Shown piece by piece: positions 1-64,000 of a stretch of 64,000 bases of DNA. This DNA is from a virus. The translations under genes were made by a program, and so were the position numbers. Where the stretch lies: the IMG/VR virus record IMGVR_UViG_3300020057_000496, positions 62,001 to 126,000 of that record; one strand, written 5' to 3'. The notes below the pieces were generated by a model. It had not been told where the DNA came from, searched no databases, and worked only from the letters and a program-made list of their open reading frames with translations. Position 1 is the stretch's first letter. Every line of letters begins with the position of its first letter.

Positions 1-2
1 GG

Positions 3-644
3 TCAAACATCAATTTCGGCGCCCCTGTGGTAGCTCAGGGCAGCCCGTCTCCTGGCCCTGACGGCCAGGCGGAGGTCTTCGGCCTGCTTGGCCCCGTCGT
101 TGTCACTCCACAAATAGGCGGCGCGAACGACGGCGTAGCTGGCTTCGAGGAGAACGTCGGCTCGTCTCTCTTCCTGCTCTTCCTCCTCGCAGACTGCGCA
201 CGAGCACCCGGGCTGCGGGGCTGGGTCGTCGCCCACCAGCTCGTTGACCGCTGCGGCGCAAGCGGCGTAAGCCTCATCGCGCGACATATCCCCTAGCCTG
301 ATTAGGGCTGCTCGATTGAGGGTCGAGTAGTCGTATGTATTGATCTTGCCATCTAGCGCCAGGTCGCAGACCGCGCCCAGGAAGTCGTCCCCGTGCTCGT
401 ATGACGCATGGCGCAGCGCGCTGATCGTCGCGAAGCTAATATTGTACTTGGTTGTCTCCTCGCAGACCGCGCACGTGGCGTCCTCGCTGTGCGCGTCCAT
501 GACGTGTGCAGCCGGGCACCAGGCCTTGCCGTAGCAGCACGGGCCGATGCTCGTGCCGTCCTTCAAGCGGGGGATCGGCCAGCCCTGCGCGGCAGCCTCG
601 GCCGTGATCGCCTCGCCACAGCCGTCGCACTTCTCGATGCTCAT
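3..644 (-). CDS. Hypothetical cysteine-rich protein
   Basis: Function not recognised. The 213-residue protein carries paired cysteines typical of small zinc-binding modules: C6/C9 (CDGC), C36, C37 and C43, C58/C61 (CAVC) and a CSCAVC motif near residue 150, so one or more zinc ribbons are plausible. The last 40 residues are rich in Ala, Arg and Leu and end in AEIDV, a tail shared with the protein whose stop is at 1490. It is the furthest downstream of three minus-strand genes that each follow a copy of the same structured leader. The ATG overlaps the stop of a 16-codon leader frame (ATGA), which suggests translational coupling. Confidence 0.7.
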   Translation of the reverse strand: MSIEKCDGCGEAITAEAAAQGWPIPRLKDGTSIGPCCYGKAWCPAAHVMDAHSEDATCAVCEETTKYNISFATISALRHASYEHGDDFLGAVCDLALDGKINTYDYSTLNRAALIRLGDMSRDEAYAACAAAVNELVGDDPAPQPGCSCAVCEEEEQEERRADVLLEASYAVVRAAYLWSDNDGAKQAEDLRLAVRARRRAALSYHRGAEIDV

Positions 645-691
645 GACGTCACCTCTGTTGCTGCGTCAGCTTGATCGTCTTTGCGAATCAT
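641..691 (-). CDS. Possible 16-residue leader peptide
   Basis: An ATG at 691 is preceded by a purine-rich GGGGGAAGAGACC ribosome-binding site nearly identical to the one in front of the clamp-like gene at 1371. It opens a 16-codon frame (MIRKDDQADAATEVTS) whose TGA overlaps the ATG of the next gene. This could be a leader peptide or just the remnant of a duplicated gene start. Short length and no homologue make it uncertain. Confidence 0.35.
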   Translation of the reverse strand: MIRKDDQADAATEVTS

Positions 692-718
692 GGTCTCTTC
701 CCCCTGGCACTCGTTCCT

Positions 719-787
719 GAGCGCCCATCCTGCGAAAGCGCAGGCGGAAAGGCTCGCCATGGGCGCAAGCCTGACCGTCCGGACTCT
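719..787 (-). promoter_or_regulatory. Structured leader repeat, copy 1
   Basis: A 69-bp element with an outer inverted repeat GCGCCCAT/ATGGGCGC (721-728 and 759-766) enclosing a hairpin CCTGCG-AAAG-CGCAGG (729-744). It sits between the stop of the clamp-like gene and the next minus-strand start. Near-identical copies lie at 1401-1469 and, partly, 1931-1981, each upstream of a minus-strand gene. It may act as an RNA leader or protein-binding site. Confidence 0.5.
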
Positions 788-1371
788 CAGGTACGCATGG
801 GCATAAGCAGCGCCTTGCGCCCGGTATTAGGGCACGCAAGTTCGATAGGATGATCCCCGACCTCTGCCGCATTGTCACCGCGGAGCGTAAGCGTGATGGC
901 TACGCCGTGGCCGTTTCGGGCACCGCCCTCGTCTCCCGCCAGTGCCTTGGCTAGCTCCGCGATGTAGCGCGCCGAGAAGCGCACTGTCGCGAAAATCGGG
1001 TGCGCCGTTGCGTCATTCAAGACACTCCGGTAGTCGAAAAACTTGTCGCCATCGGTCTCGCGCTTGAGCACGAGCTTCGTACCATCCGCCGAGCAAATGG
1101 CGACATGCCCATTAGCCAGCGTTTCGGCAAGGTTTATCTCAAGCTTGACCCCCTTGCCTACGCCCTTGGCCACCTGCGCTGCCTCGGTCGCGGAAAAGAG
1201 AATCTCCGCATCCCCCAGCTCGGCCGCGCCATCAAGCGGGATAACAAGCAGTCGGTGCCCATCGGTCGAGACAAGTCCGTCGCGATTCAGGCAGACCCGC
1301 CGATACGTTCCGCGCTTAGGGTCAGTGCTGGCCACGTTCGTTGCTAGGTCATTCTTCGTGATGTTGATCAT
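787..1371 (-). CDS. Sliding-clamp-like protein (DnaN fold, short)
   Basis: Probably related to the DNA polymerase III beta clamp, the ring that tethers polymerase to DNA. The sequence shows the family signature LVSTDGHRLLVIPL around residues 33-46 and ends LLMPMRT, closely resembling the MPMRL C-terminus of bacterial beta clamps. A segment FSARYIAELAKAL lies in the last third. At 194 residues it is about half the usual 366, so it would have to form a larger oligomer or work as a clamp mimic. I chose ATG 1371 because GGGGAGAAAGAG precedes it; the frame extends 13 codons further upstream without a ribosome-binding site. No DNA polymerase gene is visible in this window. Confidence 0.65.
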   Translation of the reverse strand: MINITKNDLATNVASTDPKRGTYRRVCLNRDGLVSTDGHRLLVIPLDGAAELGDAEILFSATEAAQVAKGVGKGVKLEINLAETLANGHVAICSADGTKLVLKRETDGDKFFDYRSVLNDATAHPIFATVRFSARYIAELAKALAGDEGGARNGHGVAITLTLRGDNAAEVGDHPIELACPNTGRKALLMPMRT

Positions 1372-1400
1372 GGTCTCTTTCTCCCCTGGCGCTCGTTCCA

Positions 1401-1469
1401 GAGCGCCCATCCTGCGAAAGCGCAGGCGGAAAGGCTCGCCATGGGCGCGAACCTGACCGTCTAGGCTCT
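1401..1469 (-). promoter_or_regulatory. Structured leader repeat, copy 2
   Basis: Second copy of the 69-bp leader with the same GCGCCCAT/ATGGGCGC outer arms and CCTGCG-AAAG-CGCAGG inner hairpin. It lies immediately 5' of the clamp-like gene starting at 1371. Confidence 0.5.
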
Positions 1470-1489
1470 ACGCGGGACCGATCGTATGG

Positions 1490-1903
1490 TCAAACATCAA
1501 TTTCGGTTCTCAGTGCTTCTTGGAAGCACTCGCTAATGTGATCCTTGATCTCGTTCCGGTTTTCTCCGGATATCGAAACATCAATTTCGGCCGCAAGCGA
1601 AGCCTTGACTTTGACCTCGTGAGAGGTCCATCCATCATAGCTCCCATTATCGTCCATGTGATGGAACGACACACGGAAGACCAGAAGTTCCCCGGTGCTG
1701 GCGTCGGGCATAAGGGTGGTTCCGTCGTCGAACCCACCCCCGCTAGGCATGTACTCGCGAGTTAGCGCGCGAGCGGCTATGCCGTGATCAATCGCCCATT
1801 GCGCCGCGAGAACATTGCTAACATCGCGGGCGAGGCGATCCTCGCAGGTACGCCTTGCGTCGCACATACCGGCCAGGACGCGATACAGCTTTGCTTTTCT
1901 CAT
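1490..1903 (-). CDS. Hypothetical protein ending in TEIDV
   Basis: A 137-residue protein of unknown function with no recognisable motif. The centre (FRVSFHHMDDNGSYDGW) is mixed polar and aromatic. The element EIDV occurs twice, internally at AAEIDVS and as the last residues LRTEIDV; the same tail ends the protein at 3-644. A partial copy of the leader repeat lies just upstream at 1931-1981. Confidence 0.6.
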   Translation of the reverse strand: MRKAKLYRVLAGMCDARRTCEDRLARDVSNVLAAQWAIDHGIAARALTREYMPSGGGFDDGTTLMPDASTGELLVFRVSFHHMDDNGSYDGWTSHEVKVKASLAAEIDVSISGENRNEIKDHISECFQEALRTEIDV

Positions 1904-1930
1904 GTTATTCTCCGTATGTCGCGACTAGCG

Positions 1931-1981
1931 CGCGCAGGCGGAAAGGCTCGCCGTGGGCGCAAGCCTGACCGTCCGGACTCT
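1931..1981 (-). promoter_or_regulatory. Structured leader repeat, partial copy 3
   Basis: Retains the right half of the leader (GCGCAGGCGGAAAGGCTCG through CCGGACTC) but has lost the left outer arm, so the long-range stem cannot form. It precedes the gene starting at 1903. Confidence 0.4.
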
Positions 1982-2036
1982 ACCTGCCATTCCTTTTGCC
2001 GGCACTAGTGCTCCAATCGAGACCAGCGGGCTCATG

Positions 2037-2242
2037 CCGGATACTCGCGGCGAGAAAAGGCGTCGTATACCGGCAGCACGCTATAGATGTGGCAAGCGCG
2101 CCAGATTGCCTCCTCTTTAGGCAACTGCCCAAAATCTGCCCGGATACTCGCGGCGAGAAAAGGCGTCGTATACCGGCAGCACGCTATAGATGTGGCAAGC
2201 GCGCCAGATTGCCTCCTCTTTAGGCAACTGCCCAAAATCTGC
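2037..2242. repeat. 103-bp perfect tandem duplication
   Basis: Bases 2037-2139 and 2140-2242 are identical. The duplication covers the 3' end of the minus-strand gene starting at 2437. Because 103 is not a multiple of three, the gene now runs out of frame and stops inside the left copy; without it the protein would end SRREYPA with a stop near 2032. Confidence 0.9.
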
Positions 2243-2437
2243 AGTGAGCGATTCCATTGCGACGCGCAACGTCTCTACGAAGCCGAGCAGGTCGCTCGCG
2301 ACCTGCTGCACATCTGCACATCCGCAACAGACTACCCGGTCCCCCGACCAAAATTCTGCCCCTCCATCGCAGCCTGGAGTTTCGCACGAACCCTCGAACT
2401 CGACTGGGTGAGCGTCGTACTCCTCAAACATTCTCAT
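2117..2437 (-). CDS. Small putative zinc-binding protein, C-terminus altered
   Basis: A 106-residue unknown protein. CETPGC and CCGC (residues 18-40) could hold one zinc ion. The body ends with IWRACHIYSVLPVYDAFSRREYP, after which the frame enters the second copy of a 103-bp tandem duplication and adds GRFWAVA before stopping. The duplication therefore replaced the original final residue with six or seven new ones; this is likely tolerated. Confidence 0.55.
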   Translation of the reverse strand: MRMFEEYDAHPVEFEGSCETPGCDGGAEFWSGDRVVCCGCADVQQVASDLLGFVETLRVAMESLTADFGQLPKEEAIWRACHIYSVLPVYDAFSRREYPGRFWAVA

Positions 2438-2469
2438 GTTCCATCCTCCCCCTTACTTTGACCTAAAAG

Positions 2470-3105
2470 CATCGTTGGCGCTAGATAGCGCTATCAATGC
2501 GTACACACTTAGCCGGTCTCACTAGCGGATCGTGCTAACTATTGAACCTTACTACGTTTCTTGTCGAGCCGTCGAGCTATCGCGCTATCGCGTCGATCGG
2601 CGAGCCTTACATACTTAGCCGATCCCGCGAGCAATCGTGCTAAGTACTGAATTTTACTACGTTTCTTGTCGAGCCGTCGAGCCGTCGAGCTATCGCGCTA
2701 TCGCGTCGATCGGCGAGCCTTACATACTTAGCCGATCCCGCGAGCAATCGTGCTAACTATTGAATTTTACTACGTTTCTTGTCGAGCCGTCGAGCTATCG
2801 CGCTATCGCGCTATCGCGTCGATCGGCGAGTCTTACATACTTAGCCGATCCCGCGAGCAATCGTGCTAAGTACTGAATTTTACTACGTTTCTTGTCGAGC
2901 CGTCGGTCGAGCCGTCGGTCGATCCGTCTAACCTTAGTCGTTTGTGCAGGCGAATCGGCGCAAGTATTGAACCTTGCACGACTTTCGATCCGTCGGTCGA
3001 GCCGTCGGTCGTTTCGATCCGTCGGTCGAGCCGTCGGTCGATCCGTCTAACCTTAGTCGTTTGTGCAGGCGAATCGGCGCAAGTATTGAACAACACTAAG
3101 GAAAT
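2470..3105. repeat. Iteron-like repeat block in divergent intergenic region
   Basis: About six imperfect units of roughly 105-120 bp fill the gap between the minus gene starting at 2437 and the plus gene starting at 3211. Each unit contains ACTACGTTTCTTGTCGAGCC, a slippage-prone run of GTCGAGCC or GCTATCGC words, CGATCGGCGAG, and CTTAGCCGATCCCGCGAG ending in a CTAAGTACTGAA or AGTATTGAAC motif. The last two units are variants with TTTGTGCAGGCGAATCGGCG. No coding potential. Candidates are a replication origin, a partition site or a regulator-binding array. Confidence 0.6.
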
Positions 3106-3130
3106 AACACGTTAATTTTAAGCTAAACGC

Positions 3131-3159
3131 TTGACTTGCCCAGTATGGGGCTGATAGAC
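3131..3159 (+). promoter_or_regulatory. Possible promoter for the 3211 gene
   Basis: TTGACT at 3131-3136 is separated by 17 bp from ATAGAC at 3154-3159. The -35 box is good and the -10 box weak. The position, about 50 bp upstream of ATG 3211 and just right of the repeat block, fits. Confidence 0.3.
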
Positions 3160-3210
3160 GTGTTCTCGCCTCGCATGTCGCGGTGCGCGAAACCGAAGGG
3201 GAAGACCATC

Positions 3211-4407
3211 ATGGCAAAATTACTAACGACGCTAGAATCGGACGTGGCCAGAGTGGCGGAGACTGCTGCGGACCTGGCCGGCCGCATGGCGGCCGCCCGA
3301 ACGGCCGGCCAGCAGCGGACAAGACTAGCGCGGAGTGAAACGCGGCAAATTGCCGCGTACAAAGCGGAATCGGCTTATTTGGATACGCTTCGCGCCGATA
3401 CGGCCGAGCGTATCATGCGTGATGCTGCGGCTTACGGCTTGCCACATCCTGACGTCGCATTGGGAGGGCAATGGGAAGCAGCGATGGAGCGCGGGATTTT
3501 CGACCTATCGCGCCCCCGCGCAACGTCAGAGAACGTGCCGTATTCGCGGCTGTATCACGCCGAGTGTGAAGGGTACGTAGCGAACGATTACGGCAGCGTG
3601 TCGGCGGAGCGCGTGCATGCGCTAGCGCATGTCCGCGCGTCCGATTCTGCCCGCCATGTGGCAGGCGTAGCCTATTTGGTGCTGCGCACGGAGCAGGCAT
3701 GCCCTGAAGGCGATCGCCTTCGCGTTGTCTTTGCCGCGCACGTCGACCGCGTCACACTTGAAAGTCTGCTGCTCCAGCTTCGCGAGCACGTTGCCGTCGA
3801 CGGCGCATTGCCAGCTAAAATCAAGGTATTCGATGGGGTGAACCCTAGTGGTCGGGCACTGTGGATCGACTGGAACCGAGCGAAAGAAGAGGCGAGAAGG
3901 GAAGGGATAACGGGTACGCGCGCTGCCATGGTGCGCGCGGAAGCGCTTGTCGCCACGATCGTGGCAGAAATCGACGACGTGCCGCGTCCCCCTAGCGGCC
4001 CAGACGCACTGCGTCTCGACCGCCTGCACGCGCGCCTGCAGTCCACACAGGCGCTGCTTGTGGCCGCGCAGGCTGCTGCGGACGAAGACGTAGCTCCAGA
4101 TCGTAGCGCAGCGCAGGCTGCGCTTGAGCGTTGGACGGACGCTCAAGAGCGAGACAGCCTGCCGACCGAACCCAAGCCGCGCAAGCGGACGCGCAAAATC
4201 AAGACGTGCGCGGCGCTTCGTTCCAGTGATCCTGCGAGCAGCTATGAGACGCTACGCGCCCACCAGGCGCTTGTGGCCTCGCTCGCGCCGATGCCAGTAC
4301 GCGCAGTGTCACGACCTGCACGTCCCCCGGTTTCGACTGGGGTGCACGATCGCGCAGGGAGACCCGTGCCTGCTTGGGTACTGGCGGATCGTTCAAAATC
4401 AATGTAA
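3211..4407 (+). CDS. Unknown 398-residue protein
   Basis: Function not recognised. The N-terminal 90 residues are Ala/Arg-rich and probably helical (LLTTLESDVARVAETAADLAGRMAAARTAG), the middle (about 90-250) looks globular, and residues 290-350 return to Ala/Gln-rich helix. The tail is basic (PKPRKRTRKIKT). ATG 3211 was chosen for its GAAGGGGAAG ribosome-binding site; the upstream extension to 3136 would overlap the probable promoter. A perfect 19-bp inverted repeat follows the stop. GC-rich codon use differs from the flanking repeat DNA but matches the genes at 1-2.4 kb. It could be structural or a nucleoid-type protein. Confidence 0.7.
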   Translation: MAKLLTTLESDVARVAETAADLAGRMAAARTAGQQRTRLARSETRQIAAYKAESAYLDTLRADTAERIMRDAAAYGLPHPDVALGGQWEAAMERGIFDLSRPRATSENVPYSRLYHAECEGYVANDYGSVSAERVHALAHVRASDSARHVAGVAYLVLRTEQACPEGDRLRVVFAAHVDRVTLESLLLQLREHVAVDGALPAKIKVFDGVNPSGRALWIDWNRAKEEARREGITGTRAAMVRAEALVATIVAEIDDVPRPPSGPDALRLDRLHARLQSTQALLVAAQAAADEDVAPDRSAAQAALERWTDAQERDSLPTEPKPRKRTRKIKTCAALRSSDPASSYETLRAHQALVASLAPMPVRAVSRPARPPVSTGVHDRAGRPVPAWVLADRSKSM

Positions 4408-4422
4408 CAGTACGCACGCTTC

Positions 4423-4462
4423 GCAAGACTGGCGATGGTCGCTCGACCATCGCCAGTCTTGC
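4423..4462 (+). terminator. Perfect 19-bp hairpin after the 3211 gene
   Basis: Arms 4423-4441 and 4444-4462 are perfect reverse complements with a 2-base gap, giving a very strong stem. No clean T-run follows, so it may be a terminator or an mRNA-stabilising structure. Confidence 0.6.
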
Positions 4463-4506
4463 GTTCAAAGCTTGACTTCGATTTTCCGCAAGCTAGAGTG
4501 AGACCT

Positions 4507-4590
4507 ATGGGAATCCTTGAGCTTGCGTTGACTGCATTTGGTTTCGCTTTCGCTTTCGCCTCGATCTGTTTCTTGAGCCTGCAGGAATAA
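4507..4590 (+). CDS. Candidate 27-residue hydrophobic membrane peptide
   Basis: The frame MGILELALTAFGFAFAFASI... is a single hydrophobic helix of about 20 residues followed by SLQE and a stop. It lies between two hairpins and so forms its own small unit. The 17-bp word GAGCCTGCAGGAATAAG, including the stop, is repeated directly after it. The size and hydrophobicity resemble type I toxin or phage membrane micro-proteins, but there is no homologue to cite and the ribosome-binding site (AGAGTGAG) is only fair. Confidence 0.35.
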   Translation: MGILELALTAFGFAFAFASICFLSLQE

Positions 4591-4620
4591 GTGAGCCTGC
4601 AGGAATAAGACGCTTCGCTT

Positions 4621-4657
4621 AAATGGGCGATGGTTCCTCGACCATCGCCCATTTTCT
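4621..4657 (+). terminator. Rho-independent terminator
   Basis: Arms AAATGGGCGATGGT (4621-4634) and ACCATCGCCCATTT (4641-4654) pair perfectly around a 6-base loop and run into TTTT on the plus strand. The A-rich 5' side would also let it work for minus-strand transcripts. Confidence 0.75.
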
Positions 4658-4945
4658 TGCGATCCTGCCCACAGTAGAACGTTGTTCTAGAATCCAGAAT
4701 CAAACGACGTTTGCGGAAATGCCCCAAACGGCGTAGCTGCGTTTGTTTGAGCTAGGTAAGGGTAGGCTATCACCTGCCCTTGCCGTGCTCGCCAGCAAGC
4801 TCCTAGCGCTATCTAGGGCATGGCGAAAGAAAAGCGTAACCACAACCTGTGGTGTAGGTAGGCGCTTGCTACCGCTACTAATGGTGGTCGCCATATAAGC
4901 AAAGGTCGTTGCATAAGTCGCGCAGCATAAGCTAGGCTTCTCAAA

Positions 4946-5034
4946 AGCTGAAAGCTCGAAAGCTGAAAGCTCGAAAGCTGAAAGCTCGAAAGCTGAAAGC
5001 TCGAAAGCTGAAAGCTCGAAAGCTGAAAGCTCGG
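4946..5034. repeat. 15-bp tandem repeat, six units
   Basis: AGCTGAAAGCTCGAA is repeated head to tail from 4946 to 5034 with no spacers, so it is a minisatellite rather than a CRISPR array. On the minus strand it would encode ELSAF units in a frame I do not believe is a gene. Confidence 0.85.
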
Positions 5035-5111
5035 GACTTGGCTTGTTCGCTCGCTGAATTCTTTGCTTGTCTCTTGCCTGCTCATCTCGCTCTGTCAAGT
5101 AAGAATTCAAA

Positions 5112-5190
5112 TGACGTCAGTATAAAAATACGAATTGACGTCAGTATAAAAATACGAATTGACGTCAACTAAGAATACGAATTGACGTCA
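5112..5190. promoter_or_regulatory. Array of four TGACGTCA palindromes
   Basis: TGACGTCA occurs at 5112-5119, 5136-5143, 5160-5167 and 5183-5190, spaced 24, 24 and 23 bp, with AT-rich linkers GTATAAAAATACGAAT or ACTAAGAATACGAAT. Regular spacing of a perfect palindrome suggests cooperative binding by a dimeric regulator. Confidence 0.5.
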
Positions 5191-5201
5191 ACTAAGAATA
5201 C

Positions 5202-5220
5202 GATGTCGAAGTACGACATC
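5202..5220. promoter_or_regulatory. Dispersed hairpin GATGTCG-CGACATC
   Basis: GATGTCG-AAGTA-CGACATC is the leftmost copy of a dispersed hairpin (consensus GATGTCGATACTTCGACATC on one strand) that recurs near the starts of many MLY-family genes at 6-19 kb and at 26.1 and 34.2 kb. Confidence 0.5.
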
Positions 5221-6014
5221 TTACGTCAACTACAAAAAGAAGTGCCGTCAAGCACAAAGTTGGTTCCTTCGCTCGCTCAATTCTTTGCTTGTCTCCTGCC
5301 TGCTTCGCTCGCTCTGTTTTTTTTGATTGACAAGTGCCGTTCGGCCATATCTGTGCTTGACACCAACTTTTTACTTGACATGACTCTAGAATGAGCGAAT
5401 GAGCGGCGTTCGGCCATAACTGTGCTTGAACTTGTTGCTTGACACAAACTTTATTCTTGACATCTGTCAACATAACAATTTGCACTGTGAGTGTCAATAC
5501 AAAAGATGGGACCCTATGCCGGTCCAATTTTCTGTTTGACAGGGTGGGGGGGTAGTGCTAGTGATAGTCGTGAAGATGATTCAAAATGACACGTAACCCT
5601 ATGCGGGTGGTTAGAAGTATTTCCGGGTAAGGTTATGTGGTTTATATATGTATATTTGCGTACTAAAAGACGCCAAAGTTCCAAAACAGAGCGAATAAGG
5701 GAAGGTAAGAGAGAAGAATGAATTGAATTGAGCGAATGAACCAAGTTCGAGCTTAATGAGGGGGCCTAGGTAGTCCGGGCGCCACGTCGGTGTCTCAATT
5801 TGAGTGATAATGGGTTACACTTCGACCCTGGCGGCTGCATCCGCATGCCAGGTGACGTAGACAGGGTGGTCTGAGCGTCGGAGGGGTTCTTGTTTGGGGA
5901 GGTTGTCCTTAACGCGTAACCGGCAGTGGGTGGTATTAAGTAGACATACGCGTTAAGTTTTCGCTTGATGTTAGACAAGGAATAGGTAGCTTTTTATTTA
6001 AGTTACGTAGTTAG

Positions 6015-6063
6015 ACCACAACATGTAGTGGTCGAAGGTAGTGGAACCACAATATGTAGTGGT
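6015..6063. promoter_or_regulatory. Paired 18-bp operator-like palindromes
   Basis: ACCACAACATGTAGTGGT (6015-6032) and ACCACAATATGTAGTGGT (6046-6063) are inverted repeats with 5-bp arms. Their centres lie exactly 31 bp apart, close to three helical turns, so both would face the same side of the helix. They sit at the downstream end of the long minus-strand MLY cluster. A repressor site or terminator-region control element is possible. Confidence 0.45.
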
Positions 6064-6117
6064 TTTAGGGCAAGAAGACAGCGTGAAAAGGATTAATCGA
6101 TAACGACACTTCGGCGG

Positions 6118-6321
6118 TTAGAAGTATTTCCAGGTAAGGTTATGCGGTTTTCGTGTACGTTCTGGTTGCCAGCCCCAAGCTGCGCTCAGGTAATGACCGT
6201 GGGCTGTACAGTTCGGAAAGTCCACACACAGATAGACAGGCAAGACGGGCTCGCGAATGATGCAACTAAATCCAGAGACCAGGTACTTACCGAAGTAGCC
6301 GGTACGAATTGTATATAACAA
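6118..6321 (-). CDS. MLY-family small protein, cysteine/histidine module
   Basis: Last member of the minus-strand MLY cluster. Read from TTG 6321 it begins LLYTIRTGYF, matching the family start, where ATG, GTG and TTG are all used. The C-terminal part VYLCVDFPNCTAHGHY is of the C-x(4-6)-C-x-x-H type, a possible one-zinc knuckle also seen at 7412, 8074, 8830 and 9731. An upstream AGGGGA may serve as ribosome-binding site. An in-frame ATG 72 bases further upstream would give a longer, less family-like N-terminus. Confidence 0.6.
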   Translation of the reverse strand: MLYTIRTGYFGKYLVSGFSCIIREPVLPVYLCVDFPNCTAHGHYLSAAWGWQPERTRKPHNLTWKYF

Positions 6322-6349
6322 GAGGTCCCCTTTTAGATACTGAACGGCG

Positions 6350-6523
6350 TTACTCCCCGGTACTAACCTGCACTGTATGCCAGGATTTACCATCTTTACT
6401 TTTCAGTAAGTAAACTTTATACTCCCTTGAGTAAGAGGCGTGTTCCTCTCCGCTAGCGTCGAAGCAGGCATCGTCAAGGACATCCCCGTACCGCCAGTAG
6501 TCTGTTTTAATGTGATACAACAT
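6350..6523 (-). CDS. MLY-family small protein
   Basis: 57 residues beginning MLYHIKTDYWRYG. The remainder (LDDACFDASGEEHASY...) is a divergent version of the FLDAF-x-DE-x-GLEHVAY module. ATG 6523 follows only two bases after a hairpin of the GATGTCG family (6526-6545), so access to the start could be controlled by that structure. Seven in-frame codons further upstream are unlikely to be used because they lie inside the hairpin. Confidence 0.65.
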   Translation of the reverse strand: MLYHIKTDYWRYGDVLDDACFDASGEEHASYSREYKVYLLKSKDGKSWHTVQVSTGE

Positions 6524-6557
6524 AAGATGTTGATACCTCGACATCGAGACTAGTATA

Positions 6558-6731
6558 TTACCTTAATTGAGTCCAGCGCAGACTGCCGCCCAGCATCACT
6601 AGAATGATATAGTGTTTAGTCCTTTTATTGTGGGCCACATGTTCAATTTCGTATTCGTCGAAAAAAGCATCCATAAACACACCTCCGCCCCATGCCGGCC
6701 GGAAGTAATCTGTTCGAATGTGATATAGCAT
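6558..6731 (-). CDS. MLY-family small protein, GLEHVAY-type module
   Basis: 57 residues, MLYHIRTDYFRPAWGGGVF..., continuing MDAFFDEYEIEHVAHNKRTKHYIILVMLGG and ending RWTQLR. This is the most common C-terminal type, shared with genes starting at 7336, 8031, 8804 and 12111. ATG 6731 directly abuts an array of five 26-bp mini-ORF units (6732-6860), which separates it from the preceding gene. Confidence 0.7.
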   Translation of the reverse strand: MLYHIRTDYFRPAWGGGVFMDAFFDEYEIEHVAHNKRTKHYIILVMLGGSLRWTQLR

Positions 6732-6860
6732 ACGTACGCGAAGGGGACGGAAGCATTACGTACGCGAAGGGGACGGAAGCATTACGTACGCGAAGGGGAC
6801 GGAAGCATTACGTACGCGAAGGGGACGGAAGCATTACGTACGCGAAGGGGACGGAAGCAT
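6732..6860 (-). repeat. Tandem array of five 8-codon mini-ORFs
   Basis: On the minus strand ATG codons at 6860, 6834, 6808, 6782 and 6756 each open the frame MLPSPSRT. The first four end in TAA whose last A is the first base of the next ATG (TAATG). The stop of the gene ending at 6860 overlaps the first mini-ORF in the same way. A 1-base deletion in the last unit changes TAATG to TATG before the family start at 6731. The 26-bp period equals nine codons minus one base, exactly what stop-start coupling requires. Confidence 0.8.
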
Positions 6861-7054
6861 TACGCCATAACTCGACTTACCACCTTACCTGTCGCGCCAC
6901 TCCAAATATAGACCTTATTTGGGTTTTTAATATAAAAGTAAACATAGCTCCCCGACTGAAACTGTACATCGAAACCGGGTTCTTCTCGCTCGGTCTGGAT
7001 ATTTTCATAGTCATTAAACCTTTCCCAGTAACTTGTATTTAAAGTATACAGCAA
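6860..7054 (-). CDS. MLY-family small protein, ERF...VQF module
   Basis: 64 residues from TTG 7054: MLYTLNTSYWERF, then GFDVQFQSGSYVYFYIKNP and KVYIW, shared only with the gene at 7628. Its TAA overlaps the first ATG of a mini-ORF array. A hairpin of the GATGTCG family lies 19 bases upstream (7073-7092). Confidence 0.65.
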   Translation of the reverse strand: MLYTLNTSYWERFNDYENIQTEREEPGFDVQFQSGSYVYFYIKNPNKVYIWSGATGKVVSRVMA

Positions 7055-7072
7055 AATGTCACCCGACTGAGA

Positions 7073-7148
7073 GGTGTCGATACTTCGACATCCAGGGCCA
7101 CGCGGACACGCCCGGCAGCGCTAAGATGAGGTGTCGTACTTCGATATC
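7073..7148 (-). promoter_or_regulatory. Two dispersed hairpins ahead of the 7054 gene
   Basis: GGTGTCGA-TACT-TCGACATC at 7073-7092 and GGTGTCG-TACT-TCGATATC at 7130-7148. Both have 7-8 bp stems and the same TACT loop. They separate the genes starting at 7054 and ending at 7160. Confidence 0.5.
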
Positions 7149-7159
7149 GGATTAGTATA

Positions 7160-7336
7160 TTACCTTAATTTGACCCAATTTAAGTCCCCGCACAGCATAA
7201 CGAGGACGATATGGTGTTTAGTTATCTTATTATAGGCAACATGTTCAAGTCCGTGTTCGTCGAGAAACGCGTCCAGGAACATGCCTCCGCCGCCAGCCCC
7301 TGGCCGGAAGTAGTCTGTTCGAATATAATAAAGCAC
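7160..7336 (-). CDS. MLY-family small protein, GLEHVAY-type module
   Basis: 58 residues from GTG 7336: MLYYIRTDYFRPGAGGGGMFLDAFLDEHGLEHVAYNKITKHHIVLVML, ending WVKLR. A perfect hairpin AAGATGCC-GTATAT-GGCATCTT (7347-7368) lies 10 bases upstream. The frame continues upstream through that hairpin to an ATG at 7390, which I reject as start. Confidence 0.7.
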   Translation of the reverse strand: MLYYIRTDYFRPGAGGGGMFLDAFLDEHGLEHVAYNKITKHHIVLVMLCGDLNWVKLR

Positions 7337-7411
7337 GAGGTGTCCTAAGATGCCGTATATGGCATCTTGAGATGTCGCATACAACATCATATTGGTATTT
7401 TAAATGATCAA

Positions 7412-7627
7412 CTAACGGAAGTTAATAACACTATATTCTCTATTACTCCCAGCTTTTTTACGATGCCAAGACCAAGCCGGAAACTTATTATGGGCCGGAG
7501 TGCCTTCACAGAACGGCTCGACGCACGTCAGAATAGTGCCGGGTTCTTGATCAAAGAATACAATCCGCAGGCACGGAACGAAGCTCCGTGGCTGCGTCCA
7601 GTAGTCTGTTCGAATATGATACAACAC
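7412..7627 (-). CDS. MLY-family small protein, cysteine/histidine module
   Basis: 71 residues from GTG 7627: MLYHIRTDYWTQPRSFVPCLRIVFF, then LTCVEPFCEGTPAHNKFPAWSWHRK. The GTG immediately follows the TAA of the preceding gene (TAAGTG), so translation is probably coupled. The tail is related to that of the gene at 8074. Confidence 0.7.
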   Translation of the reverse strand: MLYHIRTDYWTQPRSFVPCLRIVFFDQEPGTILTCVEPFCEGTPAHNKFPAWSWHRKKAGSNREYSVINFR

Positions 7628-7813
7628 TTACCGTCTCAACCGAGTCGGTCCATTATGGACGCGAAGCGGACAGAAAGCATTGAGCCACATAAAGACCTTG
7701 TCTGGGTCGCTAACGTAGAAGAAAGCGTACTGAGCGGCGAACTGCACCTCAAAGCCGTCCAGTTCACCGCTCCGAAACCTTTCCCAGTAACTAGTCTTTA
7801 AAGTATACAGCAC
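7628..7813 (-). CDS. MLY-family small protein, ERF...VQF module
   Basis: 61 residues from GTG 7813: MLYTLKTSYWERFRSG, then GFEVQFAAQYAFFYVSDPDKVFMW. The last 15 residues (LNAFCPLRVHNGP...) are encoded by a degenerate copy of the 26-bp mini-ORF unit (7651-7676), read in another frame. A hairpin at 7823-7842 lies 10 bases upstream. Confidence 0.65.
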   Translation of the reverse strand: MLYTLKTSYWERFRSGELDGFEVQFAAQYAFFYVSDPDKVFMWLNAFCPLRVHNGPTRLRR

Positions 7814-7848
7814 GTTACGTGAGATGTCGATACTTCGGCATCGAGGTC

Positions 7849-8031
7849 CTATTTTACCCGAACCCATTGTAGACTCCCTCTCAGTATAACAAGGACGATA
7901 CAGTGCCCAGTCTTTTGATGATAGGTCACATGTGCAAGTCCGCCCTCGTCGAAAAATGTAAGATTAATACGATTAATGTCAGTCTGGTGTGGATAAACGT
8001 CCCAGTAGTCTGTTCGAATATGATATAGCAT
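7849..8031 (-). CDS. MLY-family small protein, GLEHVAY-type module
   Basis: 60 residues from ATG 8031: MLYHIRTDYWDVYPHQTDINRINL, then FFDEGGLAHVTYHQKTGHCIVLVIL and WVRVK. Its first 72 bp (7959-8030) are identical to the 5' end of the neighbour at 8074, although the two proteins have different C-terminal modules. Confidence 0.7.
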   Translation of the reverse strand: MLYHIRTDYWDVYPHQTDINRINLTFFDEGGLAHVTYHQKTGHCIVLVILRGSLQWVRVK

Positions 8032-8073
8032 CACATACACTTAGTGGACGGAAGAATTACTTAAGTGATGAAA

Positions 8074-8289
8074 TTAGCGGAAACATACCTCTCGCCAACT
8101 ACGCCAGGCCCAGACTGGGTACTCATTATGAATCGAGATCCTCGCACAAGGCAAGTTGGAGCACATCCCGACACAGTGTCCGTCGGCGTCCTCCATGAAC
8201 GCGAAACGCGCGCACTTAAGATTAATACGATTAATGTCAGTCTGGTGTGGATAAACGTCCCAGTAGTCTGTTCGAATATGATATAGCAC
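8074..8289 (-). CDS. MLY-family small protein, chimeric
   Basis: 71 residues from GTG 8289. The first 24 residues (MLYHIRTDYWDVYPHQTDIN...) are identical to those of the gene at 7849, while the rest (MCSNLPCARISIHNEYPVWAWRSWREVCFR) belongs to the cysteine/histidine module seen at 7412. The switch from identity to unrelated sequence is abrupt, which marks recent recombination between paralogues. Confidence 0.7.
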   Translation of the reverse strand: MLYHIRTDYWDVYPHQTDINRINLKCARFAFMEDADGHCVGMCSNLPCARISIHNEYPVWAWRSWREVCFR

Positions 8290-8333
8290 GAGATGAGATG
8301 CCTTTCTCTAATCTTGCTTGATACCGAAGGGGT

Positions 8334-8522
8334 CTACCTAACCCGAAGCCAGTCTCTCTGGGTCCAGGAGTACCACATGGAACTACCTTTTAGTATCTTA
8401 TCTCTTAAACTATCGACATTCATAAGGAAGTCCGGGGTCCCTAAGTAGTCCGAGAACGCCTGAAGCTCAGCACCGAAGTTCGAAGCCGGAACTAAATAGT
8501 CTGTTCGAATGTGATATAGCAA
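8334..8522 (-). CDS. MLY-family small protein, GTPDF...WYSW module
   Basis: 62 residues from TTG 8522: MLYHIRTDYLVPASNFGAEL, then QAFSDYLGTPDFLMN, GSSMWYSW and WLRVR. The same C-terminal module occurs at 10795, 11012 and 14044 and, decayed, at 10381. A hairpin pair lies just upstream (8523-8562). Confidence 0.7.
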   Translation of the reverse strand: MLYHIRTDYLVPASNFGAELQAFSDYLGTPDFLMNVDSLRDKILKGSSMWYSWTQRDWLRVR

Positions 8523-8563
8523 GGTGTCGTCCTCGGATACCGAGAGATGTCGTACTTCGACTT
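8523..8563 (-). promoter_or_regulatory. Two degenerate dispersed hairpins
   Basis: GGTGTCG-TCCTC-GGATACC and GATGTCG-TACTT-CGACTTC lie side by side between genes ending at 8568 and starting at 8522, in the same position as the hairpins near other family starts. Confidence 0.4.
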
Positions 8564-8567
8564 CGTG

Positions 8568-8804
8568 CTACCTTACCCGAACCCACTGCAGACGACCGCC
8601 CAGCATAACGAGGACGATATAGTGCTCAGTTCTTTTACGATAGGCCACATGTTCAAGTCCGCCTTCGTCAATGAATGCGTCCAGGAATAGCCCACCGTCA
8701 TAGGCCACATGTTCAAGTCCGCCTTCGTCAATGAATGCGTCCAGGAATAGCCCACCGTCATTTTGGTCTGGCTGGAAGTAATCTGTTCGAATACGATACA
8801 ACAT
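8568..8804 (-). CDS. MLY-family small protein with duplicated module
   Basis: 78 residues from ATG 8804: MLYRIRTDYFQPDQN followed by two exact copies of a 20-residue block beginning DGGLFLDAFIDEGG, then KRTEHYIVLVMLGG and WVRVR. The duplication is a perfect, in-frame 60-bp tandem repeat, so the usual module has been lengthened without disrupting the frame. Confidence 0.7.
   Translation of the reverse strand: MLYRIRTDYFQPDQNDGGLFLDAFIDEGGLEHVAYDGGLFLDAFIDEGGLEHVAYRKRTEHYIVLVMLGGRLQWVRVR
8641..8760. repeat. Perfect 60-bp tandem duplication
   Basis: 8641-8700 and 8701-8760 are identical base for base and lie in frame inside the gene starting at 8804. Total identity implies a recent event. Confidence 0.95.
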
Positions 8805-8829
8805 TATGGTTACGATGGAGTATGATTTA

Positions 8830-9015
8830 TCAACATAGGTTAAGGAACTTAATGTCGTAAATCCAGGAACCATTAGATATCCGTGGTGGTAGATGGTACG
8901 GGCAGTACGGGTAATCATTACACCTAAAATACAACCCACTCCCTACCTTACAGTAAACCACGCACTTAGCACGACCATATGGGGTTACGTGCCCTGTAAA
9001 TATTCTATATAACAT
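8830..9015 (-). CDS. MLY-family small protein, cysteine-rich
   Basis: 61 residues from ATG 9015: MLYRIFTGHVTPYGRAKCVVYC, then YFRCNDYPYCPYHLPP. Four cysteines and a histidine could bind zinc. The usual TDY is replaced by TGH. The start overlaps the last codons of the endonuclease gene ending at 9005, so the two are probably coupled. Confidence 0.65.
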   Translation of the reverse strand: MLYRIFTGHVTPYGRAKCVVYCKVGSGLYFRCNDYPYCPYHLPPRISNGSWIYDIKFLNLC

Positions 9016-9553
9016 TTAGGACACGAAGGACGAAGGTTCGGATCCTAGCTAGAACGAAGTCACGGTCCGAGAACTCCTCTTCTGAGATTTCAAGGAGACT
9101 TATTCTACGTTCCAGCAGGAAGAGTCTCTTATTCGAACCACTCCGGATACTGCCCTTGGTGGCGTGCCAGAAGGACCCGTTGGCCTCTATGGCTAGATGG
9201 AGGGCTGGGAGCCAGCAATCCACTACGTACTTCTCGCCAACCAGGGCCTGCTCTTCGTATTCGAACCCCAGTTCCTGCTGAAGTTCGAGCAGGACGTCGT
9301 TAAGGGCATCTTCGATCCAAGTCCGTGGCATGCTACGGACGGCACAGAGGTGCGAGCAATACCGGTCCCTTCCGCGTCTCATATTGCCAGCCTTACGGTA
9401 TAGCGGAAGGCCGCATTCGAGGCAAGTGGAGAGTCCGCCGCCGCGACGTCCGGCGTCCCACTGCTCCCATATCTTGCGGCAGACCTGGCCGCAGAAGGTG
9501 GTCAGCCTCCGTGACGACAAGAAGGGGTAGCTACAGGAAAGACAGAACCGCAT
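9005..9553 (-). CDS. Vsr/EDxHD-like endonuclease with zinc ribbons
   Basis: Probable free-standing DNA nuclease. The N-terminal half has two cysteine clusters (CLSC and CGQVC near residues 4-27; CLEC, then YCSHLC near 44-70) likely to bind zinc. The C-terminal half has a PD-(D/E)XK-type core: WIEDALNDVLLELQ, YVVDCWLPALHLAIEANGSFWHA and LLERRISLLEISEEEF. This resembles very-short-patch repair endonucleases and the EDxHD homing endonucleases. It is the only member of the 6-14 kb cluster, apart from tnpB, without the MLY start, and may have spread here as a homing gene. Activity and target are inference. Confidence 0.65.
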   Translation of the reverse strand: MRFCLSCSYPFLSSRRLTTFCGQVCRKIWEQWDAGRRGGGLSTCLECGLPLYRKAGNMRRGRDRYCSHLCAVRSMPRTWIEDALNDVLLELQQELGFEYEEQALVGEKYVVDCWLPALHLAIEANGSFWHATKGSIRSGSNKRLFLLERRISLLEISEEEFSDRDFVLARIRTFVLRVLNVI

Positions 9554-9730
9554 TGGTGCATCCTTGTTGAGTCGTACTTCGACTTACTTACGACGGAAGA
9601 ATTAGTGCAATCGATATTTGATTCGCCCAAGTCCACCATTAGGATACCTGACTAAGGTCAAGGCCCCCAGAACACCGAGATTCAGCCTGGGCACGGTCCG
9701 CTAACCCAGTAAGCTGTTTTAATATTAGAA

Positions 9731-9943
9731 TTACCAAACGAAGTAGTGCTGTTTTCCTTCAACATATCGCCAAGCCTGGAAGCTTCTGGGGGACCTCGTG
9801 AAGTGATTCCGGCATTTCGGGTGTTCTGTGCACAGATATGTCCCTTCCCCTGGATGCCCCTCAACACGCGGGCCGATCTTCAGCACGCATGGATAAAACC
9901 CTGGGTCAGCGTACAGGTAGTCTGTTTTTATGTGATATAGCAT
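9731..9943 (-). CDS. MLY-family small protein, cysteine/histidine module
   Basis: 70 residues from ATG 9943: MLYHIKTDYLYADPGFYPCVLK, then YLCTEHPKCRNHFTRSPRSFQ. The ATG is the last in a TAATG chain of mini-ORFs (9943-10070). Overlapping its 3' end in another frame is the fragment NIKTAYWV (about 9710-9735), probably a relic of a further family start. Confidence 0.65.
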   Translation of the reverse strand: MLYHIKTDYLYADPGFYPCVLKIGPRVEGHPGEGTYLCTEHPKCRNHFTRSPRSFQAWRYVEGKQHYFVW

Positions 9944-10070
9944 TATGGACCCGAAGGGGACAGAAGCATTATGGACCCGAAGGGGACAGAAGCATTATGG
10001 ACCCGAAGGGGACAGAAGCATTATGGACCCGAAGGGGACAGAAGCATTATGGACCCGAAGGGGACAGAAG
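9943..10070 (-). repeat. Tandem array of 8-codon mini-ORFs (MLLSPSGP)
   Basis: Five 26-bp units (9941-9966 through 10045-10070). On the minus strand ATG codons at 10047, 10021, 9995 and 9969 each open MLLSPSGP followed by TAA. Each TAA overlaps the next ATG by one base, and the last overlaps the ATG of the family gene at 9943. The most upstream unit starts ATC instead of ATG. Sequence differs from the 6732-6860 array but the coding pattern is the same. Confidence 0.8.
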
Positions 10071-10074
10071 GATT

Positions 10075-10380
10075 ATTAAGACCGGCTAATTACACAACTC
10101 TGATCCAGTCCTTTTTAACCCAAGAGTACCAATTGCGTCAAGCTCCGTCACCAGAAGTCATCGCTTCTTGCCCCCTGGCGCCCGATTCCGGCAACTGTTG
10201 CCGGAATCGTTGCCGGAATGGGCGGCCGGAAACCGGGGAAGCGGTACGAGTCGGAGAGATGACGGCGAGGTCTCGGCAATGGCATCGCGCAATCATGCCG
10301 AGTTTTCGCAGCGGCTCAACCCCTCCCTGAGCCGCTTCCGGAGCGGGTTTTCTCCTTCTCAACCCTGCTCGGCTACCCAC
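10075..10380. other. Non-coding insert between duplicated flanks
   Basis: 10068-10150 is about 90% identical to 11510-11595 (ATTATTAAGACCGGCTA...GCGTCAAGCTCCGTCA). To the right of the left copy lies roughly 230 bp of GC-rich DNA with a perfect 12-bp inverted repeat (GATTCCGGCAAC-T-GTTGCCGGAATC, 10184-10208) and a 9-bp hairpin AGCGGCTCA/TGAGCCGCT (10310-10336). No gene is evident. It looks like a small foreign insertion or a terminator-like structured element. Confidence 0.45.
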
Positions 10381-10524
10381 TCAAACCCCCGAAGAGCCAA
10401 TATTAAGAAAGAGGTCCGAAGTATTCAGACAGTCGAGGTCCGAAGTATGCAGACAGCCACTGAACGCACAAAGCCAGGAGCCGACAGCCAAAACTAGATA
10501 ATCTGTTCGAATAGTATATAACAT
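10381..10524 (-). CDS. Short, decayed MLY-family member
   Basis: 47 residues from ATG 10524: MLYTIRTDYLVLAVGSWLCAF..., with a repeated CLHTSDL/CLNTSDL and the end LFLNIGSSGV. It looks like a shortened version of the GTPDF...WYSW type. A hairpin GATGTCG-TACTT-CGACTC lies just upstream (10527-10545). Confidence 0.5.
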   Translation of the reverse strand: MLYTIRTDYLVLAVGSWLCAFSGCLHTSDLDCLNTSDLFLNIGSSGV

Positions 10525-10549
10525 GAGATGTCGTACTTCGACTCATGAA

Positions 10550-10747
10550 TCATGCGTTCATTATTAGGAAGTTCCCGTTAACCGTACAGACCCACTTATT
10601 TTTATGCAGACGGCACGCGCCGTCGAGACATGTTATATATATAAATGGGTCCCAGCCTTGCTTTCCCGGAAAATAGACCAACCGTATACAGCTTGCTGCG
10701 CCGTTACCAGCAGTGCCTAGCCAATTTGTTTTGATAGTATACAACAT
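10550..10747 (-). CDS. MLY-family small protein, cysteine module
   Basis: 65 residues from ATG 10747: MLYTIKTNWLGTAGNGAASCIRLVYF, then IYITCLDGACRLHKNKWVC. The C-x(4)-C-x-x-H pattern matches the cysteine/histidine module. Six in-frame codons upstream (from ATG 10765) are less likely. Confidence 0.65.
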   Translation of the reverse strand: MLYTIKTNWLGTAGNGAASCIRLVYFPGKQGWDPFIYITCLDGACRLHKNKWVCTVNGNFLIMNA

Positions 10748-10794
10748 GGGTAGTTTAAGTAACAACCACGTGTCGCACCTGACACCGAAGGGGC

Positions 10795-10989
10795 CTACTT
10801 AACCCGAAGCCAGCCCCCCCGGGTCCAGGAGTACCACATAGAACTACCTTTTGGTATCGAAGGTCTGAGAAAAGGCCTGTTGATATTCATAAAGAAATCC
10901 GGTGTCCCCCAGTACTCCGAGAACGCCTGAAGCTCGGCACCGAAGTCCGAAGCCGGAACTAAATAGTCTGTTTTAATGTGATATAACAT
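10795..10989 (-). CDS. MLY-family small protein, GTPDF...WYSW module
   Basis: 64 residues from ATG 10989: MLYHIKTDYLVPASDFGAEL, QAFSEYWGTPDFFMN, GSSMWYSW, WLRVK. It is the closest relative of the gene at 8334, differing at scattered residues. Confidence 0.7.
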   Translation of the reverse strand: MLYHIKTDYLVPASDFGAELQAFSEYWGTPDFFMNINRPFLRPSIPKGSSMWYSWTRGGWLRVK

Positions 10990-11011
10990 GCGGCACCTAC
11001 GTTAAGGGGCC

Positions 11012-11209
11012 TTACCGGACGCGAACCCAGGTCTTCCTAGCCCAGGAGTACCACATCGAACCACCTTCTGGTATCGGATATTCGCATTTAATGGACCTTT
11101 CAATATTAATAAAGAAGTCCGGTGTCCCCCAGTAATCCGGGAACGCCTGAAGCTCGGCTTTAAGACTCATAGCCGGAATTAAATGGTCTGTTCGAATATG
11201 ATACAGCAC
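11012..11209 (-). CDS. MLY-family small protein, GTPDF...WYSW module
   Basis: 65 residues from GTG 11209: MLYHIRTDHLIPAMSLKAEL, QAFPDYWGTPDFFIN, GGSMWYSWARKTWVRVR. It is adjacent to the gene at 10795 and clearly a tandem duplicate that has since diverged. Confidence 0.7.
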   Translation of the reverse strand: MLYHIRTDHLIPAMSLKAELQAFPDYWGTPDFFINIERSIKCEYPIPEGGSMWYSWARKTWVRVR

Positions 11210-11215
11210 GGCGCA

Positions 11216-11446
11216 TCACACTAGTGGCTTAAAATCCAGGATATACGTCTTATTTCTACTACACCGGACCCACTGGTTCGGCTTCATGATCCTTTTTTTC
11301 CTAACTACGCACAGAGTAGTCCGAAGACTAATTCGATAATACAGTATATTGAGCGGCGCATTTTCTAGCTCAATATCGAACACGCATTTTTCTAACCCGT
11401 ATACCCCGGACACGACCAGGTAGCTCGTTCTGAGTTTATATAGCAT
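11216..11446 (-). CDS. MLY-family small protein, unique C-terminus
   Basis: 76 residues from ATG 11446: MLYKLRTSYLVVSGVYGLEKCVFDIELEN, then a basic stretch VVRKKRIMKPNQWVRCSRNK. No other member shares this C-terminus. It follows one intact and one degenerate mini-ORF unit (11447-11521). Confidence 0.6.
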   Translation of the reverse strand: MLYKLRTSYLVVSGVYGLEKCVFDIELENAPLNILYYRISLRTTLCVVRKKRIMKPNQWVRCSRNKTYILDFKPLV

Positions 11447-11521
11447 TATGGACCCGAAGGGGACAGAAGCATTATGGACCCGAAGGGGACAGAAGGATTA
11501 CGGACACGAAGCGGCCGGAAG
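11446..11521 (-). repeat. Shorter mini-ORF array
   Basis: Unit ATG 11472 (MLLSPSGP, TAATG) feeds into ATG 11446. A further unit at 11496-11521 has lost its ATG and diverged (CACGAAGCGGCCGGAAGG on the plus strand). Same design as at 9943-10070. Confidence 0.7.
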
Positions 11522-11618
11522 GATTATTAAGACCGGCTAGTTACACAACTCTGATCCAATCCTTTTTAGCCCAAGAGTACCAATTGCGTCAAGCTCCGTC
11601 AAGCTCCGTCAAGCTCCG

Positions 11619-11900
11619 TCAAGCTAGCAGGTAGAGGGACGGCAGCATGGTTGTGAGGATCTTGAGTCGCAGGTACTCCTCATCACGTAGGCCGCCGAAT
11701 TCTATATAGATCCTATTGATACAACCGGCCCCATGTTTATGCCTGACCAGACAAAGACGGAGCCTAAAGCGAGAGAGGCTATTTTCTTGATAGGGCAAAG
11801 CTAAGCTGAAACGGAACGCAAATCCATAATTCGAATAGTACATAACAAATAAAGGGTTATTTGGCATATGCAGGTAGTCTGTTTTAATGTGATACAACAT
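11619..11900 (-). CDS. MLY-family protein, longest member
   Basis: 93 residues from ATG 11900: MLYHIKTDYLHMPNNPLFVMYYSNYGFAFRFSLALP, an arginine-rich centre (SRFRLRLCLVRHKHG) and a hydrophobic end. The 3' side runs into a run of CAAGCTCCGT repeats (11590-11630), so its C-terminus may have been created by that repeat. A hairpin lies at 11903-11922. Confidence 0.5.
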   Translation of the reverse strand: MLYHIKTDYLHMPNNPLFVMYYSNYGFAFRFSLALPYQENSLSRFRLRLCLVRHKHGAGCINRIYIEFGGLRDEEYLRLKILTTMLPSLYLLA

Positions 11901-11925
11901 GAGATGTTAATACTTCGACATCGAG

Positions 11926-12111
11926 CTATCTTACTCGAACCCACACAGGTCGGCCGTTTACCGTTGCCAGAATGCAATGCTTCTTAGTTATCTTATTATA
12001 GGCCAGATGTTCAAGTCCGTGTTCATCCCGGAACGCATCAAGAAACGCTGACATCACCCTGGACACGCTATACGTGGGCGTGAAGTAGTCTGTTCGAATA
12101 TGATATAACAC
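11926..12111 (-). CDS. MLY-family small protein, GLEHVAY-type module
   Basis: 61 residues from GTG 12111: MLYHIRTDYFTPTYSVSRVMS, AFLDAFRDEHGLEHLAYNKITKK, WVRVR. It lies directly downstream of the tnpB right end. An in-frame ATG at 12159 would add 16 residues unlike any other member. Confidence 0.65.
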   Translation of the reverse strand: MLYHIRTDYFTPTYSVSRVMSAFLDAFRDEHGLEHLAYNKITKKHCILATVNGRPVWVRVR

Positions 12112-12189
12112 ATAGACACAAATAAGGAAAAGTTCACACGAAATAGTAACATTTTCCATTCATATTTCGCCAGGCCATAAGCGGGAGCA

Positions 12190-12206
12190 TTGACATCCTC
12201 CCCGCC
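12190..12206 (-). mobile_element. tnpB element right end / omega-RNA 3' region
   Basis: Just after the tnpB stop the minus strand continues from the gene end (TAGGAATCCTCGTCC, still inside the gene) into TTTAGGGCGGGGAGGATGTCAA, the hairpin and terminal sequence typical of IS200/IS605-family right ends. By analogy with characterised TnpB systems, the omega-RNA would end here and the bases beyond 12190 (TGCTCCCGCTTATGGCCTGG) would be the guide, although the exact boundary is inferred. Confidence 0.55.
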
Positions 12207-13262
12207 CTAAAGGACGAGGATTCCTACTGCTAGCGTCGCATGCCCGCGACGGAGAATGTTCTTGGCGGCATTCACATCACGATCGTGACGTGTGCCGCAC
12301 TCCGAACAAGTCCATTCCCTTATTCCAAGACATGTAATACCTTTCGGCCTCGACTCGGGGAGTGATCCGCAAGACGAGCATGTTTGGGTGGAGTACGCTT
12401 CGTTGACCTCAACGAACAACACGCCAGCGTTTTCGCTTTTGTAATGCAGCATTGTTCGGAACGACGACCAGCCTGCATCTAAGACGGACTTTGCCATTTT
12501 AGTTTTTGCAAGGCCGGAGGCGTTCACATTACCAACGAAGATCGCACCATTCTCACTCACGAGATTGGTGCTCAGTTTGTGCAGGAAGTCTTTCCTGCGG
12601 TTTGCTATTTGAGCGTGAATCGTTTTGACTTGTTTCGTCTTGTTAGCACGCTGCGCCGTTGCCAGCTTGACCTCTGCACCACGGTAAAGGCGCTGCGCTT
12701 CGATTTTCACGCCATTAGACATTGTAGCGAAGTCTTTCAAACCAAGATCAATGCCAACGGATGCAACGCCGGTCGATTTTGCTACAGCAACTTCGACGCA
12801 GATATTGGCGTACCAACGGCCACGAGTATCTTGGCTGAAACTGCCGGAACCTAATTTGTATTGGTCTAGTCCGTAACTATCCCATAACCCAAAGCACTGA
12901 CCCGCATAGCGTATCTGACCGCCTTTGTAGGCGATGCAGTCATGTCGGAATGGAATCCAGCCCAAGGACTTGCGCGCACCAAATGACGTGCGCCAGCGCA
13001 GCTTGGCTTTCTTGAACTGCTTGCGACGCGTAACTAGTTCAGCACCGATCATTTGTACCGATGCTGAATTGATTGACAATCCTTCCTTCGTTGCTCCTGC
13101 AGTATATTTTTGCAGGTCGTAACTACTGAAGAATTTACCAGTGCGTCGGAGGTGTTTATAGGATAGTTCATTGCAGTAATTCCACACCGTATTGACATCC
13201 AACGCCAAGGCATCGAGTGCCTTAGCGTGTTTGTCTTTGATACGGACTCGCAATGTTTTCAT
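12207..13262 (-). CDS. tnpB: TnpB RNA-guided nuclease (IS200/IS605 family)
   Basis: 351 residues, typical for TnpB. N-terminal WED/REC-like region, then a RuvC core: GIDLGLKDF with catalytic Asp172, and DRDVNAAKNI with Asp329. A zinc finger CSSC/CSEC uses Cys295, 298, 319 and 322. The usual RuvC-II glutamate is missing at the expected site (IFVGNVNASG); Glu286 in FVEVNEAYS may replace it, as in TnpB lineages described with a rearranged catalytic site. No tnpA lies nearby, so the element would need transposase from elsewhere. Known family role: omega-RNA-guided cleavage that promotes element retention. It is inserted between two MLY genes, five bases from the stop at 13265. Confidence 0.9.
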   Translation of the reverse strand: MKTLRVRIKDKHAKALDALALDVNTVWNYCNELSYKHLRRTGKFFSSYDLQKYTAGATKEGLSINSASVQMIGAELVTRRKQFKKAKLRWRTSFGARKSLGWIPFRHDCIAYKGGQIRYAGQCFGLWDSYGLDQYKLGSGSFSQDTRGRWYANICVEVAVAKSTGVASVGIDLGLKDFATMSNGVKIEAQRLYRGAEVKLATAQRANKTKQVKTIHAQIANRRKDFLHKLSTNLVSENGAIFVGNVNASGLAKTKMAKSVLDAGWSSFRTMLHYKSENAGVLFVEVNEAYSTQTCSSCGSLPESRPKGITCLGIREWTCSECGTRHDRDVNAAKNILRRGHATLAVGILVL

Positions 13263-13264
13263 GT

Positions 13265-13486
13265 TTAAACTAGGCGGACAATTGCATTAGCTTGAAGCAA
13301 CCAGGGAACACCACGCGACTGTTCTGGATGAATCAAGCAGTGGTCGTTATGACACTGATATAGCCCCTGGCGACTGTCGTCAGCCGAGAGGGGTTCTGCC
13401 CTTAACGCCGAGGTGAAGCTCGCCGAGATACAGGGAACGTAGTTCCGGTGCTTAGTCCAGTAGTCTGTTCGAATAGAATACAACAT
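13265..13486 (-). CDS. MLY-family small protein, cysteine/histidine module
   Basis: 73 residues from ATG 13486: MLYSIRTDYWTKHRNYVPCISASF, then LYQCHNDHCLIHPEQSRG. GGAGAG precedes the start by seven bases, one of the few members with a clear ribosome-binding site. The stop is immediately upstream of tnpB. Confidence 0.65.
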   Translation of the reverse strand: MLYSIRTDYWTKHRNYVPCISASFTSALRAEPLSADDSRQGLYQCHNDHCLIHPEQSRGVPWLLQANAIVRLV

Positions 13487-13526
13487 CAATATCTCTCCAC
13501 GGAGGTGTGGATCACCATCGTCGTTT

Positions 13527-13709
13527 TCAAACGAGAACGACATAATCGTGGTTTTTATACGAGAACGATATACAGGCGCTCGTATCTCCCTGCCAATAAG
13601 TAAATAGCCTCAAGTTATACTCGCCAGTGTAATCTCGCATGGCACATAAGTTCTTTGTTGGGTCAAGGCCCACTGCCACAAAGTGGTCGGTTCTAATTTT
13701 ACACAGCAA
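13527..13709 (-). CDS. MLY-family small protein
   Basis: 60 residues from TTG 13709: MLCKIRTDHFVAVGLDPTKNLCAMRDYTG, then a hydrophobic, tyrosine-rich end. Four tandem hairpins precede the start, more than at any other member. Confidence 0.6.
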   Translation of the reverse strand: MLCKIRTDHFVAVGLDPTKNLCAMRDYTGEYNLRLFTYWQGDTSACISFSYKNHDYVVLV

Positions 13710-13710
13710 G

Positions 13711-13808
13711 GTGAGGTGTCGATACTTCGATACCGTGAGGTGTCGATACTTCGATACCGTGAGGTGTCGATACTTCGATACCGTGAGTGTCGCACTTCGA
13801 TACCGAGG
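13711..13808 (-). promoter_or_regulatory. Four tandem dispersed hairpins
   Basis: GAGGTGTCGATACTTCGATACC is repeated three times at a period of about 26 bp, followed by a shorter variant (GTGTCGCACTTCGATACC). Each can fold as an 8-bp stem with a TACT loop. They lie just upstream of TTG 13709. Confidence 0.6.
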
Positions 13809-13813
13809 TGAGA

Positions 13814-14041
13814 TCACCTAAAATAAACAGTAATATCTAAATCACTATTGATGATTCTAAATCTAGTTTTATGATATATACTGGAGTGCGTAGCGCTACT
13901 GGAGTGCGTAGCGCAACTGTCATTACGGCAGAACCTCATCTCGTACCGCAGGGGCCTCCCGGAATCAAAGGCCATCTCTAGACAATGAAGAAATGACGGA
14001 ACGTTCGCCACGAGATAGTCCGTTCTTATTATGTACAGCAC
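13814..14041 (-). CDS. MLY-family small protein, cysteine/histidine module
   Basis: 75 residues from GTG 14041: MLYIIRTDYLVANVPSFLHCLEMAF, then MRFCRNDSCATHSSSATHSS. The SSATH repeat comes from a duplicated 19-bp word (TGGAGTGCGTAGCGC). Confidence 0.65.
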   Translation of the reverse strand: MLYIIRTDYLVANVPSFLHCLEMAFDSGRPLRYEMRFCRNDSCATHSSSATHSSIYHKTRFRIINSDLDITVYFR

Positions 14042-14043
14042 GG

Positions 14044-14253
14044 CTATCTTAACTCAACCCAGGCACTTAGTCTCCACGAAAACCACACAGAGCGGCGGGG
14101 CTTGAGCCCGCCCGGACGTCCACTGAAATCATGCGCGGAATCCACATTTAGGAACAAGTCTCCGGTGCCGTTCATGTCGGCAAAGGCTCGCAGATTGATT
14201 CCTGGCACGTCAGATGTCGTGCTTAAATAATCCGTTCTGATGTGGTACAACAT
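14044..14253 (-). CDS. MLY-family small protein, GTxD...W module
   Basis: 69 residues from ATG 14253: MLYHIRTDYLSTTSDVPGINL, RAFADMNGTGDLFLN, SVWFSWRLSAWVELR. It is a divergent GTPDF...WYSW type. Just upstream a further start survives as a five-codon relic, MLYFI-stop, at 14274-14257. Confidence 0.65.
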   Translation of the reverse strand: MLYHIRTDYLSTTSDVPGINLRAFADMNGTGDLFLNVDSAHDFSGRPGGLKPRRSVWFSWRLSAWVELR

Positions 14254-14332
14254 ACCCTAAATAAAATATAACATTACGGATACGGAGTAGACGTAAGGAC
14301 CACGAACACTCAGCGTCGAGTCGTACTTCGAT

Positions 14333-14989
14333 TCATCGGAAATCCTCTCGGCGGAGACCGGGGCAGAACGTTGTCATCACTTGGCGGAAAGCCCCAGCCT
14401 TCAGGCCGGGGAAGACGTTACCAGCGCGACGAAGCCGGTCCCACTCGGCTTGCACCTCCGGCAGCGATGACGTTGCCGCGTCCGCGTCGCCGAGCGGCTC
14501 GAGCGCGCGCCGACGAACGCTGTACGTCTTTCCGGTCCCGGGCGGCCCGTACAGGATGATGTTCGACGCCGGGCCAGTCGGCGTGTAGGTCTTCGCGGGC
14601 GTAGCGGTGGCGACCGTGTTGGTCTGCACGTCGCGCAGGATGGCGTCGATGCCGATCTTGAACTGCTGTGCCTCGGCCTCCGTGATCTCGCGCAGCTCCG
14701 GCGCCGCCGACAACTCCGGCGCCTGCATCATCGGTAGCCGGCGCCAGTAGAGTTGCGTCTCCTTCCCGCCGTCGAGCGCCAGCACGCGGGCGAGCGCGAC
14801 GACGCTATCGCCATCATGCAGAGCGATCACGTGGCCCGCGCGGATGCCCTCTTGAAAGAGCTTCGACGGTACGGCGTACGACGCGGGCAAGTCGCTCACG
14901 CGCACCTCGTCCTTCGCGGCGAGTTGGGCCCGCTGCTCGGCGGGCGCGATGTCCTTTAGAGGTACGAACCAGAAGCGGGCGTTACTCAT
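14333..14989 (-). pseudogene. Truncated McrB-like AAA+ ATPase
   Basis: 218 residues from ATG 14989, overlapping the methyltransferase stop by 8 bp. The first 85 residues form an unknown recognition-like domain. Residues 143-160 hold NIILYGPPGTGKTYSVRR, a Walker A of the McrB type. The AAA+ module breaks off after residue 190; the last 28 residues (NVFPGLKAGAFRQVMTTF...) are not ATPase sequence but the translation of an IS right-end-like element at 14337-14421. The Walker B and arginine finger are therefore lost. It belongs to the imported GC-rich segment that also carries the methyltransferase. Known relatives act in GTP/ATP-dependent restriction. Confidence 0.7.
14337..14421 (-). mobile_element. 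Orphan IS right-end-like element at truncation point
   Basis: On the minus strand GTAACGTCTTCCCCGGCCTGAAGG-type sequence folds AGCCCCAGCCTTCAGGCCGGGG and ends in CGGTCTCCGCCGAGAGGATTTC. A close copy lies at 58358-58431. It marks the left edge of the imported restriction fragment and supplies the stop codon of the truncated ATPase. Confidence 0.55.
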
Positions 14990-17963
14990 CGCTCGCCCTC
15001 TCACTGCCAAACAGGCTCGACCAGCCGCCTGCGCGTTCAATGCATTGATCGATCTCGCTCGAGACCTCAACGAGTCGACCGCAGGCCTCAACGATCGAGC
15101 GGAAGGTGGCGATCTCCTCGTCAGACAGCGAACGCTCGTTCTTGCGCCGATCGTCGAGCCACTTATGACAGACCTGATAGGCCCCGATGGTAAACTCCCA
15201 CGAGGCAACGGGAACGGCGTCGAAGTAGCTCGTCGCGTTGATGAACAGACGCCCCTGCGACGCGCTGGGTGCCGTGAGTCGCATGGTCTTACCCCCCTCG
15301 CCGACCTTGGTTACTTCGCGGTCCGCGCCGTTGAACTTCGCCAACGCCCTAGGCGCCGCTACCTCCAACAAGTATGCGGACGCGAGCTGTCCTCCAAGCT
15401 CGCTCAGCTCGTGAAACGCGACCAACGTCGGGGGGACCGGAATCTTCGGGAAGTCCACCTGCAGCATGTCCAGGTACCGTTTCCGGTACTCAGGCGAGTG
15501 CAGGATCGCGACGATGTAGTCGAAGAGCAGTTCCGGCCACGAAGTCACTCCGCGAGAGGTCGGCCACTTGCTGCGTGGGCCAAGCGTCTGCTCGAAGCGC
15601 GCCACAGCACTCTCCGCGAAGTTGGCGACGCGGAGTGCTCCATCGGCCTCCGGGCTCAAGTACAGAGGGAACGCGTAGCCACGCTCCCTGCTCCTATTGG
15701 AGACGCAACTGTCATCGACGATGCGGTCGGCTACCAGCACATGGCTCCAAGTTGGGCTGACGATCTGGCGACAGACCATGAGGCAGCGATTGGTGGCCAC
15801 GGGGCGAAGATGAACAAAGACATCTTCCCGCGGCCAGTCGACCATCCAAGGCGCGTAGTAGACGTGCCGCGTGTCGAAGGGCCTGTAGAGGCACGGCTCG
15901 GGGCGAGTGCGCCACTGCCGGTCAGCCGCCACCTTCTTTCGAGCCTCGGAGAGTTTCCATCCCCTGGTATCGCCCGGCGGATATTTGCCTTCGCTTCGTT
16001 CTCCGAAAAAGCGGGAGCGAACTGCCGCATCGCTGACGGACGCGTCGCGAAAATCCTCGATGCGGTCGAGAAGGCTTTCGGCATCGAAGTCGACCACCAA
16101 ACCGTCGCGCGCGGTGATGAGCCCAGTCGTCGAGGTGGCCATCAGGTCGGTCACTTTGATGAACGTGGCAAAGTCTGCGCTTCCTCCCGCCTGCCACGGG
16201 AAGAAGAAGTAGTAGGGAGTGGAGGGCGCAAGCGCTGCGAGCCGGCCAGCGCCGGCCTCCAGCAGCGCCAGCTTCTCTTTCCTCACTCCCCAGACGTCTC
16301 GATGAAGCACGACAGACGTCGGAGCGGTGGACGAGGAAGGCGTCGCGCTGCGGACCATGATGGCGATCGCAACGCCCTGCTGAATCTGGAAGACGTTCTC
16401 GTCGGTGACCCCTTTCGGCATGCGTCGGCGATTCTTCGTGCTCCCATTCAGATCGATCACCTTAATTCGAGGGAACGTGCGCATGAGTTGCTGACGCATT
16501 CCTCGGAACGTCGGGTTGGAGAGGTAGCCGTTGTTCGTGACCATTCCCACGACGCCGAGCCCGGAGCACTCGATCCGCCACTGCGCCATACGGATGAACT
16601 TTACGTAGTCATCGTTCAGCCAGAGCTTCTTCTCGCCAAGCGACTGCCCATCGACCTCGTAGTAGCTGCCCGTCGCTTGGTCGGACGGCGACACGCCCTT
16701 CAACAGCCCGACGATCCATCCTCCGTTGTTCTGTGAGACGGCAGCGTACGGCGGGTTGCCGACGACCACGGTGATGGCCGCGCGAACCTTGGTTTCCTCC
16801 GCTAGGCGGGACTCGTCGGCCACATTCGCGCCCAGCATTTCGAGTTGCTTGCCGGTGTGCGGTTCGAGCGAGTTCGTAAGGAACACCCGCAGTCGATCGT
16901 TCTTCGCGAACGTGAAGCCGGTCTCCTGCAGCGCGAGGCCGAGCCGCAGGTGGCTTACGATGTATGGCGCCATCATCAGCTCGAAGCCGTTGATGCGCGG
17001 GAGCAGATCACGGCGGACGTAGCCGACCCACGCCTTCTTTGCGGCCTCCTCGTCGAGTCCCTGCTTCTTGAACTCGGCCTGCATCGTTTCGTGGATGACC
17101 TCGATGACGCGCAGGAGGAACGTGCCCGTGCCGAGCGCCGGGTCGAGCACCTGGACGAACGCAGCCTTCGGGTCGACGCCCTCGGGCACGCTGAGGTTCT
17201 TCGCCTTGGCGAAGGCCGCCCACGTCGTCGTGTCGGCGAGGCCGAGCGGAAGACCGAAGTCGCTCCGCAACGACGCGTGCGCCGTGCGCACGATGTAGCT
17301 GACCACCTCGTCGGGCGTGTAGTAGACGCCCTGGTCCCTGCGGAGCTGAGGGTCGTAGGCGTCGAGGAAGTCTTCGTAGAAGTGGATCGACGGGTCGCGC
17401 TTCTGGTCGCGGAAGACCTGCGCCACCGAGGTCCGCGCGAGCAGGCTCGTGATGTCGTCGAGCAGCCACGAGAGGTTCTTGTCGAAGTTGGAGTTGACCA
17501 GCTTGTCGAACAGGTCCTTGAGGAACGCGCTCGTCTCGGGGAGCAGATCCTTCAGGTTCTTGCGCGTGAACAGCGGGCTCTCGCTCCTCGAGATCCAGCG
17601 CGCGGCCAACATGCCGTAGGTGACGGTTTGCGCGTAGGCGTCGGCGAACTTCTCGACGCTGAGGGTCGCGAGCGCCTGATTGCAAATGTCGAAGAGCTGT
17701 TTCAGTGGGCCACCCCCGCGCGCGATCTCGCGCTCCAGCTCCTCGATCGCGATCGCCTTCAAATGGCGGGCACGCCAGGCGAGTTCGGTGGCGAGCTGGG
17801 CAGGCTTCTCAACCGCGCGCGGCACCGAAGCCGTGCCGTCGCTATCACTGCCGAAGACGTCGTCGCCGCTGAACGCAGCGCTCGAGGCCTTCTTCTGCGC
17901 TCGTTTTGGGGCAGCCGGTGCACCGTCGAGAATGCGGCGGACGAACTCTTCTTTGCTCAGCAT
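14982..17963 (-). CDS. N6-adenine DNA methyltransferase, type ISP/IIG-like, no nuclease
   Basis: 993 residues. A helical region (50-200) precedes the methyltransferase core: VLDPALGTGTFLLRVI (SAM motif I, residues 272-286) and the catalytic NPPY (403-406). A long C-terminal part with LYRPFDTRHVYYAPW and PLYL resembles the target-recognition part of type ISP and related PglX-like enzymes. I see no N-terminal nuclease or helicase, which full type ISP enzymes (about 1500 residues) have. High GC and codon use differ sharply from the flanking MLY genes, so it is an acquired fragment. It could still methylate phage DNA and protect it from a cognate host system. Confidence 0.8.
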   Translation of the reverse strand: MLSKEEFVRRILDGAPAAPKRAQKKASSAAFSGDDVFGSDSDGTASVPRAVEKPAQLATELAWRARHLKAIAIEELEREIARGGGPLKQLFDICNQALATLSVEKFADAYAQTVTYGMLAARWISRSESPLFTRKNLKDLLPETSAFLKDLFDKLVNSNFDKNLSWLLDDITSLLARTSVAQVFRDQKRDPSIHFYEDFLDAYDPQLRRDQGVYYTPDEVVSYIVRTAHASLRSDFGLPLGLADTTTWAAFAKAKNLSVPEGVDPKAAFVQVLDPALGTGTFLLRVIEVIHETMQAEFKKQGLDEEAAKKAWVGYVRRDLLPRINGFELMMAPYIVSHLRLGLALQETGFTFAKNDRLRVFLTNSLEPHTGKQLEMLGANVADESRLAEETKVRAAITVVVGNPPYAAVSQNNGGWIVGLLKGVSPSDQATGSYYEVDGQSLGEKKLWLNDDYVKFIRMAQWRIECSGLGVVGMVTNNGYLSNPTFRGMRQQLMRTFPRIKVIDLNGSTKNRRRMPKGVTDENVFQIQQGVAIAIMVRSATPSSSTAPTSVVLHRDVWGVRKEKLALLEAGAGRLAALAPSTPYYFFFPWQAGGSADFATFIKVTDLMATSTTGLITARDGLVVDFDAESLLDRIEDFRDASVSDAAVRSRFFGERSEGKYPPGDTRGWKLSEARKKVAADRQWRTRPEPCLYRPFDTRHVYYAPWMVDWPREDVFVHLRPVATNRCLMVCRQIVSPTWSHVLVADRIVDDSCVSNRSRERGYAFPLYLSPEADGALRVANFAESAVARFEQTLGPRSKWPTSRGVTSWPELLFDYIVAILHSPEYRKRYLDMLQVDFPKIPVPPTLVAFHELSELGGQLASAYLLEVAAPRALAKFNGADREVTKVGEGGKTMRLTAPSASQGRLFINATSYFDAVPVASWEFTIGAYQVCHKWLDDRRKNERSLSDEEIATFRSIVEACGRLVEVSSEIDQCIERAGGWSSLFGSERASDE

Positions 17964-18067
17964 GCTTCCTCACTCGGTCTCACGGGCACAGTCTCGTCGA
18001 GGCGACGAAGCTGAAGGATTCGAAAGCCACTGACTAACAAATACCCTATCTGAGGTATATATAGCAT
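17957..18067 (-). CDS. Short fusion frame leading into the methyltransferase
   Basis: ATG 18067 lies inside the 3' end of the MLY gene at 18046 and reads MLYIPQIGYLLVSG, then FRILQLRRLDETVPVRPSEEAC. The second part looks like the C-terminus of an upstream gene of the imported operon, and its TGA overlaps the methyltransferase start. The frame crosses the import junction at about 18030 and would couple the methyltransferase to phage translation. The MLY start may be coincidental. Confidence 0.35.
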   Translation of the reverse strand: MLYIPQIGYLLVSGFRILQLRRLDETVPVRPSEEAC

Positions 18068-18255
18068 GCCGGGCTTACCTTTTTCCGATCGTAGAGCCAA
18101 TTAGCATGCGGCAGCCCACTGTGCGCCCAGCCGTTACATAATTTAAGCGACGGACAGTGACTAAATACCCTGTCTGTGTCGACGAACGCCCCGACGGTAC
18201 AGGACCCCTGATAGGAGAGCGCCACGATATAGTCTGTTCGAATGTGATATAGCAT
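18046..18255 (-). CDS. MLY-family small protein, cysteine/histidine module
   Basis: 69 residues from ATG 18255: MLYHIRTDYIVALSYQGSCTVGAFV, then FSHCPSLKLCNGWAHSGLPHANW. It shows that the MLY cluster continues beyond the imported methyltransferase fragment. Confidence 0.65.
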   Translation of the reverse strand: MLYHIRTDYIVALSYQGSCTVGAFVDTDRVFSHCPSLKLCNGWAHSGLPHANWLYDRKKVSPACYIYLR

Positions 18256-18312
18256 TACTAGACAAATTTCTATAAAACGAGCTTCCGTACATCTGCACAG
18301 CAGACAGAAGGA

Positions 18313-18549
18313 CTAGCGCATCCTGAACCAGTACCTACCTCCACAACCCAATACGTCCCCGATACTAGGGACAATAGTCTCGTCCGTATCGTTATGTATG
18401 CCGAATTTCGTTTTTATCGAACCTAATATAAGGGTATACCCTACGGTCATGTTCGAGTAGCTGTCGGCAGTAAATGCTAACTGACGGTTCCCGTCCGCCC
18501 TGATGTTACGAAACTGAGTCCAGTAGTCAGTTCTGAGACGGTATAGCAC
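18313..18549 (-). CDS. MLY-family small protein, unique C-terminus
   Basis: 78 residues from GTG 18549: MLYRLRTDYWTQFRNIRADGNRQLAF..., ending GCGGRYWFRMR. The start overlaps the end of the 18527-19006 gene by 23 bp. Confidence 0.65.
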   Translation of the reverse strand: MLYRLRTDYWTQFRNIRADGNRQLAFTADSYSNMTVGYTLILGSIKTKFGIHNDTDETIVPSIGDVLGCGGRYWFRMR

Positions 18550-19006
18550 TGGCGTTCAATTCTCCGATTAACCGTAGGGCCTTCTGTGGAACGAAGTAAG
18601 CCTCCTCGCGACCGCCGTACTCCTGCAGGAACGCCCCGTCCTTGGCTTGGTCTGAATGAATCCAGCCGCGCACGACATAGCCTGGGGCTTGGCCTGTTAC
18701 AAGGACATAGACACCGGAAGGATCACCTTTTCGAACAATGAGTTCATAGGAGTGCCGGGACCGTGTTCGGACATAAACCGGGCCAACGTCCGGGCGCTTG
18801 AAGGTATCCACGCTGGAGTCATAGTACCACCCGACCGCCTTCGCAAAGGCCATCTCGCCGCACGCGCCTTCGAGGTGATACTGCCACGCCATGTCCCCCT
18901 TGCCGCCGTGTTTATCTTCTACCTGCCTGGACAGCGCCGAGACGTGTCGCATCACGCCGACGAGTGCACCGGCCATTACCTCGCTACTTGTTAATTTGAC
19001 GTTCAC
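18527..19006 (-). CDS. Conserved phage-type protein of unknown function
   Basis: 159 residues. The pattern LEGACGEMAFAKAVGWYYDSSVDTFKRPDVG-x-VYVRTRSRHSYELIVR resembles hypothetical proteins I have seen in other tailed phages. The E...D...VR arrangement faintly recalls a PD-(D/E)XK nuclease core, but the catalytic lysine is not obvious. It lies inside the MLY cluster and overlaps both neighbours. Confidence 0.65.
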   Translation of the reverse strand: MNVKLTSSEVMAGALVGVMRHVSALSRQVEDKHGGKGDMAWQYHLEGACGEMAFAKAVGWYYDSSVDTFKRPDVGPVYVRTRSRHSYELIVRKGDPSGVYVLVTGQAPGYVVRGWIHSDQAKDGAFLQEYGGREEAYFVPQKALRLIGELNASAIPSQN

Positions 19007-19226
19007 GCTTGTTCAGGTGCTTGCCGTAACCAACTGGTACTCTAAATATAACAGTAAGCCCGCCCGGCTTCCAGGCATAAAGACGCCCACGCTTCAGGCT
19101 GTCCACATAGATAGTTTTTGTATGTGCGTCTATGTCGTCGCCGTGAGGGTCGGTATGAACCGGATACCATACCGCCAGGAAGACTGCCGAATCTCTTTTA
19201 TAATAACAGGACAAAGAATACAGCAT
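18984..19226 (-). CDS. MLY-family protein, most divergent member
   Basis: 80 residues from ATG 19226: MLYSLSCYYKRDSAVF... The IRTDY core is lost but MLY is kept. The remainder contains IYVDSLKRGRLYAWKPGG. It is the first (most upstream) member of the cluster. A hairpin remnant GTCGATACTTCGGC lies at 19232-19245. Confidence 0.55.
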   Translation of the reverse strand: MLYSLSCYYKRDSAVFLAVWYPVHTDPHGDDIDAHTKTIYVDSLKRGRLYAWKPGGLTVIFRVPVGYGKHLNKRERQINK

Positions 19227-19272
19227 AAACAAGTCGATACTTCGGCCAGGGCGTACTCAGCAGTAAGTTATA

Positions 19273-20055
19273 CTAGATTTTGCCGTAGTCAGTAGTCCAT
19301 TCGTCGATACCGTTGACGGACTCTTGCCGGTAGTCATCGAAGAGTGCCGGCCATGTCTTGACACAGATCTTGGCGACTTCGTTGAAGACGAGCCGGATTT
19401 CTTCTTCGGCGTGGCGACTTGTCCGCATCTCGATCACATGCCGGAGTGTTCGAATATTAGCAGACCACCCGACGGTAGTAGCCAGGCCCTCGGGCGCGAT
19501 CCGGCGCATAGCCGAAGTAATTTCCTTCTTGAGAGAGAAGTTCTTCATGTTATCCAGGTCAAAGATCTGGGCAAGCTCGATCTGCATGTCTTCACATAAG
19601 GCTGCGATCTTTTCGAACCTTTCCATAGCTTGTACGTTCTGCTCGATGACAGTCGGAATGAACATCCTTAACTTATCAAGTCGAACATACCGGAGGCTCT
19701 CTTGAGATATCGCGGTGCCGACACGATGACGCACCAGCTCATGGGTGGTGACCCTAGAGATGTTATGTAGGACGAAGTTCCCCGTAACGTGTTCTGTCAG
19801 ACTCCCGTGCTTGCTTGATTTGATGTTTGAAAGATAGTCGTTAATATCAGTACGAACCCGCGTTACGTTTGGATTTAGTCCGACCAAAAACGAGCGATAG
19901 CAAACGCGCCCGTAGAATTCGACTAGTTCTTCGCCGTCAGTCAAGGCAGACGACTCGTAATCAGCAGCGTCGATTTCGGCCAGGAATCTGTTTATTTCAT
20001 CATGGTCAATTGTGGTCTGGCCGACGAGAAATACGGAAGGAGTAACATGTTTCAT
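19273..20055 (-). CDS. thyX: Flavin-dependent thymidylate synthase ThyX
   Basis: 260 residues. Converts dUMP to dTMP using FAD, NADPH and methylene-tetrahydrofolate. The ThyX signature is at residues 109-123, RHRVGTAISQESLRY, a variant with one extra residue between RHR and the conserved serine. HELVRHR and the C-terminal RTSRHAEEEIR (conserved arginine) are also present. ATG 20055 abuts the stop of the upstream gene. Together with the class II ribonucleotide reductase and deaminase it forms the phage thymidine supply route. Confidence 0.95.
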   Translation of the reverse strand: MKHVTPSVFLVGQTTIDHDEINRFLAEIDAADYESSALTDGEELVEFYGRVCYRSFLVGLNPNVTRVRTDINDYLSNIKSSKHGSLTEHVTGNFVLHNISRVTTHELVRHRVGTAISQESLRYVRLDKLRMFIPTVIEQNVQAMERFEKIAALCEDMQIELAQIFDLDNMKNFSLKKEITSAMRRIAPEGLATTVGWSANIRTLRHVIEMRTSRHAEEEIRLVFNEVAKICVKTWPALFDDYRQESVNGIDEWTTDYGKI

Positions 20056-20415
20056 TTAATCGTCCGTCCTTGGCTTCCGCCCGAACTTCTTCTTCAGCTT
20101 ACGGTACAGCTCTACTTCGGCCTGGCGCTTATCACGGGCACGTTTTGCGCGCAGGTCCAGGGCATCCTTACGTTTGACTACATCTTCGTCCAGGCGGGCC
20201 TGGATTTCTGACTCGGTTAAATCCCGGTGGTACGAGCAGACAACGTCGGCGTGATCCACGTCATAGCTGTAGATTTTCACTGAGGCGTCAGCACATACGT
20301 AGCCGTCCATCTCTCGCTTAAGACTGGAGACCATTTCCAGGAGGTAGGACAGTGGGTGCCTCCCGCGCAACGTAAGTGTTCTGGACACCTCGACGCTTGT
20401 GTCCTTAGCTTTCAT
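20056..20415 (-). CDS. Hypothetical basic coiled-coil protein
   Basis: 119 residues, no known domain. The N-terminal half is mixed; the C-terminal 50 residues (LTESEIQARLDEDVVKRKDALDLRAKRARDKRQAEVELYRKLKKKF) form a long charged helix. It ends one base before thyX and is probably co-translated. Confidence 0.65.
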   Translation of the reverse strand: MKAKDTSVEVSRTLTLRGRHPLSYLLEMVSSLKREMDGYVCADASVKIYSYDVDHADVVCSYHRDLTESEIQARLDEDVVKRKDALDLRAKRARDKRQAEVELYRKLKKKFGRKPRTDD

Positions 20416-20621
20416 CTAATTCCCCTATTATATCGTCTATGTGTTCTCGAACGTACGCAATGAATTCCCTGTCCACTGCCGTTAGTTGCGCGGCGACGTG
20501 TGACGGCGGCAAATAGTTACGTATGAAGTGGTATTCTATGTCCCCCCACGGGCCAGGAGTAATCTTGCCACGGAATTCAAGTAACGCCAGGCGTAGGCTT
20601 GTTGTCGAGTCCGTACCGGAC
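20405..20621 (-). CDS. Open frame without canonical start
   Basis: A protein-like frame (LRLALLEFRGKITPGPWGDIEYHF..., ...VREHIDDIIGELDES) ends at 20405 overlapping the next ATG. No ATG or GTG l starts the full frame; the first TTG gives only 35 residues. AAGGAG at the CAP-gene stop (20622-20627) would suit a start at an unusual codon such as ACG. Could also be a gene with a lost start. Confidence 0.35.
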
Positions 20622-20624
20622 TCC

Positions 20625-21653
20625 TTAGCGCTGCACGAGCATGAAATCCGGCGTTACCTTCTTCGGGAACATCACGGCAACGAGCACGTTGTCAAGATAA
20701 ATAGAAACGACCCCGCCTTCCGGGACAATCGGGAGGTCGGTATAGGACCCAACGATTCTGGTTGCCAGCGTTGACTGCTTGACTATGCCCACAAGCGAAC
20801 CCTCAATCACCCTGTTCGAGCCATAGACGATCCGGACCACCTGTGGATTCTGGCCCGGAAGAGTCTCCAGGTTGAATTTTAACTTGCCATTTTTATTTAG
20901 ATTAATTCGAACCTTTGTCAGGAGTGTGGCGGGTTCGGGGCAGAGTGGGCCAATCATGAGTGGCCATTTGGGGTTCGGGAACGTCATAGTGGCATCGGAG
21001 TTCCGGAGCGTGAAACGGACTTCGGTGCAGCCTTGAGGTTCGGGGACAGCGGCGCGGAAGACCCCGTAGGTCGGTGTACCTTCGTACAGGGCGAGTGTCA
21101 GGCGGTGGGTCCCGACGTCAACATAGGCGGACTGTGGTTTGGTTGTTCCTTGGTAAGTCAGCCAGGCATAGCCGTCATATATGGCCCCGGAGATAACTGG
21201 AGTGCCTACCGGGTACATGTAGCGAAACCCGAAATCTACGATCCCTTCGTTGAAGTAGCCGTAGGCGGTCGGTCGTGGGATATTGCTCTCGCCGAATTCG
21301 AGATATCCGCCGAGCATAGTCGCACGATGGCTGGGACTGTCAAGCCAGGCATCAACCATATCCTGAACACCGAACCCAAGAGCCCAGATCTCGCCGCCGC
21401 CGAAGTAGCCGGGGTAGAAGCGGTCAAATCGCCGCTTGAGTGTTTCGCCTTGGCAGGACTCGTGTGCCTCGAAGCAGCCGAAATGTTGGTGGTTCTGGCC
21501 CAGCACGGCAGCGGCTTGCTGTAGGTCGTGATTGACCCGCAGCGAACCCGGCACGCCGAGCTTGATCCGTTGACGGTTGATCTCCGTCAAGAGGGAATAA
21601 GCCCCGGCCTGAACCGGCAAAGCGAGCAGCAAGAGTAAGATAACATACTTCAT
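20625..21653 (-). CDS. Secreted CAP-domain protein
   Basis: 342 residues. A signal peptide (MKYVILLLLLALPVQAGA) is followed by a CAP/SCP (PR-1-like) domain: LLTEINRQRIKLGVPGSLRVNHDLQQAA, CFEAH and MVDAWLDSPSHRATML, matching the family's helix and histidine motifs. Residues about 180-342 look like beta-sandwich repeats of unknown type. Bacterial CAP proteins are secreted, sometimes surface-bound, with unclear biochemistry. In a phage it might act on the host envelope or be virion-associated; this is inference. Confidence 0.8.
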   Translation of the reverse strand: MKYVILLLLLALPVQAGAYSLLTEINRQRIKLGVPGSLRVNHDLQQAAAVLGQNHQHFGCFEAHESCQGETLKRRFDRFYPGYFGGGEIWALGFGVQDMVDAWLDSPSHRATMLGGYLEFGESNIPRPTAYGYFNEGIVDFGFRYMYPVGTPVISGAIYDGYAWLTYQGTTKPQSAYVDVGTHRLTLALYEGTPTYGVFRAAVPEPQGCTEVRFTLRNSDATMTFPNPKWPLMIGPLCPEPATLLTKVRINLNKNGKLKFNLETLPGQNPQVVRIVYGSNRVIEGSLVGIVKQSTLATRIVGSYTDLPIVPEGGVVSIYLDNVLVAVMFPKKVTPDFMLVQR

Positions 21654-21787
21654 AGGGTTCCCTCAGATTGTTCCGTAACCGTCTTGATTTTGGAATCATA
21701 CTCTTTAAGTGACGGAAAGTAAAGAGAAAAAGGCGTGGCCGTGCATAAAACACTTGACAGAGACGAGTCCTGGTGGTAGGTTCCGGC

Positions 21788-22081
21788 ATGGCACAATTAC
21801 AACGGGCAGCGGAACACCGGAACGCCAGGCTGGAGCGGAAGGTGCGTGAGCTTGCCAAGGTAATCGGCATGCGCAGCAGCTACGGCGTGATGCGGTTCGG
21901 CGGCTTCGAGGGGCACAAGTTCCCGACCTACCGGTCGTTCGGCGATTTCCTGGTCCGCCAGGGCTTCTTACGGGAAGAGGGGCGGGAATTCGTCCTGGCG
22001 TACACGCTGCCGACGCCTGCTCCTCCGCAGGCGCCGTCTACCAAGACGGTCGGCTGGCATCCGGCCCAGTTGCGGCCTTAG
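21788..22081 (+). CDS. Hypothetical 97-residue protein
   Basis: No recognised domain. The N-terminal part (MAQLQRAAEHRNARLERKVRELAKVIGM) is a charged helix; the middle has GGFEGHKFPTYRSFGDFLVRQGFL, which could be a small winged-helix-like unit. It is divergently oriented from the CAP gene. ATG 21788 is preferred over the GTG 15 bases upstream. Confidence 0.6.
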   Translation: MAQLQRAAEHRNARLERKVRELAKVIGMRSSYGVMRFGGFEGHKFPTYRSFGDFLVRQGFLREEGREFVLAYTLPTPAPPQAPSTKTVGWHPAQLRP

Positions 22082-22096
22082 TAGCTCCAAAGTGCA

Positions 22097-22135
22097 AATG
22101 TCCGGTTTCTCCAATTTAGAAATGTCCTGTTCCGG
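22097..22135. mobile_element. Possible IS end remnant
   Basis: AAATGTCCGGTTTCTCC...TTTAGAAATGTCCTGTTCC has the TGTCC direct words seen at ends of some IS481-like elements. It stands exactly at the left edge of the GC-rich defence-gene debris. Low confidence. Confidence 0.25.
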
Positions 22136-22136
22136 G

Positions 22137-22283
22137 CCACACGGGTGGCATGACGGAGCACGTGACATTGAGGTCGCCGCTCGCATCATGCACCTCACCT
22201 GGAACCCAGTCACCCTGCCCGAGGCAGAGGATGTTCATGCGCGTGTCGGACAGGCTCCACGCCCCGTCGGGAGGGCGGTCTGA
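22137..22283 (+). pseudogene. C-terminal fragment of a captured gene
   Basis: A GC-rich frame (HGWHDGARDIEVAARIMHLTW...RVGQAPRPVGRAV) whose TGA overlaps the start of the membrane-protein gene (TGATG). It appears to be the truncated end of an upstream gene from the same imported operon. Confidence 0.35.
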
Positions 22284-22858
22284 TGGCCCTGGCACCGTCC
22301 AGCAGGCACCATGAAGGGCTCAAGGCCGCCCGGCTGCTGATGGTGCTCAGCAGCATCTCGCCGCTCTTCATCCTGTGGGCGCTCCGCGGGAACAGCCTCA
22401 TCCCGGACCGCTGGTTCATTGGCTTCTGCGGGCTGATGGTTGTCGTCCCGAACGCCTTCCTTTGGCTGCGAATTCGAACGGCGAAGAAGCAGGCCGACAA
22501 GCGCGATCTCACGGTGGGCACGGCCGACGACCGCCGCGACCACATCCTCGGGTACCTGTTCGCGATGTTGCTGCCGTTCTACTCCGAGGACCTCGGCACC
22601 TGGCGCGACCTCGGCGCGACGGTCGCCGCGCTGGCGTTCATCGTGTTCCTGTTCTGGCACCTGAACCTGCACTACATGAACCTGATCTTCGCAGCGCGTG
22701 GGCTCCGGGTCTTCACGGTGTACCCGCCGGCCGATGGGAACGCGCTCACCGGGAAGACCCGTTACGCCCTTATCACGCGCCGGGTCAGCCTGGCATCCGG
22801 CGAGCGGCTCGTCGCCTACCGGTTGAGCGATACCGTGTATCTGGAGGCCGACGCATGA
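22283..22858 (+). CDS. Four-helix membrane protein, KwaA-like
   Basis: 191 residues with about four transmembrane helices (near residues 17-33, 42-60, 86-104 and 109-128) and a cytosolic-looking tail with RYALITRRVSLASGERLVAYRLSDTVYLEAD. The layout, including the helix ending HLNLHYMNLIF before the tail, recalls KwaA, the membrane component of the Kiwa anti-phage system, but I cannot confirm this by alignment. The stop overlaps the next start (ATGA), and that next gene is truncated, so any two-gene system is broken. GC-rich codons mark it as imported. Confidence 0.45.
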   Translation: MALAPSSRHHEGLKAARLLMVLSSISPLFILWALRGNSLIPDRWFIGFCGLMVVVPNAFLWLRIRTAKKQADKRDLTVGTADDRRDHILGYLFAMLLPFYSEDLGTWRDLGATVAALAFIVFLFWHLNLHYMNLIFAARGLRVFTVYPPADGNALTGKTRYALITRRVSLASGERLVAYRLSDTVYLEADA

Positions 22859-23004
22859 AGTTGGAGTTCGACCTCGGGAACGTGACGGTCACGGAGTTCG
22901 GCGTCGGGCGCGACGAAGGCAACGGGCAATCCTTCGTCGCGGTGCCGGTGGATCTGATGGCGTCCCACAAGTCGGCGCTGGACACGGCGAGGGGGCCCTG
23001 GTAG
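22855..23004 (+). pseudogene. Truncated partner of the membrane protein
   Basis: 49 residues, MKLEFDLGNVTVTEFGVGRDEGNGQ...SALDT, then ARGPW and a stop. The frame is translationally coupled to the upstream gene and ends abruptly where the sequence switches to oppositely oriented fragments, so it is the N-terminal stub of a larger gene, plausibly KwaB-like if the neighbour is KwaA-like. Confidence 0.45.
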
Positions 23005-23098
23005 ACGGGATGCGTGGCTGGGGGGCCGCATCAGGGGCCGATTTACATAATCTGGATGTATCGGACAGCAGCGCCGCTTGTAGTTCGGTCGTCGTCAT
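22889..23098 (-). pseudogene. N-terminal stub of a gene from the R-M debris
   Basis: ATG 23098 follows a strong ribosome-binding site (AGAAGGAGTGGCGAAC) and reads MTTTELQAALLSDTSRLCK, after which the sequence runs antisense through the partner stub above and loses protein character. It lies directly downstream of the methyltransferase fragment and is probably the next gene of that operon, cut off at about 23030. Confidence 0.35.
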
Positions 23099-23123
23099 GT
23101 TCGCCACTCCTTCTGCCAATGCC

Positions 23124-23480
23124 CTACGCAGCAAACACTTCCTCAAGCTCAAGCTGCAGTGCTGGTGTTTTCTTGCCCAGGCCGACCACAGCGGCCAGCT
23201 CATCGGCGGGGACGTTGGCCAGTTCCTTCGGTTCGAGCTTGTGCATTCCGCCGCCGTACACGCGGCCATTGCCGAGCAGCGTTTCCCTATCTACCGCGTT
23301 GAGAGCCTTCCACAGTGGGCGCAGCGCCGCAGGGTCGCGGGCAAGTTCCTTCGCCAGCAGTGGCTTCGGGTAGAGGCACAAATAGACGTTCGTGGCTGTC
23401 GCTTTGCTGTTGTTGAGCAGGAAGCGGAACGGTCGCCTCACGACAACACGGCGTGCACGGAAGGCAACAACATCGAGGAC
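23124..23480 (-). pseudogene. C-terminal fragment of a type II N6-adenine methyltransferase
   Basis: The frame contains FRFLLNNSKATATNVYLCLYP and GRVYGGGMHKLEPKELANVPADEL, which match the C-terminal end of Eco57I/XamI-type adenine methyltransferases, and stops normally. The SAM-binding and NPPY motifs are absent because the upstream part is missing; sequence before about 23480 is unrelated. Inactive remnant. Confidence 0.65.
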
Positions 23481-23542
23481 AAGTACCGCCGCGCAGGGAC
23501 CGACAACCGGCGACGGTGCCATTCCTGTACTGACCTGGCTCG

Positions 23543-23947
23543 CTAAGCCCGCTGTCGGCGCCTGACGTCGCCGAGCTGACCTGACCTCTCCGCCTGCTGC
23601 TGGAGCCTCTTGAGGCGCCACAGCGGGCGGAAGGTCAGGTACCAGTCGGGACCAGTCAGTTCGCCATCCTCGACGCTCCAAGCTCTTCGAAGCTCGGCAA
23701 CAGGTAGGGCATGCTCCATGGCGACGTTAAACGCCCGGAACCCCTCGGTCGCCGTTCCGGCAAACCGAATAGTCGGCTCGCGATACGCGTGCCCCGCGCC
23801 CCCCTGGCAAGACTCGATCGTGCACACTCCGGCATCACGAAGAACTTTCACCGCGTAGCCGATCCACCGATCTAGCGGGAGATCGACGCCAACCTCGCGA
23901 TGGTAGGACGGAGCGTCCGTCAGTTCTGCAACCTGCTTCGGCGTCAC
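23543..23947 (-). CDS. Small conserved protein from the R-M operon
   Basis: 134 residues from GTG 23947: MTPKQVAELTDAPSYHREVGVDLPLDRWIG..., GVCTIESCQGGAGHAYREPTIRF, DGELTGPDWYLTFRPLWRL. This resembles small hypothetical proteins found next to methyltransferases, function unknown. It is the best-preserved gene of the debris. Confidence 0.5.
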   Translation of the reverse strand: MTPKQVAELTDAPSYHREVGVDLPLDRWIGYAVKVLRDAGVCTIESCQGGAGHAYREPTIRFAGTATEGFRAFNVAMEHALPVAELRRAWSVEDGELTGPDWYLTFRPLWRLKRLQQQAERSGQLGDVRRRQRA

Positions 23948-23954
23948 GGTCGGT

Positions 23955-24110
23955 TCATCGGCCGGCAGCCGATTTCGCCTCGAAGAACAGCGGGAAGTCA
24001 CCGGCCTTGCCTGCCTTCGGCATGACGACCGCATCAATAGGGATGTTGACTGACTTCAGGCCGCCTTCCAGCTTCACCGGCACATTCTTACGAAAGCTGG
24101 CAGGAGGCCT
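23955..24110 (-). pseudogene. Fragment of a XamI-like restriction endonuclease
   Basis: The frame reads RKNVPVKLEGGLKSVNIPIDAVVMP and then FPLFFEAKSAAGR-stop. PLFFEAKSA matches the E-x-K catalytic segment of XamI-type PD-(D/E)XK endonucleases, but the conserved continuation is lost. Sequence upstream of about 24110 is unrelated, so only about 45 residues remain. Not functional. Confidence 0.5.
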
Positions 24111-24130
24111 TCCACTTTGCGTTGACAGCC

Positions 24131-25006
24131 TTAGTGCCAGTTTGCGGACAGCCACGCCTCGGCCGATTCAAGGCTGAGGTCGTCGGCGTGTTCGACTAGC
24201 TCGGGGACGGCCCGCGTGTCGTCTATCGCAATTTGGCGTGGTAAAACTGGATCGAGGCGGAAGTAGTGTTCTCTCAGGACGCGTGAGCACTGGTAGTGCG
24301 CAACGTCCACCGTCCCTTCCATTGCCATGTTGGTGGCATAACGCATCCAGCGCGCAAGCCCCCAGTCCAACGCATCCCCGACAAGCCCCTGACTTAGTCT
24401 GCCGGTAGACAGGGACAGTAACCTGATCTGGTCAAAGCTACAGCCGATCGTCCCTTGGTCGAGTGCTTGGGCCAGGGCACACATAGCCGGGTTGTTCGCC
24501 ACAATGCCGCCGTCGATGAAGCCCTGGTAGGAAGGGAAGTAAGACGGCGCTGCCGTGGTGCGCAACAAGACATCGACAATCTTTTCGTCCAGGTTCGAAT
24601 TGTCCAAATTATGGAAGAACTTAGGTTTCCATGTTTGGCCGTCGTCGGACATCAAGTCAAACGTCGGAATAAGCACACGTCGTTCTAGGTCGCGAAGGGT
24701 ATGCTCCCCGAAGATGTTCCTCATCTCGACAATGAGGTTCCTGTTGTCGTACTGTGAAGAGAACAGTCCGCCGATCACGCGGTGTACTACGGTCGGCTGG
24801 TAGAACACCTTATTACTGAGACTCCAGTAGAAGTTAACCAGGTCACTGGCCCGGAGGCCGAACGCCAGCCCGACTACTACGATAGCGCCGGTAGATGTTC
24901 CGGCATACAAGTCAGCGGCTGGTGAACCAAGTCGGTCGATCAATCTTGCGGGCAGCACGCCACGTACGCCGCCGCCGTCTATGGAAAGAATCTTAAACTT
25001 GTTCAT
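24131..25006 (-). CDS. Patatin-like phospholipase
   Basis: 291 residues. Complete catalytic dyad: oxyanion loop DGGGVRG (residues 10-16), nucleophile GTSTG (36-40, Ser38) and DGG in FIDGGIVANNP. Patatin-family lipases hydrolyse phospholipid acyl chains. Related bacterial proteins include CapV-type defence effectors and secreted toxins; no signal peptide or cyclic-nucleotide sensor is visible here. In a phage it might help lysis or remodel the membrane, or be a captured effector. It overlaps the upstream gene by 14 bp. Confidence 0.9.
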   Translation of the reverse strand: MNKFKILSIDGGGVRGVLPARLIDRLGSPAADLYAGTSTGAIVVVGLAFGLRASDLVNFYWSLSNKVFYQPTVVHRVIGGLFSSQYDNRNLIVEMRNIFGEHTLRDLERRVLIPTFDLMSDDGQTWKPKFFHNLDNSNLDEKIVDVLLRTTAAPSYFPSYQGFIDGGIVANNPAMCALAQALDQGTIGCSFDQIRLLSLSTGRLSQGLVGDALDWGLARWMRYATNMAMEGTVDVAHYQCSRVLREHYFRLDPVLPRQIAIDDTRAVPELVEHADDLSLESAEAWLSANWH

Positions 25007-25631
25007 TCCCCGATTGTATCACTGGAGGGGAAGAAGTCTCCCACAGCTTCGTTACGGTTGCGAATGCATCTTTCCCGTAACGTTTAATGAACCACGGATG
25101 CCAGAATACATTCTGTGGGTCCAGTGACTCAACAAACTTCGCCCGACCTTCGGCCCATTGTTCGTCGGTTAGGTGTCGGTACTCCTGCCGGATCTTAGCC
25201 GTTGTTTCCAGTACAGACTCGTATGAAGCTGCGAAGTACACATGGTTCAGGTCGTGGTTGATTTTTCCGGCAATTGTTCGACCGACATACCCCGGCTGGG
25301 TACTCAAGATAGGATCTACCGCTATCATGTCCCCAAGAATGGCAATCGATATTCCGGCCGACAGGGCCTCGTTACCGGAGAACTCCGCGTCGTAGTAGCA
25401 GTTGTGAAGCATCCAGGAGATACGCTGCACGGGGAGAACGGGAGTTTCACGTTCCATCTCCAGTAGGGTATCCAGCCCGACAAAGATGCGTTCCTTGTTG
25501 TGGTACTCTCGGCCTGGCTCGTCGTACATGTCCCCAACGGTAGTCGCCAGGCTATGTGCCCATTCCGGGAGATCGCAGTACTTCTCCATATCCTTCAGTG
25601 CGCGCGTTAATTCAAAGTCCCAACTTCTCAC
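24993..25631 (-). CDS. HD-superfamily phosphohydrolase-like protein
   Basis: 212 residues. GREYHNKERIFVGLDTLLEME and ISWMLHNCYYDAEFSGNEALSA align by eye with the predicted metal-dependent HD phosphohydrolases (YHN...HI, FHD-x-x-YD...NE-x-SA). The central HD is HN here, so metal binding may be altered. Probable nucleotide or nucleotide-like substrate, not determinable. Co-transcribed with the patatin gene. Confidence 0.6.
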   Translation of the reverse strand: MRSWDFELTRALKDMEKYCDLPEWAHSLATTVGDMYDEPGREYHNKERIFVGLDTLLEMERETPVLPVQRISWMLHNCYYDAEFSGNEALSAGISIAILGDMIAVDPILSTQPGYVGRTIAGKINHDLNHVYFAASYESVLETTAKIRQEYRHLTDEQWAEGRAKFVESLDPQNVFWHPWFIKRYGKDAFATVTKLWETSSPPVIQSGNEQV

Positions 25632-25660
25632 TATTTACTCCAGGTATGCTATAGTAAATC

Positions 25661-26143
25661 ATGGGCACGACGCTCCACATACTGATCTGGGTCTTTTTTC
25701 ACCCCGGATGGACGGACCTGGACCGAGACAAGCTAAACACGCGCCATGAGGCACTGGTTGAGTTTTCTTTAGTCGAACCAGTTATCGCCTGTCGCGAGAC
25801 ATGTTCAGTTACGGGCGGACTCTGGCTTGATCCCTATTCGAACCAACTCTTCACTGACCCGCGCCTGCTGGACATTGACCATGTCGTGCCGCTCAAGGAG
25901 GCATACCGGTCCGGCGGCAACCTATGGACGCGCCGGAAGTTCGCACAGTTCGCGAATGACCCCGACAATCTACTCGCAGTATCTGCGTCGCTGAACCGAG
26001 CCAAGGGGGACAGGGAACCCGGAGCCTGGCCCTCACCGGCCATCAAGCAGCAGTCCCCATACTGGTGCGGAGAATACGTCGATCTCTACTTACGTATCAA
26101 AAAGAAATGGGGACTACGAGCCGACGCTCGCGATCGTTGCTGA
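25661..26143 (+). CDS. HNH nuclease-like protein with hydrophobic N-terminus
   Basis: 160 residues. DIDHVVPLKEAYRSGG, then FANDPDNLLAVSASLNRAKGDREPGAW, is the pattern of secreted DUF1524-type HNH nucleases (DHVVPL as metal-binding motif). A short hydrophobic stretch (LHILIWVFFHPGW) could anchor or export it. A role in host DNA degradation is possible but unproven. Confidence 0.75.
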   Translation: MGTTLHILIWVFFHPGWTDLDRDKLNTRHEALVEFSLVEPVIACRETCSVTGGLWLDPYSNQLFTDPRLLDIDHVVPLKEAYRSGGNLWTRRKFAQFANDPDNLLAVSASLNRAKGDREPGAWPSPAIKQQSPYWCGEYVDLYLRIKKKWGLRADARDRC

Positions 26144-26158
26144 GTCGATACCTCGACT
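26141..26158. promoter_or_regulatory. Dispersed hairpin between convergent genes
   Basis: GAGTCGATACCTCGACTAG, a member of the TCGATACTTCGA hairpin family, lies between the stops of the HNH and deaminase genes and may terminate transcription in both directions. Confidence 0.4.
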
Positions 26159-26654
26159 AGAGAATACTTCCGAGACGAACCGCGCCTCGCAAGTCGAGAA
26201 CACAAAATTGTCCACCCCAGTCGGTGTAGACAATTCGCTTGATTCCGGCCGCTTGTGCGGCACGGAAACAAGCGGAGCACGGCCGACTGACCCCGAGCGT
26301 CTGGTCGGCCAGCTTCCTGACGACGACCAACGTTGCGCCGACCGTACCAACGCCGGTTCTCCTGGCCCGATCCAGCGCGTGAGCTTCCGCATGCACTTGC
26401 CGAAACGGGCCGTGACTCCGTGAGTGTGTCTTGGTGTAGTTACGACCACTGCCGATGACTGTCCGATTCTGGACGACAGCCGCACCCATCTTCGCAGTCC
26501 GATGCTTGGCGCCCTCAGATGCAAGTAAAGCCGCCCGAAGAATCCGCTTGATCGCATTGTGCCCCCACCCGATGCCAGCCAACTGGCCTAGTTGCAGTTG
26601 CGAGAAACGCAACTGATTCGTCGCGGAAAACAACTTCTTCTGTTCCGAGTTCAA
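26157..26654 (-). CDS. Cytidine/deoxycytidylate-type deaminase
   Basis: Zinc-dependent deaminase: VHAEAHALDRAR (His88, catalytic Glu90) and SRPCSACFRAA (Cys126, Cys129). Likely acts on a cytosine nucleoside or nucleotide to feed dUMP to ThyX; the exact substrate cannot be told. The start is uncertain: TTG 26654 gives 165 residues, whereas ATG 26489 (MGAAVVQNRTV) would give a core domain starting just before the fold. Confidence 0.75.
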   Translation of the reverse strand: MNSEQKKLFSATNQLRFSQLQLGQLAGIGWGHNAIKRILRAALLASEGAKHRTAKMGAAVVQNRTVIGSGRNYTKTHSRSHGPFRQVHAEAHALDRARRTGVGTVGATLVVVRKLADQTLGVSRPCSACFRAAQAAGIKRIVYTDWGGQFCVLDLRGAVRLGSIL

Positions 26655-26787
26655 GGTAGTAGACCCTTGGCGCCCCCCTGGCGTGACACCCGGATGCTTG
26701 TAGCTGGGCGTGAATGTGACTTTCTGCCAGGAGGGACCCCGGCGGAATTATTTCCAGGCTCAATCGAGTACCAAAGAATAAAATCAC
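26515..26787 (-). CDS. Small unknown protein overlapping the deaminase
   Basis: GTG 26787 follows AAGGAG closely and opens a 90-residue frame (MILFFGTRLSLEIIPPGSLLAE..., YYLELGTEEVVF). It overlaps 140 bp of the deaminase's long form, which argues either that the deaminase starts further in or that this frame is the N-terminal half separated by a frameshift. Confidence 0.4.
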   Translation of the reverse strand: MILFFGTRLSLEIIPPGSLLAESHIHAQLQASGCHARGAPRVYYLELGTEEVVFRDESVAFLATATRPVGWHRVGAQCDQADSSGGFTCI

Positions 26788-26795
26788 GGGGCTCC

Positions 26796-27179
26796 TTAGA
26801 TTTGTCTGCGGGACGCATGCAGCACGACTGCTCGACCGCCCCTAGCCGCGCGGCGCGCGACCCTACGGAGTTGTTCGATATTGAAGTCAAACAGCTCACA
26901 GACCGACACGAAGGTAAACGTACTCGCTCGACTAGCTGAGTCGAACCACGCCAGTGCCTCGCGTCGGCACCTAGCGGCGGCGGCTGGCTCCTTCCTACTC
27001 TGTACCGTCAGCGCGTCGAACGCTTCTTCGAGCACCGCAAGATACAGCTTGAACTGCGGGTACTCGTCTCGAAGCGACAGCGCGACCAGCTCCTCGCGAG
27101 GACAGAAGCACTCAAAGAAAGGCAAATCCTCGCCTTCAACCGGAGCCCTTACTGGTTCCACAACCACAAACACAACCAC
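26796..27179 (-). CDS. Unknown protein with shared SFxxVCELF module
   Basis: 127 residues. The C-terminal segment ALAWFDSASRASTFTFVSVCELFDFNIEQLRR matches the C-termini of the AP2 proteins at 34241 and 44360 (W-F/I...F-S-F...VCE-L/E...R). The segment is probably a helix-turn-helix. The first 60 residues are unrelated. GTG 27179 is the only long start but lacks a good ribosome-binding site. Confidence 0.55.
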   Translation of the reverse strand: MVVFVVVEPVRAPVEGEDLPFFECFCPREELVALSLRDEYPQFKLYLAVLEEAFDALTVQSRKEPAAAARCRREALAWFDSASRASTFTFVSVCELFDFNIEQLRRVARRAARGGRAVVLHASRRQI

Positions 27180-27216
27180 CCCCTGCCAGGCTATGCCTGG
27201 CTATCCGGGACCTAGC

Positions 27217-27475
27217 TGACATCCTCCCCTCCCTAAAGGACGGGGCCTGCGCTCGCTGTCGGTCACCCCCCTGGTTTCCACAACCGAAATTGCCGAAACC
27301 TCAACCGTCCTATCACGAGAATTTGAGCCGCGCAAGCGGTATTTGGGCCAACCGGAAACTGCGGGTTTGCCTTTTAATGCAAACCCCCTGACCGGCCGGT
27401 TAGCTTACCGCAAGTTTCGCTCGCCGGCTACCGCTGACGAATATCTTCGCCCTGAAGAACGGGGCTACGCTCGCA
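27217..27475 (-). mobile_element. Orphan IS605-like right ends in a non-coding gap
   Basis: 27217-27250 (minus: CGTCCTTTAGGGAGGGGAGGATGTCA) is nearly identical to the tnpB right end at 12190, and 27448-27465 holds a second CGCCCTGAAGAACGGGGC hairpin. No tnpB remains. The 200 bp between them shows no credible gene. Confidence 0.5.
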
Positions 27476-27489
27476 AGCAGACCAGTTAC

Positions 27490-27900
27490 CTACGCAGCGA
27501 CATGCTCCTCTGGTTCCCACACGAACGCCGCAGTGCCCAGGTCTAGTTCCTCGGTGTCGGTCTGGAGAGTTACGTAAAGACGCCGCAAGCCTTCCGGCGT
27601 GACACAGCCACCGAACGGAGTAAGTAGGTCGGCGCGTGGGCGTGCAATTTGCGCCAGCGCGCGGTCTACCGCTTCAAGTGGCCGCATGCCGTTCGCAAGC
27701 TTGACTTCGTTCAGGACTGGCGTAAATATCTTGATCCAGTCTTTCCCACGAATTGCCATATAGATCAAGAAGTGCGCGGCGGTCAGACTGTTGCGCCATT
27801 CTTCATCTTGCCAGGCACGTCGCCAGTGCGCCTCTAGCTTATCGAAGCCGTCCGGTTGTTCGAAAAACGTAACTGTGATTTGTTTTCCTAATGTAAACAC
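27490..27900 (-). CDS. Hypothetical 136-residue protein
   Basis: From GTG 27900 with ribosome-binding site AGGAG: MFTLGKQITVTFFEQPDGFDKLEAHWRRAWQDEEWRNS..., ending EELDLGTAAFVWEPEEHVAA. No known domain. The start is two bases after the stop of the upstream membrane protein, so the two are coupled. Confidence 0.65.
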   Translation of the reverse strand: MFTLGKQITVTFFEQPDGFDKLEAHWRRAWQDEEWRNSLTAAHFLIYMAIRGKDWIKIFTPVLNEVKLANGMRPLEAVDRALAQIARPRADLLTPFGGCVTPEGLRRLYVTLQTDTEELDLGTAAFVWEPEEHVAA

Positions 27901-27901
27901 A

Positions 27902-28249
27902 TTATCTCCTATGGTTAGGTGTCCCGCCAAGATAGTCCTGTCGCAACTTGGCCCGCCTCGCCCGACTGGTCGCGCGTGACTCGATAAACTCCGCACTCCG
28001 GCGGGTCCGTTTTGTATTCCTTGCGAGCAATACGGTGACTGTGGCAAATCCGGCAATACCGCCCAAGAACAGTGCGATAATTCCCGGACTCGGCACGTCG
28101 CCATGTTTTGGTGCCACTGGGCTAGGAGCGGCAGCCGACGCAACGACCGTTTGTTCTTGAGCAACGGGGACGTGCGGTGCTTCGTCGCTTGCTGAGGCTA
28201 GTGCTCCATGCAGCAAGAGAAACATGGCGAAAGAGAGAAGAAAACTCAC
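27902..28249 (-). CDS. Secreted single-pass protein with VPSPG-membrane-basic segment
   Basis: 115 residues: a signal peptide (MSFLLSFAMFLLLHGALASA), an Ala/Pro-rich linker, then VPSPGIIALFLGGIAGFATVTVLLARNTKRTRR. The VPxPG-hydrophobic-Arg layout is that of a PEP-CTERM sorting signal, although here about 30 more residues follow. It may be a membrane-anchored envelope protein. Confidence 0.6.
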   Translation of the reverse strand: MSFLLSFAMFLLLHGALASASDEAPHVPVAQEQTVVASAAAPSPVAPKHGDVPSPGIIALFLGGIAGFATVTVLLARNTKRTRRSAEFIESRATSRARRAKLRQDYLGGTPNHRR

Positions 28250-28287
28250 GCAACCTCCTGAATCTACTGGTTGGTCGTACTAGTTAT

Positions 28288-28572
28288 TTACGTATCGAGG
28301 CCGTACGTGGCAGATACAACTCTTCCTATAACAATATCGCCCCTTTCGAACTTTTGGCACTTCTCTAGCTCGCTCGGGAGTTGAGCGGCAATACTCTTCA
28401 GCCAGTCGGCAAGCTCTCCCAACACGGAGATCGGAATGGTAATACTATTGTCCCCTTGTTTGAAAGCCAGGCCGCCAATAACTGGATACAGGACGTGGTA
28501 TTCCCTGTTATTGACGACGAGATAGAAATCTAATACCGGACTACGTATAATTCCACCGTCTACTGCTACCAT
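28288..28572 (-). CDS. Hypothetical 94-residue protein
   Basis: MVAVDGGIIRSPVLDFYLVVNNREYHVLYPVIGGLAF..., mostly beta-like, unknown function. ATG 28572 overlaps the stop of the AAA+ gene (TGATG), so it is likely a partner protein made in coupled fashion. Confidence 0.6.
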   Translation of the reverse strand: MVAVDGGIIRSPVLDFYLVVNNREYHVLYPVIGGLAFKQGDNSITIPISVLGELADWLKSIAAQLPSELEKCQKFERGDIVIGRVVSATYGLDT

Positions 28573-29501
28573 CAATCGAACCCCATCCTTCCGCTCTCTT
28601 CGTCCGAAGAGGGCTTGCCCTTTTCTAGTTTACGCAGTACTGTACGCGCCTCGTCTAGCGGGATATCCATGATCTCTGTACTGATAATCAACTCAGTCAT
28701 CGCCGAAAAGCTCAGGCCATCCGACGCCTCCAGGAGTCCGTTGATCTTCTTTTCATTCACTTCCCCTATAAGTCCGAGCTTGATCTCGATATACTGCCGT
28801 CGCATAGCCGCATCCGGCTTCTTGACCTTGATTACTCTATCGAAGCGACGCGGTCTATTTACTATGCGTTTGTTTAACTTTTCGGGAAAATTAGTAGTTG
28901 CCACAATGAATGTACCATCAACCTGAGATTCGCCATCAAGTAGGCTAAGAATGCTCTGTTCGCCGAACTTGTCGATCAGTGCGTCGATGTCTTCCATGAA
29001 GACAAGACAGATACGACCAGGTTCAAGTGCGCGGAACATACGCAGCCCAGAAACGAACACTTCCGGGTTCGTGTCAGCCTGGAACGCCGGATAGCCCATC
29101 TCGACCGCACGAGCGATGGTCCGCATAACCGTACTTGTCTTACCGGCCCCCTGTGGCCCGTACAGCAGTATGTTCCGGCGGTGCGACAGTTTTAATTGCC
29201 GATACCGGTCGGCAACGCCACAGAATTTCGCGAATTCATTCGAGACGAGTTCCGCGACGGAGTCCGGCAATGCATAAAGCTCGTCGGCGTACATCAGCTC
29301 GGGCTTGATCACGACCGTCTCGCGAACTACTCGAAAACAGTACACGCCAGGAACAAGTGCTCGCGTAGAATCACGCGTTGGCGAAAAGTACCCACGGTCC
29401 ACTTGTGCCCAGGCGTCATGCGTTCCACTCGCATATGGCTTGTTAAGTGACCGGGATGGAATATAGGTATCCTCTTCGACATCGTAGTTAGTGATCGCCA
29501 T
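28572..29501 (-). CDS. AAA+ ATPase
   Basis: 309 residues. Walker A GPQGAGKT (115-122), Walker B ICLVFMEDIDAL, sensor VATTNFPE and arginine finger RPRRFDR. The arrangement resembles the classic AAA (BCS1/YjoB/FtsH-like) group found in large phages, which remodel proteins. The N-terminal 100 residues are a substrate or anchor region of unknown fold. Downstream coupled gene at 28572. Confidence 0.85.
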   Translation of the reverse strand: MAITNYDVEEDTYIPSRSLNKPYASGTHDAWAQVDRGYFSPTRDSTRALVPGVYCFRVVRETVVIKPELMYADELYALPDSVAELVSNEFAKFCGVADRYRQLKLSHRRNILLYGPQGAGKTSTVMRTIARAVEMGYPAFQADTNPEVFVSGLRMFRALEPGRICLVFMEDIDALIDKFGEQSILSLLDGESQVDGTFIVATTNFPEKLNKRIVNRPRRFDRVIKVKKPDAAMRRQYIEIKLGLIGEVNEKKINGLLEASDGLSFSAMTELIISTEIMDIPLDEARTVLRKLEKGKPSSDEESGRMGFD

Positions 29502-29550
29502 GCCGCTACGTCCACCTCGTATTGTTCCAGTAACTCTTTATTGACAAGAA

Positions 29551-29600
29551 ATTGACACCCCCCCTCCCTAAAGGAAGGGGATTCCTACGGCGCTAAACGG
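29551..29600 (-). mobile_element. Orphan IS605-like right end
   Basis: Minus strand: CGCCGTAGGAATCCCC, TTCCTTTAGGGAGGGGGG, TGTCAATTTC, close to the tnpB right end at 12190. No transposase gene nearby. It lies just upstream of the AAA+ gene. Confidence 0.55.
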
Positions 29601-29655
29601 GCGAAGTAACTGGGCGTGCCCCGCCCCTATAACAATCAACGACCTACGCCGTGAT

Positions 29656-30228
29656 TCAACAACTGCGAGCACCACGGACGGCGGAAACTAAGTCGTACTT
29701 CCGCTTACCTAAATCAAATTCGTGATCCTCCTGAAGCGGCGAGAACTGGTACGTATATTCATTGGCATAATTAGTAGCAAAGTCGAACATAGGTTTCGAC
29801 TTGATAACTGGACCAATGATTTGGTACGTAACTTCGATTGGCTCCTTGCCGGACTTCCGGTGTCGCCGGAATAGCTCACTTACTGTGTCCTCGTGATATC
29901 CGATAATCTTTATCGCGAAGGCGGTATCACCTTCCAGGCATGATTCTGAATACTGAATAAACAGTAGTTTTCCCCGCTCCCTCGGCGAGAACAAATTGTG
30001 AATCAAGCTTGACCGGTCCTCGACACAAGCTACGGAAGTGTTGTTCGTGACTCCAATTTGACTTACGTCAATGATTCTAAAACTGCCGTCATGGCTACGC
30101 CACCTCCGGTCGTGCATTAATCTATGACGAACCCGAAGATGCCTGGCAATCATGACGGAGGCCAGAATTCCCCTTTCGAGAGGATTAAGTCGGACGGACG
30201 GACGGCCCAAGCCGTACTGCCTCATAAT
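29656..30228 (-). CDS. Hypothetical protein
   Basis: 190 residues from ATG 30228: MRQYGLGRPSVRLNPLERGILASVMIARHLRVRHRLMHDRRW..., then FIQYSESCLEGDTAFAIKIIGYHEDTVSELFRRHRKSGKEPIEVTYQI. No known domain. A TTG at 30243 with GGAAGAG upstream is an alternative start; the frame further upstream overlaps the neighbouring gene and is not convincing. Confidence 0.55.
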   Translation of the reverse strand: MMRQYGLGRPSVRLNPLERGILASVMIARHLRVRHRLMHDRRWRSHDGSFRIIDVSQIGVTNNTSVACVEDRSSLIHNLFSPRERGKLLFIQYSESCLEGDTAFAIKIIGYHEDTVSELFRRHRKSGKEPIEVTYQIIGPVIKSKPMFDFATNYANEYTYQFSPLQEDHEFDLGKRKYDLVSAVRGARSC

Positions 30229-30239
30229 CCCGGCGGTAA

Positions 30240-30425
30240 TCAACAGCTCTTCCGGGGTAGCGTTGAGTCGTATGCCTGATCGAGATACGCCCGTTGTGGC
30301 GGGGTTATGTGTCCCCGTGCCTTCACCAGGAGAAGCACGTTCCGTTGTAGGTAGCCAAGGCTGCGCTTGGATTGCGTGAGAGTCCATTCCTCTAGTATCT
30401 CGTCCCAGTCGCAGTTATAGCACAC
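30240..30425 (-). CDS. Hypothetical 61-residue protein
   Basis: From GTG 30425 with GGAG upstream: MCYNCDWDEILEEWTLTQSKRSLGYLQRNVLLLVKARGHITPP. Unknown. It is read divergently from the repressor-like gene at 30466. Confidence 0.5.
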   Translation of the reverse strand: MCYNCDWDEILEEWTLTQSKRSLGYLQRNVLLLVKARGHITPPQRAYLDQAYDSTLPRKSC

Positions 30426-30465
30426 AATAGTGCTCCATGTCTCACTCGTGATATAATCATCATCA

Positions 30466-30816
30466 ATGGGTAGTTTAGTAGCGAAGATTGCTTTCCTCGC
30501 GGAAGGGCTTGGAATGAAACCCAAGTCGGTCACGCGGCTCTGCGGACTTAGCCTGTCTCGCCTTGGCAAAGAGAGGGCAACGTTTACGGGGCCGAACTTG
30601 AAGTACTTGTCCGAATTACTTTCGGTCCCCGAAGAGGAGCTTTACGTCACGGGGGAGTTCCTTCCGCGAGAACTCCATGACCTGGTGTATTCCGAACCGG
30701 TCGTCAAGTTTCTGCTTTGGCTCAATGCAAAGCCGGAGAAGGAGCGTCGGGAGATTTTCCTTCTGCTTCTGGCGCTTCAGAAATCAAACTTTGAAGAACC
30801 GAGACAGCCTGGCTAA
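30466..30816 (+). CDS. XRE-like helix-turn-helix regulator
   Basis: 116 residues. Residues 12-55 (LAEGLGMKPKSVTRLCGLSLSRLGKERATFTGPNLKYLSELLSVPEEEL) fit an XRE/Cro helix-turn-helix, and the C-terminal helix (VKFLLWLNAKPEKERREIFLLLLAL) may dimerise. It lies between divergent and convergent genes and overlaps the end of the 30722 gene on the other strand. Confidence 0.65.
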   Translation: MGSLVAKIAFLAEGLGMKPKSVTRLCGLSLSRLGKERATFTGPNLKYLSELLSVPEEELYVTGEFLPRELHDLVYSEPVVKFLLWLNAKPEKERREIFLLLLALQKSNFEEPRQPG

Positions 30817-31381
30817 CGTCCGACCCGGCCTCGCGCTGGATCGCTGGCTTCATCCCGTCCAGCTCGGACTCTTCGCAAGCGGAGATGGTTCGAATACAAC
30901 GGAGTAGCTTTTTGACAGGGTCGTCCACGACGAGCCCGAGATCCTCCCGCGCCTGCGCGACTGAGTACTTGCCCAGCTCGCTGCACCGTTCATTGAAGTA
31001 CTCGATCAATTCGAACGCAGACTTCCCGAGCGCGCCGTCGTGCTTGACGGCTAGGTTGAAGTAGCCCTGCTCATACATATTCAGGTCGGCGTACTTGACC
31101 TCGCCGTGCGCGAGGATCTTGTCGTTGATGTCGGCGTACTTCCGAACAGCCAACGGGCGCTCGCCAAGGATCTCGGCGGCGTTAGCAGCCGCCTGCTTAC
31201 GGGTCCGCCCGGCGGCAACCTCGTCGTCCATGAGATGTACGGCCATCCCAGTCTTGACCTGCCAGGCCCGGGCCTCAAACAGGCCGACCTGTACGTACAT
31301 GTCACGAACGTCGTCCCGCGCCGTCGGGTATGTATAGGTGTCTCCGTTCAGCGCCCGTAGGGCCTCTTTCAAATTGGTCAT
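30722..31381 (-). CDS. Hypothetical 219-residue protein
   Basis: Mainly helical (MTNLKEALRALNGDTYTYPTARDDVRDMYVQVGLFEARAW...), without a motif I recognise. The C-terminal 60 residues are acidic and proline-rich. It is divergent from the nuclease operon, with about 105 bp of shared upstream region. Confidence 0.6.
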   Translation of the reverse strand: MTNLKEALRALNGDTYTYPTARDDVRDMYVQVGLFEARAWQVKTGMAVHLMDDEVAAGRTRKQAAANAAEILGERPLAVRKYADINDKILAHGEVKYADLNMYEQGYFNLAVKHDGALGKSAFELIEYFNERCSELGKYSVAQAREDLGLVVDDPVKKLLRCIRTISACEESELDGMKPAIQREAGSDVSQAVSVLQSLISEAPEAEGKSPDAPSPALH

Positions 31382-31486
31382 GGCCTTTACTTACGATTCC
31401 CACAACAGAAAGGGAAGCGATTTCTTCCGCCGAGCTTACTCTCGACCATAAACCACTTGCCTTTCTGCTCGAAAGGCTTCATACTC

Positions 31487-32617
31487 ATGGAGTTGGATAT
31501 CAAATCAAATAGACCTCAACTTGGACACATCATTAGCAATGTCGCTAAGGGTGCCGAGCAGAAACGATATAGGCCCCGCGTCTCGAACTCGGGCTCCTGC
31601 CCGCGTGCCTTGACCTACGCGGCCCTTGGGACGCAAGGGTCTGGGGGCGGAAACCCCGTTCTCCTTTTCGACGGCTCGCTCCACGAGGACGCCACTGTCC
31701 ATTGGCTTAAGCAGGGAGGGTGCGAGGTCATTTTACGTCAGCAGGGCCTGGACATCGGGGTGATCGAGGGGGAAGACTCGCCGCCCTGGTTCTGTGAATT
31801 TTGCGAAAAGGAGATTGCCGGTAACATCCTACATGGACACATCGATGGGGTAATCGATGACGGCAATCACTACTATCTTTTCGAACACAAAGGGTTAGGT
31901 GATTTTGGCTTTGACAATTTAAGTCGGGAATTTCCGGTCGGGTACATCACGCAGTCCTGTGCCTACATCAAGGGACTCCAGAATGCCGGGTTCGAGATCA
32001 GCTCGGGGCTTTTGTTCGTCAAGAACAAGAACAACTCGGACTACCGGCAGATCTATATCGAATACGACAGCGAGACGGACATCGCCAGAGTAGAGAACGA
32101 ATGGAACGGCCATGTCGATCTCTTCGCGTCGGTAGTAAGGGACCTGATAGACTTACACCAGGTAGTCGCCGTAGCAAAGCAGCCGGGAGCAAACTTACCG
32201 GCGAGACCGTATGACCAGGACCACTGGAAGTGCATATACTGCGATTTTAGAGAGCCTTGTTGGTCTACCCATGCCCAGGAGGTAAGTAATTTTGTCTCCA
32301 AGGAAAAGATGTCACGGGACAGTAAGCTTGGCCGGGCGGTCGCCGAACTTATGCGGGTACGTGGCGAGAAGGCCACGGTAAGTGAGCAAGAGAAAGTAGC
32401 CAAGCGTGCGATTCATTCCCTACTTGGCGAGTTACAGATAAGGAGTGGAGAGACGGAAGACTTCAAGTTCTGGCTCAGTCCGTTTGAAAAGAAAACGCTT
32501 GACGAGAACAGGATTCCGGCGGACATTGTACAGGCAGCAACAAGAAGGATGACGTTCCAGTCGATCAAAATAAAGACGAACGAGACAGGCGCACGTTCGT
32601 CGGAACACGAACAATAA
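31487..32617 (+). CDS. Cas4/RecB-like PD-(D/E)XK exonuclease
   Basis: 376 residues. Catalytic core HGHIDGVIDDGNHYYLFEHKGL (D...E-x-K) at about 115-140, preceded by SNSGSCPRALTYAA with an early cysteine and followed late by WKCIYCDFREPCW. Four cysteines in that arrangement typically hold an iron-sulfur cluster in Cas4/AddB-type nucleases. Likely processes DNA ends in phage recombination together with the adjacent Sak4-like ATPase and SSB. ATG 31487 has GAAAGG upstream. Confidence 0.85.
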   Translation: MELDIKSNRPQLGHIISNVAKGAEQKRYRPRVSNSGSCPRALTYAALGTQGSGGGNPVLLFDGSLHEDATVHWLKQGGCEVILRQQGLDIGVIEGEDSPPWFCEFCEKEIAGNILHGHIDGVIDDGNHYYLFEHKGLGDFGFDNLSREFPVGYITQSCAYIKGLQNAGFEISSGLLFVKNKNNSDYRQIYIEYDSETDIARVENEWNGHVDLFASVVRDLIDLHQVVAVAKQPGANLPARPYDQDHWKCIYCDFREPCWSTHAQEVSNFVSKEKMSRDSKLGRAVAELMRVRGEKATVSEQEKVAKRAIHSLLGELQIRSGETEDFKFWLSPFEKKTLDENRIPADIVQAATRRMTFQSIKIKTNETGARSSEHEQ

Positions 32618-32627
32618 GGATAAGACG

Positions 32628-33533
32628 ATGGGTTTCAAAACAGCAAAAAGGGAAAAGCTACTCGGGAGAGTCGGCATCTGTGCACCGTCTGGTGCCGGCA
32701 AGACTTACGGCGGACTACTACTGGCGGACGGGCTCGCCGGTGAGGGCGGGAAGATTCTCGTCATCGATTCAGAAAAGGGCAAGTCCCGCATGCACGTCGG
32801 GAAGCCTGGCATTCCGGCCTATCAGGTCCAGGACATCAACAAACCGTACACGCCACAACGTTACATGGATTTGATGGACGAGGCGGCACGAGAAAAGCCA
32901 GACGTACTACTAATCGACAGCATCTCGCACGCCTGGGCAGGCGAGGGCGGCGTACTTGAGATGGTAGACCGCGCGAAGACCGGCGGTAATAATTTCGTGG
33001 CATGGCGGACACTTACGCCGATACACAATAAGTTTGTTGACCACATTCTAGAGCTTCCGTGTCACGTTATTGTCACGATGCGCACGAGGACGGAATGGAT
33101 TACGGAAAAGAACGACCAAGGAAAGGTCGCGCCACGCAAGATTGGTCTAGCACCAATCCAGCGTGACGGCATGGAGTACGAGTTCGATCTCGTTCTGGAT
33201 ATCGACCGAGAGCGACACATGGCGACTGCCAGCAAGGACCGGACTTCACTGTTCGACGAAATTCCTTTCTTTCTTTCGAAGGAGCACGGAGTAATGCTCC
33301 GGAAGTACCTTAATTCCGGAGAAGACGCCGCGCCGATACAGCCGGCCCCACCGGTAGCTCCACCTGTGGAGAGCGACCTAACCCCGGCGATGCGCAATCG
33401 CCTTAACGCCCTGGCACAGGAGGCTGGATTCGAGAATCTCGTCACGGCACTTGAAGCACTAGAGTTTCCACTTAAGACAAAGGAAGACGGCGCGGCGCTA
33501 GCCGAACTTCTAAAGCAACGGAAAGCGTCCTAA
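32628..33533 (+). CDS. Sak4-like RecA-fold ATPase
   Basis: 301 residues. Walker A CAPSGAGKTYGG (about 20-31), Walker B VLLIDSIS, and a glutamine/arginine-rich middle (RTRTEWITEKNDQGKVAPRKIGLAPIQRDGMEYEFDLVLD) typical of phage Sak4-type single-strand annealing ATPases. The C-terminal 60 residues (NRLNALAQEAGFENLVTALEAL) look like a small helical SSB- or DNA-binding tail. It lies between nuclease and SSB, as is usual for phage recombination modules. Confidence 0.85.
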   Translation: MGFKTAKREKLLGRVGICAPSGAGKTYGGLLLADGLAGEGGKILVIDSEKGKSRMHVGKPGIPAYQVQDINKPYTPQRYMDLMDEAAREKPDVLLIDSISHAWAGEGGVLEMVDRAKTGGNNFVAWRTLTPIHNKFVDHILELPCHVIVTMRTRTEWITEKNDQGKVAPRKIGLAPIQRDGMEYEFDLVLDIDRERHMATASKDRTSLFDEIPFFLSKEHGVMLRKYLNSGEDAAPIQPAPPVAPPVESDLTPAMRNRLNALAQEAGFENLVTALEALEFPLKTKEDGAALAELLKQRKAS

Positions 33534-33571
33534 GCTGAGTCTTACCAGACTCAATGAGGAGTGTATAGAAA

Positions 33572-33955
33572 ATGCGATCGATCAATAAAATCACCATCGT
33601 GGGAAACGTCGGCAGCGACCCCAAGAAGATTGAAACCAAGAAGGGGGATATGGCGTCCTTCTCTGTCGCGACTTCACGGAAGTGGAAGGACGGCGACGGC
33701 GGCGACCACGAGGAGACACAGTGGCATCGCTGCATTGCGTTCGGTCCGGTTGCCAAGATTGCGCTGGACTACGTAAAGAAGGGTTCGCCACTTTACGTCG
33801 AGGGCGAGATGCGGTACAGTAAGTACCAGAACGACGACGGCGTCGAGGTTCCGACGGCCGATGTCCGCATCCGTGACCTTGTTCTCCTGCCTTCCGGCAA
33901 GGGCAAGGCCCCAGAGGGCGGCAGCTATGATGGCGAGGACGTAGTTCCGTTCTAA
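33572..33955 (+). CDS. ssb: Single-stranded DNA-binding protein
   Basis: 127 residues. OB fold starting INKITIVGNVGSDPKKIETKKGDMASFSVATSRKW and QWHRCIAFGPVAKIALDYVKKGSPLYVEGEMRY, with the canonical acidic tip GEDVVPF at the C-terminus, which recruits repair and replication proteins. Shorter than E. coli SSB (178) because the linker is reduced. Confidence 0.97.
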   Translation: MRSINKITIVGNVGSDPKKIETKKGDMASFSVATSRKWKDGDGGDHEETQWHRCIAFGPVAKIALDYVKKGSPLYVEGEMRYSKYQNDDGVEVPTADVRIRDLVLLPSGKGKAPEGGSYDGEDVVPF

Positions 33956-33991
33956 GAATAAGGGGCTCTTCGAAAGGGGAGCCCCTTATTC
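33956..33991 (+). terminator. Bidirectional-type terminator after ssb
   Basis: Arms GAATAAGGGGCTC (33956-33968) and GAGCCCCTTATTC (33979-33991) pair perfectly and follow the ssb stop directly. The A/T ends on both sides are compatible with termination in either direction. Confidence 0.75.
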
Positions 33992-34027
33992 TGGTTCAAG
34001 GGATAAACCTCTTGAATAAAGTTTCGG

Positions 34028-34137
34028 CGGTCGGTACGACCGTTTCAGCCAAGTGCCCTGCCGTAAGTCTTTCCTCTGGGAAGCAAGTGGTTTGCTTGGA
34101 AACCCCTATGCTTTAGCGTAGGGGTAGTTCATTCTGA
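34028..34137 (+). ncRNA. Orphan omega-RNA-like / IS right-end element
   Basis: Three hairpins in series: CGGTCG-GTA-CGACCG (34028-34042), AAGCAA-GTGGT-TTGCTT (34081-34098) and ACCCCTATGC-TTTA-GCGTAGGGGT (34102-34125), followed by AGTTCA. The last hairpin plus AGTTCA matches the right end of many tnpB elements. No tnpB is adjacent. It may be a remnant or a stand-alone guide-like RNA. Confidence 0.45.
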
Positions 34138-34149
34138 GAGCACAACGAA

Positions 34150-34220
34150 AGGTGTCGAACTTACGATACCAAAAGGTGAGGTGTCGATACTTCGGCACCG
34201 TGTCGTACTTCGATATCGTA
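34150..34220. promoter_or_regulatory. Three dispersed hairpins upstream of AP2 gene
   Basis: GGTGTCGAACTTACGATACC, GGTGTCGATACTTCGGCACC and GTGTCGTACTTCGATATC follow one another just before the gene at 34241. Same family as in the MLY cluster, here in front of a plus-strand gene. Confidence 0.5.
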
Positions 34221-34240
34221 AAGAAAAAAGACATGTATAA

Positions 34241-34789
34241 TTGCGGTATGTAGGCGTAGACTTCGACAACAGGTGCCAACGTTACAGGGTAAGACTAACA
34301 CGGGACGGGTTTGTCTTTCACTTAGGCCACTTCGACACGATCAAGAAGGCGGCCGCCTGGCGTTCGGAGTGCGAAGAAAAGCACCGCCAGGGTAAGCCAT
34401 TCGACTACGTACACCGCTACGTCACGCCAGCCCGCAAAAAGAAACAAGAGGTAGACGGCTATCTCTTTAAGATAAACTGTCTCCCGGAAGCACACACGGA
34501 CGTGCCGGAACGCAACCTGTTGATTGCTATTCTTATCCAAGCAATCAAAGACGCTACCCTGAGTCAGAACATTGAAATCCGTACGGCCGCGCATACTTGG
34601 TTTGCGGGGACACAGCCGAACACTGGTCTATTTTCATTTAACGACGTCTGTGAAGAGCTTGGGATAGGGCAAACGAAGGTTCTCTTGACGATCGCACAGT
34701 TTCATCAACGTCGGTCCTCGGTCCGCGTGCTCAGCGGACGCCGGACCGTACAATCATCTAAGCCGAAGAAGTCGCTCGACCCAATCTAG
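34241..34789 (+). CDS. AP2-domain regulator with VCEEL module
   Basis: 182 residues from TTG 34241. Residues 1-45 (GVDFDNRCQRYRVRLTRDGFVFHLGHFDTIKKAAAWRSECEEKH) form an AP2/ERF DNA-binding domain. The C-terminal part TWFAGTQPNTGLFSFNDVCEELGIG-x-TKVLL belongs to the same module as at 26796 and 44360. No nuclease motif is present, so it is probably a DNA-binding regulator derived from a homing endonuclease. Confidence 0.65.
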   Translation: MRYVGVDFDNRCQRYRVRLTRDGFVFHLGHFDTIKKAAAWRSECEEKHRQGKPFDYVHRYVTPARKKKQEVDGYLFKINCLPEAHTDVPERNLLIAILIQAIKDATLSQNIEIRTAAHTWFAGTQPNTGLFSFNDVCEELGIGQTKVLLTIAQFHQRRSSVRVLSGRRTVQSSKPKKSLDPI

Positions 34790-34819
34790 GCGCCGGGCTT
34801 CGGTTGCGACGGAGGATCA

Positions 34820-37723
34820 ATGGCGAACGACCGGTTCGTGGTCCACCTTCTCTTGATGAGCGGAGAGAAGGTAATCTTAAGGCCAAACGGGGCACTGTCG
34901 CCCCTCCTGTTCGAAACATACAGGACCGCCTGTAAGCGAGCCGGGGCGGTGTACGACGGCCGGAACTATGTCTCGACTTTATCGAACATCCGGCGTGTCA
35001 GCGACGAACTAGTCAATCTAGGCTTTCGTCCGAATCCTTCTGCTCAGCTCACGAAGGCGATCACCGGCACGCGTACTCAGAATGAAGACCACCTGAAGTC
35101 CGTCAATCTTCTTCTCGCCAAGCAGGGAGTCACCCTAAGACAATACCAAGAAGACGCTGTTCGTATTCTGAATAAGCGTAAGTCGTTCCTGTTGTGCGAT
35201 AAACCGGGGACAGGGAAGCAGCAGCCTGTTGATACCCTGGTCATAACTCCGTCAGGGTGGCGTAGAATTGGAGACTTAAGAATTGGTGATGTCGTTACTA
35301 GCTCAACTGGGCAGTCGTGTAACGTAACGGCCATTTACCCGCAAGGCATTAAGCCTAGTTATCGCATCACAATGGACGACGGTAGCTTTACGGAGGCTGG
35401 ACCAGACCACCTCTGGCTAGTTGAGCACAATCGTGGCGGCAAGGTTCGAGTTGGCAAAAAGTGGAACACCATGATTCTTACTACGGACCAATTGCGACTT
35501 AAGCCTATTCTAATACCAGGAGGGGGTGGGCGGACCGGCCGTAAGGCGCTACTGAATCTCTCAACTGGGTACTTTAGAATGCCCATGCTGAGTGGTCCGG
35601 TTAACTTCGATCAAGATAATCAACCGTTACCAATTGCTCCGTACCTACTTGGCGCGCTAATCGCAAACGGCAGCTTGGCTGGTGGCGCAACAATATTAAC
35701 AATTAATGAAAATGATACCACAGAAGTACTCTTGAAGCTTAAGTCACTAGGCTATGTACCAAGCAGTCAGCGTAAAGGAAGTGGCTGCGATGCCCTACTT
35801 TTGTCAGGCTTAAAGAGTAAGATTAATACACTTGGATTAAGCGTGTTAAGTCCATTTAAATTCATTCCGCAGCAATACTTAAGTAATTCCATTAATGCAA
35901 GGATCGAACTACTACACGGACTAATGGATTGCGATGGATCAATATCTTGCGTGCGAAATCGTGTCGCTTATTTCACATCTAGTTTAAAATTAGCCATGGA
36001 CGTTATTTCCCTAGTGGAGCAATTAGGTGGAACGGGCAAGCTCTTCACGTCAGACGGGCGTTTCGAGAATAGGGGGATAGGGTATAGGGTTATATTTAAA
36101 TTTCCAATTCTACTTAAGCCATTCAGTCTCACTAGAAAGGCATCTAGATATCGCCCGCAACAATGGTCCATGCCAACGCGACGAGTAGAGTCCGTTCAGT
36201 ACGTTGCCGACAAAGAATCAGTATGTATTACCGTCGATTCACCGGACAACCTATACGTTACCGAACACTGCATCGTAACTCATAATACCAAAGAAGCAAT
36301 CGCAGCACTACCTAACGACGCGGCAGTGGTCGTTGTCTGTCCCAAGGTAGCCAAGCTGTCCGTCTGGAAGCCGGAATTCGAGCAGACACGACCAGGCTTT
36401 AAAGTTTCCGTTTTGCGCGGGCTACACAGCTTTCGTTGGCCTAAGCCTGGCGAAGTCGTTATTACGGGGTACTCCACCCTGCCGTCACGCGTACATATTC
36501 CGGAGAACAAGGACTGGGGTATTGAGAAGAGCCGGAGTCATCGCTCACTTAAGCACGAGTGTTACGATATAGCGACTCAGCAACTCGTCAAGGTTCCGCT
36601 TGAGGCGCCGTGTAAGGATACGTATATCATCGCCGACGAATGCCAGTACGTATTCAATCCTAACGCACAGAGGACTAAGGCGTTCAACGGACTCTTACGG
36701 AATCTCCGGAGGGCTAACGGGACCGCCTGGGGCCTTACGGGAACACCGCTTGACACTAACCCCATGCAACTCTGGCACCTGCTTGAGTGTTTTGACCTTG
36801 CGCAAGAGGCGTACGTGGACTTCCCTAATTTCTTGCGCATTTACGGTGGTCGGAAATCAGGATTTGGTTCGACTGTAGACAAGAAGACGAACACAAAGAA
36901 GAAGGGGTTCAATCGATCGTTCGAGTGGAATATTCCTGGACCCAACAGTCAGCCAAATAAAGAAGCGGTAGACGGACTACGCCGGGTCTCCCTCATGCGC
37001 AAGATGGAAGACGTCATGTCCGAAGTCCCTCCACTGACTATCATCGACGTACCAGTCGAGATCGACGAACTTACTATCGCGCAGTGTAATCGTGCCGTCG
37101 AGGAGCTGGACCGCATTGGGGTCAGCCTGGACGACGCCATTAATCAGTGCATCAATAATGCTGGCGGAAATATCCCATTCCAGGAGATGTCTACCGCCAA
37201 CAAGATGCTGGCTACTGCCAAGGTGCCGTTTGCTCTTGATTTTATCGAACCATACGAGTCGGCGAAAGAGCCGTTCCTTTTGTTTTCGATGCACGTCGAT
37301 CCGCTTAAGTTGTTCGAAAAAAGAGACAACTGGGGTGTGATCACCGGCAAGGTAACGGACCTGCGTCGGACCAAAATCATTAACTCATTCAAGGCCGGAG
37401 AGATCAACAATCTAGCGATCTCCATGAAAGCGGCCGGGGTCGCGCTAAGCCTGGAACGTGCGGCTTACTCGCTGTTCATCGACTTCGCGTACGCCCCGGC
37501 AATGAACGAGCAAGCGGCGATGCGTATCCGTCGCATGACCCAGCGGCGTCCGCAATTCGTATATAGGCTCATCGCAAACCATGCTCTAGATATTCGCAAA
37601 ATAGAACTACTTGACGAGCGGGAAAGTATAATTAACGCAACGACGGACGCTTCTAGGATTACAGGCAGACCAGACAGCCTTCTGGCGGAAAGCGAATCGG
37701 GACAGAAGAGTTTCGTGCTATAG
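34820..37723 (+). CDS. SNF2/DEAD-type helicase interrupted by an intein
   Basis: 967 residues before splicing. The extein begins with a primase/UvsW-like N-terminal region and Walker A SFLLCDKPGTGK (residues 121-133), resuming after the intein with TKEAIAALPNDAAVVVVCPK. Later motifs: YIIADECQYV (DEAD-like II), AWGLTGTP (III), a C-terminal RecA domain with SLFIDFAYAPAMNEQAAMRIRRMTQR (V/VI). Removing the 356-residue intein leaves about 611 residues, normal for a phage SNF2-like helicase in replication or recombination. Confidence 0.9.
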   Translation: MANDRFVVHLLLMSGEKVILRPNGALSPLLFETYRTACKRAGAVYDGRNYVSTLSNIRRVSDELVNLGFRPNPSAQLTKAITGTRTQNEDHLKSVNLLLAKQGVTLRQYQEDAVRILNKRKSFLLCDKPGTGKQQPVDTLVITPSGWRRIGDLRIGDVVTSSTGQSCNVTAIYPQGIKPSYRITMDDGSFTEAGPDHLWLVEHNRGGKVRVGKKWNTMILTTDQLRLKPILIPGGGGRTGRKALLNLSTGYFRMPMLSGPVNFDQDNQPLPIAPYLLGALIANGSLAGGATILTINENDTTEVLLKLKSLGYVPSSQRKGSGCDALLLSGLKSKINTLGLSVLSPFKFIPQQYLSNSINARIELLHGLMDCDGSISCVRNRVAYFTSSLKLAMDVISLVEQLGGTGKLFTSDGRFENRGIGYRVIFKFPILLKPFSLTRKASRYRPQQWSMPTRRVESVQYVADKESVCITVDSPDNLYVTEHCIVTHNTKEAIAALPNDAAVVVVCPKVAKLSVWKPEFEQTRPGFKVSVLRGLHSFRWPKPGEVVITGYSTLPSRVHIPENKDWGIEKSRSHRSLKHECYDIATQQLVKVPLEAPCKDTYIIADECQYVFNPNAQRTKAFNGLLRNLRRANGTAWGLTGTPLDTNPMQLWHLLECFDLAQEAYVDFPNFLRIYGGRKSGFGSTVDKKTNTKKKGFNRSFEWNIPGPNSQPNKEAVDGLRRVSLMRKMEDVMSEVPPLTIIDVPVEIDELTIAQCNRAVEELDRIGVSLDDAINQCINNAGGNIPFQEMSTANKMLATAKVPFALDFIEPYESAKEPFLLFSMHVDPLKLFEKRDNWGVITGKVTDLRRTKIINSFKAGEINNLAISMKAAGVALSLERAAYSLFIDFAYAPAMNEQAAMRIRRMTQRRPQFVYRLIANHALDIRKIELLDERESIINATTDASRITGRPDSLLAESESGQKSFVL
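35219..36286 (+). other. Intein with LAGLIDADG endonuclease (helicase residues 134-489)
   Basis: Splits the Walker A GTGK/T. N-terminal block QQPVDTLVITPSGWRRIGDLRIGD, block B-like GPDHLWLV, two LAGLIDADG-type helices (LLGALIANGS and LLHGLMDCDGS), and the C-terminal block NLYVTEHCIVTHN before Thr490. The last residues HN/T are canonical, but the first intein residue is Gln, not Cys or Ser, so splicing would need a non-standard first step. Boundaries are deduced from the restored Walker A. Confidence 0.85.
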
Positions 37724-37729
37724 TAATAC

Positions 37730-38209
37730 ATGGACAGTTTCGAGAAACTATATACCAAATTCAAGAAATCCAGCTTTCAGTTAAATCAGTTCTGTAAGAC
37801 TCGGAAGATTAATCCGGCCACGTTCAGGCGTAAGGCCCAAAAGGAACACTCCGCAGAATGGGCCGCACTGATAGCTTCCCGGAAGCCCAAGACATCGGCG
37901 TACGCTCTCGGTCGGGCGTTCGAATATACTGTCAGGAATCTCTTGAGAAAGAACGGATACTTCGTAGTACGTTCGGCGCAGTCGAAGGGTGCCGCCGACC
38001 TCGTAGCACTCGCACGCGGGGTGGTTATTTTAGTCCAGTGCAAGCGGGGTGGAAGTATCCCGGCCGCAGAAAAGGAACACCTTCTTGCTCTAGCGGAACG
38101 AATAGGGGCGCAGGCCGTGCTCGCCGACCGCGCGACCGGACGTGGTGTCAACCTCCAGTTGCTTTCCGCCGTAGGACTCCATAGCTTTGTCCTTGAAGAT
38201 TTTAGTTGA
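37730..38209 (+). CDS. Hjc-like Holliday junction resolvase
   Basis: 159 residues. An N-terminal helix-turn-helix-like part (about 1-55) precedes the Hjc core: GRAFEYTVRNLLRKNGYFVVRSAQSKGAADLVAL and VILVQCKRGG, giving the E...D...Q-x-K active site. Usual Hjc enzymes are archaeal or from archaeal viruses and some phages. Likely resolves recombination junctions before packaging. Confidence 0.8.
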   Translation: MDSFEKLYTKFKKSSFQLNQFCKTRKINPATFRRKAQKEHSAEWAALIASRKPKTSAYALGRAFEYTVRNLLRKNGYFVVRSAQSKGAADLVALARGVVILVQCKRGGSIPAAEKEHLLALAERIGAQAVLADRATGRGVNLQLLSAVGLHSFVLEDFS

Positions 38210-38245
38210 CTTTCCGCTCAGGCGGGAGTAAAATATGGGGCTTTA

Positions 38246-39244
38246 GTGGCTTATCCAATTCTCATGCAAAGCTTTTGGTTCCGGCCGGACATTGACCGCC
38301 TAAACCATACTGACCAAGTAACCTATATCAAGCTACTTGCGGGCAGTTCGGTATACGGGTTGCACGGAATCTCGTTTCTCGGAAAGACAATCAAGTCCGG
38401 CCGAAAGATACGGGATTACTTCTTCGACTTGCGGTCAGTCAGGCCACTAGCGGCGCAAGGGTTCGTTCTTCTGGACGAGATTGAAGGACTCGTATTTGTC
38501 CCCGGCGCATGTAGCGACCCGCAAGCCGGGGTAGTTACGACAAAGCAGTACGGCGACCTCACCGACAGTCTCAAGAAGCTACCGTTCAACTCACCGGTAA
38601 CGCAGGTCTGGGCCTTATCTTGGTATCTATCAAATCTCGCCAAGACGAATACCCAGGTATCGGAAGATTTCAAGCTGTTCGCGCATAACTGGTTTCATCC
38701 GCTATTCTTACATGCAGACCTAGGCGCGACCGAAAGGTTCGACAGCCGGACGGACGTTGCGGAGCTGGTCCTTGGTGAGAAGTTCCAGGAAGAAGTATAT
38801 GTCCAGCACTTATTCGCACCTATTCTGCTAAAGCTGACGACTTGGGCAATCGAAGAGAAGTACATTCTCAACCAACTAACGGGACCCAATTTCGAGGTTC
38901 GATATAAGGCATTCACGGACAAGAAGATTCAGACAGATAAATCCTTGTCACACAAGGCTATCTCCTTATTCGAACAACTATACCTTGCCCGTACCGGCGT
39001 CAAGTACGTGCCGCAAAGTACCTACACGCGTGACATCCGCACGGTTGGCATGATGATCAAGGATTTCGGAATGGACCTCGTTATGGAGCGCATCCAGTTT
39101 TATCTCAAAGACGACTCGTTTACGCACTCTATTCGCGACTTCAGGCTTAACTTCCAAAAGGTAAAGAACCCAGAACTGAACGACAGGTCTTCCTATTGGC
39201 AAATCCTAGAGGAACACAAAAACCGTGCGAGAGGCGATTCTTAG
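38246..39244 (+). CDS. Probable replisome organiser or helicase loader
   Basis: 332 residues from GTG 38246. No catalytic motif. Position directly ahead of, and overlapping, the primase-helicase gene suggests a helicase loader or initiator. The C-terminal region (HTVGMMIKDFGMDLVMERIQFYLKDDSFTHSIRDFRLNFQKV-type helices) is reminiscent of DnaT/DnaD-like tails. Function is inferred from context. Confidence 0.5.
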   Translation: MAYPILMQSFWFRPDIDRLNHTDQVTYIKLLAGSSVYGLHGISFLGKTIKSGRKIRDYFFDLRSVRPLAAQGFVLLDEIEGLVFVPGACSDPQAGVVTTKQYGDLTDSLKKLPFNSPVTQVWALSWYLSNLAKTNTQVSEDFKLFAHNWFHPLFLHADLGATERFDSRTDVAELVLGEKFQEEVYVQHLFAPILLKLTTWAIEEKYILNQLTGPNFEVRYKAFTDKKIQTDKSLSHKAISLFEQLYLARTGVKYVPQSTYTRDIRTVGMMIKDFGMDLVMERIQFYLKDDSFTHSIRDFRLNFQKVKNPELNDRSSYWQILEEHKNRARGDS

Positions 39245-41051
39245 CTATATTCAATCGAAGGGGTGGCGCTATTCATTCTCGCCAGATAAGCAGTGGATCA
39301 GGCTCGACAAGTGCCCGATATGCAGTAAAACCTCCCGTCGTCCGTTTGCGATCCATGCCGCCGAAGGCACAGCGCGTTGTCATCACGGAGAGTGTGGGTG
39401 GTCCGGCGGACTAACCTTACTCAAGGCACACTTCGGAGAGCTAATCCAGTCAGTTCGCGCCGAAAAGTTCTCTTATGCCGCCCCGTCCGAATCGAGCACA
39501 GAAGAAAACAGGCGACGCTTCCTTGACCAGAAGGGTGTCGTGGACAGATTCAAGGCATTCAGGCTACTGTCGGACAAGACGGTCGCACAGTTCCGTATTG
39601 GTCTGGACGACAAGCGCGGAGTCTGCTATCCCTATTTCGAACATTCAAGGCTAATCAACATAAAATACAAGCGACGCGACAAGGCCGGAACGAAATTCCC
39701 TTCGTGGTGGACTTCATCGAAGGGGGAATCTGCGCGAGCCTGCCTCTATAACGTAGACTCACTGCGTGGTAACGAGACTGTCTATCTCGTAGAAGGGGAA
39801 GACGACTGTATGATGCTCTGCCAGTTGGGCTTGAGCAACGTGGTCTCTATCCCGCACGGAGCCGCGACGACACGCGGGGCCTGGCTCGACCCACTAGAGA
39901 GCTTCAAGGACATCGTTGTCGTCATGGACGCCGACGCTGCCGGAAGGCGGGCCGCACCGATGTTGGCCGAAACGCTAGGAAAGTACAGGTGTCGAACAGT
40001 CGAGTTACCGCAAGGATTCATGGTGCCGCCCGGCCCCTGGGGAAAGGAAGAGTTCGAAGCAAAGGATATTACGGACTTCGTGCGGGCCGGCAAGACGGAA
40101 TTACTTCTTGAGGTAATCAAGAACGCGCGGCCACCTAAACACGACAAGATAGCGCACGCGTCCGAATTCGTCGATGAGTTCCTGGAGGAGTTCAGGAACG
40201 GCGACCGCTCACGTGGCGCGACGACGGGCTTCCCGAGCGTTGATGCGGTAATCGGCGGCAGGCGCCCTGGTGAGTTGACGATTGTTACGGGAGTAACGAG
40301 TGGAGGAAAGTCTACTTTTACGTTCAATGTTGCGATGAACGTAGCGACGCTCGGGGAGAGCGTACTCTTCTCGGCGTTCGAGCACGGGCCCAAAAAAATC
40401 ATCCAGAAGGCATCATCCTGGATCACCGGGAAAACTCGCTTCGTCGGAAGCTCGAACGAGATGACCCTTTCCGACGCGGAGCACGCCGCCAAGGTAATGC
40501 GGGACATGCCACTTTACCTGGTGGACCACTACGGCCGATTCGAACCATCTTACTTCGCCGACTGCCTGGACTACGCGGCGCGTCGCCTTTCGGTTACGAC
40601 ATCAATACTAGACCACCTGCATTTTATTCTTGACCCGAAAAACCCCGAATCAGAACGGCTTGAGATCGACCAGGCGATGCTGACCCTGCGTACCGCCACC
40701 GAGCAGAGCGGAATTTTCCTGATGGTGGTGGCGCACCCAAAACAGAAGAACGGAGACGACAATCCCGTTCATAACCTAGCAGACCTGCGAGGAAGCTCGT
40801 TCCTTAGCCAGGTTGCCGACAACGTCTGGGTCGTCTGGCGCGATATGGACCTCGCTAAGCTTCGCCCTGGATTCGGACGTTCTATCATCTATGTAATAAA
40901 GAACAGATCTGAGTGTGGCACTATCGGTAAGATAGAATTAGCATTTGATATGAACGCCCAGAAATATATCGACCGACTTGGAAATGAGCTTGACTTTATA
41001 CCAGAAATGGACGAGGATATAGCTCCAGTCAATGAAGAAGAGTTTAGATAA
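39225..41051 (+). CDS. Primase-helicase (DnaG-DnaB fusion, T7 gp4-like)
   Basis: 608 residues. N-terminal zinc ribbon (C30, C33, CHHGEC near 52-57), Toprim domain VYLVEGEDDCMMLCQLG and IVVVMDADAAGRRAAP, then a DnaB-type helicase with Walker A GVTSGGKSTF and LDHLHFIL (Walker B). One polypeptide makes RNA primers and unwinds DNA at the fork. It overlaps the upstream gene by 20 bp and the downstream regulator by 20 bp. Confidence 0.93.
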   Translation: MREAILSYIQSKGWRYSFSPDKQWIRLDKCPICSKTSRRPFAIHAAEGTARCHHGECGWSGGLTLLKAHFGELIQSVRAEKFSYAAPSESSTEENRRRFLDQKGVVDRFKAFRLLSDKTVAQFRIGLDDKRGVCYPYFEHSRLINIKYKRRDKAGTKFPSWWTSSKGESARACLYNVDSLRGNETVYLVEGEDDCMMLCQLGLSNVVSIPHGAATTRGAWLDPLESFKDIVVVMDADAAGRRAAPMLAETLGKYRCRTVELPQGFMVPPGPWGKEEFEAKDITDFVRAGKTELLLEVIKNARPPKHDKIAHASEFVDEFLEEFRNGDRSRGATTGFPSVDAVIGGRRPGELTIVTGVTSGGKSTFTFNVAMNVATLGESVLFSAFEHGPKKIIQKASSWITGKTRFVGSSNEMTLSDAEHAAKVMRDMPLYLVDHYGRFEPSYFADCLDYAARRLSVTTSILDHLHFILDPKNPESERLEIDQAMLTLRTATEQSGIFLMVVAHPKQKNGDDNPVHNLADLRGSSFLSQVADNVWVVWRDMDLAKLRPGFGRSIIYVIKNRSECGTIGKIELAFDMNAQKYIDRLGNELDFIPEMDEDIAPVNEEEFR

Positions 41052-41637
41052 GCCACTCAATATTGCAACGATGAAGCTCCCGGCCGATGTGCTGGAGTTC
41101 GGGCTTACCCTTAGAAAACTAAGGACGGCTGCTGGGCTTACCTGTCAGCACGTTGCTGACGCTGGCTGGGTCCGTGAGGCTTCGGTCCGGAAGATGGAAG
41201 CGGGAATGAAACTCCCGGCAGCACCGTCCACCCTGCGGATGATCGAAAGGGAATTGAACTGTAAGCCGGAGTACTTAGTTTCACTAGCAGAGCAACACCG
41301 GAAGTATCTGGCTCAGTTCATTGAACTCTTTAGCTCTACCCTGATCGAGTTACATGACCTTCTCAGGTTTTACCAACCGGACGAAGCCGAGAAGGTTCTT
41401 TTACAGATTGTGAATACTTGGAAATTTCAAAGAAAGGAGGAGCAAACAGTAATGAAGTCAACGGCAACCCCACGTCCGCTCGTAGCCCCGAAGGCTGCGC
41501 CGACGCGCAAGACGACCACGAAGTCCGCGCCTGCACGACGCAGCACGACAATGGCCACGGCGAAGACCGCAGCGAAGACCGCAGCGAAGACCGCAACGAA
41601 GACCGCACTGAATCTCGCACTGAAGCGCAGCAAGTAA
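41032..41637 (+). CDS. XRE regulator fused to a basic Ala-Lys-Thr tail
   Basis: 201 residues. Residues 20-80 (LRKLRTAAGLTCQHVADAGWVREASVRKMEAG) form an XRE helix-turn-helix. After about residue 140 the sequence becomes histone-tail-like (KSTATPRPLVAPKAAPTRKTTT..., then repeated AAKTA). A perfect AAAGGAGG ribosome-binding site precedes the internal ATG 41452, so the basic 61-residue tail may also be made as a separate DNA-binding protein. It overlaps a different frame starting at 41418. Confidence 0.65.
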   Translation: MKKSLDKPLNIATMKLPADVLEFGLTLRKLRTAAGLTCQHVADAGWVREASVRKMEAGMKLPAAPSTLRMIERELNCKPEYLVSLAEQHRKYLAQFIELFSSTLIELHDLLRFYQPDEAEKVLLQIVNTWKFQRKEEQTVMKSTATPRPLVAPKAAPTRKTTTKSAPARRSTTMATAKTAAKTAAKTATKTALNLALKRSK

Positions 41638-41999
41638 AGTCCAGTCAAGACGCGGACACGGACCAGAAATGGGACTGTGTCCGCGTCTCCAGCCCCGCCG
41701 GTAAGTGGTACCTGTCGAGGGACGACGACATAGAGCGCCTGTCCGTCAGGGCCGACGGAACACGGCGGGCAGTTTTCTCTCGTGACGAACTAGTAAGGAT
41801 CAACGGCGGGCTTAAGTCCGCAAATAAGGAAGAGCGCCAAGAGTTACTTCGTTGTCTGATAGACCTGAAAGAAGTAATTGGAGGAAAGGTTCAGTCAGTT
41901 AGCAATCGAAGTATCGACACCTTAAAGAATTCCGTGAGGTCCCACGCGGATTGGGGATATCAGGACGCCCTTGGCGACGATCCGACAGACCCTACTTAG
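41418..41999 (+). CDS. Unknown protein with acidic repeat, overlapping frame
   Basis: 193 residues from TTG 41418. The first 75 residues, which overlap the basic tail of the upstream gene in another frame, contain the acidic repeat EDRSEDRSEDRNEDR. Residues 85-193 (CVRVSSPAGKWYLSRDDDIERLSVR..., KEERQELLRCLIDLKEVIGG) look like a normal small protein and lie outside the overlap. No ATG or GTG starts the second half, so it depends on the TTG or on frameshifting. Confidence 0.55.
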   Translation: MEISKKGGANSNEVNGNPTSARSPEGCADAQDDHEVRACTTQHDNGHGEDRSEDRSEDRNEDRTESRTEAQQVKSSQDADTDQKWDCVRVSSPAGKWYLSRDDDIERLSVRADGTRRAVFSRDELVRINGGLKSANKEERQELLRCLIDLKEVIGGKVQSVSNRSIDTLKNSVRSHADWGYQDALGDDPTDPT

Positions 42000-42055
42000 C
42001 TCAGCGGCTAGAGCACCGGTTTGGCCGTCGGCAACGCGCGAATGCCTATAACGTC
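41990..42055 (+). tRNA. tRNA-like fragment
   Basis: TTAGCTCAGCGGCTAGAGC forms a standard D arm and CCGGT-TTGGCC-GTCGG an anticodon-type stem with a 6-base loop containing GGC. No TTCGA T-arm or matching acceptor stem follows. It overlaps the stop of the preceding gene. Probably a degraded tRNA. Confidence 0.3.
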
Positions 42056-42072
42056 ATCACGATTCGCGACTA

Positions 42073-42145
42073 GGCTCCCGTAGTTCAAGAAGGTAGGGCA
42101 CCGGATTATCATCCGGGGATGCATGTGCAAGTCGTGCCGGGAGCC
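42073..42145 (+). tRNA. tRNA, anticodon unclear
   Basis: Acceptor arms GGCTCCC (42073-42079) and GGGAGCC (42139-42145) pair, the D stem is GTTC/GGGC, and the T arm is GCATG-TGCAAGT-CGTGC. The anticodon arm CCGGA-TTATCA-TCCGG has a loop of six rather than seven bases, so the anticodon cannot be read with confidence. Confidence 0.55.
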
Positions 42146-42151
42146 CTCTTG

Positions 42152-42215
42152 CTGCCCGTAGCTCAATTGGTGGGCGCCATCGGCGCCAGGTGCGGGTTCG
42201 AATCCCGTCGGGCGG
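42152..42215 (+). tRNA. tRNA-like gene without a normal anticodon arm
   Basis: Acceptor CTGCCCG/CGGGCGG, D arm GCTCAATTGGTGGGC and T arm GCGGG-TTCGAAT-CCCGT are good. Only 15 bases (CCATCGGCGCCAGGT) lie between D and T arms instead of about 22, so a standard anticodon arm is impossible. Total length 64. Confidence 0.5.
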
Positions 42216-42432
42216 TATTGTGTTGTATTTTTTACGAACAAGTACTTTTCTGAATACCACCAGGGATAGACGGAATCGGTCGCCACGGCACTGCTATGGC
42301 GACCCTTCGCTCGTTGGGAAATTCAAATACGTCCAACGCCGTGAATGCAATCTTGCGTTCTCCCCGAATGGTCAGCGAGTTCACGTCCGACAGCTCGCTA
42401 AGTTCAGGGCCAGAACTTTAAGGGTAAAATAA

Positions 42433-43290
42433 ATGAAGGTAGTCGTTACTCGCGGATTGCCTGGCTCTGGGAAGTCGTGTTTCGCAAAGGAACTGATAGA
42501 CTCCGACAAGAGCTACGTACGCGTCAACCGGGACGAGATACGCCTGACACTCTATAACGGAAAGTTTTCTGCGAAGAACGAAGAGCTTACGACTGCCGTT
42601 CGGGACTCCATGATTGACGCCGCGCTCCTCTCCGGTCGCAACGTCGTCGTGGACGAAACTGCGCTGTCCCCGTCGGTCATGGCGACACTCAAGCTTAAGG
42701 CAGAGGCACACGGGGCGGAATTCGAAATCAAGGAATTCAACAAGCCGTACGAAGACTGCATCCGTGACGACTTGACTCGCGCCAATCCAGTCGGCCACAA
42801 GGTGATTACGAGGATGTACCTGAAGTACATCAAGCCAAAAGAAAAGAAGCTCTATGAACAGACTGAAGGACTACCTTCCGCTATCCTCGTGGATATCGAC
42901 GGCACGGTCGCAAATTGCGATTCCCGCTCTCCGTTTGACACGAATGCTTGTTTACAGGACAGACCTAATAATCATGTTATTAGCGCGGTGGTTTCATTAA
43001 GCCGTGATCACCGAGTCTTTTTTATAACCGGACGAGACGAGCGCTTCCGAGAAAAGACCACTACTTGGATCAAGCGGCACGTCTTCCCTGGCGACTACTG
43101 GTTTAAGTTACACATGCGCGCGGACGCCGACAAGCGCAAGGACTACGAAGTCAAGGAAGAGATTATCGTCAACGAGATCATAGGGCGCTATAACGTCCTC
43201 GTATGCTTCGAGGACCGTCCGCGCAATCTCAGGATGATGCGCCGACTCGGCTTGTCTACAATGGACTGCGGACTGGGGTTTGAATTCTAA
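42433..43290 (+). CDS. pseT: Polynucleotide 5'-kinase/3'-phosphatase
   Basis: 285 residues. Kinase Walker A RGLPGSGKS (residues 7-15) with VNRDEIR; phosphatase DIDGTVANCD (about 154-163) of the DxDGT acylphosphatase type, and FITGRDERFREKT. Same domain order as T4 Pnkp, which heals tRNA ends cut by host anticodon nucleases. It is followed without a gap by RNA ligase 1 and preceded by tRNA-like genes. Confidence 0.93.
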   Translation: MKVVVTRGLPGSGKSCFAKELIDSDKSYVRVNRDEIRLTLYNGKFSAKNEELTTAVRDSMIDAALLSGRNVVVDETALSPSVMATLKLKAEAHGAEFEIKEFNKPYEDCIRDDLTRANPVGHKVITRMYLKYIKPKEKKLYEQTEGLPSAILVDIDGTVANCDSRSPFDTNACLQDRPNNHVISAVVSLSRDHRVFFITGRDERFREKTTTWIKRHVFPGDYWFKLHMRADADKRKDYEVKEEIIVNEIIGRYNVLVCFEDRPRNLRMMRRLGLSTMDCGLGFEF

Positions 43291-44360
43291 TGGACTGCCA
43301 TCTCCAGGACTATCTACGTAACGGCGGATCGCTTACTAATCTCGAAGAAGTACTTCGCGTCAAGCACAAGCGGCACGGGACATATCCAAACCTCTTACTG
43401 TTCTCTTACTCTATCGGCTGTTCGTTCGAATTCCCACTACAGTTAGAGTCACGCGGAATCATTCTCGACGAACAAGACGACTGGCGCGTAGTCAGTCGCA
43501 GCTTTGACAAATTCTTCAACCTCGGCGAAGGCAGGGCCACAGCTATCGACTGGGCCAGTATAGTAGTAAACGAAAAGCAAGACGGCTCGCTCGTGAGTGT
43601 ATATAGACACAACGGAAACTTGCAATTCGCGACTACGGGGACACCGGACGCCAACTGCCCAATTGGCGACTATCAGGTGACGTTCGCGGAATTGTTCCGG
43701 CAGACGCTGCAAGAGCTTAGCCTCTGGCCACTTCCGGAGATGCCCGGCGTAACTCTCTTGTTCGAGTTGTGCACGCCGCTGAATAGGGTCGTCGTCAACT
43801 CCTTGACGAATAAGGTGTTCTTTCTTGGGGCAAGAGAAGCCGAGACTGGATGCTGGCTATCTAATGACCTACCGGAGTTCAGTCACCTCCCAAAGCCACG
43901 CATATTTTCATTTCGAACACGAGAAGAAGTGCTGGCCTCACTCGAACATTTCAGTGGGCTCCATCAAGAAGGTTACGTCGTTACCGACGCTAATTACAAC
44001 AGAGTAAAGATCAAGCACCCCGAATACGTCCAGTTACACCACTCGGTTTTTGGTACGACTTATTCGAGCATCGTCGAGCTTGCCCTAAAGCAGGAGTCAT
44101 CCGAGATCCTAGCTCATTTCCCGGACTTAACAAAGCTGCTCAAGGACACTGAGCAGAAGATCATAAGCCTCTGTGTAACAGTCGAGAATACCTACGCCGA
44201 AATTAAAGACCTGACTACGCGTCGGGAGTTTGCACAGAGGGCGAAGTTCTATAAGTATTCGGCCGTTCTATTTAAAATGCTAGACAAGAAGCTGTGCGCC
44301 CTGGAGGTCCTGAGACTGGAACGAATTAAGACCGTAATTGAATACCTCAAGGAGAACTAA
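43290..44360 (+). CDS. rnlA: RNA ligase 1 (T4 Rnl1-type)
   Basis: 356 residues. Nucleotidyl-transfer motif EKQDGSLVS (Lys about 96), LESRGIIL upstream, FELCTPLNRVVV (motif IV-like) and EGYVV...VKIKHPEY (motifs IV/V). Seals RNA 3'-OH and 5'-phosphate. Coupled to the kinase-phosphatase gene by a one-base stop-start overlap; together they repair tRNA cleaved by PrrC-type defences. Confidence 0.92.
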   Translation: MDCHLQDYLRNGGSLTNLEEVLRVKHKRHGTYPNLLLFSYSIGCSFEFPLQLESRGIILDEQDDWRVVSRSFDKFFNLGEGRATAIDWASIVVNEKQDGSLVSVYRHNGNLQFATTGTPDANCPIGDYQVTFAELFRQTLQELSLWPLPEMPGVTLLFELCTPLNRVVVNSLTNKVFFLGAREAETGCWLSNDLPEFSHLPKPRIFSFRTREEVLASLEHFSGLHQEGYVVTDANYNRVKIKHPEYVQLHHSVFGTTYSSIVELALKQESSEILAHFPDLTKLLKDTEQKIISLCVTVENTYAEIKDLTTRREFAQRAKFYKYSAVLFKMLDKKLCALEVLRLERIKTVIEYLKEN

Positions 44361-44866
44361 TGGAAGAGAACAATCGGTCTATATATCTACAGCGTAAAGA
44401 CGGTCTCTTTGTTGTAAAATTCTTCCGTCAAAAGCATGAATACTACGTTGGGGCCTTCAAGGATATCAACGTAGCCCGTGTCGAACGGGACAGGGCGTAC
44501 CTAAAGCTGAAGTGCGGGGATCTTTCCGGAATCAAGGTTCGCGAGTCCGTAAAGCGCAAAGTCTTCTCCGAAGAGCAGTGGTACAAGCAGTACCTGGAGT
44601 ACCCGTTATATATGGATACTCCGCAGTATAAGCTCCGTTATGCCGTATTAATTTCGGCGTTACGGGATTTCTGCGATACCGCTCGGATAGGCAAGTACAC
44701 AAAGGCCCAACACTGGATCATGGAATCGTCACATCCGGACGACACCTTCTCCTTCGTCAATGTCTGCGAACTCTTCCATCTCAGCCCTGCGGCGGTAAGA
44801 AAGCAACTAAATGGACTTAATCAAAAGCAAAAGCAAGCACTCAAGTCGTATACGATCTTTAACTAA
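44360..44866 (+). CDS. AP2-domain regulator with VCELF module
   Basis: 168 residues. N-terminal AP2-like SIYLQRKDGLFVVKFFRQKHEYYVGAFKDINVARVERDRAYLKL, C-terminal HWIMESSHPDDTFSFVNVCELFHLSPAAVRKQL, the same module as at 26796 and 34241. One-base overlap with the ligase stop. Probably a DNA-binding regulator rather than an active endonuclease, since no nuclease motif is seen. Confidence 0.65.
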   Translation: MEENNRSIYLQRKDGLFVVKFFRQKHEYYVGAFKDINVARVERDRAYLKLKCGDLSGIKVRESVKRKVFSEEQWYKQYLEYPLYMDTPQYKLRYAVLISALRDFCDTARIGKYTKAQHWIMESSHPDDTFSFVNVCELFHLSPAAVRKQLNGLNQKQKQALKSYTIFN

Positions 44867-45134
44867 GACACAGAATCTTATTGTTAAAGAATGCGACTCT
44901 ATACGTGATCTTCTATTAGAAAAAAACCGTAGTTACGGCGATTCATTTTCAAGGCCAATTGGAATATTCGCTGCCGGTCACGATGCCGATGTGCAAATTA
45001 GGGTCCGAATTGATGACAAGCTGGCCCGCATCTCGCGCGGAACTGAGTATTCAAATGAAGACACGATCACGGACCTTATTGGATACTTGATATTATTGCG
45101 CCTCCTTGTAAACGTGAAAAAGAAAAAACATTAG
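44811..45134 (+). CDS. Nucleotide-modification-associated protein (Nmad1/DUF1599)
   Basis: 107 residues. The pattern LLLEKNRSYGDSFSRPIGIF and RIDDKLARISRG-x-EYSNEDTITDLIGYLILL is characteristic of this small family, thought from genomic context to act near base or nucleotide modification. Overlaps the AP2 gene by 56 bp. Confidence 0.8.
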   Translation: MDLIKSKSKHSSRIRSLTKTQNLIVKECDSIRDLLLEKNRSYGDSFSRPIGIFAAGHDADVQIRVRIDDKLARISRGTEYSNEDTITDLIGYLILLRLLVNVKKKKH

Positions 45135-45299
45135 TATCTCGTGCAGTACATGGGCGGCAAGGTCAGGTTAATTAAAAGATCAGCAAGCGAGCTTCCGTAA
45201 TTGCGTCCTTCCCGCACAAAACTGAAATGCGTACTCCAACTTCGAAAAATCAAACAAGTAGAGTCGAGAACCTGTATCTCGTAAGGTAGGCAAAATTTA

Positions 45300-46274
45300 A
45301 TGAGCAATAGCACACATGACGTCGTAGTATACAAACTAGGTCCCGTTACCGAGCACCCGGCCGCCGACCAAATCGAGATCCACCACGTCTGGAATTACGT
45401 CTGCATCTCCCAGAAGGGTCTCTATAAAGAAGGAGACTTAGTTGCGTTTATTCCGCCGGACAACGTCGTCCCAGACATCGAACAGTACGCCTGGCTAAGT
45501 GGCAAGCGGCGAATTAGGGCAAAGAAGATTCGTGGCATAGTGTCGTACGGGTTGCTGGTCGCCGCACCGGAAGGTTCGATTGAAGGGGACGTAGTCACTG
45601 AGCAGCTCGGAGTCGCACATTACGAGCCGCCAATATTAACATCCAATGGAGGTGGTTTCAGTCAGGCTAAGCCACCGCCCGGCTACTATGCCAAGTACGA
45701 CATAGATTCCCTTCAGCGATACGCGGACTGCCTTGAGCCGGGCGAGGAAGTATGGATTACCGAAAAGCTCCACGGATGTTGCTTTTCTGCGATCTATATC
45801 GACGGAGCCCTGCACGTCCAGTCACATAATTTCTGGCGCAAGGAGGACGACGACAACGTATTCTGGCCGGCACTCCGGAACACTCCGGGCCTAGCGGAGT
45901 GGCTAGAAGAGCATCCGGGAACTCTACTACAGGGAGAAGTAGTCCCGACCGCACGTGTCGCCAAGACAGTCTTCGACTACGGGTACACCTGGGGGACTCC
46001 GCGAGTCGTGTTGTTCGATATGTCCCAAGACGGTTCTTACTTCTCACACGAGGTGGCGCGAGGACTTAGCAAGGACCTGACTTGGGTGCCTACTATTGGC
46101 CGCGAGGCGTTCTCGTTGGAGCGAGCGGAGGAGCTGACAACTGGGCCGAGTCTTATGCCAGGTGCAAATCATCTCAGAGAGGGCCTTGTTCTCACGCCGG
46201 TCAATGAGCGCATGCACGACCGCATAGGACGAATTAAACTAAAGCTCGTATCGCACAAGTACCTAGAACTTTAA
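45300..46274 (+). CDS. RNA ligase, DraRnl/Rnl5-like
   Basis: 324 residues. An N-terminal OB-like region (GPVTEHPAADQIEIHHV...) precedes motif I ITEKLHGCCFS (Lys about 163), then LLQGEVVP, LREGLVLTP (IV) and IGRIKLKLVSHKYL (V). KLHG instead of KxDG and an N-terminal OB domain are features of the Deinococcus-type Rnl5 ligases, which seal nicked RNA. It gives the phage a second RNA-sealing activity. Confidence 0.8.
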   Translation: MSNSTHDVVVYKLGPVTEHPAADQIEIHHVWNYVCISQKGLYKEGDLVAFIPPDNVVPDIEQYAWLSGKRRIRAKKIRGIVSYGLLVAAPEGSIEGDVVTEQLGVAHYEPPILTSNGGGFSQAKPPPGYYAKYDIDSLQRYADCLEPGEEVWITEKLHGCCFSAIYIDGALHVQSHNFWRKEDDDNVFWPALRNTPGLAEWLEEHPGTLLQGEVVPTARVAKTVFDYGYTWGTPRVVLFDMSQDGSYFSHEVARGLSKDLTWVPTIGREAFSLERAEELTTGPSLMPGANHLREGLVLTPVNERMHDRIGRIKLKLVSHKYLEL

Positions 46275-46310
46275 TAGCCCGCAACACGCCTGACGGCGCC
46301 TGGGGATACT

Positions 46311-46631
46311 ATGACGAAAAAGATAAAATTCCTTATCGAAGTTGAATACGTACTGGATAAATGGGACCCGAAACAGAAAGACAAGGACTGGATTCCGGAC
46401 TACGCCCTTGACCTCCGTGAGCGCTGTGACATGGTGATTGAATTCCCATGTAGCGAAGTAATGGACGCCGGGCGCGAGCTAGGCCACACCGGTGCGACCT
46501 ATGACTATCTCGACGTCAGTTACTGTCGCGACCTGGGCTACCCCTCGAAGATCAAGGTTCGCCGTGTTAAGACCCCAGCGCCGCGCCGTAAGCCAACGCC
46601 CGGGGTGGCAAAGCGTAAGGCCAAGAATTAA
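46311..46631 (+). CDS. Hypothetical 106-residue protein
   Basis: MTKKIKFLIEVEYVLDKWDPKQKDKDWIPDYAL..., ending in a basic tail (RRVKTPAPRRKPTPGVAKRKAKN). No known domain. Short gap to the next gene at 46633. Confidence 0.6.
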   Translation: MTKKIKFLIEVEYVLDKWDPKQKDKDWIPDYALDLRERCDMVIEFPCSEVMDAGRELGHTGATYDYLDVSYCRDLGYPSKIKVRRVKTPAPRRKPTPGVAKRKAKN

Positions 46632-46632
46632 C

Positions 46633-47058
46633 GTGATCTTTCTCGGTGGAACTTGCGGCAACAACGACTGGCGCAATCGTCTCTTTACGGACTTAAATAG
46701 GGCGCAAGTAAATACGGACAACCTCTACAACCCAGTAGTGCCCGACTGGACTTCTGTCGCACAGGCAAGCGAAGAGAAGGCAAAGGCGAGTGCTGAGTAT
46801 TGTGTTTTCTATATTGCCAACCCTCGCTTAGATGGCGTCAATATTTCTGCTTTCTCAATGGTTGAGGCAACGATGGCACTCTACGACAGTCCAGACACGA
46901 CTGTCGTGGTGTTCGACGAAGACGGGATAGAAGGACACGTACTTAAGGCGATGCAGCGGACACGTCAGGTTCTACAGGCTCGATTCCCTACCGTCGAGTT
47001 CTTGAGTTCGTATCAAGCACTAGTAGATTACTTGATCGTAATGGCAGTCAAGAACTAA
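46633..47058 (+). CDS. Nucleoside 2-deoxyribosyltransferase-like protein
   Basis: 141 residues from GTG 46633: MIFLGGTCGNNDWRNRLFTDL, NPVVPDWT, EYCVFYIANPRLDGVNISAFSMVEATMALYD. The FLGGT...W-R...NPVV-x-DW pattern fits the deoxyribosyltransferase/DUF4406 fold, which handles nucleosides. It may salvage or sanitise modified nucleotides. The frame upstream of the GTG overlaps the previous gene and is not used. Confidence 0.7.
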   Translation: MIFLGGTCGNNDWRNRLFTDLNRAQVNTDNLYNPVVPDWTSVAQASEEKAKASAEYCVFYIANPRLDGVNISAFSMVEATMALYDSPDTTVVVFDEDGIEGHVLKAMQRTRQVLQARFPTVEFLSSYQALVDYLIVMAVKN

Positions 47059-48215
47059 TGCCGACGTTGCTCTTTAAGAAGGGTTCGAATGGGAAAATTA
47101 TCCAGTGGCGAAACTGGGTAATTGGTGCCGAACTCCAGACCGAACACGGCCAAGTCGGAGGCAAGTTGCAGCTTACCTCTGAGGTGTTTTTCGCAGGGAA
47201 GAATATCGCCAAGTCAAACGCGACCACGGCCGAAGAGCAGGCCGAGCTGGAGGCGCAGGCGCGCTGGACGAAGAAGAAGAAATCCGGCTATGTCGTTTCA
47301 CTAACAGAAGCTAGAGCTGGCGGACGTGACGTGGTGATCCAGGGGGGCGTTGACCCGATGTTGGCACAGTCTTACTCGAAACACGCCGCAAAGATCAAGT
47401 GGCCGGCTTACAGTCAACCCAAACTCGACGGAATTAGATGTCTGGCGTTACTCACCGAAAAAGGTGACGTAACGCTGTGGTCACGGACTCGAAAGCCTAT
47501 CAAGTCGATGCCTCACGTGATCAAGGCGCTCAAGGGCCTGCACGTCAAGGCAGGTACCGTCCTGGACGGCGAGTTATATTCGCATGCGGCCTGGAATGCT
47601 GTCGCCGACGAAGCCGAGGACTCGGAGTCGGCCCATAAAGTCTTGTTCGAAAAGATAACAAGCCTGGTGCGTCCGCTTGAGCCAGTACCGGGCCACGAAA
47701 TTATGGAATACCACGTCTACGACATGTGTGTAGATCTACCTTTCGAACAACGACATTGGAATTTAGCCAGGCTACTAAGGAAGGCAACCCTGCCGCTCGT
47801 CCTAGTCGAGACCTTACATTGCGAGTCCGAGCCCGACGGCGTGTCTCACTACGGGGACTGTCTTACGCGTGGTTACGAGGGTGCGATGTTCAGGAATGCC
47901 GACTCAACCTACGAATTCGGCAAGCGCAGTTATTCGCTCCAGAAGGTCAAGCAGTTCGATGACGCCGAATACGAGATTACCGGAGTAATGGAAGGGCGTG
48001 GTAAACTTGCCGGGTGTGCGGGCTCCATGGAGTGCAGGTTGCCGAACGGAGGGGTGTTCAATGTCAAGATGAAGGGCTCCTTCGAAAGATTGCGGGAGTT
48101 CTTCCAGCATCCGCCGGTGGGAAAACTACTCACGGTGCAGTACCAAAACTTAACGGCAGCCGGTGTACCTAGATTCCCCATTGGACTAAAGATTCTACAG
48201 GACAAGGACTACTAA
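47058..48215 (+). CDS. ATP-dependent DNA ligase with WGR-like N-terminus
   Basis: 385 residues. N-terminal WRNWVIGAELQTEHGQVGGKLQ and GKNIAKSNATTAEEQAELEAQARW (residues 17-72) match a WGR-type nucleic-acid-binding domain. Catalytic YSQPKLDGIR (Lys122), VLDGELYSH, GYEGAMFR and LQKVKQF complete the ligase motifs. Same domain pairing is known from other phage ligases. Coupled to the upstream gene (stop-start overlap). Confidence 0.9.
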   Translation: MPTLLFKKGSNGKIIQWRNWVIGAELQTEHGQVGGKLQLTSEVFFAGKNIAKSNATTAEEQAELEAQARWTKKKKSGYVVSLTEARAGGRDVVIQGGVDPMLAQSYSKHAAKIKWPAYSQPKLDGIRCLALLTEKGDVTLWSRTRKPIKSMPHVIKALKGLHVKAGTVLDGELYSHAAWNAVADEAEDSESAHKVLFEKITSLVRPLEPVPGHEIMEYHVYDMCVDLPFEQRHWNLARLLRKATLPLVLVETLHCESEPDGVSHYGDCLTRGYEGAMFRNADSTYEFGKRSYSLQKVKQFDDAEYEITGVMEGRGKLAGCAGSMECRLPNGGVFNVKMKGSFERLREFFQHPPVGKLLTVQYQNLTAAGVPRFPIGLKILQDKDY

Positions 48216-48316
48216 AGCGACATTAGTCTTTATATCCATAGCTGGCGGTAAGTACTGTGCTAGACATCTCGCCAGACTTTGTCTCTAACTAGCAGAATTA
48301 AGCAAGGAAAACGGTA

Positions 48317-48760
48317 ATGCGAACTAAGATTAAATTCCCAATTGGTGACTGGTCAGATGATGGCCACGGCAGGTGTGACTGGTACATGGCTAGCACCACG
48401 ATGACGGTCGAGGACGTCAGAGAGGCACATTTTGCTTGTAAAAATAAGTTCGGGTTCGATATCGGTGAGATCTGTTCCCAGTACGGAGAGACGACTATCG
48501 ACTCCGATTTAGCTAAGAAGATTTCCGCCGTAGTTCCACTAGGTGATTATGCGTACGGCGCAGAAGGAAGTGGCGAATATACCTTTGAGTACAATACTGA
48601 GGCCGTTTTTGCGCTATGGATTGCTATCTTAAATAAGTCTAACCTAGATTTAGATTTAGTCACAGAAGAAGTAGCGATTGAAGCTATTCAGTTCAGCGGC
48701 CACGACTCGCTAGGGAGACATATAGTCGTACCGGGCTACGGAGTGTTCGGGGAAGCCTAG
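48317..48760 (+). CDS. Hypothetical acidic protein
   Basis: 147 residues, net acidic (MRTKIKFPIGDWSDDGHGRCDWYMASTTMTVEDVREAHF...). Unknown function. TAG is directly followed by the next GTG (one-base overlap). Confidence 0.6.
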   Translation: MRTKIKFPIGDWSDDGHGRCDWYMASTTMTVEDVREAHFACKNKFGFDIGEICSQYGETTIDSDLAKKISAVVPLGDYAYGAEGSGEYTFEYNTEAVFALWIAILNKSNLDLDLVTEEVAIEAIQFSGHDSLGRHIVVPGYGVFGEA

Positions 48761-48963
48761 TGGACTGCCAGGGGTGCTTCAAGCCAACGAAGGAGTACGG
48801 ACCTATCTGTCCTGAATGCAACCCACTACTGTTCGAAATGATCAAAGCTGGTGCGGACATAGGCGGGGTAGAGTACCGCTGGTCTGTACTCTGTCCCGCC
48901 TGCGTTCATCTCCATAAACAGGAACATGCCCTCAGCCGAGCGGGGCCTGACATCGAACTTTAG
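48760..48963 (+). CDS. Small zinc-ribbon protein
   Basis: 67 residues from GTG 48760. CQGC and CPEC (residues 3-21) form one likely zinc site, and CPAC near 47 hints at a second. No other feature. Confidence 0.6.
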   Translation: MDCQGCFKPTKEYGPICPECNPLLFEMIKAGADIGGVEYRWSVLCPACVHLHKQEHALSRAGPDIEL

Positions 48964-49040
48964 GCCACAACGCAAAGAGGCCACCCGGAGGCGACCTTTC
49001 TACAGGCATACGATTTCAGCGTTGCCCTTTACTGAGAGTA

Positions 49041-49113
49041 GAAATGGACAGGATTCGAACCTGCATCAATACCGTAATATGGTACCAGCCTTGACCAATT
49101 AGGCTACCATTTC
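49041..49113 (-). tRNA. tRNA, anticodon reads AUU (Asn-type)
   Basis: Acceptor GAAATGG/CCATTTC, D arm GCCTAATTGGTCAAGGC, anticodon arm GTACC-ATATTAC-GGTAT, T arm GCAGG-TTCGAAT-CCTGT; 73 nt, all stems intact. T33 then ATT gives anticodon AUU, which would read AAU (Asn); A34 is unusual for bacteria. Confidence 0.8.
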
Positions 49114-49122
49114 TATCCAAGT

Positions 49123-49191
49123 CGGACCGGCAGGAGTTAAACCTGCGTCCTGGGAGCGACCCAGTGCTCTGGTCGCTAGAGCTACGGTCCG
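49123..49191 (-). tRNA. tRNA with shortened anticodon arm
   Basis: Acceptor CGGACCG/CGGTCCG, D arm GCTC...GAGC, T arm GCAGG-TTTAACT-CCTGC. The anticodon arm CTGGGTCGCTCCCAG is only 15 bases; a 7-base loop GTCGCTC leaves four pairs and anticodon CGC (Ala-type), with a non-purine 37. Total 69 nt. Confidence 0.65.
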
Positions 49192-49196
49192 AAAAG

Positions 49197-49269
49197 CTGG
49201 CAGGGCACGACTTGAACGTGCATTTCCTGGTAACAGGCCCAGGGTCCTTTCTTTTAGATGACCTGCCAG
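49197..49269 (-). tRNA. tRNA with 8-base anticodon loop (GUU-like)
   Basis: Acceptor CTGGCAG/CTGCCAG and T arm GCACG-TTCAAGT-CGTGC are perfect. The anticodon stem CCTGG/CCAGG encloses GCCTGTTA, one base longer than normal; TGTTA suggests an Asn (GUU) origin. The D arm (CATCTAAAAGAAAGGA) is weak. Confidence 0.6.
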
Positions 49270-49350
49270 ACAAAGCGAGGCGACACCGGCGTTTCACCGA
49301 GACCTTTCGGCCTTGTCCCTCTCTAGAACTGTAGCCTGCCGACACTCTAA

Positions 49351-49432
49351 CTTCGGCAGCATGAGTCGAACATGCACCACTTTCTTTCTTCTTTTTAAGA
49401 AAGAATCGCTCTACCGTTGAGCTATACCGGAG
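49351..49432 (-). tRNA. tRNA with extended anticodon stem
   Basis: 82 nt. D arm GCTCAACGGTAGAGC and T arm GCATG-TTCGACT-CATGC are standard; acceptor CTCCGGT/GCCGAAG has one mismatch. Between them lies TTCTTTCTT-AAAAAG-AAGAAAGAA, a perfect 9-bp stem instead of 5. TTCTTAA within it suggests a Lys (CUU) origin. Between this and the previous tRNA (49270-49350) there may be a further, unclear tRNA-like sequence. Confidence 0.55.
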
Positions 49433-49520
49433 CAAGGACAGATTGGCCGTTTCTTAACAGAAAGTCAACTATTTTATTTCGAACAAACAAAATAAATCAT
49501 TCGAGCTTTCGGCCACTTGT

Positions 49521-50018
49521 GTGTCAGACTGGTGTCTACCTAATTACGACTCAACAGGGGGCCATATCGCAACATACGTTTCAAGTGCAACGTCATTCTT
49601 GACGCAGACCGGGAGCCTAGCTTTTTCTAAGCTGCGGGACGGGATCAAGGTCGATGTCCTGACACAACGCGGAACCTGGAAGCCGGGCACGGTCCGGAGC
49701 GTCGGGCGTCGGCCCATGTCGGACCTTACCTTCGTAGCCTCCGACGGAGACTCGATGGTAATACAGGCGACTGCCGGGTCCAAGTGGCTCCTGGCCGACG
49801 ACAGTATTTCTTTCGTTCTGGGCCCAGGTGACTTCGTGAAATCCTTACGGCTCAAGGTCTTTACTGGGGACGAGGTTCTGTTTGTTTTAGAGAACGAAAT
49901 GTGGCAGCTCCGGGAGGTCAGCGAGCCTCGGACGCGTGACGCCTGGACCATTGAACTGGCCGAAGACTTCTTCTTCGTCGCGACCGGCAACATCGTTATC
50001 GGTGGGAGCGCCAGGTGA
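49521..50018 (+). CDS. Free-standing Hint-domain (intein-like) protein, no endonuclease
   Basis: 165 residues from GTG 49521. Residues 25-75 (SFLTQTGSLAFSKLRDGIKVDVLTQRGTWKPGTVRSVGRRPMSDL) and the end (AWTIELAEDFFFVATGNIVIGG) match the N- and C-blocks of the inteins found in many ribonucleotide reductases and terminases, but the C-terminal HN or GN/C is replaced by GG and nothing follows to be spliced. It stops with a 4-bp overlap with the next Hint gene. Probably an intein that became a separate gene. Confidence 0.6.
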   Translation: MSDWCLPNYDSTGGHIATYVSSATSFLTQTGSLAFSKLRDGIKVDVLTQRGTWKPGTVRSVGRRPMSDLTFVASDGDSMVIQATAGSKWLLADDSISFVLGPGDFVKSLRLKVFTGDEVLFVLENEMWQLREVSEPRTRDAWTIELAEDFFFVATGNIVIGGSAR

Positions 50019-51013
50019 TTCATTCTTCCTCTTACGTTCTTACGAGCAAGGGGCTGCGGCGAGCAGGCGACATCCGTGACGCGGAGGTCGTCACGTTTGA
50101 CGAGAAGGGGGTTTCACTTACTTTAATCACCGAACCACGCCCTTTGTATAGGGAAGGCAATTTACTTACACTCGTGACCAGTGACGGCCACGAGCTTCTT
50201 TGTAGTGGCCTAATCAAAATCAAGACGCCGTTCGGGTTCATAGCGGGGACCGACCTGGCGGCAGGGGACCGCGTAAGCCTCCAGCCACGAGAGGGCAACT
50301 TTGGTGAAGCTAGCTTACTACACAACGACTGCGAGACTGGGCTCATTTTGGGACTACTAGCAAGGGGGACAGTCAGCGCCAAGGATACGCTGGCGCTTTT
50401 CGGTACCTCTTCTTTTATTGATCCTGAAGAAGCGCGGGCGGCAGTGGCCAGTCTTACGGCACTCTCTGGACCTGTAGAGTTGTTCGAAAAGAATATTGAC
50501 CAGATTGGCGGAAGTAAGCTTTTCTATTGGCTTGCCGACTACGTCAGTCACCCCGAGTTAATCCTCGACCAAGTGATTGAGCCCGTCATGAGTGGTTCGA
50601 TTGAGGCAACGCTCTGTTACCTCGCTGCGCTATTCGCGGACCCTGACCTCAAGGCAGAGCGACTGGGCGAACAGATCTCGGTTTACTCCTTGAAGACGCA
50701 CACCTTCGCTAGGCAGGTCCAGCTCTTACTACTTAATCACGGGATTCTTTCTAGTGTCCATGGAAAAGTTGTCTACATGGACATGAAATCTTTTTCTTCT
50801 TTAATTGGCAAAATCGCCAGATACGGCCGGACCTTTTCTTACAGCGACAAGCTCTGGGCGATGTTAGATCCGTTTTTCAATCAACAGCGGGCTTTCTTCT
50901 CCACTGTTAGGTCTGTTAAAACTAGTCAGATGAGTTCCGCGCCGGACTCGTCGGGAATATACGCCATATCAAGTCAACCATATATAGCTAACGGACTTAT
51001 TGTCCAGGAATAG
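50015..51013 (+). CDS. Free-standing intein-like protein with LAGLIDADG domain
   Basis: 332 residues. Hint N-block SSYVLTSKGLRRAGDIRDAEVVTFDEKG, block B-like VTSDGHELLCS, a degenerate LAGLIDADG pair (TGLILGLLARGTV and ATLCYLAALFADPD), and a C-block SGIYAISSQPYIANGLIVQE. YIANGLIVQE corresponds to YIANGLVVHN of ribonucleotide reductase inteins with the essential HN changed to QE. It directly precedes the reductase start by 6 bp. Splicing is not expected; nuclease activity is uncertain. Confidence 0.65.
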   Translation: MIHSSSYVLTSKGLRRAGDIRDAEVVTFDEKGVSLTLITEPRPLYREGNLLTLVTSDGHELLCSGLIKIKTPFGFIAGTDLAAGDRVSLQPREGNFGEASLLHNDCETGLILGLLARGTVSAKDTLALFGTSSFIDPEEARAAVASLTALSGPVELFEKNIDQIGGSKLFYWLADYVSHPELILDQVIEPVMSGSIEATLCYLAALFADPDLKAERLGEQISVYSLKTHTFARQVQLLLLNHGILSSVHGKVVYMDMKSFSSLIGKIARYGRTFSYSDKLWAMLDPFFNQQRAFFSTVRSVKTSQMSSAPDSSGIYAISSQPYIANGLIVQE

Positions 51014-51019
51014 CAACGC

Positions 51020-52942
51020 ATGTCAAATATTCTCACCGACGCTTTTCTCGCCAAGTACGCTACTAAGGCCCCACCGTTCGGTGGCTCCGGCTTGGGCCAG
51101 TTCGTTGCTAATCGTACTTACGCCCGCCTCAAGGCGGACGGAACAAAAGAGCACTGGAGGGAAACTATCGCTAGGTGCGTGAATGGTGCCCAAACGATTG
51201 GTGCAGAGTTCACCGAAGACGAAGCTATGGCGCTTTTCGATCACATGTTCAATCTGCGCGGCCTAGTTGCTGGGCGTTGCCTGTGGCAACTAGGCGTAGA
51301 TAACATGATCGAAAGATTCGGTTTTGGCAGCCTAGTGAACTGTTATTATACAAATATCGAATCGATTGATGATATTAGGTACTTATTTACTATGTTAACC
51401 TTAGGTGGCGGGGTCGGCGTAGGAATAAAGCGCGCCATGATCCACGAGTTCCCTAAAGTCAAGCATAATGTTACTATCTCGCACGAACGAACTAACGATG
51501 CCTCGTTTATAGTACCTGACAGCCGTGAGGGTTGGGCAGAACTCCTAGTCAAGACACTTGAGTCTTATTTTTTTACCGGTAAGTCATTTACATACTCGAC
51601 TATCTTAGTGCGTCCTCCTGGGTCAAAACTTGCCAGCTTTGGTGGTCGCGCCTCTGGCCCGCAAGCTTTAATTGATGGCATTAAGGATATTTGCAATCTA
51701 CTGGACGGTCGTGCTGGCAAAAAGATTCGCAGCATTGATTCTTTAGATATAGTAAATATTATTGGGCGAGTTGCCGTTGCCGGGTCTTCCCGGCGTAGCG
51801 CTATTTTAGCGATTGGCGATACGGACGATTACAGTTATTTACGCGCGAAGAACTGGGCCGCTGGTAAGATTCCGGCATGGAGGTCCCAGTCTAATAATAG
51901 CGTAGCTGCCGATAGTTACGACCAGATTGTAGAAGAGTTATGGAAGGGATATACGGGAGACTCTGAGCCGTACGGCTTAGTAAATCTAGAATTAGCAAAA
52001 AAGTACGGTCGCCTAGGCGAACTAAGACCAGATCCAAACATTGAAGGTTTTAACCCCTGCGCGGAGCAGGCACTAGAGAGTCGTGGGTGTTGCAATCTAT
52101 CTACCGTATTCCTGCCACTAATTTCGTCGCGCGACCAATTCTTTGAGGTGTCCAGATTACTCTTTAAGGTCCAAAAAGCAATCACGCGCCTACATCATGT
52201 AGACAAAGAGACCGAAGAGATTACCCACAAGACTCGTCGAGTGGGTCAGTCTATTACTGGCTGGATGCAATTAACATCAGAGCAGTTATCGTGGATTAGC
52301 CCTGCATATTCTCATCTCAGAGAATACGACAAGTCACTCTCGGCTCAATGGGGTATTAATCAATCAATTCGCATTAGTACTTGTCAACCGTCTGGAACCA
52401 TGTCCCTTTTGCCGTTCGTAACTCCGGGAGTACACCCGGCGTATGCAACTCACTTTATTCGGAGAGTCAGACTCGCTGCCGACGACAACCTCGTTCAACA
52501 GGCCAGTAAGAATGGCTACGAAGTAGAATACGAAATTCAACTTGACGGTAGTAAAAACCACAATATCTGTATCGTTAATTTCCCCTGCGAAATGCCAAGC
52601 CATGCCGTGACTAGTAATCAACTATCGGCGATTGGTCAACTAAACTGGCTCGTAAGGGTAAATACCGACTGGAGTGATTCGGCCGTCTCGTCTACCGTTT
52701 ATTACAAGCGAGAAGAACTTGAGGAAATCAAGGCTTGGTTAAGGGATAATTACGAATCTAAGATCAAGGCAGTTTCTTTTTTACTGCACCAGGACCATGG
52801 CTTTGCGCAACCACCTTACGAAGAGATCTCGCGAGAGCAGTTCACGAAGATGTCTTCTCAAATTACCAGTACTAGCTTCGACGACGAAGGATCAGAGGAA
52901 ATCGATCTAGAGTGTGCCGGCGGGCACTGTCCGATTAAATAA
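51020..52942 (+). CDS. nrdJ: Class II (adenosylcobalamin) ribonucleotide reductase
   Basis: 640 residues. VNCYYTNIESIDDIRYLFTMLTLGGGVGVGIKRA, NPCAEQALESRGCCNLSTVFLP (active-site region), STCQPSGTMSLLPFVTPGVHPAY and the C-terminal redox pair ECAGGHCPIK identify a monomeric RTPR-like enzyme. It makes deoxynucleotides anywhere oxygen or not, but needs host cobalamin. No intein interrupts it, although two Hint proteins lie just upstream. Confidence 0.93.
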   Translation: MSNILTDAFLAKYATKAPPFGGSGLGQFVANRTYARLKADGTKEHWRETIARCVNGAQTIGAEFTEDEAMALFDHMFNLRGLVAGRCLWQLGVDNMIERFGFGSLVNCYYTNIESIDDIRYLFTMLTLGGGVGVGIKRAMIHEFPKVKHNVTISHERTNDASFIVPDSREGWAELLVKTLESYFFTGKSFTYSTILVRPPGSKLASFGGRASGPQALIDGIKDICNLLDGRAGKKIRSIDSLDIVNIIGRVAVAGSSRRSAILAIGDTDDYSYLRAKNWAAGKIPAWRSQSNNSVAADSYDQIVEELWKGYTGDSEPYGLVNLELAKKYGRLGELRPDPNIEGFNPCAEQALESRGCCNLSTVFLPLISSRDQFFEVSRLLFKVQKAITRLHHVDKETEEITHKTRRVGQSITGWMQLTSEQLSWISPAYSHLREYDKSLSAQWGINQSIRISTCQPSGTMSLLPFVTPGVHPAYATHFIRRVRLAADDNLVQQASKNGYEVEYEIQLDGSKNHNICIVNFPCEMPSHAVTSNQLSAIGQLNWLVRVNTDWSDSAVSSTVYYKREELEEIKAWLRDNYESKIKAVSFLLHQDHGFAQPPYEEISREQFTKMSSQITSTSFDDEGSEEIDLECAGGHCPIK

Positions 52943-52979
52943 TGCTCTCCCACATTCTAACCGGCGCACGGTGTTCATA

Positions 52980-53189
52980 ATGCTATACCATATAATAACT
53001 TCATATACTTGTGGGGATTGTTATCAAAGAAATATAAGTTGGTCCGCCGAGGAGTACGAAAGAGAACAAAGAGAACCAAGTTCAACATTCACCGTCTGCA
53101 CCCACGACTCAACTGGTATACATTTCGGAGAAGAAATCTGCCCCTGGTATGCTGTAAACAAAGAGATTGATGAAGGATATGACATTTAA
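52980..53189 (+). CDS. MLY-family outlier on the plus strand
   Basis: 69 residues: MLYHIITSYTCGDCYQRNISW..., with CGDC and CTHDSTGIH. The start and TSY match the 6-19 kb cluster more than 33 kb away and on the other strand. The cysteine pair is N-terminal rather than C-terminal. Its end overlaps the primase-like gene. Confidence 0.6.
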   Translation: MLYHIITSYTCGDCYQRNISWSAEEYEREQREPSSTFTVCTHDSTGIHFGEEICPWYAVNKEIDEGYDI

Positions 53190-54720
53190 TAACAATAGAA
53201 TGATTAACAACTTGTACCATGATCGAGCTTACCCTGCGAAGGAGGTTTCGGCTAAGGGAACTTGCGCTTACACATTCCCTTCTTTGGCGGCTGCCGAAGA
53301 GTCCGGCAGGTCCTTCATGCTTATGCCGAAGAATAATCTGATAGTTATCGATTTCGATAGGTCGGAGCCTGCTTATAAAACTGAGCCTTACTTCATTTAC
53401 CTTGACTGGCTAAAGTCTCGCGAAGTCGCTTACTTCGAATGGAACTCCGGACGGGCCGGACACCGGCATCTCGTTGTAGCTTTCTCTACCGTTGCGTTGC
53501 AGACGGAAGCGTGGCATTACTTGAAGTCCATCAAGTTGCCGTGTCGCTGGAACCAGTACTGTCGGCCGCCGCTCGCGCCTCACAAGCACGGCCTGAATGT
53601 CGGACTTTGTGACGGAGTAACTTTAGAAGATGTAGAAAGGGTACTTTCCGTACAGTCGGACGGTGAGTTCGAATCCCCAAATCACTTGCTGAACAATACG
53701 GTGCGTGTCCTGCGTCCGGCTCCGCCTCGTGCCCTCAGTCAGGAGATGCAGGCTTTCCTTGTGTCCGGAGCCCCTGCCGAATCAGACCGTTCTTACTTCG
53801 TGACGAAGGTGGCGCTGGCACTCGTGAATTCCGGCTATTCTGATACGGACGGCGGTGCCGCACTGGCCAATCCGAAGAACGGAATCTCGGCACATATCCT
53901 TGACAAGCGGCGGGGGACGCAAGAACAGGCCCGTTACGGCCAGTTCTTCATGCGTAAGGCGCGGGTTTTCGCCCAGAAGAATCCAGTCCAGGTGGTTCGC
54001 TCCGAAGAAGAAACAGAACAAAACAGGAAACTTCTTTTCTTTATACAGAACCGTCCGTGGCCCGGACGTACCGGCTCAAGTGACTTGAGCACGCTGGAGG
54101 CACATCTTGGCTGCGCGTTGCGAGCCGGAAGCAAGCAGTACGGCCTCTCCGCAAGAGAACAGGAGCTGGAGTCCCGTCTAGCCCTAAAGACCTGCCTGAA
54201 GGCCAACCGGCGGCTTGTCGAGGCCGGCTGGCTCCGTCGGGTAAAGAAGGGGTCAGGGGACGAGGCTTCGGTCTGGGTGGTTGGCCTACCCTCCCACCTA
54301 GAGCAAGAGTACCACACTACCTTCCAAGAGAGAGATGCAAGAGAGTGTGGTAGATTAGCTCGCCCCGTAAAAAGCCCCGTATTCCGTGCCTTTCTCTCTG
54401 GCGGGTTGCGTGGACTCGGGCAGGCCGCAGGCAGGGTGATGCCTTACCTGGAGGCCGGAATCACCTCTACAGGGCTCCTGGCTCGCAAGACTGGGCTGTC
54501 CGTCTGGAGTGTCCGGCGGGCTTTGAAGATCCTTTCAGGGGTCGGGATGGTAAAGAGCACCTCGGAAGGGTTCGTTTTGGGTCGGGAAGTCCCGGAATTC
54601 CTGGAGAAGTCGGCTAACCGGAAGCTGGAGCTGATTTCAGCCAGGCACGTCCGCGAACGGGACGCCTGGAAGGCTGGCCGGGTCGCCCGGCAGATCGCGG
54701 AATACCGCCTCTGTGCCTAG
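53170..54720 (+). CDS. Primase-polymerase-like replication protein with winged helix
   Basis: About 516 residues. LIVIDFDR (D-x-D) near 52, FEWNSGRAGHRHLVVAF (conserved histidine) and APHKHGLNVG recall the archaeo-eukaryotic primase fold of plasmid and phage Rep proteins. The C-terminal half contains GLLARKTGLSVWSVRRALKILSGVGMVK, a winged helix. No helicase motif. It may initiate replication at a specific origin or prime repair; start codon among TTG 53167, ATG 53170 and ATG 53179 is uncertain. Confidence 0.6.
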   Translation: MKDMTFNNNRMINNLYHDRAYPAKEVSAKGTCAYTFPSLAAAEESGRSFMLMPKNNLIVIDFDRSEPAYKTEPYFIYLDWLKSREVAYFEWNSGRAGHRHLVVAFSTVALQTEAWHYLKSIKLPCRWNQYCRPPLAPHKHGLNVGLCDGVTLEDVERVLSVQSDGEFESPNHLLNNTVRVLRPAPPRALSQEMQAFLVSGAPAESDRSYFVTKVALALVNSGYSDTDGGAALANPKNGISAHILDKRRGTQEQARYGQFFMRKARVFAQKNPVQVVRSEEETEQNRKLLFFIQNRPWPGRTGSSDLSTLEAHLGCALRAGSKQYGLSAREQELESRLALKTCLKANRRLVEAGWLRRVKKGSGDEASVWVVGLPSHLEQEYHTTFQERDARECGRLARPVKSPVFRAFLSGGLRGLGQAAGRVMPYLEAGITSTGLLARKTGLSVWSVRRALKILSGVGMVKSTSEGFVLGREVPEFLEKSANRKLELISARHVRERDAWKAGRVARQIAEYRLCA

Positions 54721-54783
54721 AATTCTGTTGACGAACCATGCCTAGTCGTGTTAACGTGCGGATCTCTGGATAGGGGGTATGCC

Positions 54784-55098
54784 ATGGCGAAGCTGATACT
54801 TACATTACTGTGTGTTCTTCTGGCTAGTTCGGCATTTGCGTGGACCAAATGCACGACTCGTGGGGCGAACACGTACTGCGACGACGGGACCACCTTGCAC
54901 CGGACTCCGGGCGGTGGAATTGTGGATTACAAGACCGGCGAGACGCACTCGCGGTACGGGCAACACCTTTACAGTAATAAAGACGGTTCGTGGCGCGCGA
55001 AGAACGGCAAGGGGCGAGTCACGAGTAGCCTGAATCACAAGCCTCAAGTCAAGGACCGGGTCCTGGACGAGATCTTCGGCAACTCGGAGGACTGGTAG
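54784..55098 (+). CDS. Small secreted protein
   Basis: 104 residues. Signal peptide MAKLILTLLCVLLASSAFAW followed by TKCTTRGANTYCDDGTTLHRT, with two cysteines that could form a disulfide. Unknown role, perhaps in the periplasm or for superinfection control. Confidence 0.6.
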   Translation: MAKLILTLLCVLLASSAFAWTKCTTRGANTYCDDGTTLHRTPGGGIVDYKTGETHSRYGQHLYSNKDGSWRAKNGKGRVTSSLNHKPQVKDRVLDEIFGNSEDW

Positions 55099-55118
55099 TC
55101 GTGAGTAAAGGAACTTCC

Positions 55119-55161
55119 TGATTCATCGATTCTCCGGGGCGGAAACCCCGTCCTTTAGGGC
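55119..55161 (+). mobile_element. Orphan IS right-end-like element (truncated)
   Basis: TGATTCATCGATTCTCCGGGG...CCCCGTCCTTTAGGGC is the inverted counterpart of the element at 62208-62261. The hairpin is intact up to GGGC, then the sequence departs (CGTACAGAG). Confidence 0.5.
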
Positions 55162-55192
55162 CGTACAGAGCGCCACCGCAGTTTAGGAACCA

Positions 55193-55333
55193 ATGCTTTA
55201 CTATATTCAAACTGGCGTTTGGTGTTCTCATTGCGACAACCCAGTCAACGGCATCAAGGCGAACCATATTCGGGTTTCCTGGCAGTCTTGGTTTTGCTTA
55301 TTTCAGAATCGAACAAGCGCTTGTTCGAAGTAG
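55193..55333 (+). CDS. MLY-like 46-residue protein with CxxC
   Basis: MLYYIQTGVWCSHCDNPVNGIKANHIRVSWQSWFCLF... The MLYYIQTG start resembles the MLY family and WCSHC could bind metal with the later cysteine. Plus strand, directly after an IS-like remnant. Confidence 0.45.
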   Translation: MLYYIQTGVWCSHCDNPVNGIKANHIRVSWQSWFCLFQNRTSACSK

Positions 55334-55346
55334 AGAGGGATGCGAA

Positions 55347-55589
55347 TTGAAGAATGACGGCGCGCTACCCGAACTCGGCGTTCGGGATTTGAGATTGAAA
55401 TTACGCTTGACTCAAGAGGAGTTGGCGCACGCGATAGGGGTGACGTTCTCGACGATCAATCGCTGGGAGAACGGCCATGCCAAGCCCAGTAAGCTCGCCA
55501 GGCGCGCTATCGAGCTTTTGCGGCAGACTCGCGGAATGACGGCCGCGTCGCGTCAGAGCAGTAAGTCGAGTACTACTCAATTCATTTGA
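55347..55589 (+). CDS. XRE-type helix-turn-helix regulator
   Basis: 80 residues from TTG 55347 (AGAGAGGGA upstream). GVRDLRLKLRLTQEELAHAIGVTFSTINRWENGHAKPSKLARRAIELL is a textbook HTH_3 domain of plant-/phage-type small regulators. Followed within 5 bp by a tRNA gene. Confidence 0.85.
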   Translation: MKNDGALPELGVRDLRLKLRLTQEELAHAIGVTFSTINRWENGHAKPSKLARRAIELLRQTRGMTAASRQSSKSSTTQFI

Positions 55590-55593
55590 CGCT

Positions 55594-55666
55594 GCGCCCG
55601 TAGCCCAATTGGAAGAGGCACTTCCCTCAAGAGGAAGTTAGTGTCCGTTCGAATCGGACCGGGCGT
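55594..55666 (+). tRNA. tRNA with CAA anticodon (Leu-type) and short variable loop
   Basis: Acceptor GCGCCCG/CGGGCGT, anticodon arm CTTCC-CTCAAGA-GGAAG (anticodon CAA), T arm GTCCG-TTCGAAT-CGGAC; 73 nt. The D stem is weak (three pairs). CAA is a Leu anticodon, but the variable loop is only five bases (TTAGT), whereas bacterial tRNA-Leu is class II with a long arm. Confidence 0.85.
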
Positions 55667-55693
55667 ATTCAGGAGTGGTGGGAGGCTTCAAGC

Positions 55694-56434
55694 ATGGGCA
55701 CTGTGTTCGTAGGTGATCTACATGGGCGTATCAGGACCTTACGTGAGATTGAAAAACTGGATCACTACTTTGTCTTCATGGGGGACTTCCTGGACTCGTT
55801 CACGCAGTCACGCGAGGATCAAATCGAAGTGGTCCGGGAGGTGCTACGCCTGGACGGAGAAGGCAAGGCCAGGTTCCTGCTCGGCAATCACGAATTGAGT
55901 TATGCAAACCCGGACTGGCGCTGTTCTGGCTGGAATAAGCAGACACAGCACGCCGTTGCTCCGTACCTAGATCAGCTATTGCGACGCGGCTTGAACTGGT
56001 ATTCACCGGGACCAGGAGTTCTCGTTACTCACGCCGGGGTCACGGCGCGACTCTGGCATTTGCTGACCGACTACCCGGCATTCGACACGCCAGAGGCGAA
56101 GCTCGACGAGTGCTGTTGTCAGATAAATCGTGCGAGTGGGGACGCCTATTCATGGCTATATGCGGCTGGAGCCGGTCGAGGTGGGGGCAGCCTGTTGCCA
56201 GGCCCATTTTGGTGTGACTGGAATTCCGAATTCGAACCTGTTTCCGGACTAACACAGATTGTCGGGCACACGGCAGTGGTGGAAAGTACCCGCTTCTTTA
56301 AGCAAACGACGAGACAGGGGTTGCGCCAGACCCCGAACGGAGACTGGAACATAGACTGCCTAGATCTCGATACGGCACGGACGGTATTACTGTACGAAGA
56401 AGGCGCCTTGACGCCACTTCCGCTAGGGGGCTAG
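55694..56434 (+). CDS. Calcineurin-like phosphoesterase
   Basis: 246 residues. VFVGDLHGR, FMGDFLDS, LLGNHELS, VTHAGV and VGHTAVVES are the five metal-binding motifs of serine/threonine-phosphatase-like enzymes such as lambda phosphatase. Substrate unknown: protein phosphate or a nucleotide. Confidence 0.88.
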   Translation: MGTVFVGDLHGRIRTLREIEKLDHYFVFMGDFLDSFTQSREDQIEVVREVLRLDGEGKARFLLGNHELSYANPDWRCSGWNKQTQHAVAPYLDQLLRRGLNWYSPGPGVLVTHAGVTARLWHLLTDYPAFDTPEAKLDECCCQINRASGDAYSWLYAAGAGRGGGSLLPGPFWCDWNSEFEPVSGLTQIVGHTAVVESTRFFKQTTRQGLRQTPNGDWNIDCLDLDTARTVLLYEEGALTPLPLGG

Positions 56435-56698
56435 ATGGGAATCTACGACACTCTTCATGGTAAGTGTGCTCACTGTGGAGAATACTGCGAGAAACAACAG
56501 AAGCCCGGTACGTTTATCTTTTTCGATCTAGAAAGGGCAACCGGAGCAGAGCTAGCGCGATTCTGTGGCAAGAATGAATTGCTCTGTGGGATGTGCAGCG
56601 GCGTTACCGTCGTTACTATCGAAGTGGAGAAGGTGTCAGTATCTATCAGTAAAAAGGAAAAGGAAATAGCAAAGGAAATAGCAAGGGGGCAGTCGTGA
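56435..56698 (+). CDS. Small double zinc-ribbon protein
   Basis: 87 residues: CAHCGEYC (residues 11-18) and CGKNELLCGMC (near 44-54), ending in a charged helix. It starts one base after the phosphoesterase stop. Unknown role. Confidence 0.6.
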   Translation: MGIYDTLHGKCAHCGEYCEKQQKPGTFIFFDLERATGAELARFCGKNELLCGMCSGVTVVTIEVEKVSVSISKKEKEIAKEIARGQS

Positions 56699-57102
56699 GT
56701 ACGGCGCGCGATAAGTTAGTAGCGGAACTGGTACGGGACTGCCTAGCCGCCGGAATCGCGCCAGAGGAGACGGGTGAGGGCCTGGATACAGGGCGAATAC
56801 ACCGCAACGGGCTTCGTCGCGGCATCGTCGAGTGGTTGCGGTGGTACGACCTGGACTCAATTCTTGTCGAGTTGCCAGAGTCAGAGTCGTTGTGTGCGCC
56901 AACTGGTCACGGCTGGTGGTGGGCGCGACGCAGAACCAGTGCTCAATGGGCGGCCGTTAAGGTCTTCGTGATTAGCGATGAGACCGCCACGGAGAAGTGG
57001 ACAGTCCTGGAAGTTGGTGACAATCACGGTTATTCGTTGCACCACTATAACGCCTGGCTGCCGCTCGCCCAGCCAGTGAAGTCGAAGGATACGCCCAAGT
57101 GA
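56695..57102 (+). CDS. Hypothetical 135-residue protein
   Basis: From GTG 56695, overlapping the previous stop (GTGA). Pattern MSTARDKLVAELVRDCLAAG... and GHGWWWARRRTSAQWAAVKVFVI. It ends KSKDTPK, where the AAGGATACGCCCAAGTG sequence that encodes the tail is also the ribosome-binding site and start of the next gene. Confidence 0.55.
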   Translation: MSTARDKLVAELVRDCLAAGIAPEETGEGLDTGRIHRNGLRRGIVEWLRWYDLDSILVELPESESLCAPTGHGWWWARRRTSAQWAAVKVFVISDETATEKWTVLEVGDNHGYSLHHYNAWLPLAQPVKSKDTPK

Positions 57103-57278
57103 GGAAAATGCGGCCGCTTGCAAGTTGCGTCAATGGTTGCCAAGCCGTGCCGCAACTTCCATCGCTCGTGCTTTGCGCGTCGTGCCTGGCAGGCTTGACG
57201 CGCAAGTTCAACGCATTAGCGGATTTGTTTGCGGCCAGGGGTCGCGCGCTAGCGAAGCCGAAGGAGATTTCCAAGTGA
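57099..57278 (+). CDS. Small cysteine-rich protein
   Basis: 59 residues from GTG 57099 (or ATG 57108): MRKMRPLASCVNGCQAVPQLPSLVLCASCLAGL..., giving CxxxC and CxxC. GTGA overlaps on both sides couple it to both neighbours. Confidence 0.5.
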   Translation: MRKMRPLASCVNGCQAVPQLPSLVLCASCLAGLTRKFNALADLFAARGRALAKPKEISK

Positions 57279-57526
57279 GCACGACCGACGACCTGCTGCG
57301 CGCCGTCGCGATTCGCATCATGAACGAGTGCTACCTTGCCTTGCGATCGGGTTCGAGTTGTCGGACCCCCGACATGCAGGCGTGGCAGCGCATCACCGAG
57401 CGCGTCGGGAACCACCTCGAAGCCTTGATCGAGGACGTCAAGGCCGAGCGTGCCTTCTGGGGCTTGCCATCTGGCGATTGCGCCGCGCTCGACAAGGCTG
57501 CGGAGCCGAAGGATACGCCAAAGTGA
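57275..57526 (+). CDS. DELLRAV-module protein 1
   Basis: 83 residues from GTG 57275: MSTTDDLLRAVAIRIMNECYLALRSG..., ending EPKDTPK. The N-terminal module is shared with genes at 57523, 57820 and 61312; the C-terminal part is different in each. AAGGAG precedes the start. Confidence 0.6.
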   Translation: MSTTDDLLRAVAIRIMNECYLALRSGSSCRTPDMQAWQRITERVGNHLEALIEDVKAERAFWGLPSGDCAALDKAAEPKDTPK

Positions 57527-57804
57527 GCACACGCGATGAACTGCTGCGCGCCGTCGGGGAGGCGGTGCGCGATAAGTGTCGCGTCGCCAAGGGTGACGCA
57601 TACGGGGTCGGAAACTCCGATCTCGACGCTATTATCGCCCGCGTCAAGTCAGAATACGCCCAGCGCGAGCCAGATAGCGCGAGCGAGGTGGTTTCGCTTC
57701 GTGCAGAGGTGGCACGCTTGAAAGCAGACGTGCGGGCAGCGCGGGAGTTAAGCGCCGAGATCCGAGTTATTCGCCGCGCTCGACAAGACTGCGGCCGGGG
57801 ATAA
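57523..57804 (+). CDS. DELLRAV-module protein 2
   Basis: 93 residues from GTG 57523: MSTRDELLRAVGEAVRDKCR, then NSDLDAIIARVKSEYAQ and a helix-rich end (VVSLRAEVARLKADVRAARELSAE). The first 60 bp are identical to those of the gene at 57820. Confidence 0.6.
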   Translation: MSTRDELLRAVGEAVRDKCRVAKGDAYGVGNSDLDAIIARVKSEYAQREPDSASEVVSLRAEVARLKADVRAARELSAEIRVIRRARQDCGRG

Positions 57805-57819
57805 AAAGGAGACGCCCAA

Positions 57820-58263
57820 GTGAGCACACGCGATGAACTGCTGCGCGCCGTCGGGGAGGCGGTGCGCGATAAGTGTCGCTTCTGGTCTGGCTTTCCAGCG
57901 GCCACGAAGGCTGAACCCCACGGCGTCGTTTCTCACGAGGCTAGAAGTGCCGACGTCACAGGATCGGCGCCGAGCCCCGTGGTGGCGACCACGGCGACTG
58001 AGAAGGACGATGCCATGCCGCCTCCGAACTACGAGCGTCGGCTCACATACCGATTCCTCACGCTGCCATTCCGCCACCAGATAACCGTCGCCAAGAACCT
58101 CGACGTACTCACCGACGCCGATCGGGCGCTCAGCGACGGGGCGCTCTTGCGTGTCCTGTTCAAGCGTGCCGCCGAAAAGAGCCTCCTCGGGAAGCTCTGG
58201 GCCGAGACGGAGAAGCTTCACGACGATCCGGCGGACTTCAACCCTTTCGAAACCTCAAAGTAG
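57820..58263 (+). CDS. DELLRAV-module protein 3 with second domain
   Basis: 147 residues from GTG 57820: the same 20 N-terminal residues, then an unrelated part: RLTYRFLTLPFRHQITVAKNLDVL, ALLRVLFKRAAEKSLLGKLWAE. The latter looks like a small helical domain of unknown type. AAGGAG lies upstream, as in the other members. Confidence 0.6.
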   Translation: MSTRDELLRAVGEAVRDKCRFWSGFPAATKAEPHGVVSHEARSADVTGSAPSPVVATTATEKDDAMPPPNYERRLTYRFLTLPFRHQITVAKNLDVLTDADRALSDGALLRVLFKRAAEKSLLGKLWAETEKLHDDPADFNPFETSK

Positions 58264-58357
58264 ACGGGAGCAGAGCACATGCACAAGAACTTTGGCGAAC
58301 GGTATCGGCAAGTCTCGATCCGCCGCTGATGATCTGGCGGAGGAGCAAGGTGCCCGA

Positions 58358-58431
58358 GTAACGTCTTCCCCGGCCTAAAGGCTGGGGCTTTCCGGACTGA
58401 AGTCCGGGGTCTCCGCCGAGAGGATTTCAGA
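58358..58431 (+). mobile_element. Orphan IS right-end-like element
   Basis: GTAACGTCTTCCCCGGCC, TAAAGG-CTGGGGC hairpin, then GACTGAAGTCCGGGG and CTCCGCCGAGAGGATTTC. It is the close sister of the element at 14337-14421 that truncates the McrB-like gene. A 16-codon open frame (58279-58329) and 30 bp precede it; no gene is lost that I can see. Confidence 0.5.
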
Positions 58432-59249
58432 TGATCACAATTGAAGAACTGCAGAAGGTCGTGGATGACAACTTCGGCGGCGTACTCACGGCTGGGGGTC
58501 AGCACTCCAATACCAGGGGCAAGGCCTGCGTCTGGGAGGCGTACAACTTCGCCGAGGGTGATTACTGGGGAGACCAGTGCCCTGATTGTGTCGAGCCGGA
58601 TCTATACCGGCTCCTGATCAAACTGAACGACTCGCGTCACTGGGCGAACGACACAGAGAGCGCGGAAGTGTTGTTGCCCGCCGTGGTCCGCTCCCTCGGG
58701 ACGCGAGGCGATGTCGAGGCACGGCGGATGCGGTCGTTCCGGTTGGCCGACGTGGCTGTCCGCGTGATCGCAGCGGATGCGCTAGACTCAGCGAAGCTGC
58801 CCGAGTTGGCTAGCCAGCTACGCGCGCTCGTGCCGATCACGGACGTGGCAACGGCCCTGGCTGCTCGCGACAAGTGTTGGGACGTGAGCACCGCCGACAC
58901 CGACACCGACACCGCCGCCGACACCGCCGCCGACACCGCCGCCGACACCGCCGCCGCCATCGTCAACACCGCCGCAGCCGCCACCGTCGACGCCGCCGCA
59001 GCCGGGCACGGCGCCGGCGGCGCCGCCGGCGCAGCCACTTTAGCCGGCGCCGTGCCCGACGCCGCCGCAGCCGGGCACGGCGGCGGCGGCGGCGCCGCCG
59101 CCGCAGCCACTTTAGCCGGCGCCGTGCCCGGCGGCGTCGTCGCCGTCGCCGCAGCCGCCTCCGCCGCCAGGCACGGCGCGTGGCGATCGTACGTCGACGC
59201 GATACTCGTCGCGGCCGGGCTCGCTGGCGAGAAGGGAGCTTGGGCGTGA
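58431..59249 (+). CDS. Unknown protein with Ala-rich repeat tail
   Basis: 272 residues. The first 150 (MITIEELQKVVDDNFGGVLTAGGQHSNTRGKACVWEAYNFAEGD...ALAARDKCWD) look like a normal globular protein. Residues 150-250 are built from low-complexity repeats (DTAADTAADTAA, AAAAGHG, AATLAGAVP) encoded by GCCGCCGAC-like minisatellites, prone to length change. The end (RSYVDAILVAAGLAGEKGAW) is again ordinary. Confidence 0.6.
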   Translation: MITIEELQKVVDDNFGGVLTAGGQHSNTRGKACVWEAYNFAEGDYWGDQCPDCVEPDLYRLLIKLNDSRHWANDTESAEVLLPAVVRSLGTRGDVEARRMRSFRLADVAVRVIAADALDSAKLPELASQLRALVPITDVATALAARDKCWDVSTADTDTDTAADTAADTAADTAAAIVNTAAAATVDAAAAGHGAGGAAGAATLAGAVPDAAAAGHGGGGGAAAAATLAGAVPGGVVAVAAAASAARHGAWRSYVDAILVAAGLAGEKGAWA

Positions 59250-59647
59250 GGGACTGGTGCGACGATCCGAGCCGCGAGAGGCGCGATGGCGCACGCGCCG
59301 CTGAGCGTGGGTACGTATCGCACGATGAACGCGAAAAGCTCCGCGACTATGAGGACGAATGCGCGCGGCACTTCCGGGAGGGGTATCGCACTGAAGAGCG
59401 TCGCCAGCAGTATCGCGAGGAAGAGCGCGCAGAGGAAGCTCGCCTTGAGCGTGCAGCATTCGAGCGCCGCGAGATAGCTCGCGGCGAGGCGGACGCGTAC
59501 GAAGGCCGCAGGCAGGAAGAACAGGAAGAGGAGCAAGCCGGGCCGGATGCCGCGATGTGCGACGAATGCGGTCGCAAGACGCGGCACCAGCTCACTGGCG
59601 AATGTACGGCGTGTGGCTCGATACTGGATCCGAAGGGGACGCCATGA
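59246..59647 (+). CDS. Charged coiled-coil protein with zinc ribbon
   Basis: 133 residues from GTG 59246 (GTGA overlap): MRDWCDDPSRERRDG..., a long Arg/Glu-rich helix, then MCDECGRKTRHQLTGECTACG, a CxxC...CxxC zinc ribbon. Function unknown. Confidence 0.55.
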   Translation: MRDWCDDPSRERRDGARAAERGYVSHDEREKLRDYEDECARHFREGYRTEERRQQYREEERAEEARLERAAFERREIARGEADAYEGRRQEEQEEEQAGPDAAMCDECGRKTRHQLTGECTACGSILDPKGTP

Positions 59648-59835
59648 TGGACACGAGCAGCTGGCTGCTGGTCGAGACGTGGCTCTCTCTGGGGCTGCGG
59701 ATCGAGTGGTCACATGCGTGGGACGACGACAAGGATAAGGACGAGACGAGGGAGAAACGTGATCACAATACGTGCAGAGGTGGCGCGTTGGCGAGGCACG
59801 GCCGCGAACGAGATGATCACCGACGCTCGTCGTGA
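59644..59835 (+). CDS. Hypothetical small protein
   Basis: 63 residues from ATG 59644: MMDTSSWLLVETWLSLGLRIEWSHAWDDDKDKDETREKRDHN..., tail very charged. It overlaps the next gene by 77 bp, so the true end or start of one of them may differ. Confidence 0.4.
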   Translation: MMDTSSWLLVETWLSLGLRIEWSHAWDDDKDKDETREKRDHNTCRGGALARHGRERDDHRRSS

Positions 59836-59965
59836 GGTGTTCGAAGAGTGCGCTGAGATCGCGGAGGCAGACGAGCCGCGTTCGCTGGCTGATTCCTCGA
59901 CTCGGATGGCCCCGCGCCGTATCGCTGCCGCTATCCGCGCCAGTGCGCAGAAAGGGACCTTATGA
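59759..59965 (+). CDS. Hypothetical small helical protein
   Basis: 68 residues from GTG 59759: MITIRAEVARWRGTAANEMITDARREVFEECAEIAEADEPRS... Likely a two-helix protein. Its stop overlaps the next ATG (ATGA). Confidence 0.5.
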   Translation: MITIRAEVARWRGTAANEMITDARREVFEECAEIAEADEPRSLADSSTRMAPRRIAAAIRASAQKGTL

Positions 59966-60303
59966 GCGAGCGGTGTCACGTTAAGCAGTGCCCAACGTGT
60001 CCGTGGCGAGTAGACTGTGACCCCGAACAGGACATTCCGAACGGCTACAGTGTCGAGTTACATTTAAAGCTGCGCGGCACCATCAACGAAGGGCTCGCAT
60101 CCTTATTCCCTCGCGGCGGCATGCGTATCATGGCGTGCCATCACTCCAAGCCCGGTGAGGAGTTTGCCTGCGCCGGTTGGCTCTACAATCAGATCGGTGT
60201 GGGGAATAACCTTGGCGTGCGGATGGCCGCTGCTCGTGGCGATTTACCTGTGCCCGAGATCGGCGGCGAGCAACACGAGAGATTCGAGGACACGTTACCA
60301 TGA
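59962..60303 (+). CDS. DUF6283-like cysteine protein
   Basis: 113 residues. CPTCPWRVDCDPEQDIPNGY, MACHHSKPGEEFACAGWLYN and NNLGVRMAAARGDLPV follow the conserved CxxCPWR...ACH...CaGW pattern of this family, found in phages and actinobacteria; function unknown, metal binding likely. Confidence 0.7.
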   Translation: MSERCHVKQCPTCPWRVDCDPEQDIPNGYSVELHLKLRGTINEGLASLFPRGGMRIMACHHSKPGEEFACAGWLYNQIGVGNNLGVRMAAARGDLPVPEIGGEQHERFEDTLP

Positions 60304-60668
60304 GTGCCAAGCGGAAGCTTCCTAGTGTTCCACCAACGGTTGAACCAGCCGGGTGCGTCCCTCGTTCATCACTAACGGGTTACGATCCTGGCCCGATTCA
60401 ACTGGTCCCGACCGCTAACTATCCGCTCACTCACCGAGAGATCGACGTGATCGAGGTAACACACTCGCGCGATATTCAATTCCCCTACGTGCGGGAACTG
60501 TGCGCGATGGCGCGACGCGCGATTGGGGATCAGGGTGTGCTCCATATGGCCGTCGTGCGCCTCGGTGGCGAAGTGGAGGGGCGACCGACTGGACGACATA
60601 ACTTCCTGCAGCGCATCGATGAGCTGAGGGAGCTGGAGAGGCGTTTGGCCAGGCGTGATCCTAGATGA
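60300..60668 (+). CDS. Hypothetical 122-residue protein
   Basis: MSAKRKLPSVPPTVEPAGCVPRSS..., then a helical C-terminal part (HNFLQRIDELRELERRLARRDPR). ATGA overlap with the upstream gene. Unknown. Confidence 0.55.
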   Translation: MSAKRKLPSVPPTVEPAGCVPRSSLTGYDPGPIQLVPTANYPLTHREIDVIEVTHSRDIQFPYVRELCAMARRAIGDQGVLHMAVVRLGGEVEGRPTGRHNFLQRIDELRELERRLARRDPR

Positions 60669-60696
60669 ACGAGACTTAGTTAAAGGAGTTTTACAA

Positions 60697-60993
60697 ATGA
60701 AGAAAGTTTTACTTTGTGGACTACTGGTCGTGGTGAGTTTTTCGCTCGTCGTTGTATTTACTCGTGGCGAAGCCGACTGCGAGGGGGAGATCGAAACGGA
60801 CATCGATGGCAGAATTTGTGTCACCGAGACGAGTCCGGACGGCGGAGCGCTCCATATTAAACAAGCCGATCTACCCAGTGTGGGGCCTCACGGGGGACTC
60901 GTCGGGGCGGACGGTCAACACGGGTTAGTCCCGGCGGTGTCGGCCCGAAGACTGGACATTGAACACAGAAGCGAGACAACCAGTGAACACTAG
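60697..60993 (+). CDS. Small exported or membrane-anchored protein
   Basis: 98 residues from ATG 60697 (AAAGGAG upstream): MKKVLLCGLLVVVSFSLVVVFTRGEADCEGEIETDIDGRICVTE... A signal anchor of about 20 residues is followed by two cysteines and a polar tail. Not recognised. Confidence 0.55.
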   Translation: MKKVLLCGLLVVVSFSLVVVFTRGEADCEGEIETDIDGRICVTETSPDGGALHIKQADLPSVGPHGGLVGADGQHGLVPAVSARRLDIEHRSETTSEH

Positions 60994-61031
60994 GTGGTGC
61001 CTTCAGCGCGAGTACGAGAGGAGGAATCACG

Positions 61032-61319
61032 ATGAGTAGCGCGGAGTTAAAGAAACGTACGTGGCGCTACCTGCAGGCGCCGTCGGTTTACGAAATGGCC
61101 CCATGCGCGTGCGGGAACGTCGATACGCAATGGTCCGAGTACGAGAAGCACCTGTGGTGCAATCGCTGTGAGATCGACTTTGTCCCCGAGCACGCCGGAA
61201 TCTTCGATGGCCCGATTCCAGTTAATATCAGTCGTCTACTTGGTATTTCGTTCGATCGCATCGACCTCGCCACGGGTACGATCGAGCCGTTCATGCTGGA
61301 GGAGTCGGCCGATGTTTGA
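61032..61319 (+). CDS. Zinc-ribbon protein, conserved phage type
   Basis: 95 residues: CACGNVDTQWSEYEKHLWCNRCEIDFVPEHAGIFDGPIP. Cys pairs form a likely zinc ribbon; similar proteins occur among phage hypotheticals. Overlaps the next gene by 8 bp. Confidence 0.6.
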   Translation: MSSAELKKRTWRYLQAPSVYEMAPCACGNVDTQWSEYEKHLWCNRCEIDFVPEHAGIFDGPIPVNISRLLGISFDRIDLATGTIEPFMLEESADV

Positions 61320-61638
61320 CACAACCGACGAGCTGTTGCGCGCCGTCGCTGAAGCGGTTCTCGAACGCTGTACGGATTTTACCGACCAAAACTCGTGTGC
61401 GTACGTTGTTGGCTTAGAACTCGACGCCATCATTGTTAGGTGCACGTCAGAGCACACTCCAGAGTGGCATGGTGGGGGCGACAGGCTCGCCGCCGCCCGC
61501 GCGGAGGGTAGGGCCGAGGGTACTCGCGGCGCGTACGAGAACGCTGCCATGATCGCGGAGGAGAACCCACGCGGCTACGGTGAGTTCATCGCTGTTCTGA
61601 TCCGCCGTGCCCGAGCGCAAATTAAGGCGTCGTGCTGA
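61312..61638 (+). CDS. DELLRAV-module protein 4
   Basis: 108 residues from ATG 61312: MFDTTDELLRAVAEAVLERCTDFTDQNSC..., LELDAIIVRCTSE, ending in a helix (RAEGRAEGTRGAYENAAMIAEENP). Amino-acid similarity to the 57 kb trio is clear; DNA identity is lower. Confidence 0.6.
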   Translation: MFDTTDELLRAVAEAVLERCTDFTDQNSCAYVVGLELDAIIVRCTSEHTPEWHGGGDRLAAARAEGRAEGTRGAYENAAMIAEENPRGYGEFIAVLIRRARAQIKASC

Positions 61639-61844
61639 CCGTCAATAAAGCAAAGTGCCGGAAGTGCCAGCAGGTGCTTGAGTCGAAGCATTTGACTGAG
61701 GTGCTTAAATGTAAGTGCGGAGCACTCGGGGTTTCTGGTGGTATCGGGAAGGCCGGGCACATTCACCGCATAGGCAACAGCGAAGATTGCGAGGAAATGA
61801 GTGAATACGAACGCAAAACCAAACCACTCCAATGGCCGTGGTAA
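61632..61844 (+). CDS. Small zinc-ribbon protein (DUF7695-like)
   Basis: 70 residues from GTG 61632: CRKCQQVLESKHLTEVLKCKCGALGVSGG has the CxxC...CxCG pattern of this phage family. Unknown function. Confidence 0.6.
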   Translation: MLTVNKAKCRKCQQVLESKHLTEVLKCKCGALGVSGGIGKAGHIHRIGNSEDCEEMSEYERKTKPLQWPW

Positions 61845-62094
61845 GCAAAAGCCCAGACCAGTTCGAGTCAGCACCGGGCTCAAGAAGGAATGGCTTGAGG
61901 CGAGCAAGGAGTACCGGCGACTGGAGAATGGTGCCTGGATACCGGCCGGGTTTATGCTGGTGGTCGTAGACCGCGAGTCGCGCGAGGACTACCCGGTCTA
62001 TGCCGAGAAACAGCGTGATGTCAAGAGACTACAAATCGAGCTTGAGGGGAAACAGCAGACGGTCAGGGGCGTGGTCGAATGCCTAGATCAGTAA
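61801..62094 (+). CDS. Hypothetical 97-residue protein
   Basis: From GTG 61801, overlapping the previous gene by 44 bp: basic N-terminus, then EWLEASKEYRRLENGAWIPAGFMLVVVDRESREDYPVY. Unknown. Confidence 0.5.
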   Translation: MNTNAKPNHSNGRGKQKPRPVRVSTGLKKEWLEASKEYRRLENGAWIPAGFMLVVVDRESREDYPVYAEKQRDVKRLQIELEGKQQTVRGVVECLDQ

Positions 62095-62258
62095 AGAGAC
62101 GCGAGGACGGATCAGTCGTTATAAGGCTCAACGGGAGAATGGTGGTCTTCGAGAAATTGTGCTTGGATGAGGCAAAAAAAGCAGATGCTACAGGGAGGGG
62201 CCGGGCAGTAATCAACCCCGCCCTAAAGGACGGGATTTCCGCCCCGGAGAATCGATGA
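62079..62258 (+). CDS. Small protein ending in IS-derived sequence
   Basis: 59 residues from ATG 62079: MPRSVKRREDGSVVIRLNGRMVVFEKLCLDEAKKADATGRGRAV, then INPALKDGISAPENR. The last 15 residues are translated from the IS right-end-like hairpin at 62208-62261, so the gene was truncated and given a new end and stop (TGA overlapping the macro-domain ATG). Confidence 0.5.
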   Translation: MPRSVKRREDGSVVIRLNGRMVVFEKLCLDEAKKADATGRGRAVINPALKDGISAPENR

Positions 62259-62261
62259 TTC
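62208..62261 (+). mobile_element. Orphan IS right-end-like element
   Basis: AATCAACCCCGCCCTAAAGG, ACGGGATTTCCGCCCCGG, AGAATCGATGATTC. Its reverse complement matches 55119-55161 and resembles the tnpB right end. No tnpB nearby. Confidence 0.5.
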
Positions 62262-62740
62262 GTTATGTCAACGGGGATGCGACCTACCCAGTGGGCACTG
62301 GGTCCCGTGTAATAATACATGTAGTAAACGATTCGGGGGGTTGGGGGCGTGGCTTTGTTAGGGCCGTGACAATGCGCTGGCTGCACGTCGAGAAGGCTTA
62401 CCGGGAATGGGCCAAGGCAACGAATCCGGACGTCCCGTTCGAACTAGGCAGTGTCCAGTACGTGGCGGTCGGGCAGGATCTGTGGGTCGCTAACATGGTA
62501 GGACAGCACAACGTAGTCTGGGACGACGGGGTGCCACCTGTGCGCTACGGGGCCATTCGGACGGCCCTGGCTGACGTTGCAGCCTTCGTGCGCCCACTCG
62601 CAGCGACGGTCCATGCGCCCAGGTTCGGTGCTAGTCTTGCCGGTGGCTCATGGCGCGAAATCGAAAAGCTAATCCTGGAAGAACTGGCCGATACCGACGT
62701 TACTATCTACGACATGCCTGGCGGGAAGTACAATCCTTAA
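62255..62740 (+). CDS. Macro-domain protein (ADP-ribose hydrolase-like)
   Basis: 161 residues. MIRYVNGDATYPVGTGSRVIIHVVNDSGGWGRGFVRAV is the macro fold's ADP-ribose-binding loop in the OARD1/TARG1-like form, with VHAPRFGASLAGGSWREIEKLILEEL closing the site. Likely removes ADP-ribose from targets, which could undo host ADP-ribosylating defences. Confidence 0.85.
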   Translation: MIRYVNGDATYPVGTGSRVIIHVVNDSGGWGRGFVRAVTMRWLHVEKAYREWAKATNPDVPFELGSVQYVAVGQDLWVANMVGQHNVVWDDGVPPVRYGAIRTALADVAAFVRPLAATVHAPRFGASLAGGSWREIEKLILEELADTDVTIYDMPGGKYNP

Positions 62741-62763
62741 AGCCAGAGCGGCCGGAGGGACGA

Positions 62764-62955
62764 ATGAATTTGCTTCAGCAAGTATATCTAGCGGCATACA
62801 TGGGCCACTTAGGAGTAAACGCCGGGCAGGACCGGCACCTGTTGTCCTATCCGTACACCCGCCGAGAAGCTCGCGACTACGCCGACTGGGTACTTCTGGA
62901 CGTTACGTTAATTAACCGCCTACGAGAACTAGGAGACCCCGAGCCGCCACTTTAA
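62764..62955 (+). CDS. Hypothetical 63-residue protein
   Basis: MNLLQQVYLAAYMGHLGVNAGQDRHLLSYPYTRREARDYADWVLLDVT... No known domain. It ends just before a strong terminator. The frame extends upstream without an ATG of its own. Confidence 0.5.
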   Translation: MNLLQQVYLAAYMGHLGVNAGQDRHLLSYPYTRREARDYADWVLLDVTLINRLRELGDPEPPL

Positions 62956-62970
62956 TATTACGCCGCCCAC

Positions 62971-63001
62971 GAGCCGCGCCTGACGGTGCGGCTCTTTTTT
63001 T
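62971..63001 (+). terminator. Rho-independent terminator
   Basis: GAGCCGC (62971-62977) pairs with GCGGCTC (62988-62994) and is followed by eight T residues. It separates the accessory operon from the RRM and terminase genes. Confidence 0.85.
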
Positions 63002-63047
63002 TGCTCAATGTCAAGCATAAATATGGAGTTAAGATTTCGACTCCGAA

Positions 63048-63087
63048 TTGCTTCTTCTTTCGTCCGACTGGCACAATGAGAATTGTG
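63048..63087 (+). promoter_or_regulatory. Putative promoter with operator
   Basis: TTGCTT (63048-63053), an 18-bp gap and CACAAT (63072-63077). CACAAT-GAGA-ATTGTG (63072-63087) is a perfect inverted repeat over the -10 box, so a repressor could block it. It would drive the RRM and terminase genes. Confidence 0.4.
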
Positions 63088-63119
63088 TTTTATTCTAGGA
63101 GACAGAAGGAGAAGTAGAA

Positions 63120-63410
63120 ATGCCAGTAGTTCGTTTGTTCGTAACTAATTTATCGTATGAGGCGGAAGAGGGGGAGTTAAGAGAGCTGTTCAGGCAAATC
63201 GGCAAGCCTACGATCATCAACATCATGCATGACCGTAAGACAGGCAACCCGCGTGGATTTGCTTTCGTAACGCTCGATACGCTGAGTGCTCCAGAGGACT
63301 GCTGGCGTGCCGTCATCCAGGGCGAGATGATCAGGGGTCGCCCGATTCATGTCGATTTCGCAATTCCCAAGGGGAAGCCAATTCAGGGGAATGATGTCGG
63401 CCGGACCTAA
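63120..63410 (+). CDS. RRM-domain RNA-binding protein
   Basis: 96 residues, a single RNA-recognition motif: RNP2 RLFVTNLSY and RNP1 GNPRGFAFVTL. Small RRM proteins are rare in phages and known in cyanobacteria and some proteobacteria. A role in mRNA or sRNA control is possible. AGAAGGAGAAG precedes the ATG. Confidence 0.85.
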   Translation: MPVVRLFVTNLSYEAEEGELRELFRQIGKPTIINIMHDRKTGNPRGFAFVTLDTLSAPEDCWRAVIQGEMIRGRPIHVDFAIPKGKPIQGNDVGRT

Positions 63411-63730
63411 TGGCGCGCAAGTCCGACATAGATAAATCCGTATCTGACAAGCTCGACGAACACTTACTGGAAGCCCTCGATGAGCTGAAGAAGATCGTCA
63501 CGGACGCACGTCACCCGGAGCACAAGCGTCACTATTTCGAGGCGCTGCGCTTGATCATGAGGCATTGTGCGCCTGTCCGTAAGGAAATGGGTCCACCTGA
63601 CCCTGGGCTAACTCTCCAGATCGGAGCGCTCTTTCCAGGTACCCAGTCCGAGCCTCGTTGTGAAATTGACGTAACTCCGTCAAGCATAGAAGAATCAGAA
63701 GAACCGGATGTCGATCCAGAACTACCTTAA
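63410..63730 (+). CDS. Possible terminase small subunit
   Basis: 106 residues, helical N-terminal half (MARKSDIDKSVSDKLDEHLLEALDELKKIVTDARHPEHKRHYFEALRLIMRHC) and acidic C-terminus. It overlaps the terminase large gene and is its likely partner by position alone; the sequence itself shows no diagnostic motif. Confidence 0.45.
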   Translation: MARKSDIDKSVSDKLDEHLLEALDELKKIVTDARHPEHKRHYFEALRLIMRHCAPVRKEMGPPDPGLTLQIGALFPGTQSEPRCEIDVTPSSIEESEEPDVDPELP

Positions 63731-64000
63731 GCTTAGGCCAGAACTAAAGAAATACGAAAACGACCCGGTCGGATTTGCGAAGGCGGTATTTAACTGCCCG
63801 ATTGACCCATGGCAGGAAGAGTTTCTTTGGAACATCCAGAACCACCAAAAGGTGGCGTGTGCTGGCGCGACCGGAACGGGCAAGGGGTACGCGTCGGCAC
63901 TGGCAATCTGGTGGTTCATCTCGACGAAAGAGGAGGGAGGTAAGTTTCCGAAGTTAATGTGCACCGCGCCTGACGAGAACACATTGAAGCGAGGGGTCTG
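63708..64000 (+). CDS. terL: Terminase large subunit (N-terminal part)
   Basis: Runs off the right edge. MSIQNYLKLRPELKKYENDPVGFAKAVFNCPIDPWQEEFLWNIQNHQKVACAGATGTGKGYASALAIWWFIST shows the adenine-binding Q (WQEE) and Walker A GATGTGKG of packaging motors. ATG 63708 overlaps the preceding gene. Confirms a tailed phage. Confidence 0.85.
   Translation, partial: MSIQNYLKLRPELKKYENDPVGFAKAVFNCPIDPWQEEFLWNIQNHQKVACAGATGTGKGYASALAIWWFISTKEEGGKFPKLMCTAPDENTLKRGV

Follow-up and report, generated by a model that had tools for sequence, protein, structure and literature searches.

A tandem array of small phage proteins with a common start and bodies of separate history

The window examined here spans 64,000 nucleotides of a virus record of 166,852 bases (positions 62001-126000) and carries on its minus strand an array of about 26 co-directional genes for small proteins of 47-93 aa (6118-18549). 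The members have the same first nine or ten amino acids in common, typically the polar peptide MLYHIRTDY; their continuations differ. Alignments show several of these genes to be mosaics joined at the start, and give good support to the start as a recombination joint, with recombination anchored there; its mechanism we infer. The explanation we prefer is a lineage-specific, recombining family kept as a bank of host-directed, likely anti-defence variants, a proposal that, taken whole, falls a little short of an even chance.

The array and its common start

On its minus strand, the window contains 25 matches to a strict DNA pattern of the start, [ATG/GTG/TTG]-Leu-Tyr-x-[Ile/Leu/Phe-type]-x-Thr, where 0.15 would be expected by chance (shuffled 64-kb window, both strands). 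All 25 starts open reading frames of at least 45 codons, with products of 47-93 aa. A second method, a profile built on the first 11 residues, added a 26th member, the Cys variant LLCKIRTDHF at 13709. These counts bear out the large minus-strand tandem family with a common start that a first-pass annotation had described, together with its use of ATG, GTG and TTG start codons (14, 8 and 3 among the 25). The same annotation had placed about 27 genes at 6118-19226. The array is real, but it has about 26 members and ends at 18549, because the start profile lends no support to 18067 (MLYIPQIGY, E 7.7) or to 19226 (MLYSLSCYY, E 12), both of which were dropped. Weaker profile matches lie outside the array on the plus strand: 52980 (E 0.003), 55193 (E 0.017), and 42220 (E 0.05).

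The four C-terminal types named at first reading, plus unique members, were all recovered: type A, 6; type B, 4; type C, 9; type D, 2; and singletons, 5. Members are referred to below by the coordinate of their start.

6118-6321, minus strand, type C, TTG start, 67 aa, Cys/His-rich
6350-6523, minus strand, type A-like, 57 aa
6558-6731, minus strand, type A, 57 aa
6860-7054, minus strand, type D, TTG start, 64 aa
7160-7336, minus strand, type A, GTG start, 58 aa
7412-7627, minus strand, type C, GTG start, 71 aa, C...C-x4-C...H
7628-7813, minus strand, type D, GTG start, 61 aa
7849-8031, minus strand, type A, 60 aa
8074-8289, minus strand, type C, GTG start, 71 aa
8334-8522, minus strand, type B, TTG start, 62 aa
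8568-8804, minus strand, type A, 78 aa, containing an internal 60-bp duplication, perfect and in frame
8830-9015, minus strand, type C, 61 aa
9731-9943, minus strand, type C, 70 aa
10381-10524, minus strand, singleton, 47 aa
10550-10747, minus strand, type C, 65 aa
10795-10989, minus strand, type B, 64 aa
11012-11209, minus strand, type B, GTG start, 65 aa
11216-11446, minus strand, singleton, 76 aa
11619-11900, minus strand, singleton, 93 aa, start region as in 6523, body not
11926-12111, minus strand, type A, GTG start, 61 aa
13265-13486, minus strand, type C, 73 aa
13527-13709, minus strand, singleton, TTG start, LLCKIRTDHF variant, 60 aa
13814-14041, minus strand, type C, GTG start, 75 aa
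14044-14253, minus strand, type B, 69 aa
18046-18255, minus strand, type C, 69 aa
18313-18549, minus strand, singleton, GTG start, 78 aa, outermost member backed by the start profile

Neighbouring members are mostly separated by 0-130 nt, and by more where other genes intervene. From the codons, we infer that the members are protein-coding genes. A comparison between types gives pS 0.77 and pN 0.20 for codons 2-9 of the start, with five codons in use at Leu2 and three at Arg6, and these figures show that the start is under selection at the protein level. Within types, the bodies have pS 0.66 and pN 0.36 (A), pS 0.60 and pN 0.31 (B), and pS 0.72 and pN 0.36 (D), which means that A, B, and D bodies are under purifying selection as well, weaker than that on the start.

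Starts and bodies

Type C is marked by the signature C...C-x4/5-C...H, with three invariant Cys columns (Cys19, Cys45, and Cys50 of 13486), and type D by ERF..GFxVQF. Profile comparison with hhalign shows types A and B to be homologous (44 columns, probability 97); alignment of type C with A or B is limited to the first 12-13 residues. Two landmarks, read off A and B after inspection of the sequences and then counted in C, recur in that type: 4/9 bodies have [AV]F.[DE] (shuffle mean 0.13), and 4/9 end in [VILFM][RK] (shuffle mean 0.24). The landmarks are absent from about half of the C bodies and from most singletons. Type D and the five singletons have the start alone in common with the rest, except for the singleton 18549, which carries both landmarks. 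In our reading, types A and B and some or all of C make up a single, divergent family. Bodies other than these are unalignable, and the claim of a single fold does not extend to all members of types A-D and the singletons. AlphaFold2 models of a type B protein (10989; pLDDT 48, mostly strands) and a type C protein (7627; pLDDT 54, strands only) are of low confidence, and as predictions both are unreliable.

The mosaics are seen in pairwise comparisons. From the second base of the start codon, 8031 (type A) and 8289 (type C) match base for base over 72 nt, beyond which they have diverged completely. The 160-nt blocks upstream of 9943 and 11446 are 94% identical, the bodies are different, and in 11446 the block ends at the start. 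Likewise, 6523 and 11900 have 52 nt around the start in common (94%), and the body of 11900 is different. Genes 12111 and 6731 resemble each other from the start onwards, across the intergenic region and into the following gene as far as its codon 9, where the bodies of the two following genes part. The flanks are asymmetric: among the ten type A pairs that remain when 6523 is set aside, similarity is seen in the 30 nt downstream of the stop in 10/10, and in the 30 nt upstream of the start in 1/10. Together, these alignments show copied units that comprise start codon, body, and 3' flank.

Synonymous similarity, corrected for codon usage, points the same way. In A-C pairs it is 0.41 for the starts and 0.02 for the bodies, which align no better than shuffled sequence (z 0.4); for A-A bodies it is 0.31. 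The measure is noisy, since B-B pairs reverse the order (start 0.11, body 0.40), partly owing to 14253. Gene conversion of the start, replacement of the body, and nucleotide-level constraint could all contribute to the discordance; given the mosaics, recombination at the start is favoured. Mosaics, flanks, and discordant similarity thus uphold the description of a constant start joined to variable bodies. The further phrase, switched C-termini, holds for the separate histories of starts and bodies. It does not hold for types A-D as four unrelated C-termini, because landmarks beyond the start recur in A, B, and part of C.

Several short repeats also lie beside the genes:

6727-6864, minus strand, 5.3 tandem copies of a 26-nt repeat, immediately upstream of start 6731
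9939-10076, minus strand, 26-nt tandem repeat upstream of 9943
13711-13805, minus strand, four tandem copies of a 24-nt form (GGTATCGAAGTATCGACACC) of dyad element P

The 26-nt element contains ATGCT and stands in tandem before 6731, 9943, and 11446; the repeat at 9939-10076 sits inside the 160-nt block that resembles the one upstream of 11446. Before 9943, each intact copy opens an eight-codon reading frame (MLLSPSGP) whose stop overlaps the next ATG. Element P has the sequence TCGAAGTA(T)CGAC and follows most type A genes. Sigma-70-type promoters number 16, with 10.8 expected and no clear promoter per gene, and an Rfam search gave nothing convincing.

Phage setting and search for relatives

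By its gene content, the record is a tailed dsDNA phage, complete or in large part, because it encodes an HK97-type capsid protein, a prohead protease (Peptidase_S78), a terminase-like protein (most of its tblastn matches carry a terminase annotation), a DnaB-type primase-helicase, and ribonucleotide reductase. Three other genes lie inside the array:

9005-9553, minus strand, homing-endonuclease-like gene (weak PADLOC HEase match, no Pfam match)
12207-13262, minus strand, TnpB/OrfB gene (Cas12f1-like_TNB, OrfB_IS605)
14982-17963, minus strand, Type ISP/IIG-like adenine methyltransferase gene

An AAA-domain (McrB-like) fragment adjoins the methyltransferase, the two together occupying 14333-17963. 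The array region is an accessory region of the phage record, with the methyltransferase, TnpB, the homing-endonuclease-like gene, and the AAA fragment nearby. Candidate recombination machinery is encoded elsewhere in the window:

31484-32614, plus strand, Cas4-domain exonuclease
32628-33530, plus strand, Sak4-like single-strand annealing protein (AAA_24), which may act as recombinase at the start joints

This adjacent pair plausibly suits recombination at short homology. The record, which may be incomplete, shows no trace of an enzyme dedicated to diversification: it yielded no match to reverse transcriptase (PF00078; control genomes were positive) or tyrosine integrase (PF00589), and neither serine resolvase nor Y1 transposase was detected. 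The reverse transcriptase that a diversity-generating retroelement would need is thus missing from the record as searched, as is the tyrosine integrase of an integron cassette array. The first-pass suggestion of a self-diversifying set is disfavoured by the same searches; recombination of the ordinary kind, for which the phage's own Sak4-like/Cas4-type pair may be responsible, would be enough.

No relatives of the array were found in a phage collection (tblastn and megablast), in IMG/VR (protein alignment and DNA pattern), or in GTDB genomes. A single characterised family that would account for the set was looked for in Pfam, PHROGs, and PDB sequences and not found: array members had no match there below E 0.01, the best being E 0.012 (Pfam) and E 0.046 (PHROGs). 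On these searches, the family is lineage-specific. The closest kin of the record are two IMG/VR fragments more than 99.6% identical to it, neither of which covers the array, and beyond them a close relative of the phage was not found. Three contigs whose ThyX is 50-52% identical to that of the phage lack the array in the sequence available.

Precedents and competing explanations

The design had been thought unlike any described phage system, but T4 internal proteins and the Erp proteins of Borrelia cp32 prophages are precedents (PMC12373910, PMC3012670, PMC10016077). The T4 proteins have an N-terminal leader as their sole common part, with bodies otherwise non-homologous, and several inhibit different Type IV restriction (GmrSD) enzymes (PMC12373910, PMC3012670). 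Like Ip1-Ip3 and their relatives, the array proteins combine a short constant extreme N-terminus with small variable bodies, several per phage. Unlike them, they number about 26 in one array; the bodies of A and B are homologous to each other, part of C has landmarks in common with them, and the remaining bodies do not align.

Borrelia Erp genes pair a leader of one origin with bodies of many, through frequent recombination (PMC10016077). Recombination between leader and body is likewise found here (8031 and 8289, the flanks, and the discordant similarity), and Erp genes are likewise phage-borne, on prophages. The Erp leader, however, is a lipoprotein signal, whereas a 19-residue hydropathy scan of the array proteins gave no such leader at their polar starts (maximum mean 1.42; no strongly hydrophobic stretch), and Erp genes occupy one locus per replicon rather than a single array.

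Two further systems bear on parts of the pattern. Cluster K mycobacteriophages have SAS and ESAS elements, short repeats, some of them with inverted repeats, beside many gene starts (PMC3203893). The 13 bp of SAS are noncoding and precede the start, whereas the common part of the array is coding. The SAS motif GGGATAGGAGCCC was absent, by eye, upstream of the array starts, where conservation begins at the start codon, and P and the 26-mer are unlike the published 13-bp consensus. T4 amplifies tifA, a small anti-defence (anti-toxin) gene, under selection through microhomology of 6-10 bp (PMC9391042). The array resembles this in its tandem amplification of small genes, probably through short homology; tifA copies are recent and laboratory-selected, whereas array copies have diverged and had their bodies replaced. 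What is unusual here, then, is how many genes one array contains, and that the constant part looks like the protein's first strand; also unusual is that searches of the phage collection, IMG/VR, GTDB, Pfam, PHROGs, and PDB gave no relatives.

The preferred explanation runs as follows. The common start, about 27 nt long, would provide the homology at which recombination takes place, with the phage's own Sak4-like/Cas4-type pair as its probable agent. Behind a start that works, bodies could be copied, exchanged, and joined anew, and the set would be maintained as a bank of variants against host targets that vary, most likely defence proteins or other proteins of the host. The constant N-terminus may form a common first strand, or may serve a common binding or targeting function. 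A host-directed or anti-defence function, argued from precedent and neighbourhood, is itself given somewhat less than one chance in two. The pool of inhibitors suggested in the first-pass annotation is likewise a putative role.

A stronger version, in which the 27-nt coding start would be at once translation start and recombination anchor of a dedicated, selected cassette system, with bodies (new ones included) captured and swapped to maintain a library of small host-directed proteins of several folds, seems unlikely. We hold it similarly unlikely that the array reflects amplification for dosage, or neutral amplification: a single function, unequal recombination at the short start homology, and divergence without selected variety. 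The tandem repeats and in-frame duplications (8804) do mark a recombination-prone region, and tifA shows such amplification under selection (PMC9391042). Body types are interleaved, however, and some are unalignable; furthermore, bodies remain open, and those of A and B are under purifying selection. Simple decay would give neither.

Less probable again is a targeting leader as in T4, by which the constant N-terminus would direct packaging into the head and injection with the DNA, and the bodies would inhibit host enzymes. A constant extreme N-terminus before variable small bodies is the pattern of T4 internal proteins (PMC12373910, PMC3012670), the phage has the prohead protease and HK97-type capsid, and many members have a pI above 8, although the range is 4.1 to 9.8. 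Unlike in T4, there is no enrichment of a cleavage motif after the leader: [LIVMFA]xE falls within residues 8-27 of 5/26 members (shuffle mean 5.05), with the proviso that this phage's protease may differ in specificity. Moreover, the start profile matched no recognised virion gene, and the start looks like part of the fold, because in A, B, and part of C the landmarks reach the C-terminus.

It is improbable that the constant region is chiefly a nucleotide-level control, such as a translation-initiation or regulator-binding site, with the peptide a by-product. Nucleotide-level constraint could also yield the higher synonymous similarity of starts than bodies; Shine-Dalgarno matches at member starts are weak; and cluster K phages have repeats associated with starts (PMC3203893). 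Yet synonymous sites of the start are near saturation (pS 0.77) where amino acids are held (pN 0.20), and five codons are in use at Leu2. The plus-strand match at 52980 (MLYHIITSY) keeps most of the peptide in different codons. RNA hairpins at the starts found no support, six start regions folding no better than shuffles (z -1.6 to 0.8).

Equally improbable are small Cys/His, beta-rich nucleic-acid-binding regulators of phage genes with the dispersed element P as their target: the type C signature and the 18 copies of P across the genome, on both strands (0.25 expected), would suit them, but Pfam, PHROGs, and PDB searches gave no similarity to a known DNA-binding family, and P may be a passenger, because 10/18 copies lie in the array, several of them as linked 3' flanks of type A genes.

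If the bodies of this recombining family are host-directed, one phage genome would supply about 26 candidate inhibitors, open to cloning and screening all together, and would offer a clear case of protein variety generated by recombination at a common coding start without a dedicated enzyme. With no relatives in the collections searched, their activities would be new. Moreover, should the bodies prove to be unrelated folds, the array would also serve as a test case for the origin of new small genes behind a start that they have borrowed.

Repeats in and around the array

Tandem units of 26 nt precede three of the minus-strand small-protein genes of the array, named by start position:
9939-10076: before gene 9943
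6727-6864: before gene 6731
11442-11527: before gene 11446

Upstream of 9943, each intact unit encodes MLLSPSGP, and one unit is linked to the next through a TAATG stop-start overlap; the last overlaps the start of the real gene. The dyad element TCGAAGTA(T)CGAC is dispersed more widely, with 18 copies genome-wide (versus 0.25 expected) on both strands, for example at window 5206, 7088, 34213, and 41906.

Outside the array, two plus-strand Cys-rich small ORFs match the array start profile weakly, and are possible relatives of the family:
52980-53189: start peptide MLYHIITSY
55193-55333: start peptide MLYYIQTGV

Methyltransferase neighbourhood

Window 14333-17963 holds a Type ISP-like methyltransferase and then a short ORF that, judged by eye, looks McrB-like (P-loop GPPGTGKT). 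This ORF terminates in the peptide NVFPGLKAGAFRQV, which occurs also next to a TnpB-like ORF at another locus (L007:3832-5031). An insertion sequence may have interrupted the McrB-like ORF.

Other phage genes and repeats

A 120-bp segment of the terminase gene is found again, in frame, within the prohead protease ORF (L009:793-912 and L009:5006-5125, 97% identical); the shared peptide is IGVDVSRYGSDETI. Two IMG/VR contigs nearly identical to the phage, L012 and L013, match both copies.

Several phage genes seem to contain inteins. A LAGLIDADG domain lies in one of them, an SNF2-type helicase; for the rest the assignment was made by eye. Putative intein-bearing genes:
window 34820-37723
L009:7105-9303
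L006:8624-10540, 10507-12879, and 17697-19322

Further window features:
58894-59168: GC-rich short-period repeats within a long ORF
42074-42146: tRNA-like gene, two-base anticodon called 'undetermined'
24131-25006: phage-borne gene for a patatin-like phospholipase, which PADLOC models of phospholipase effectors hit at E 2e-59
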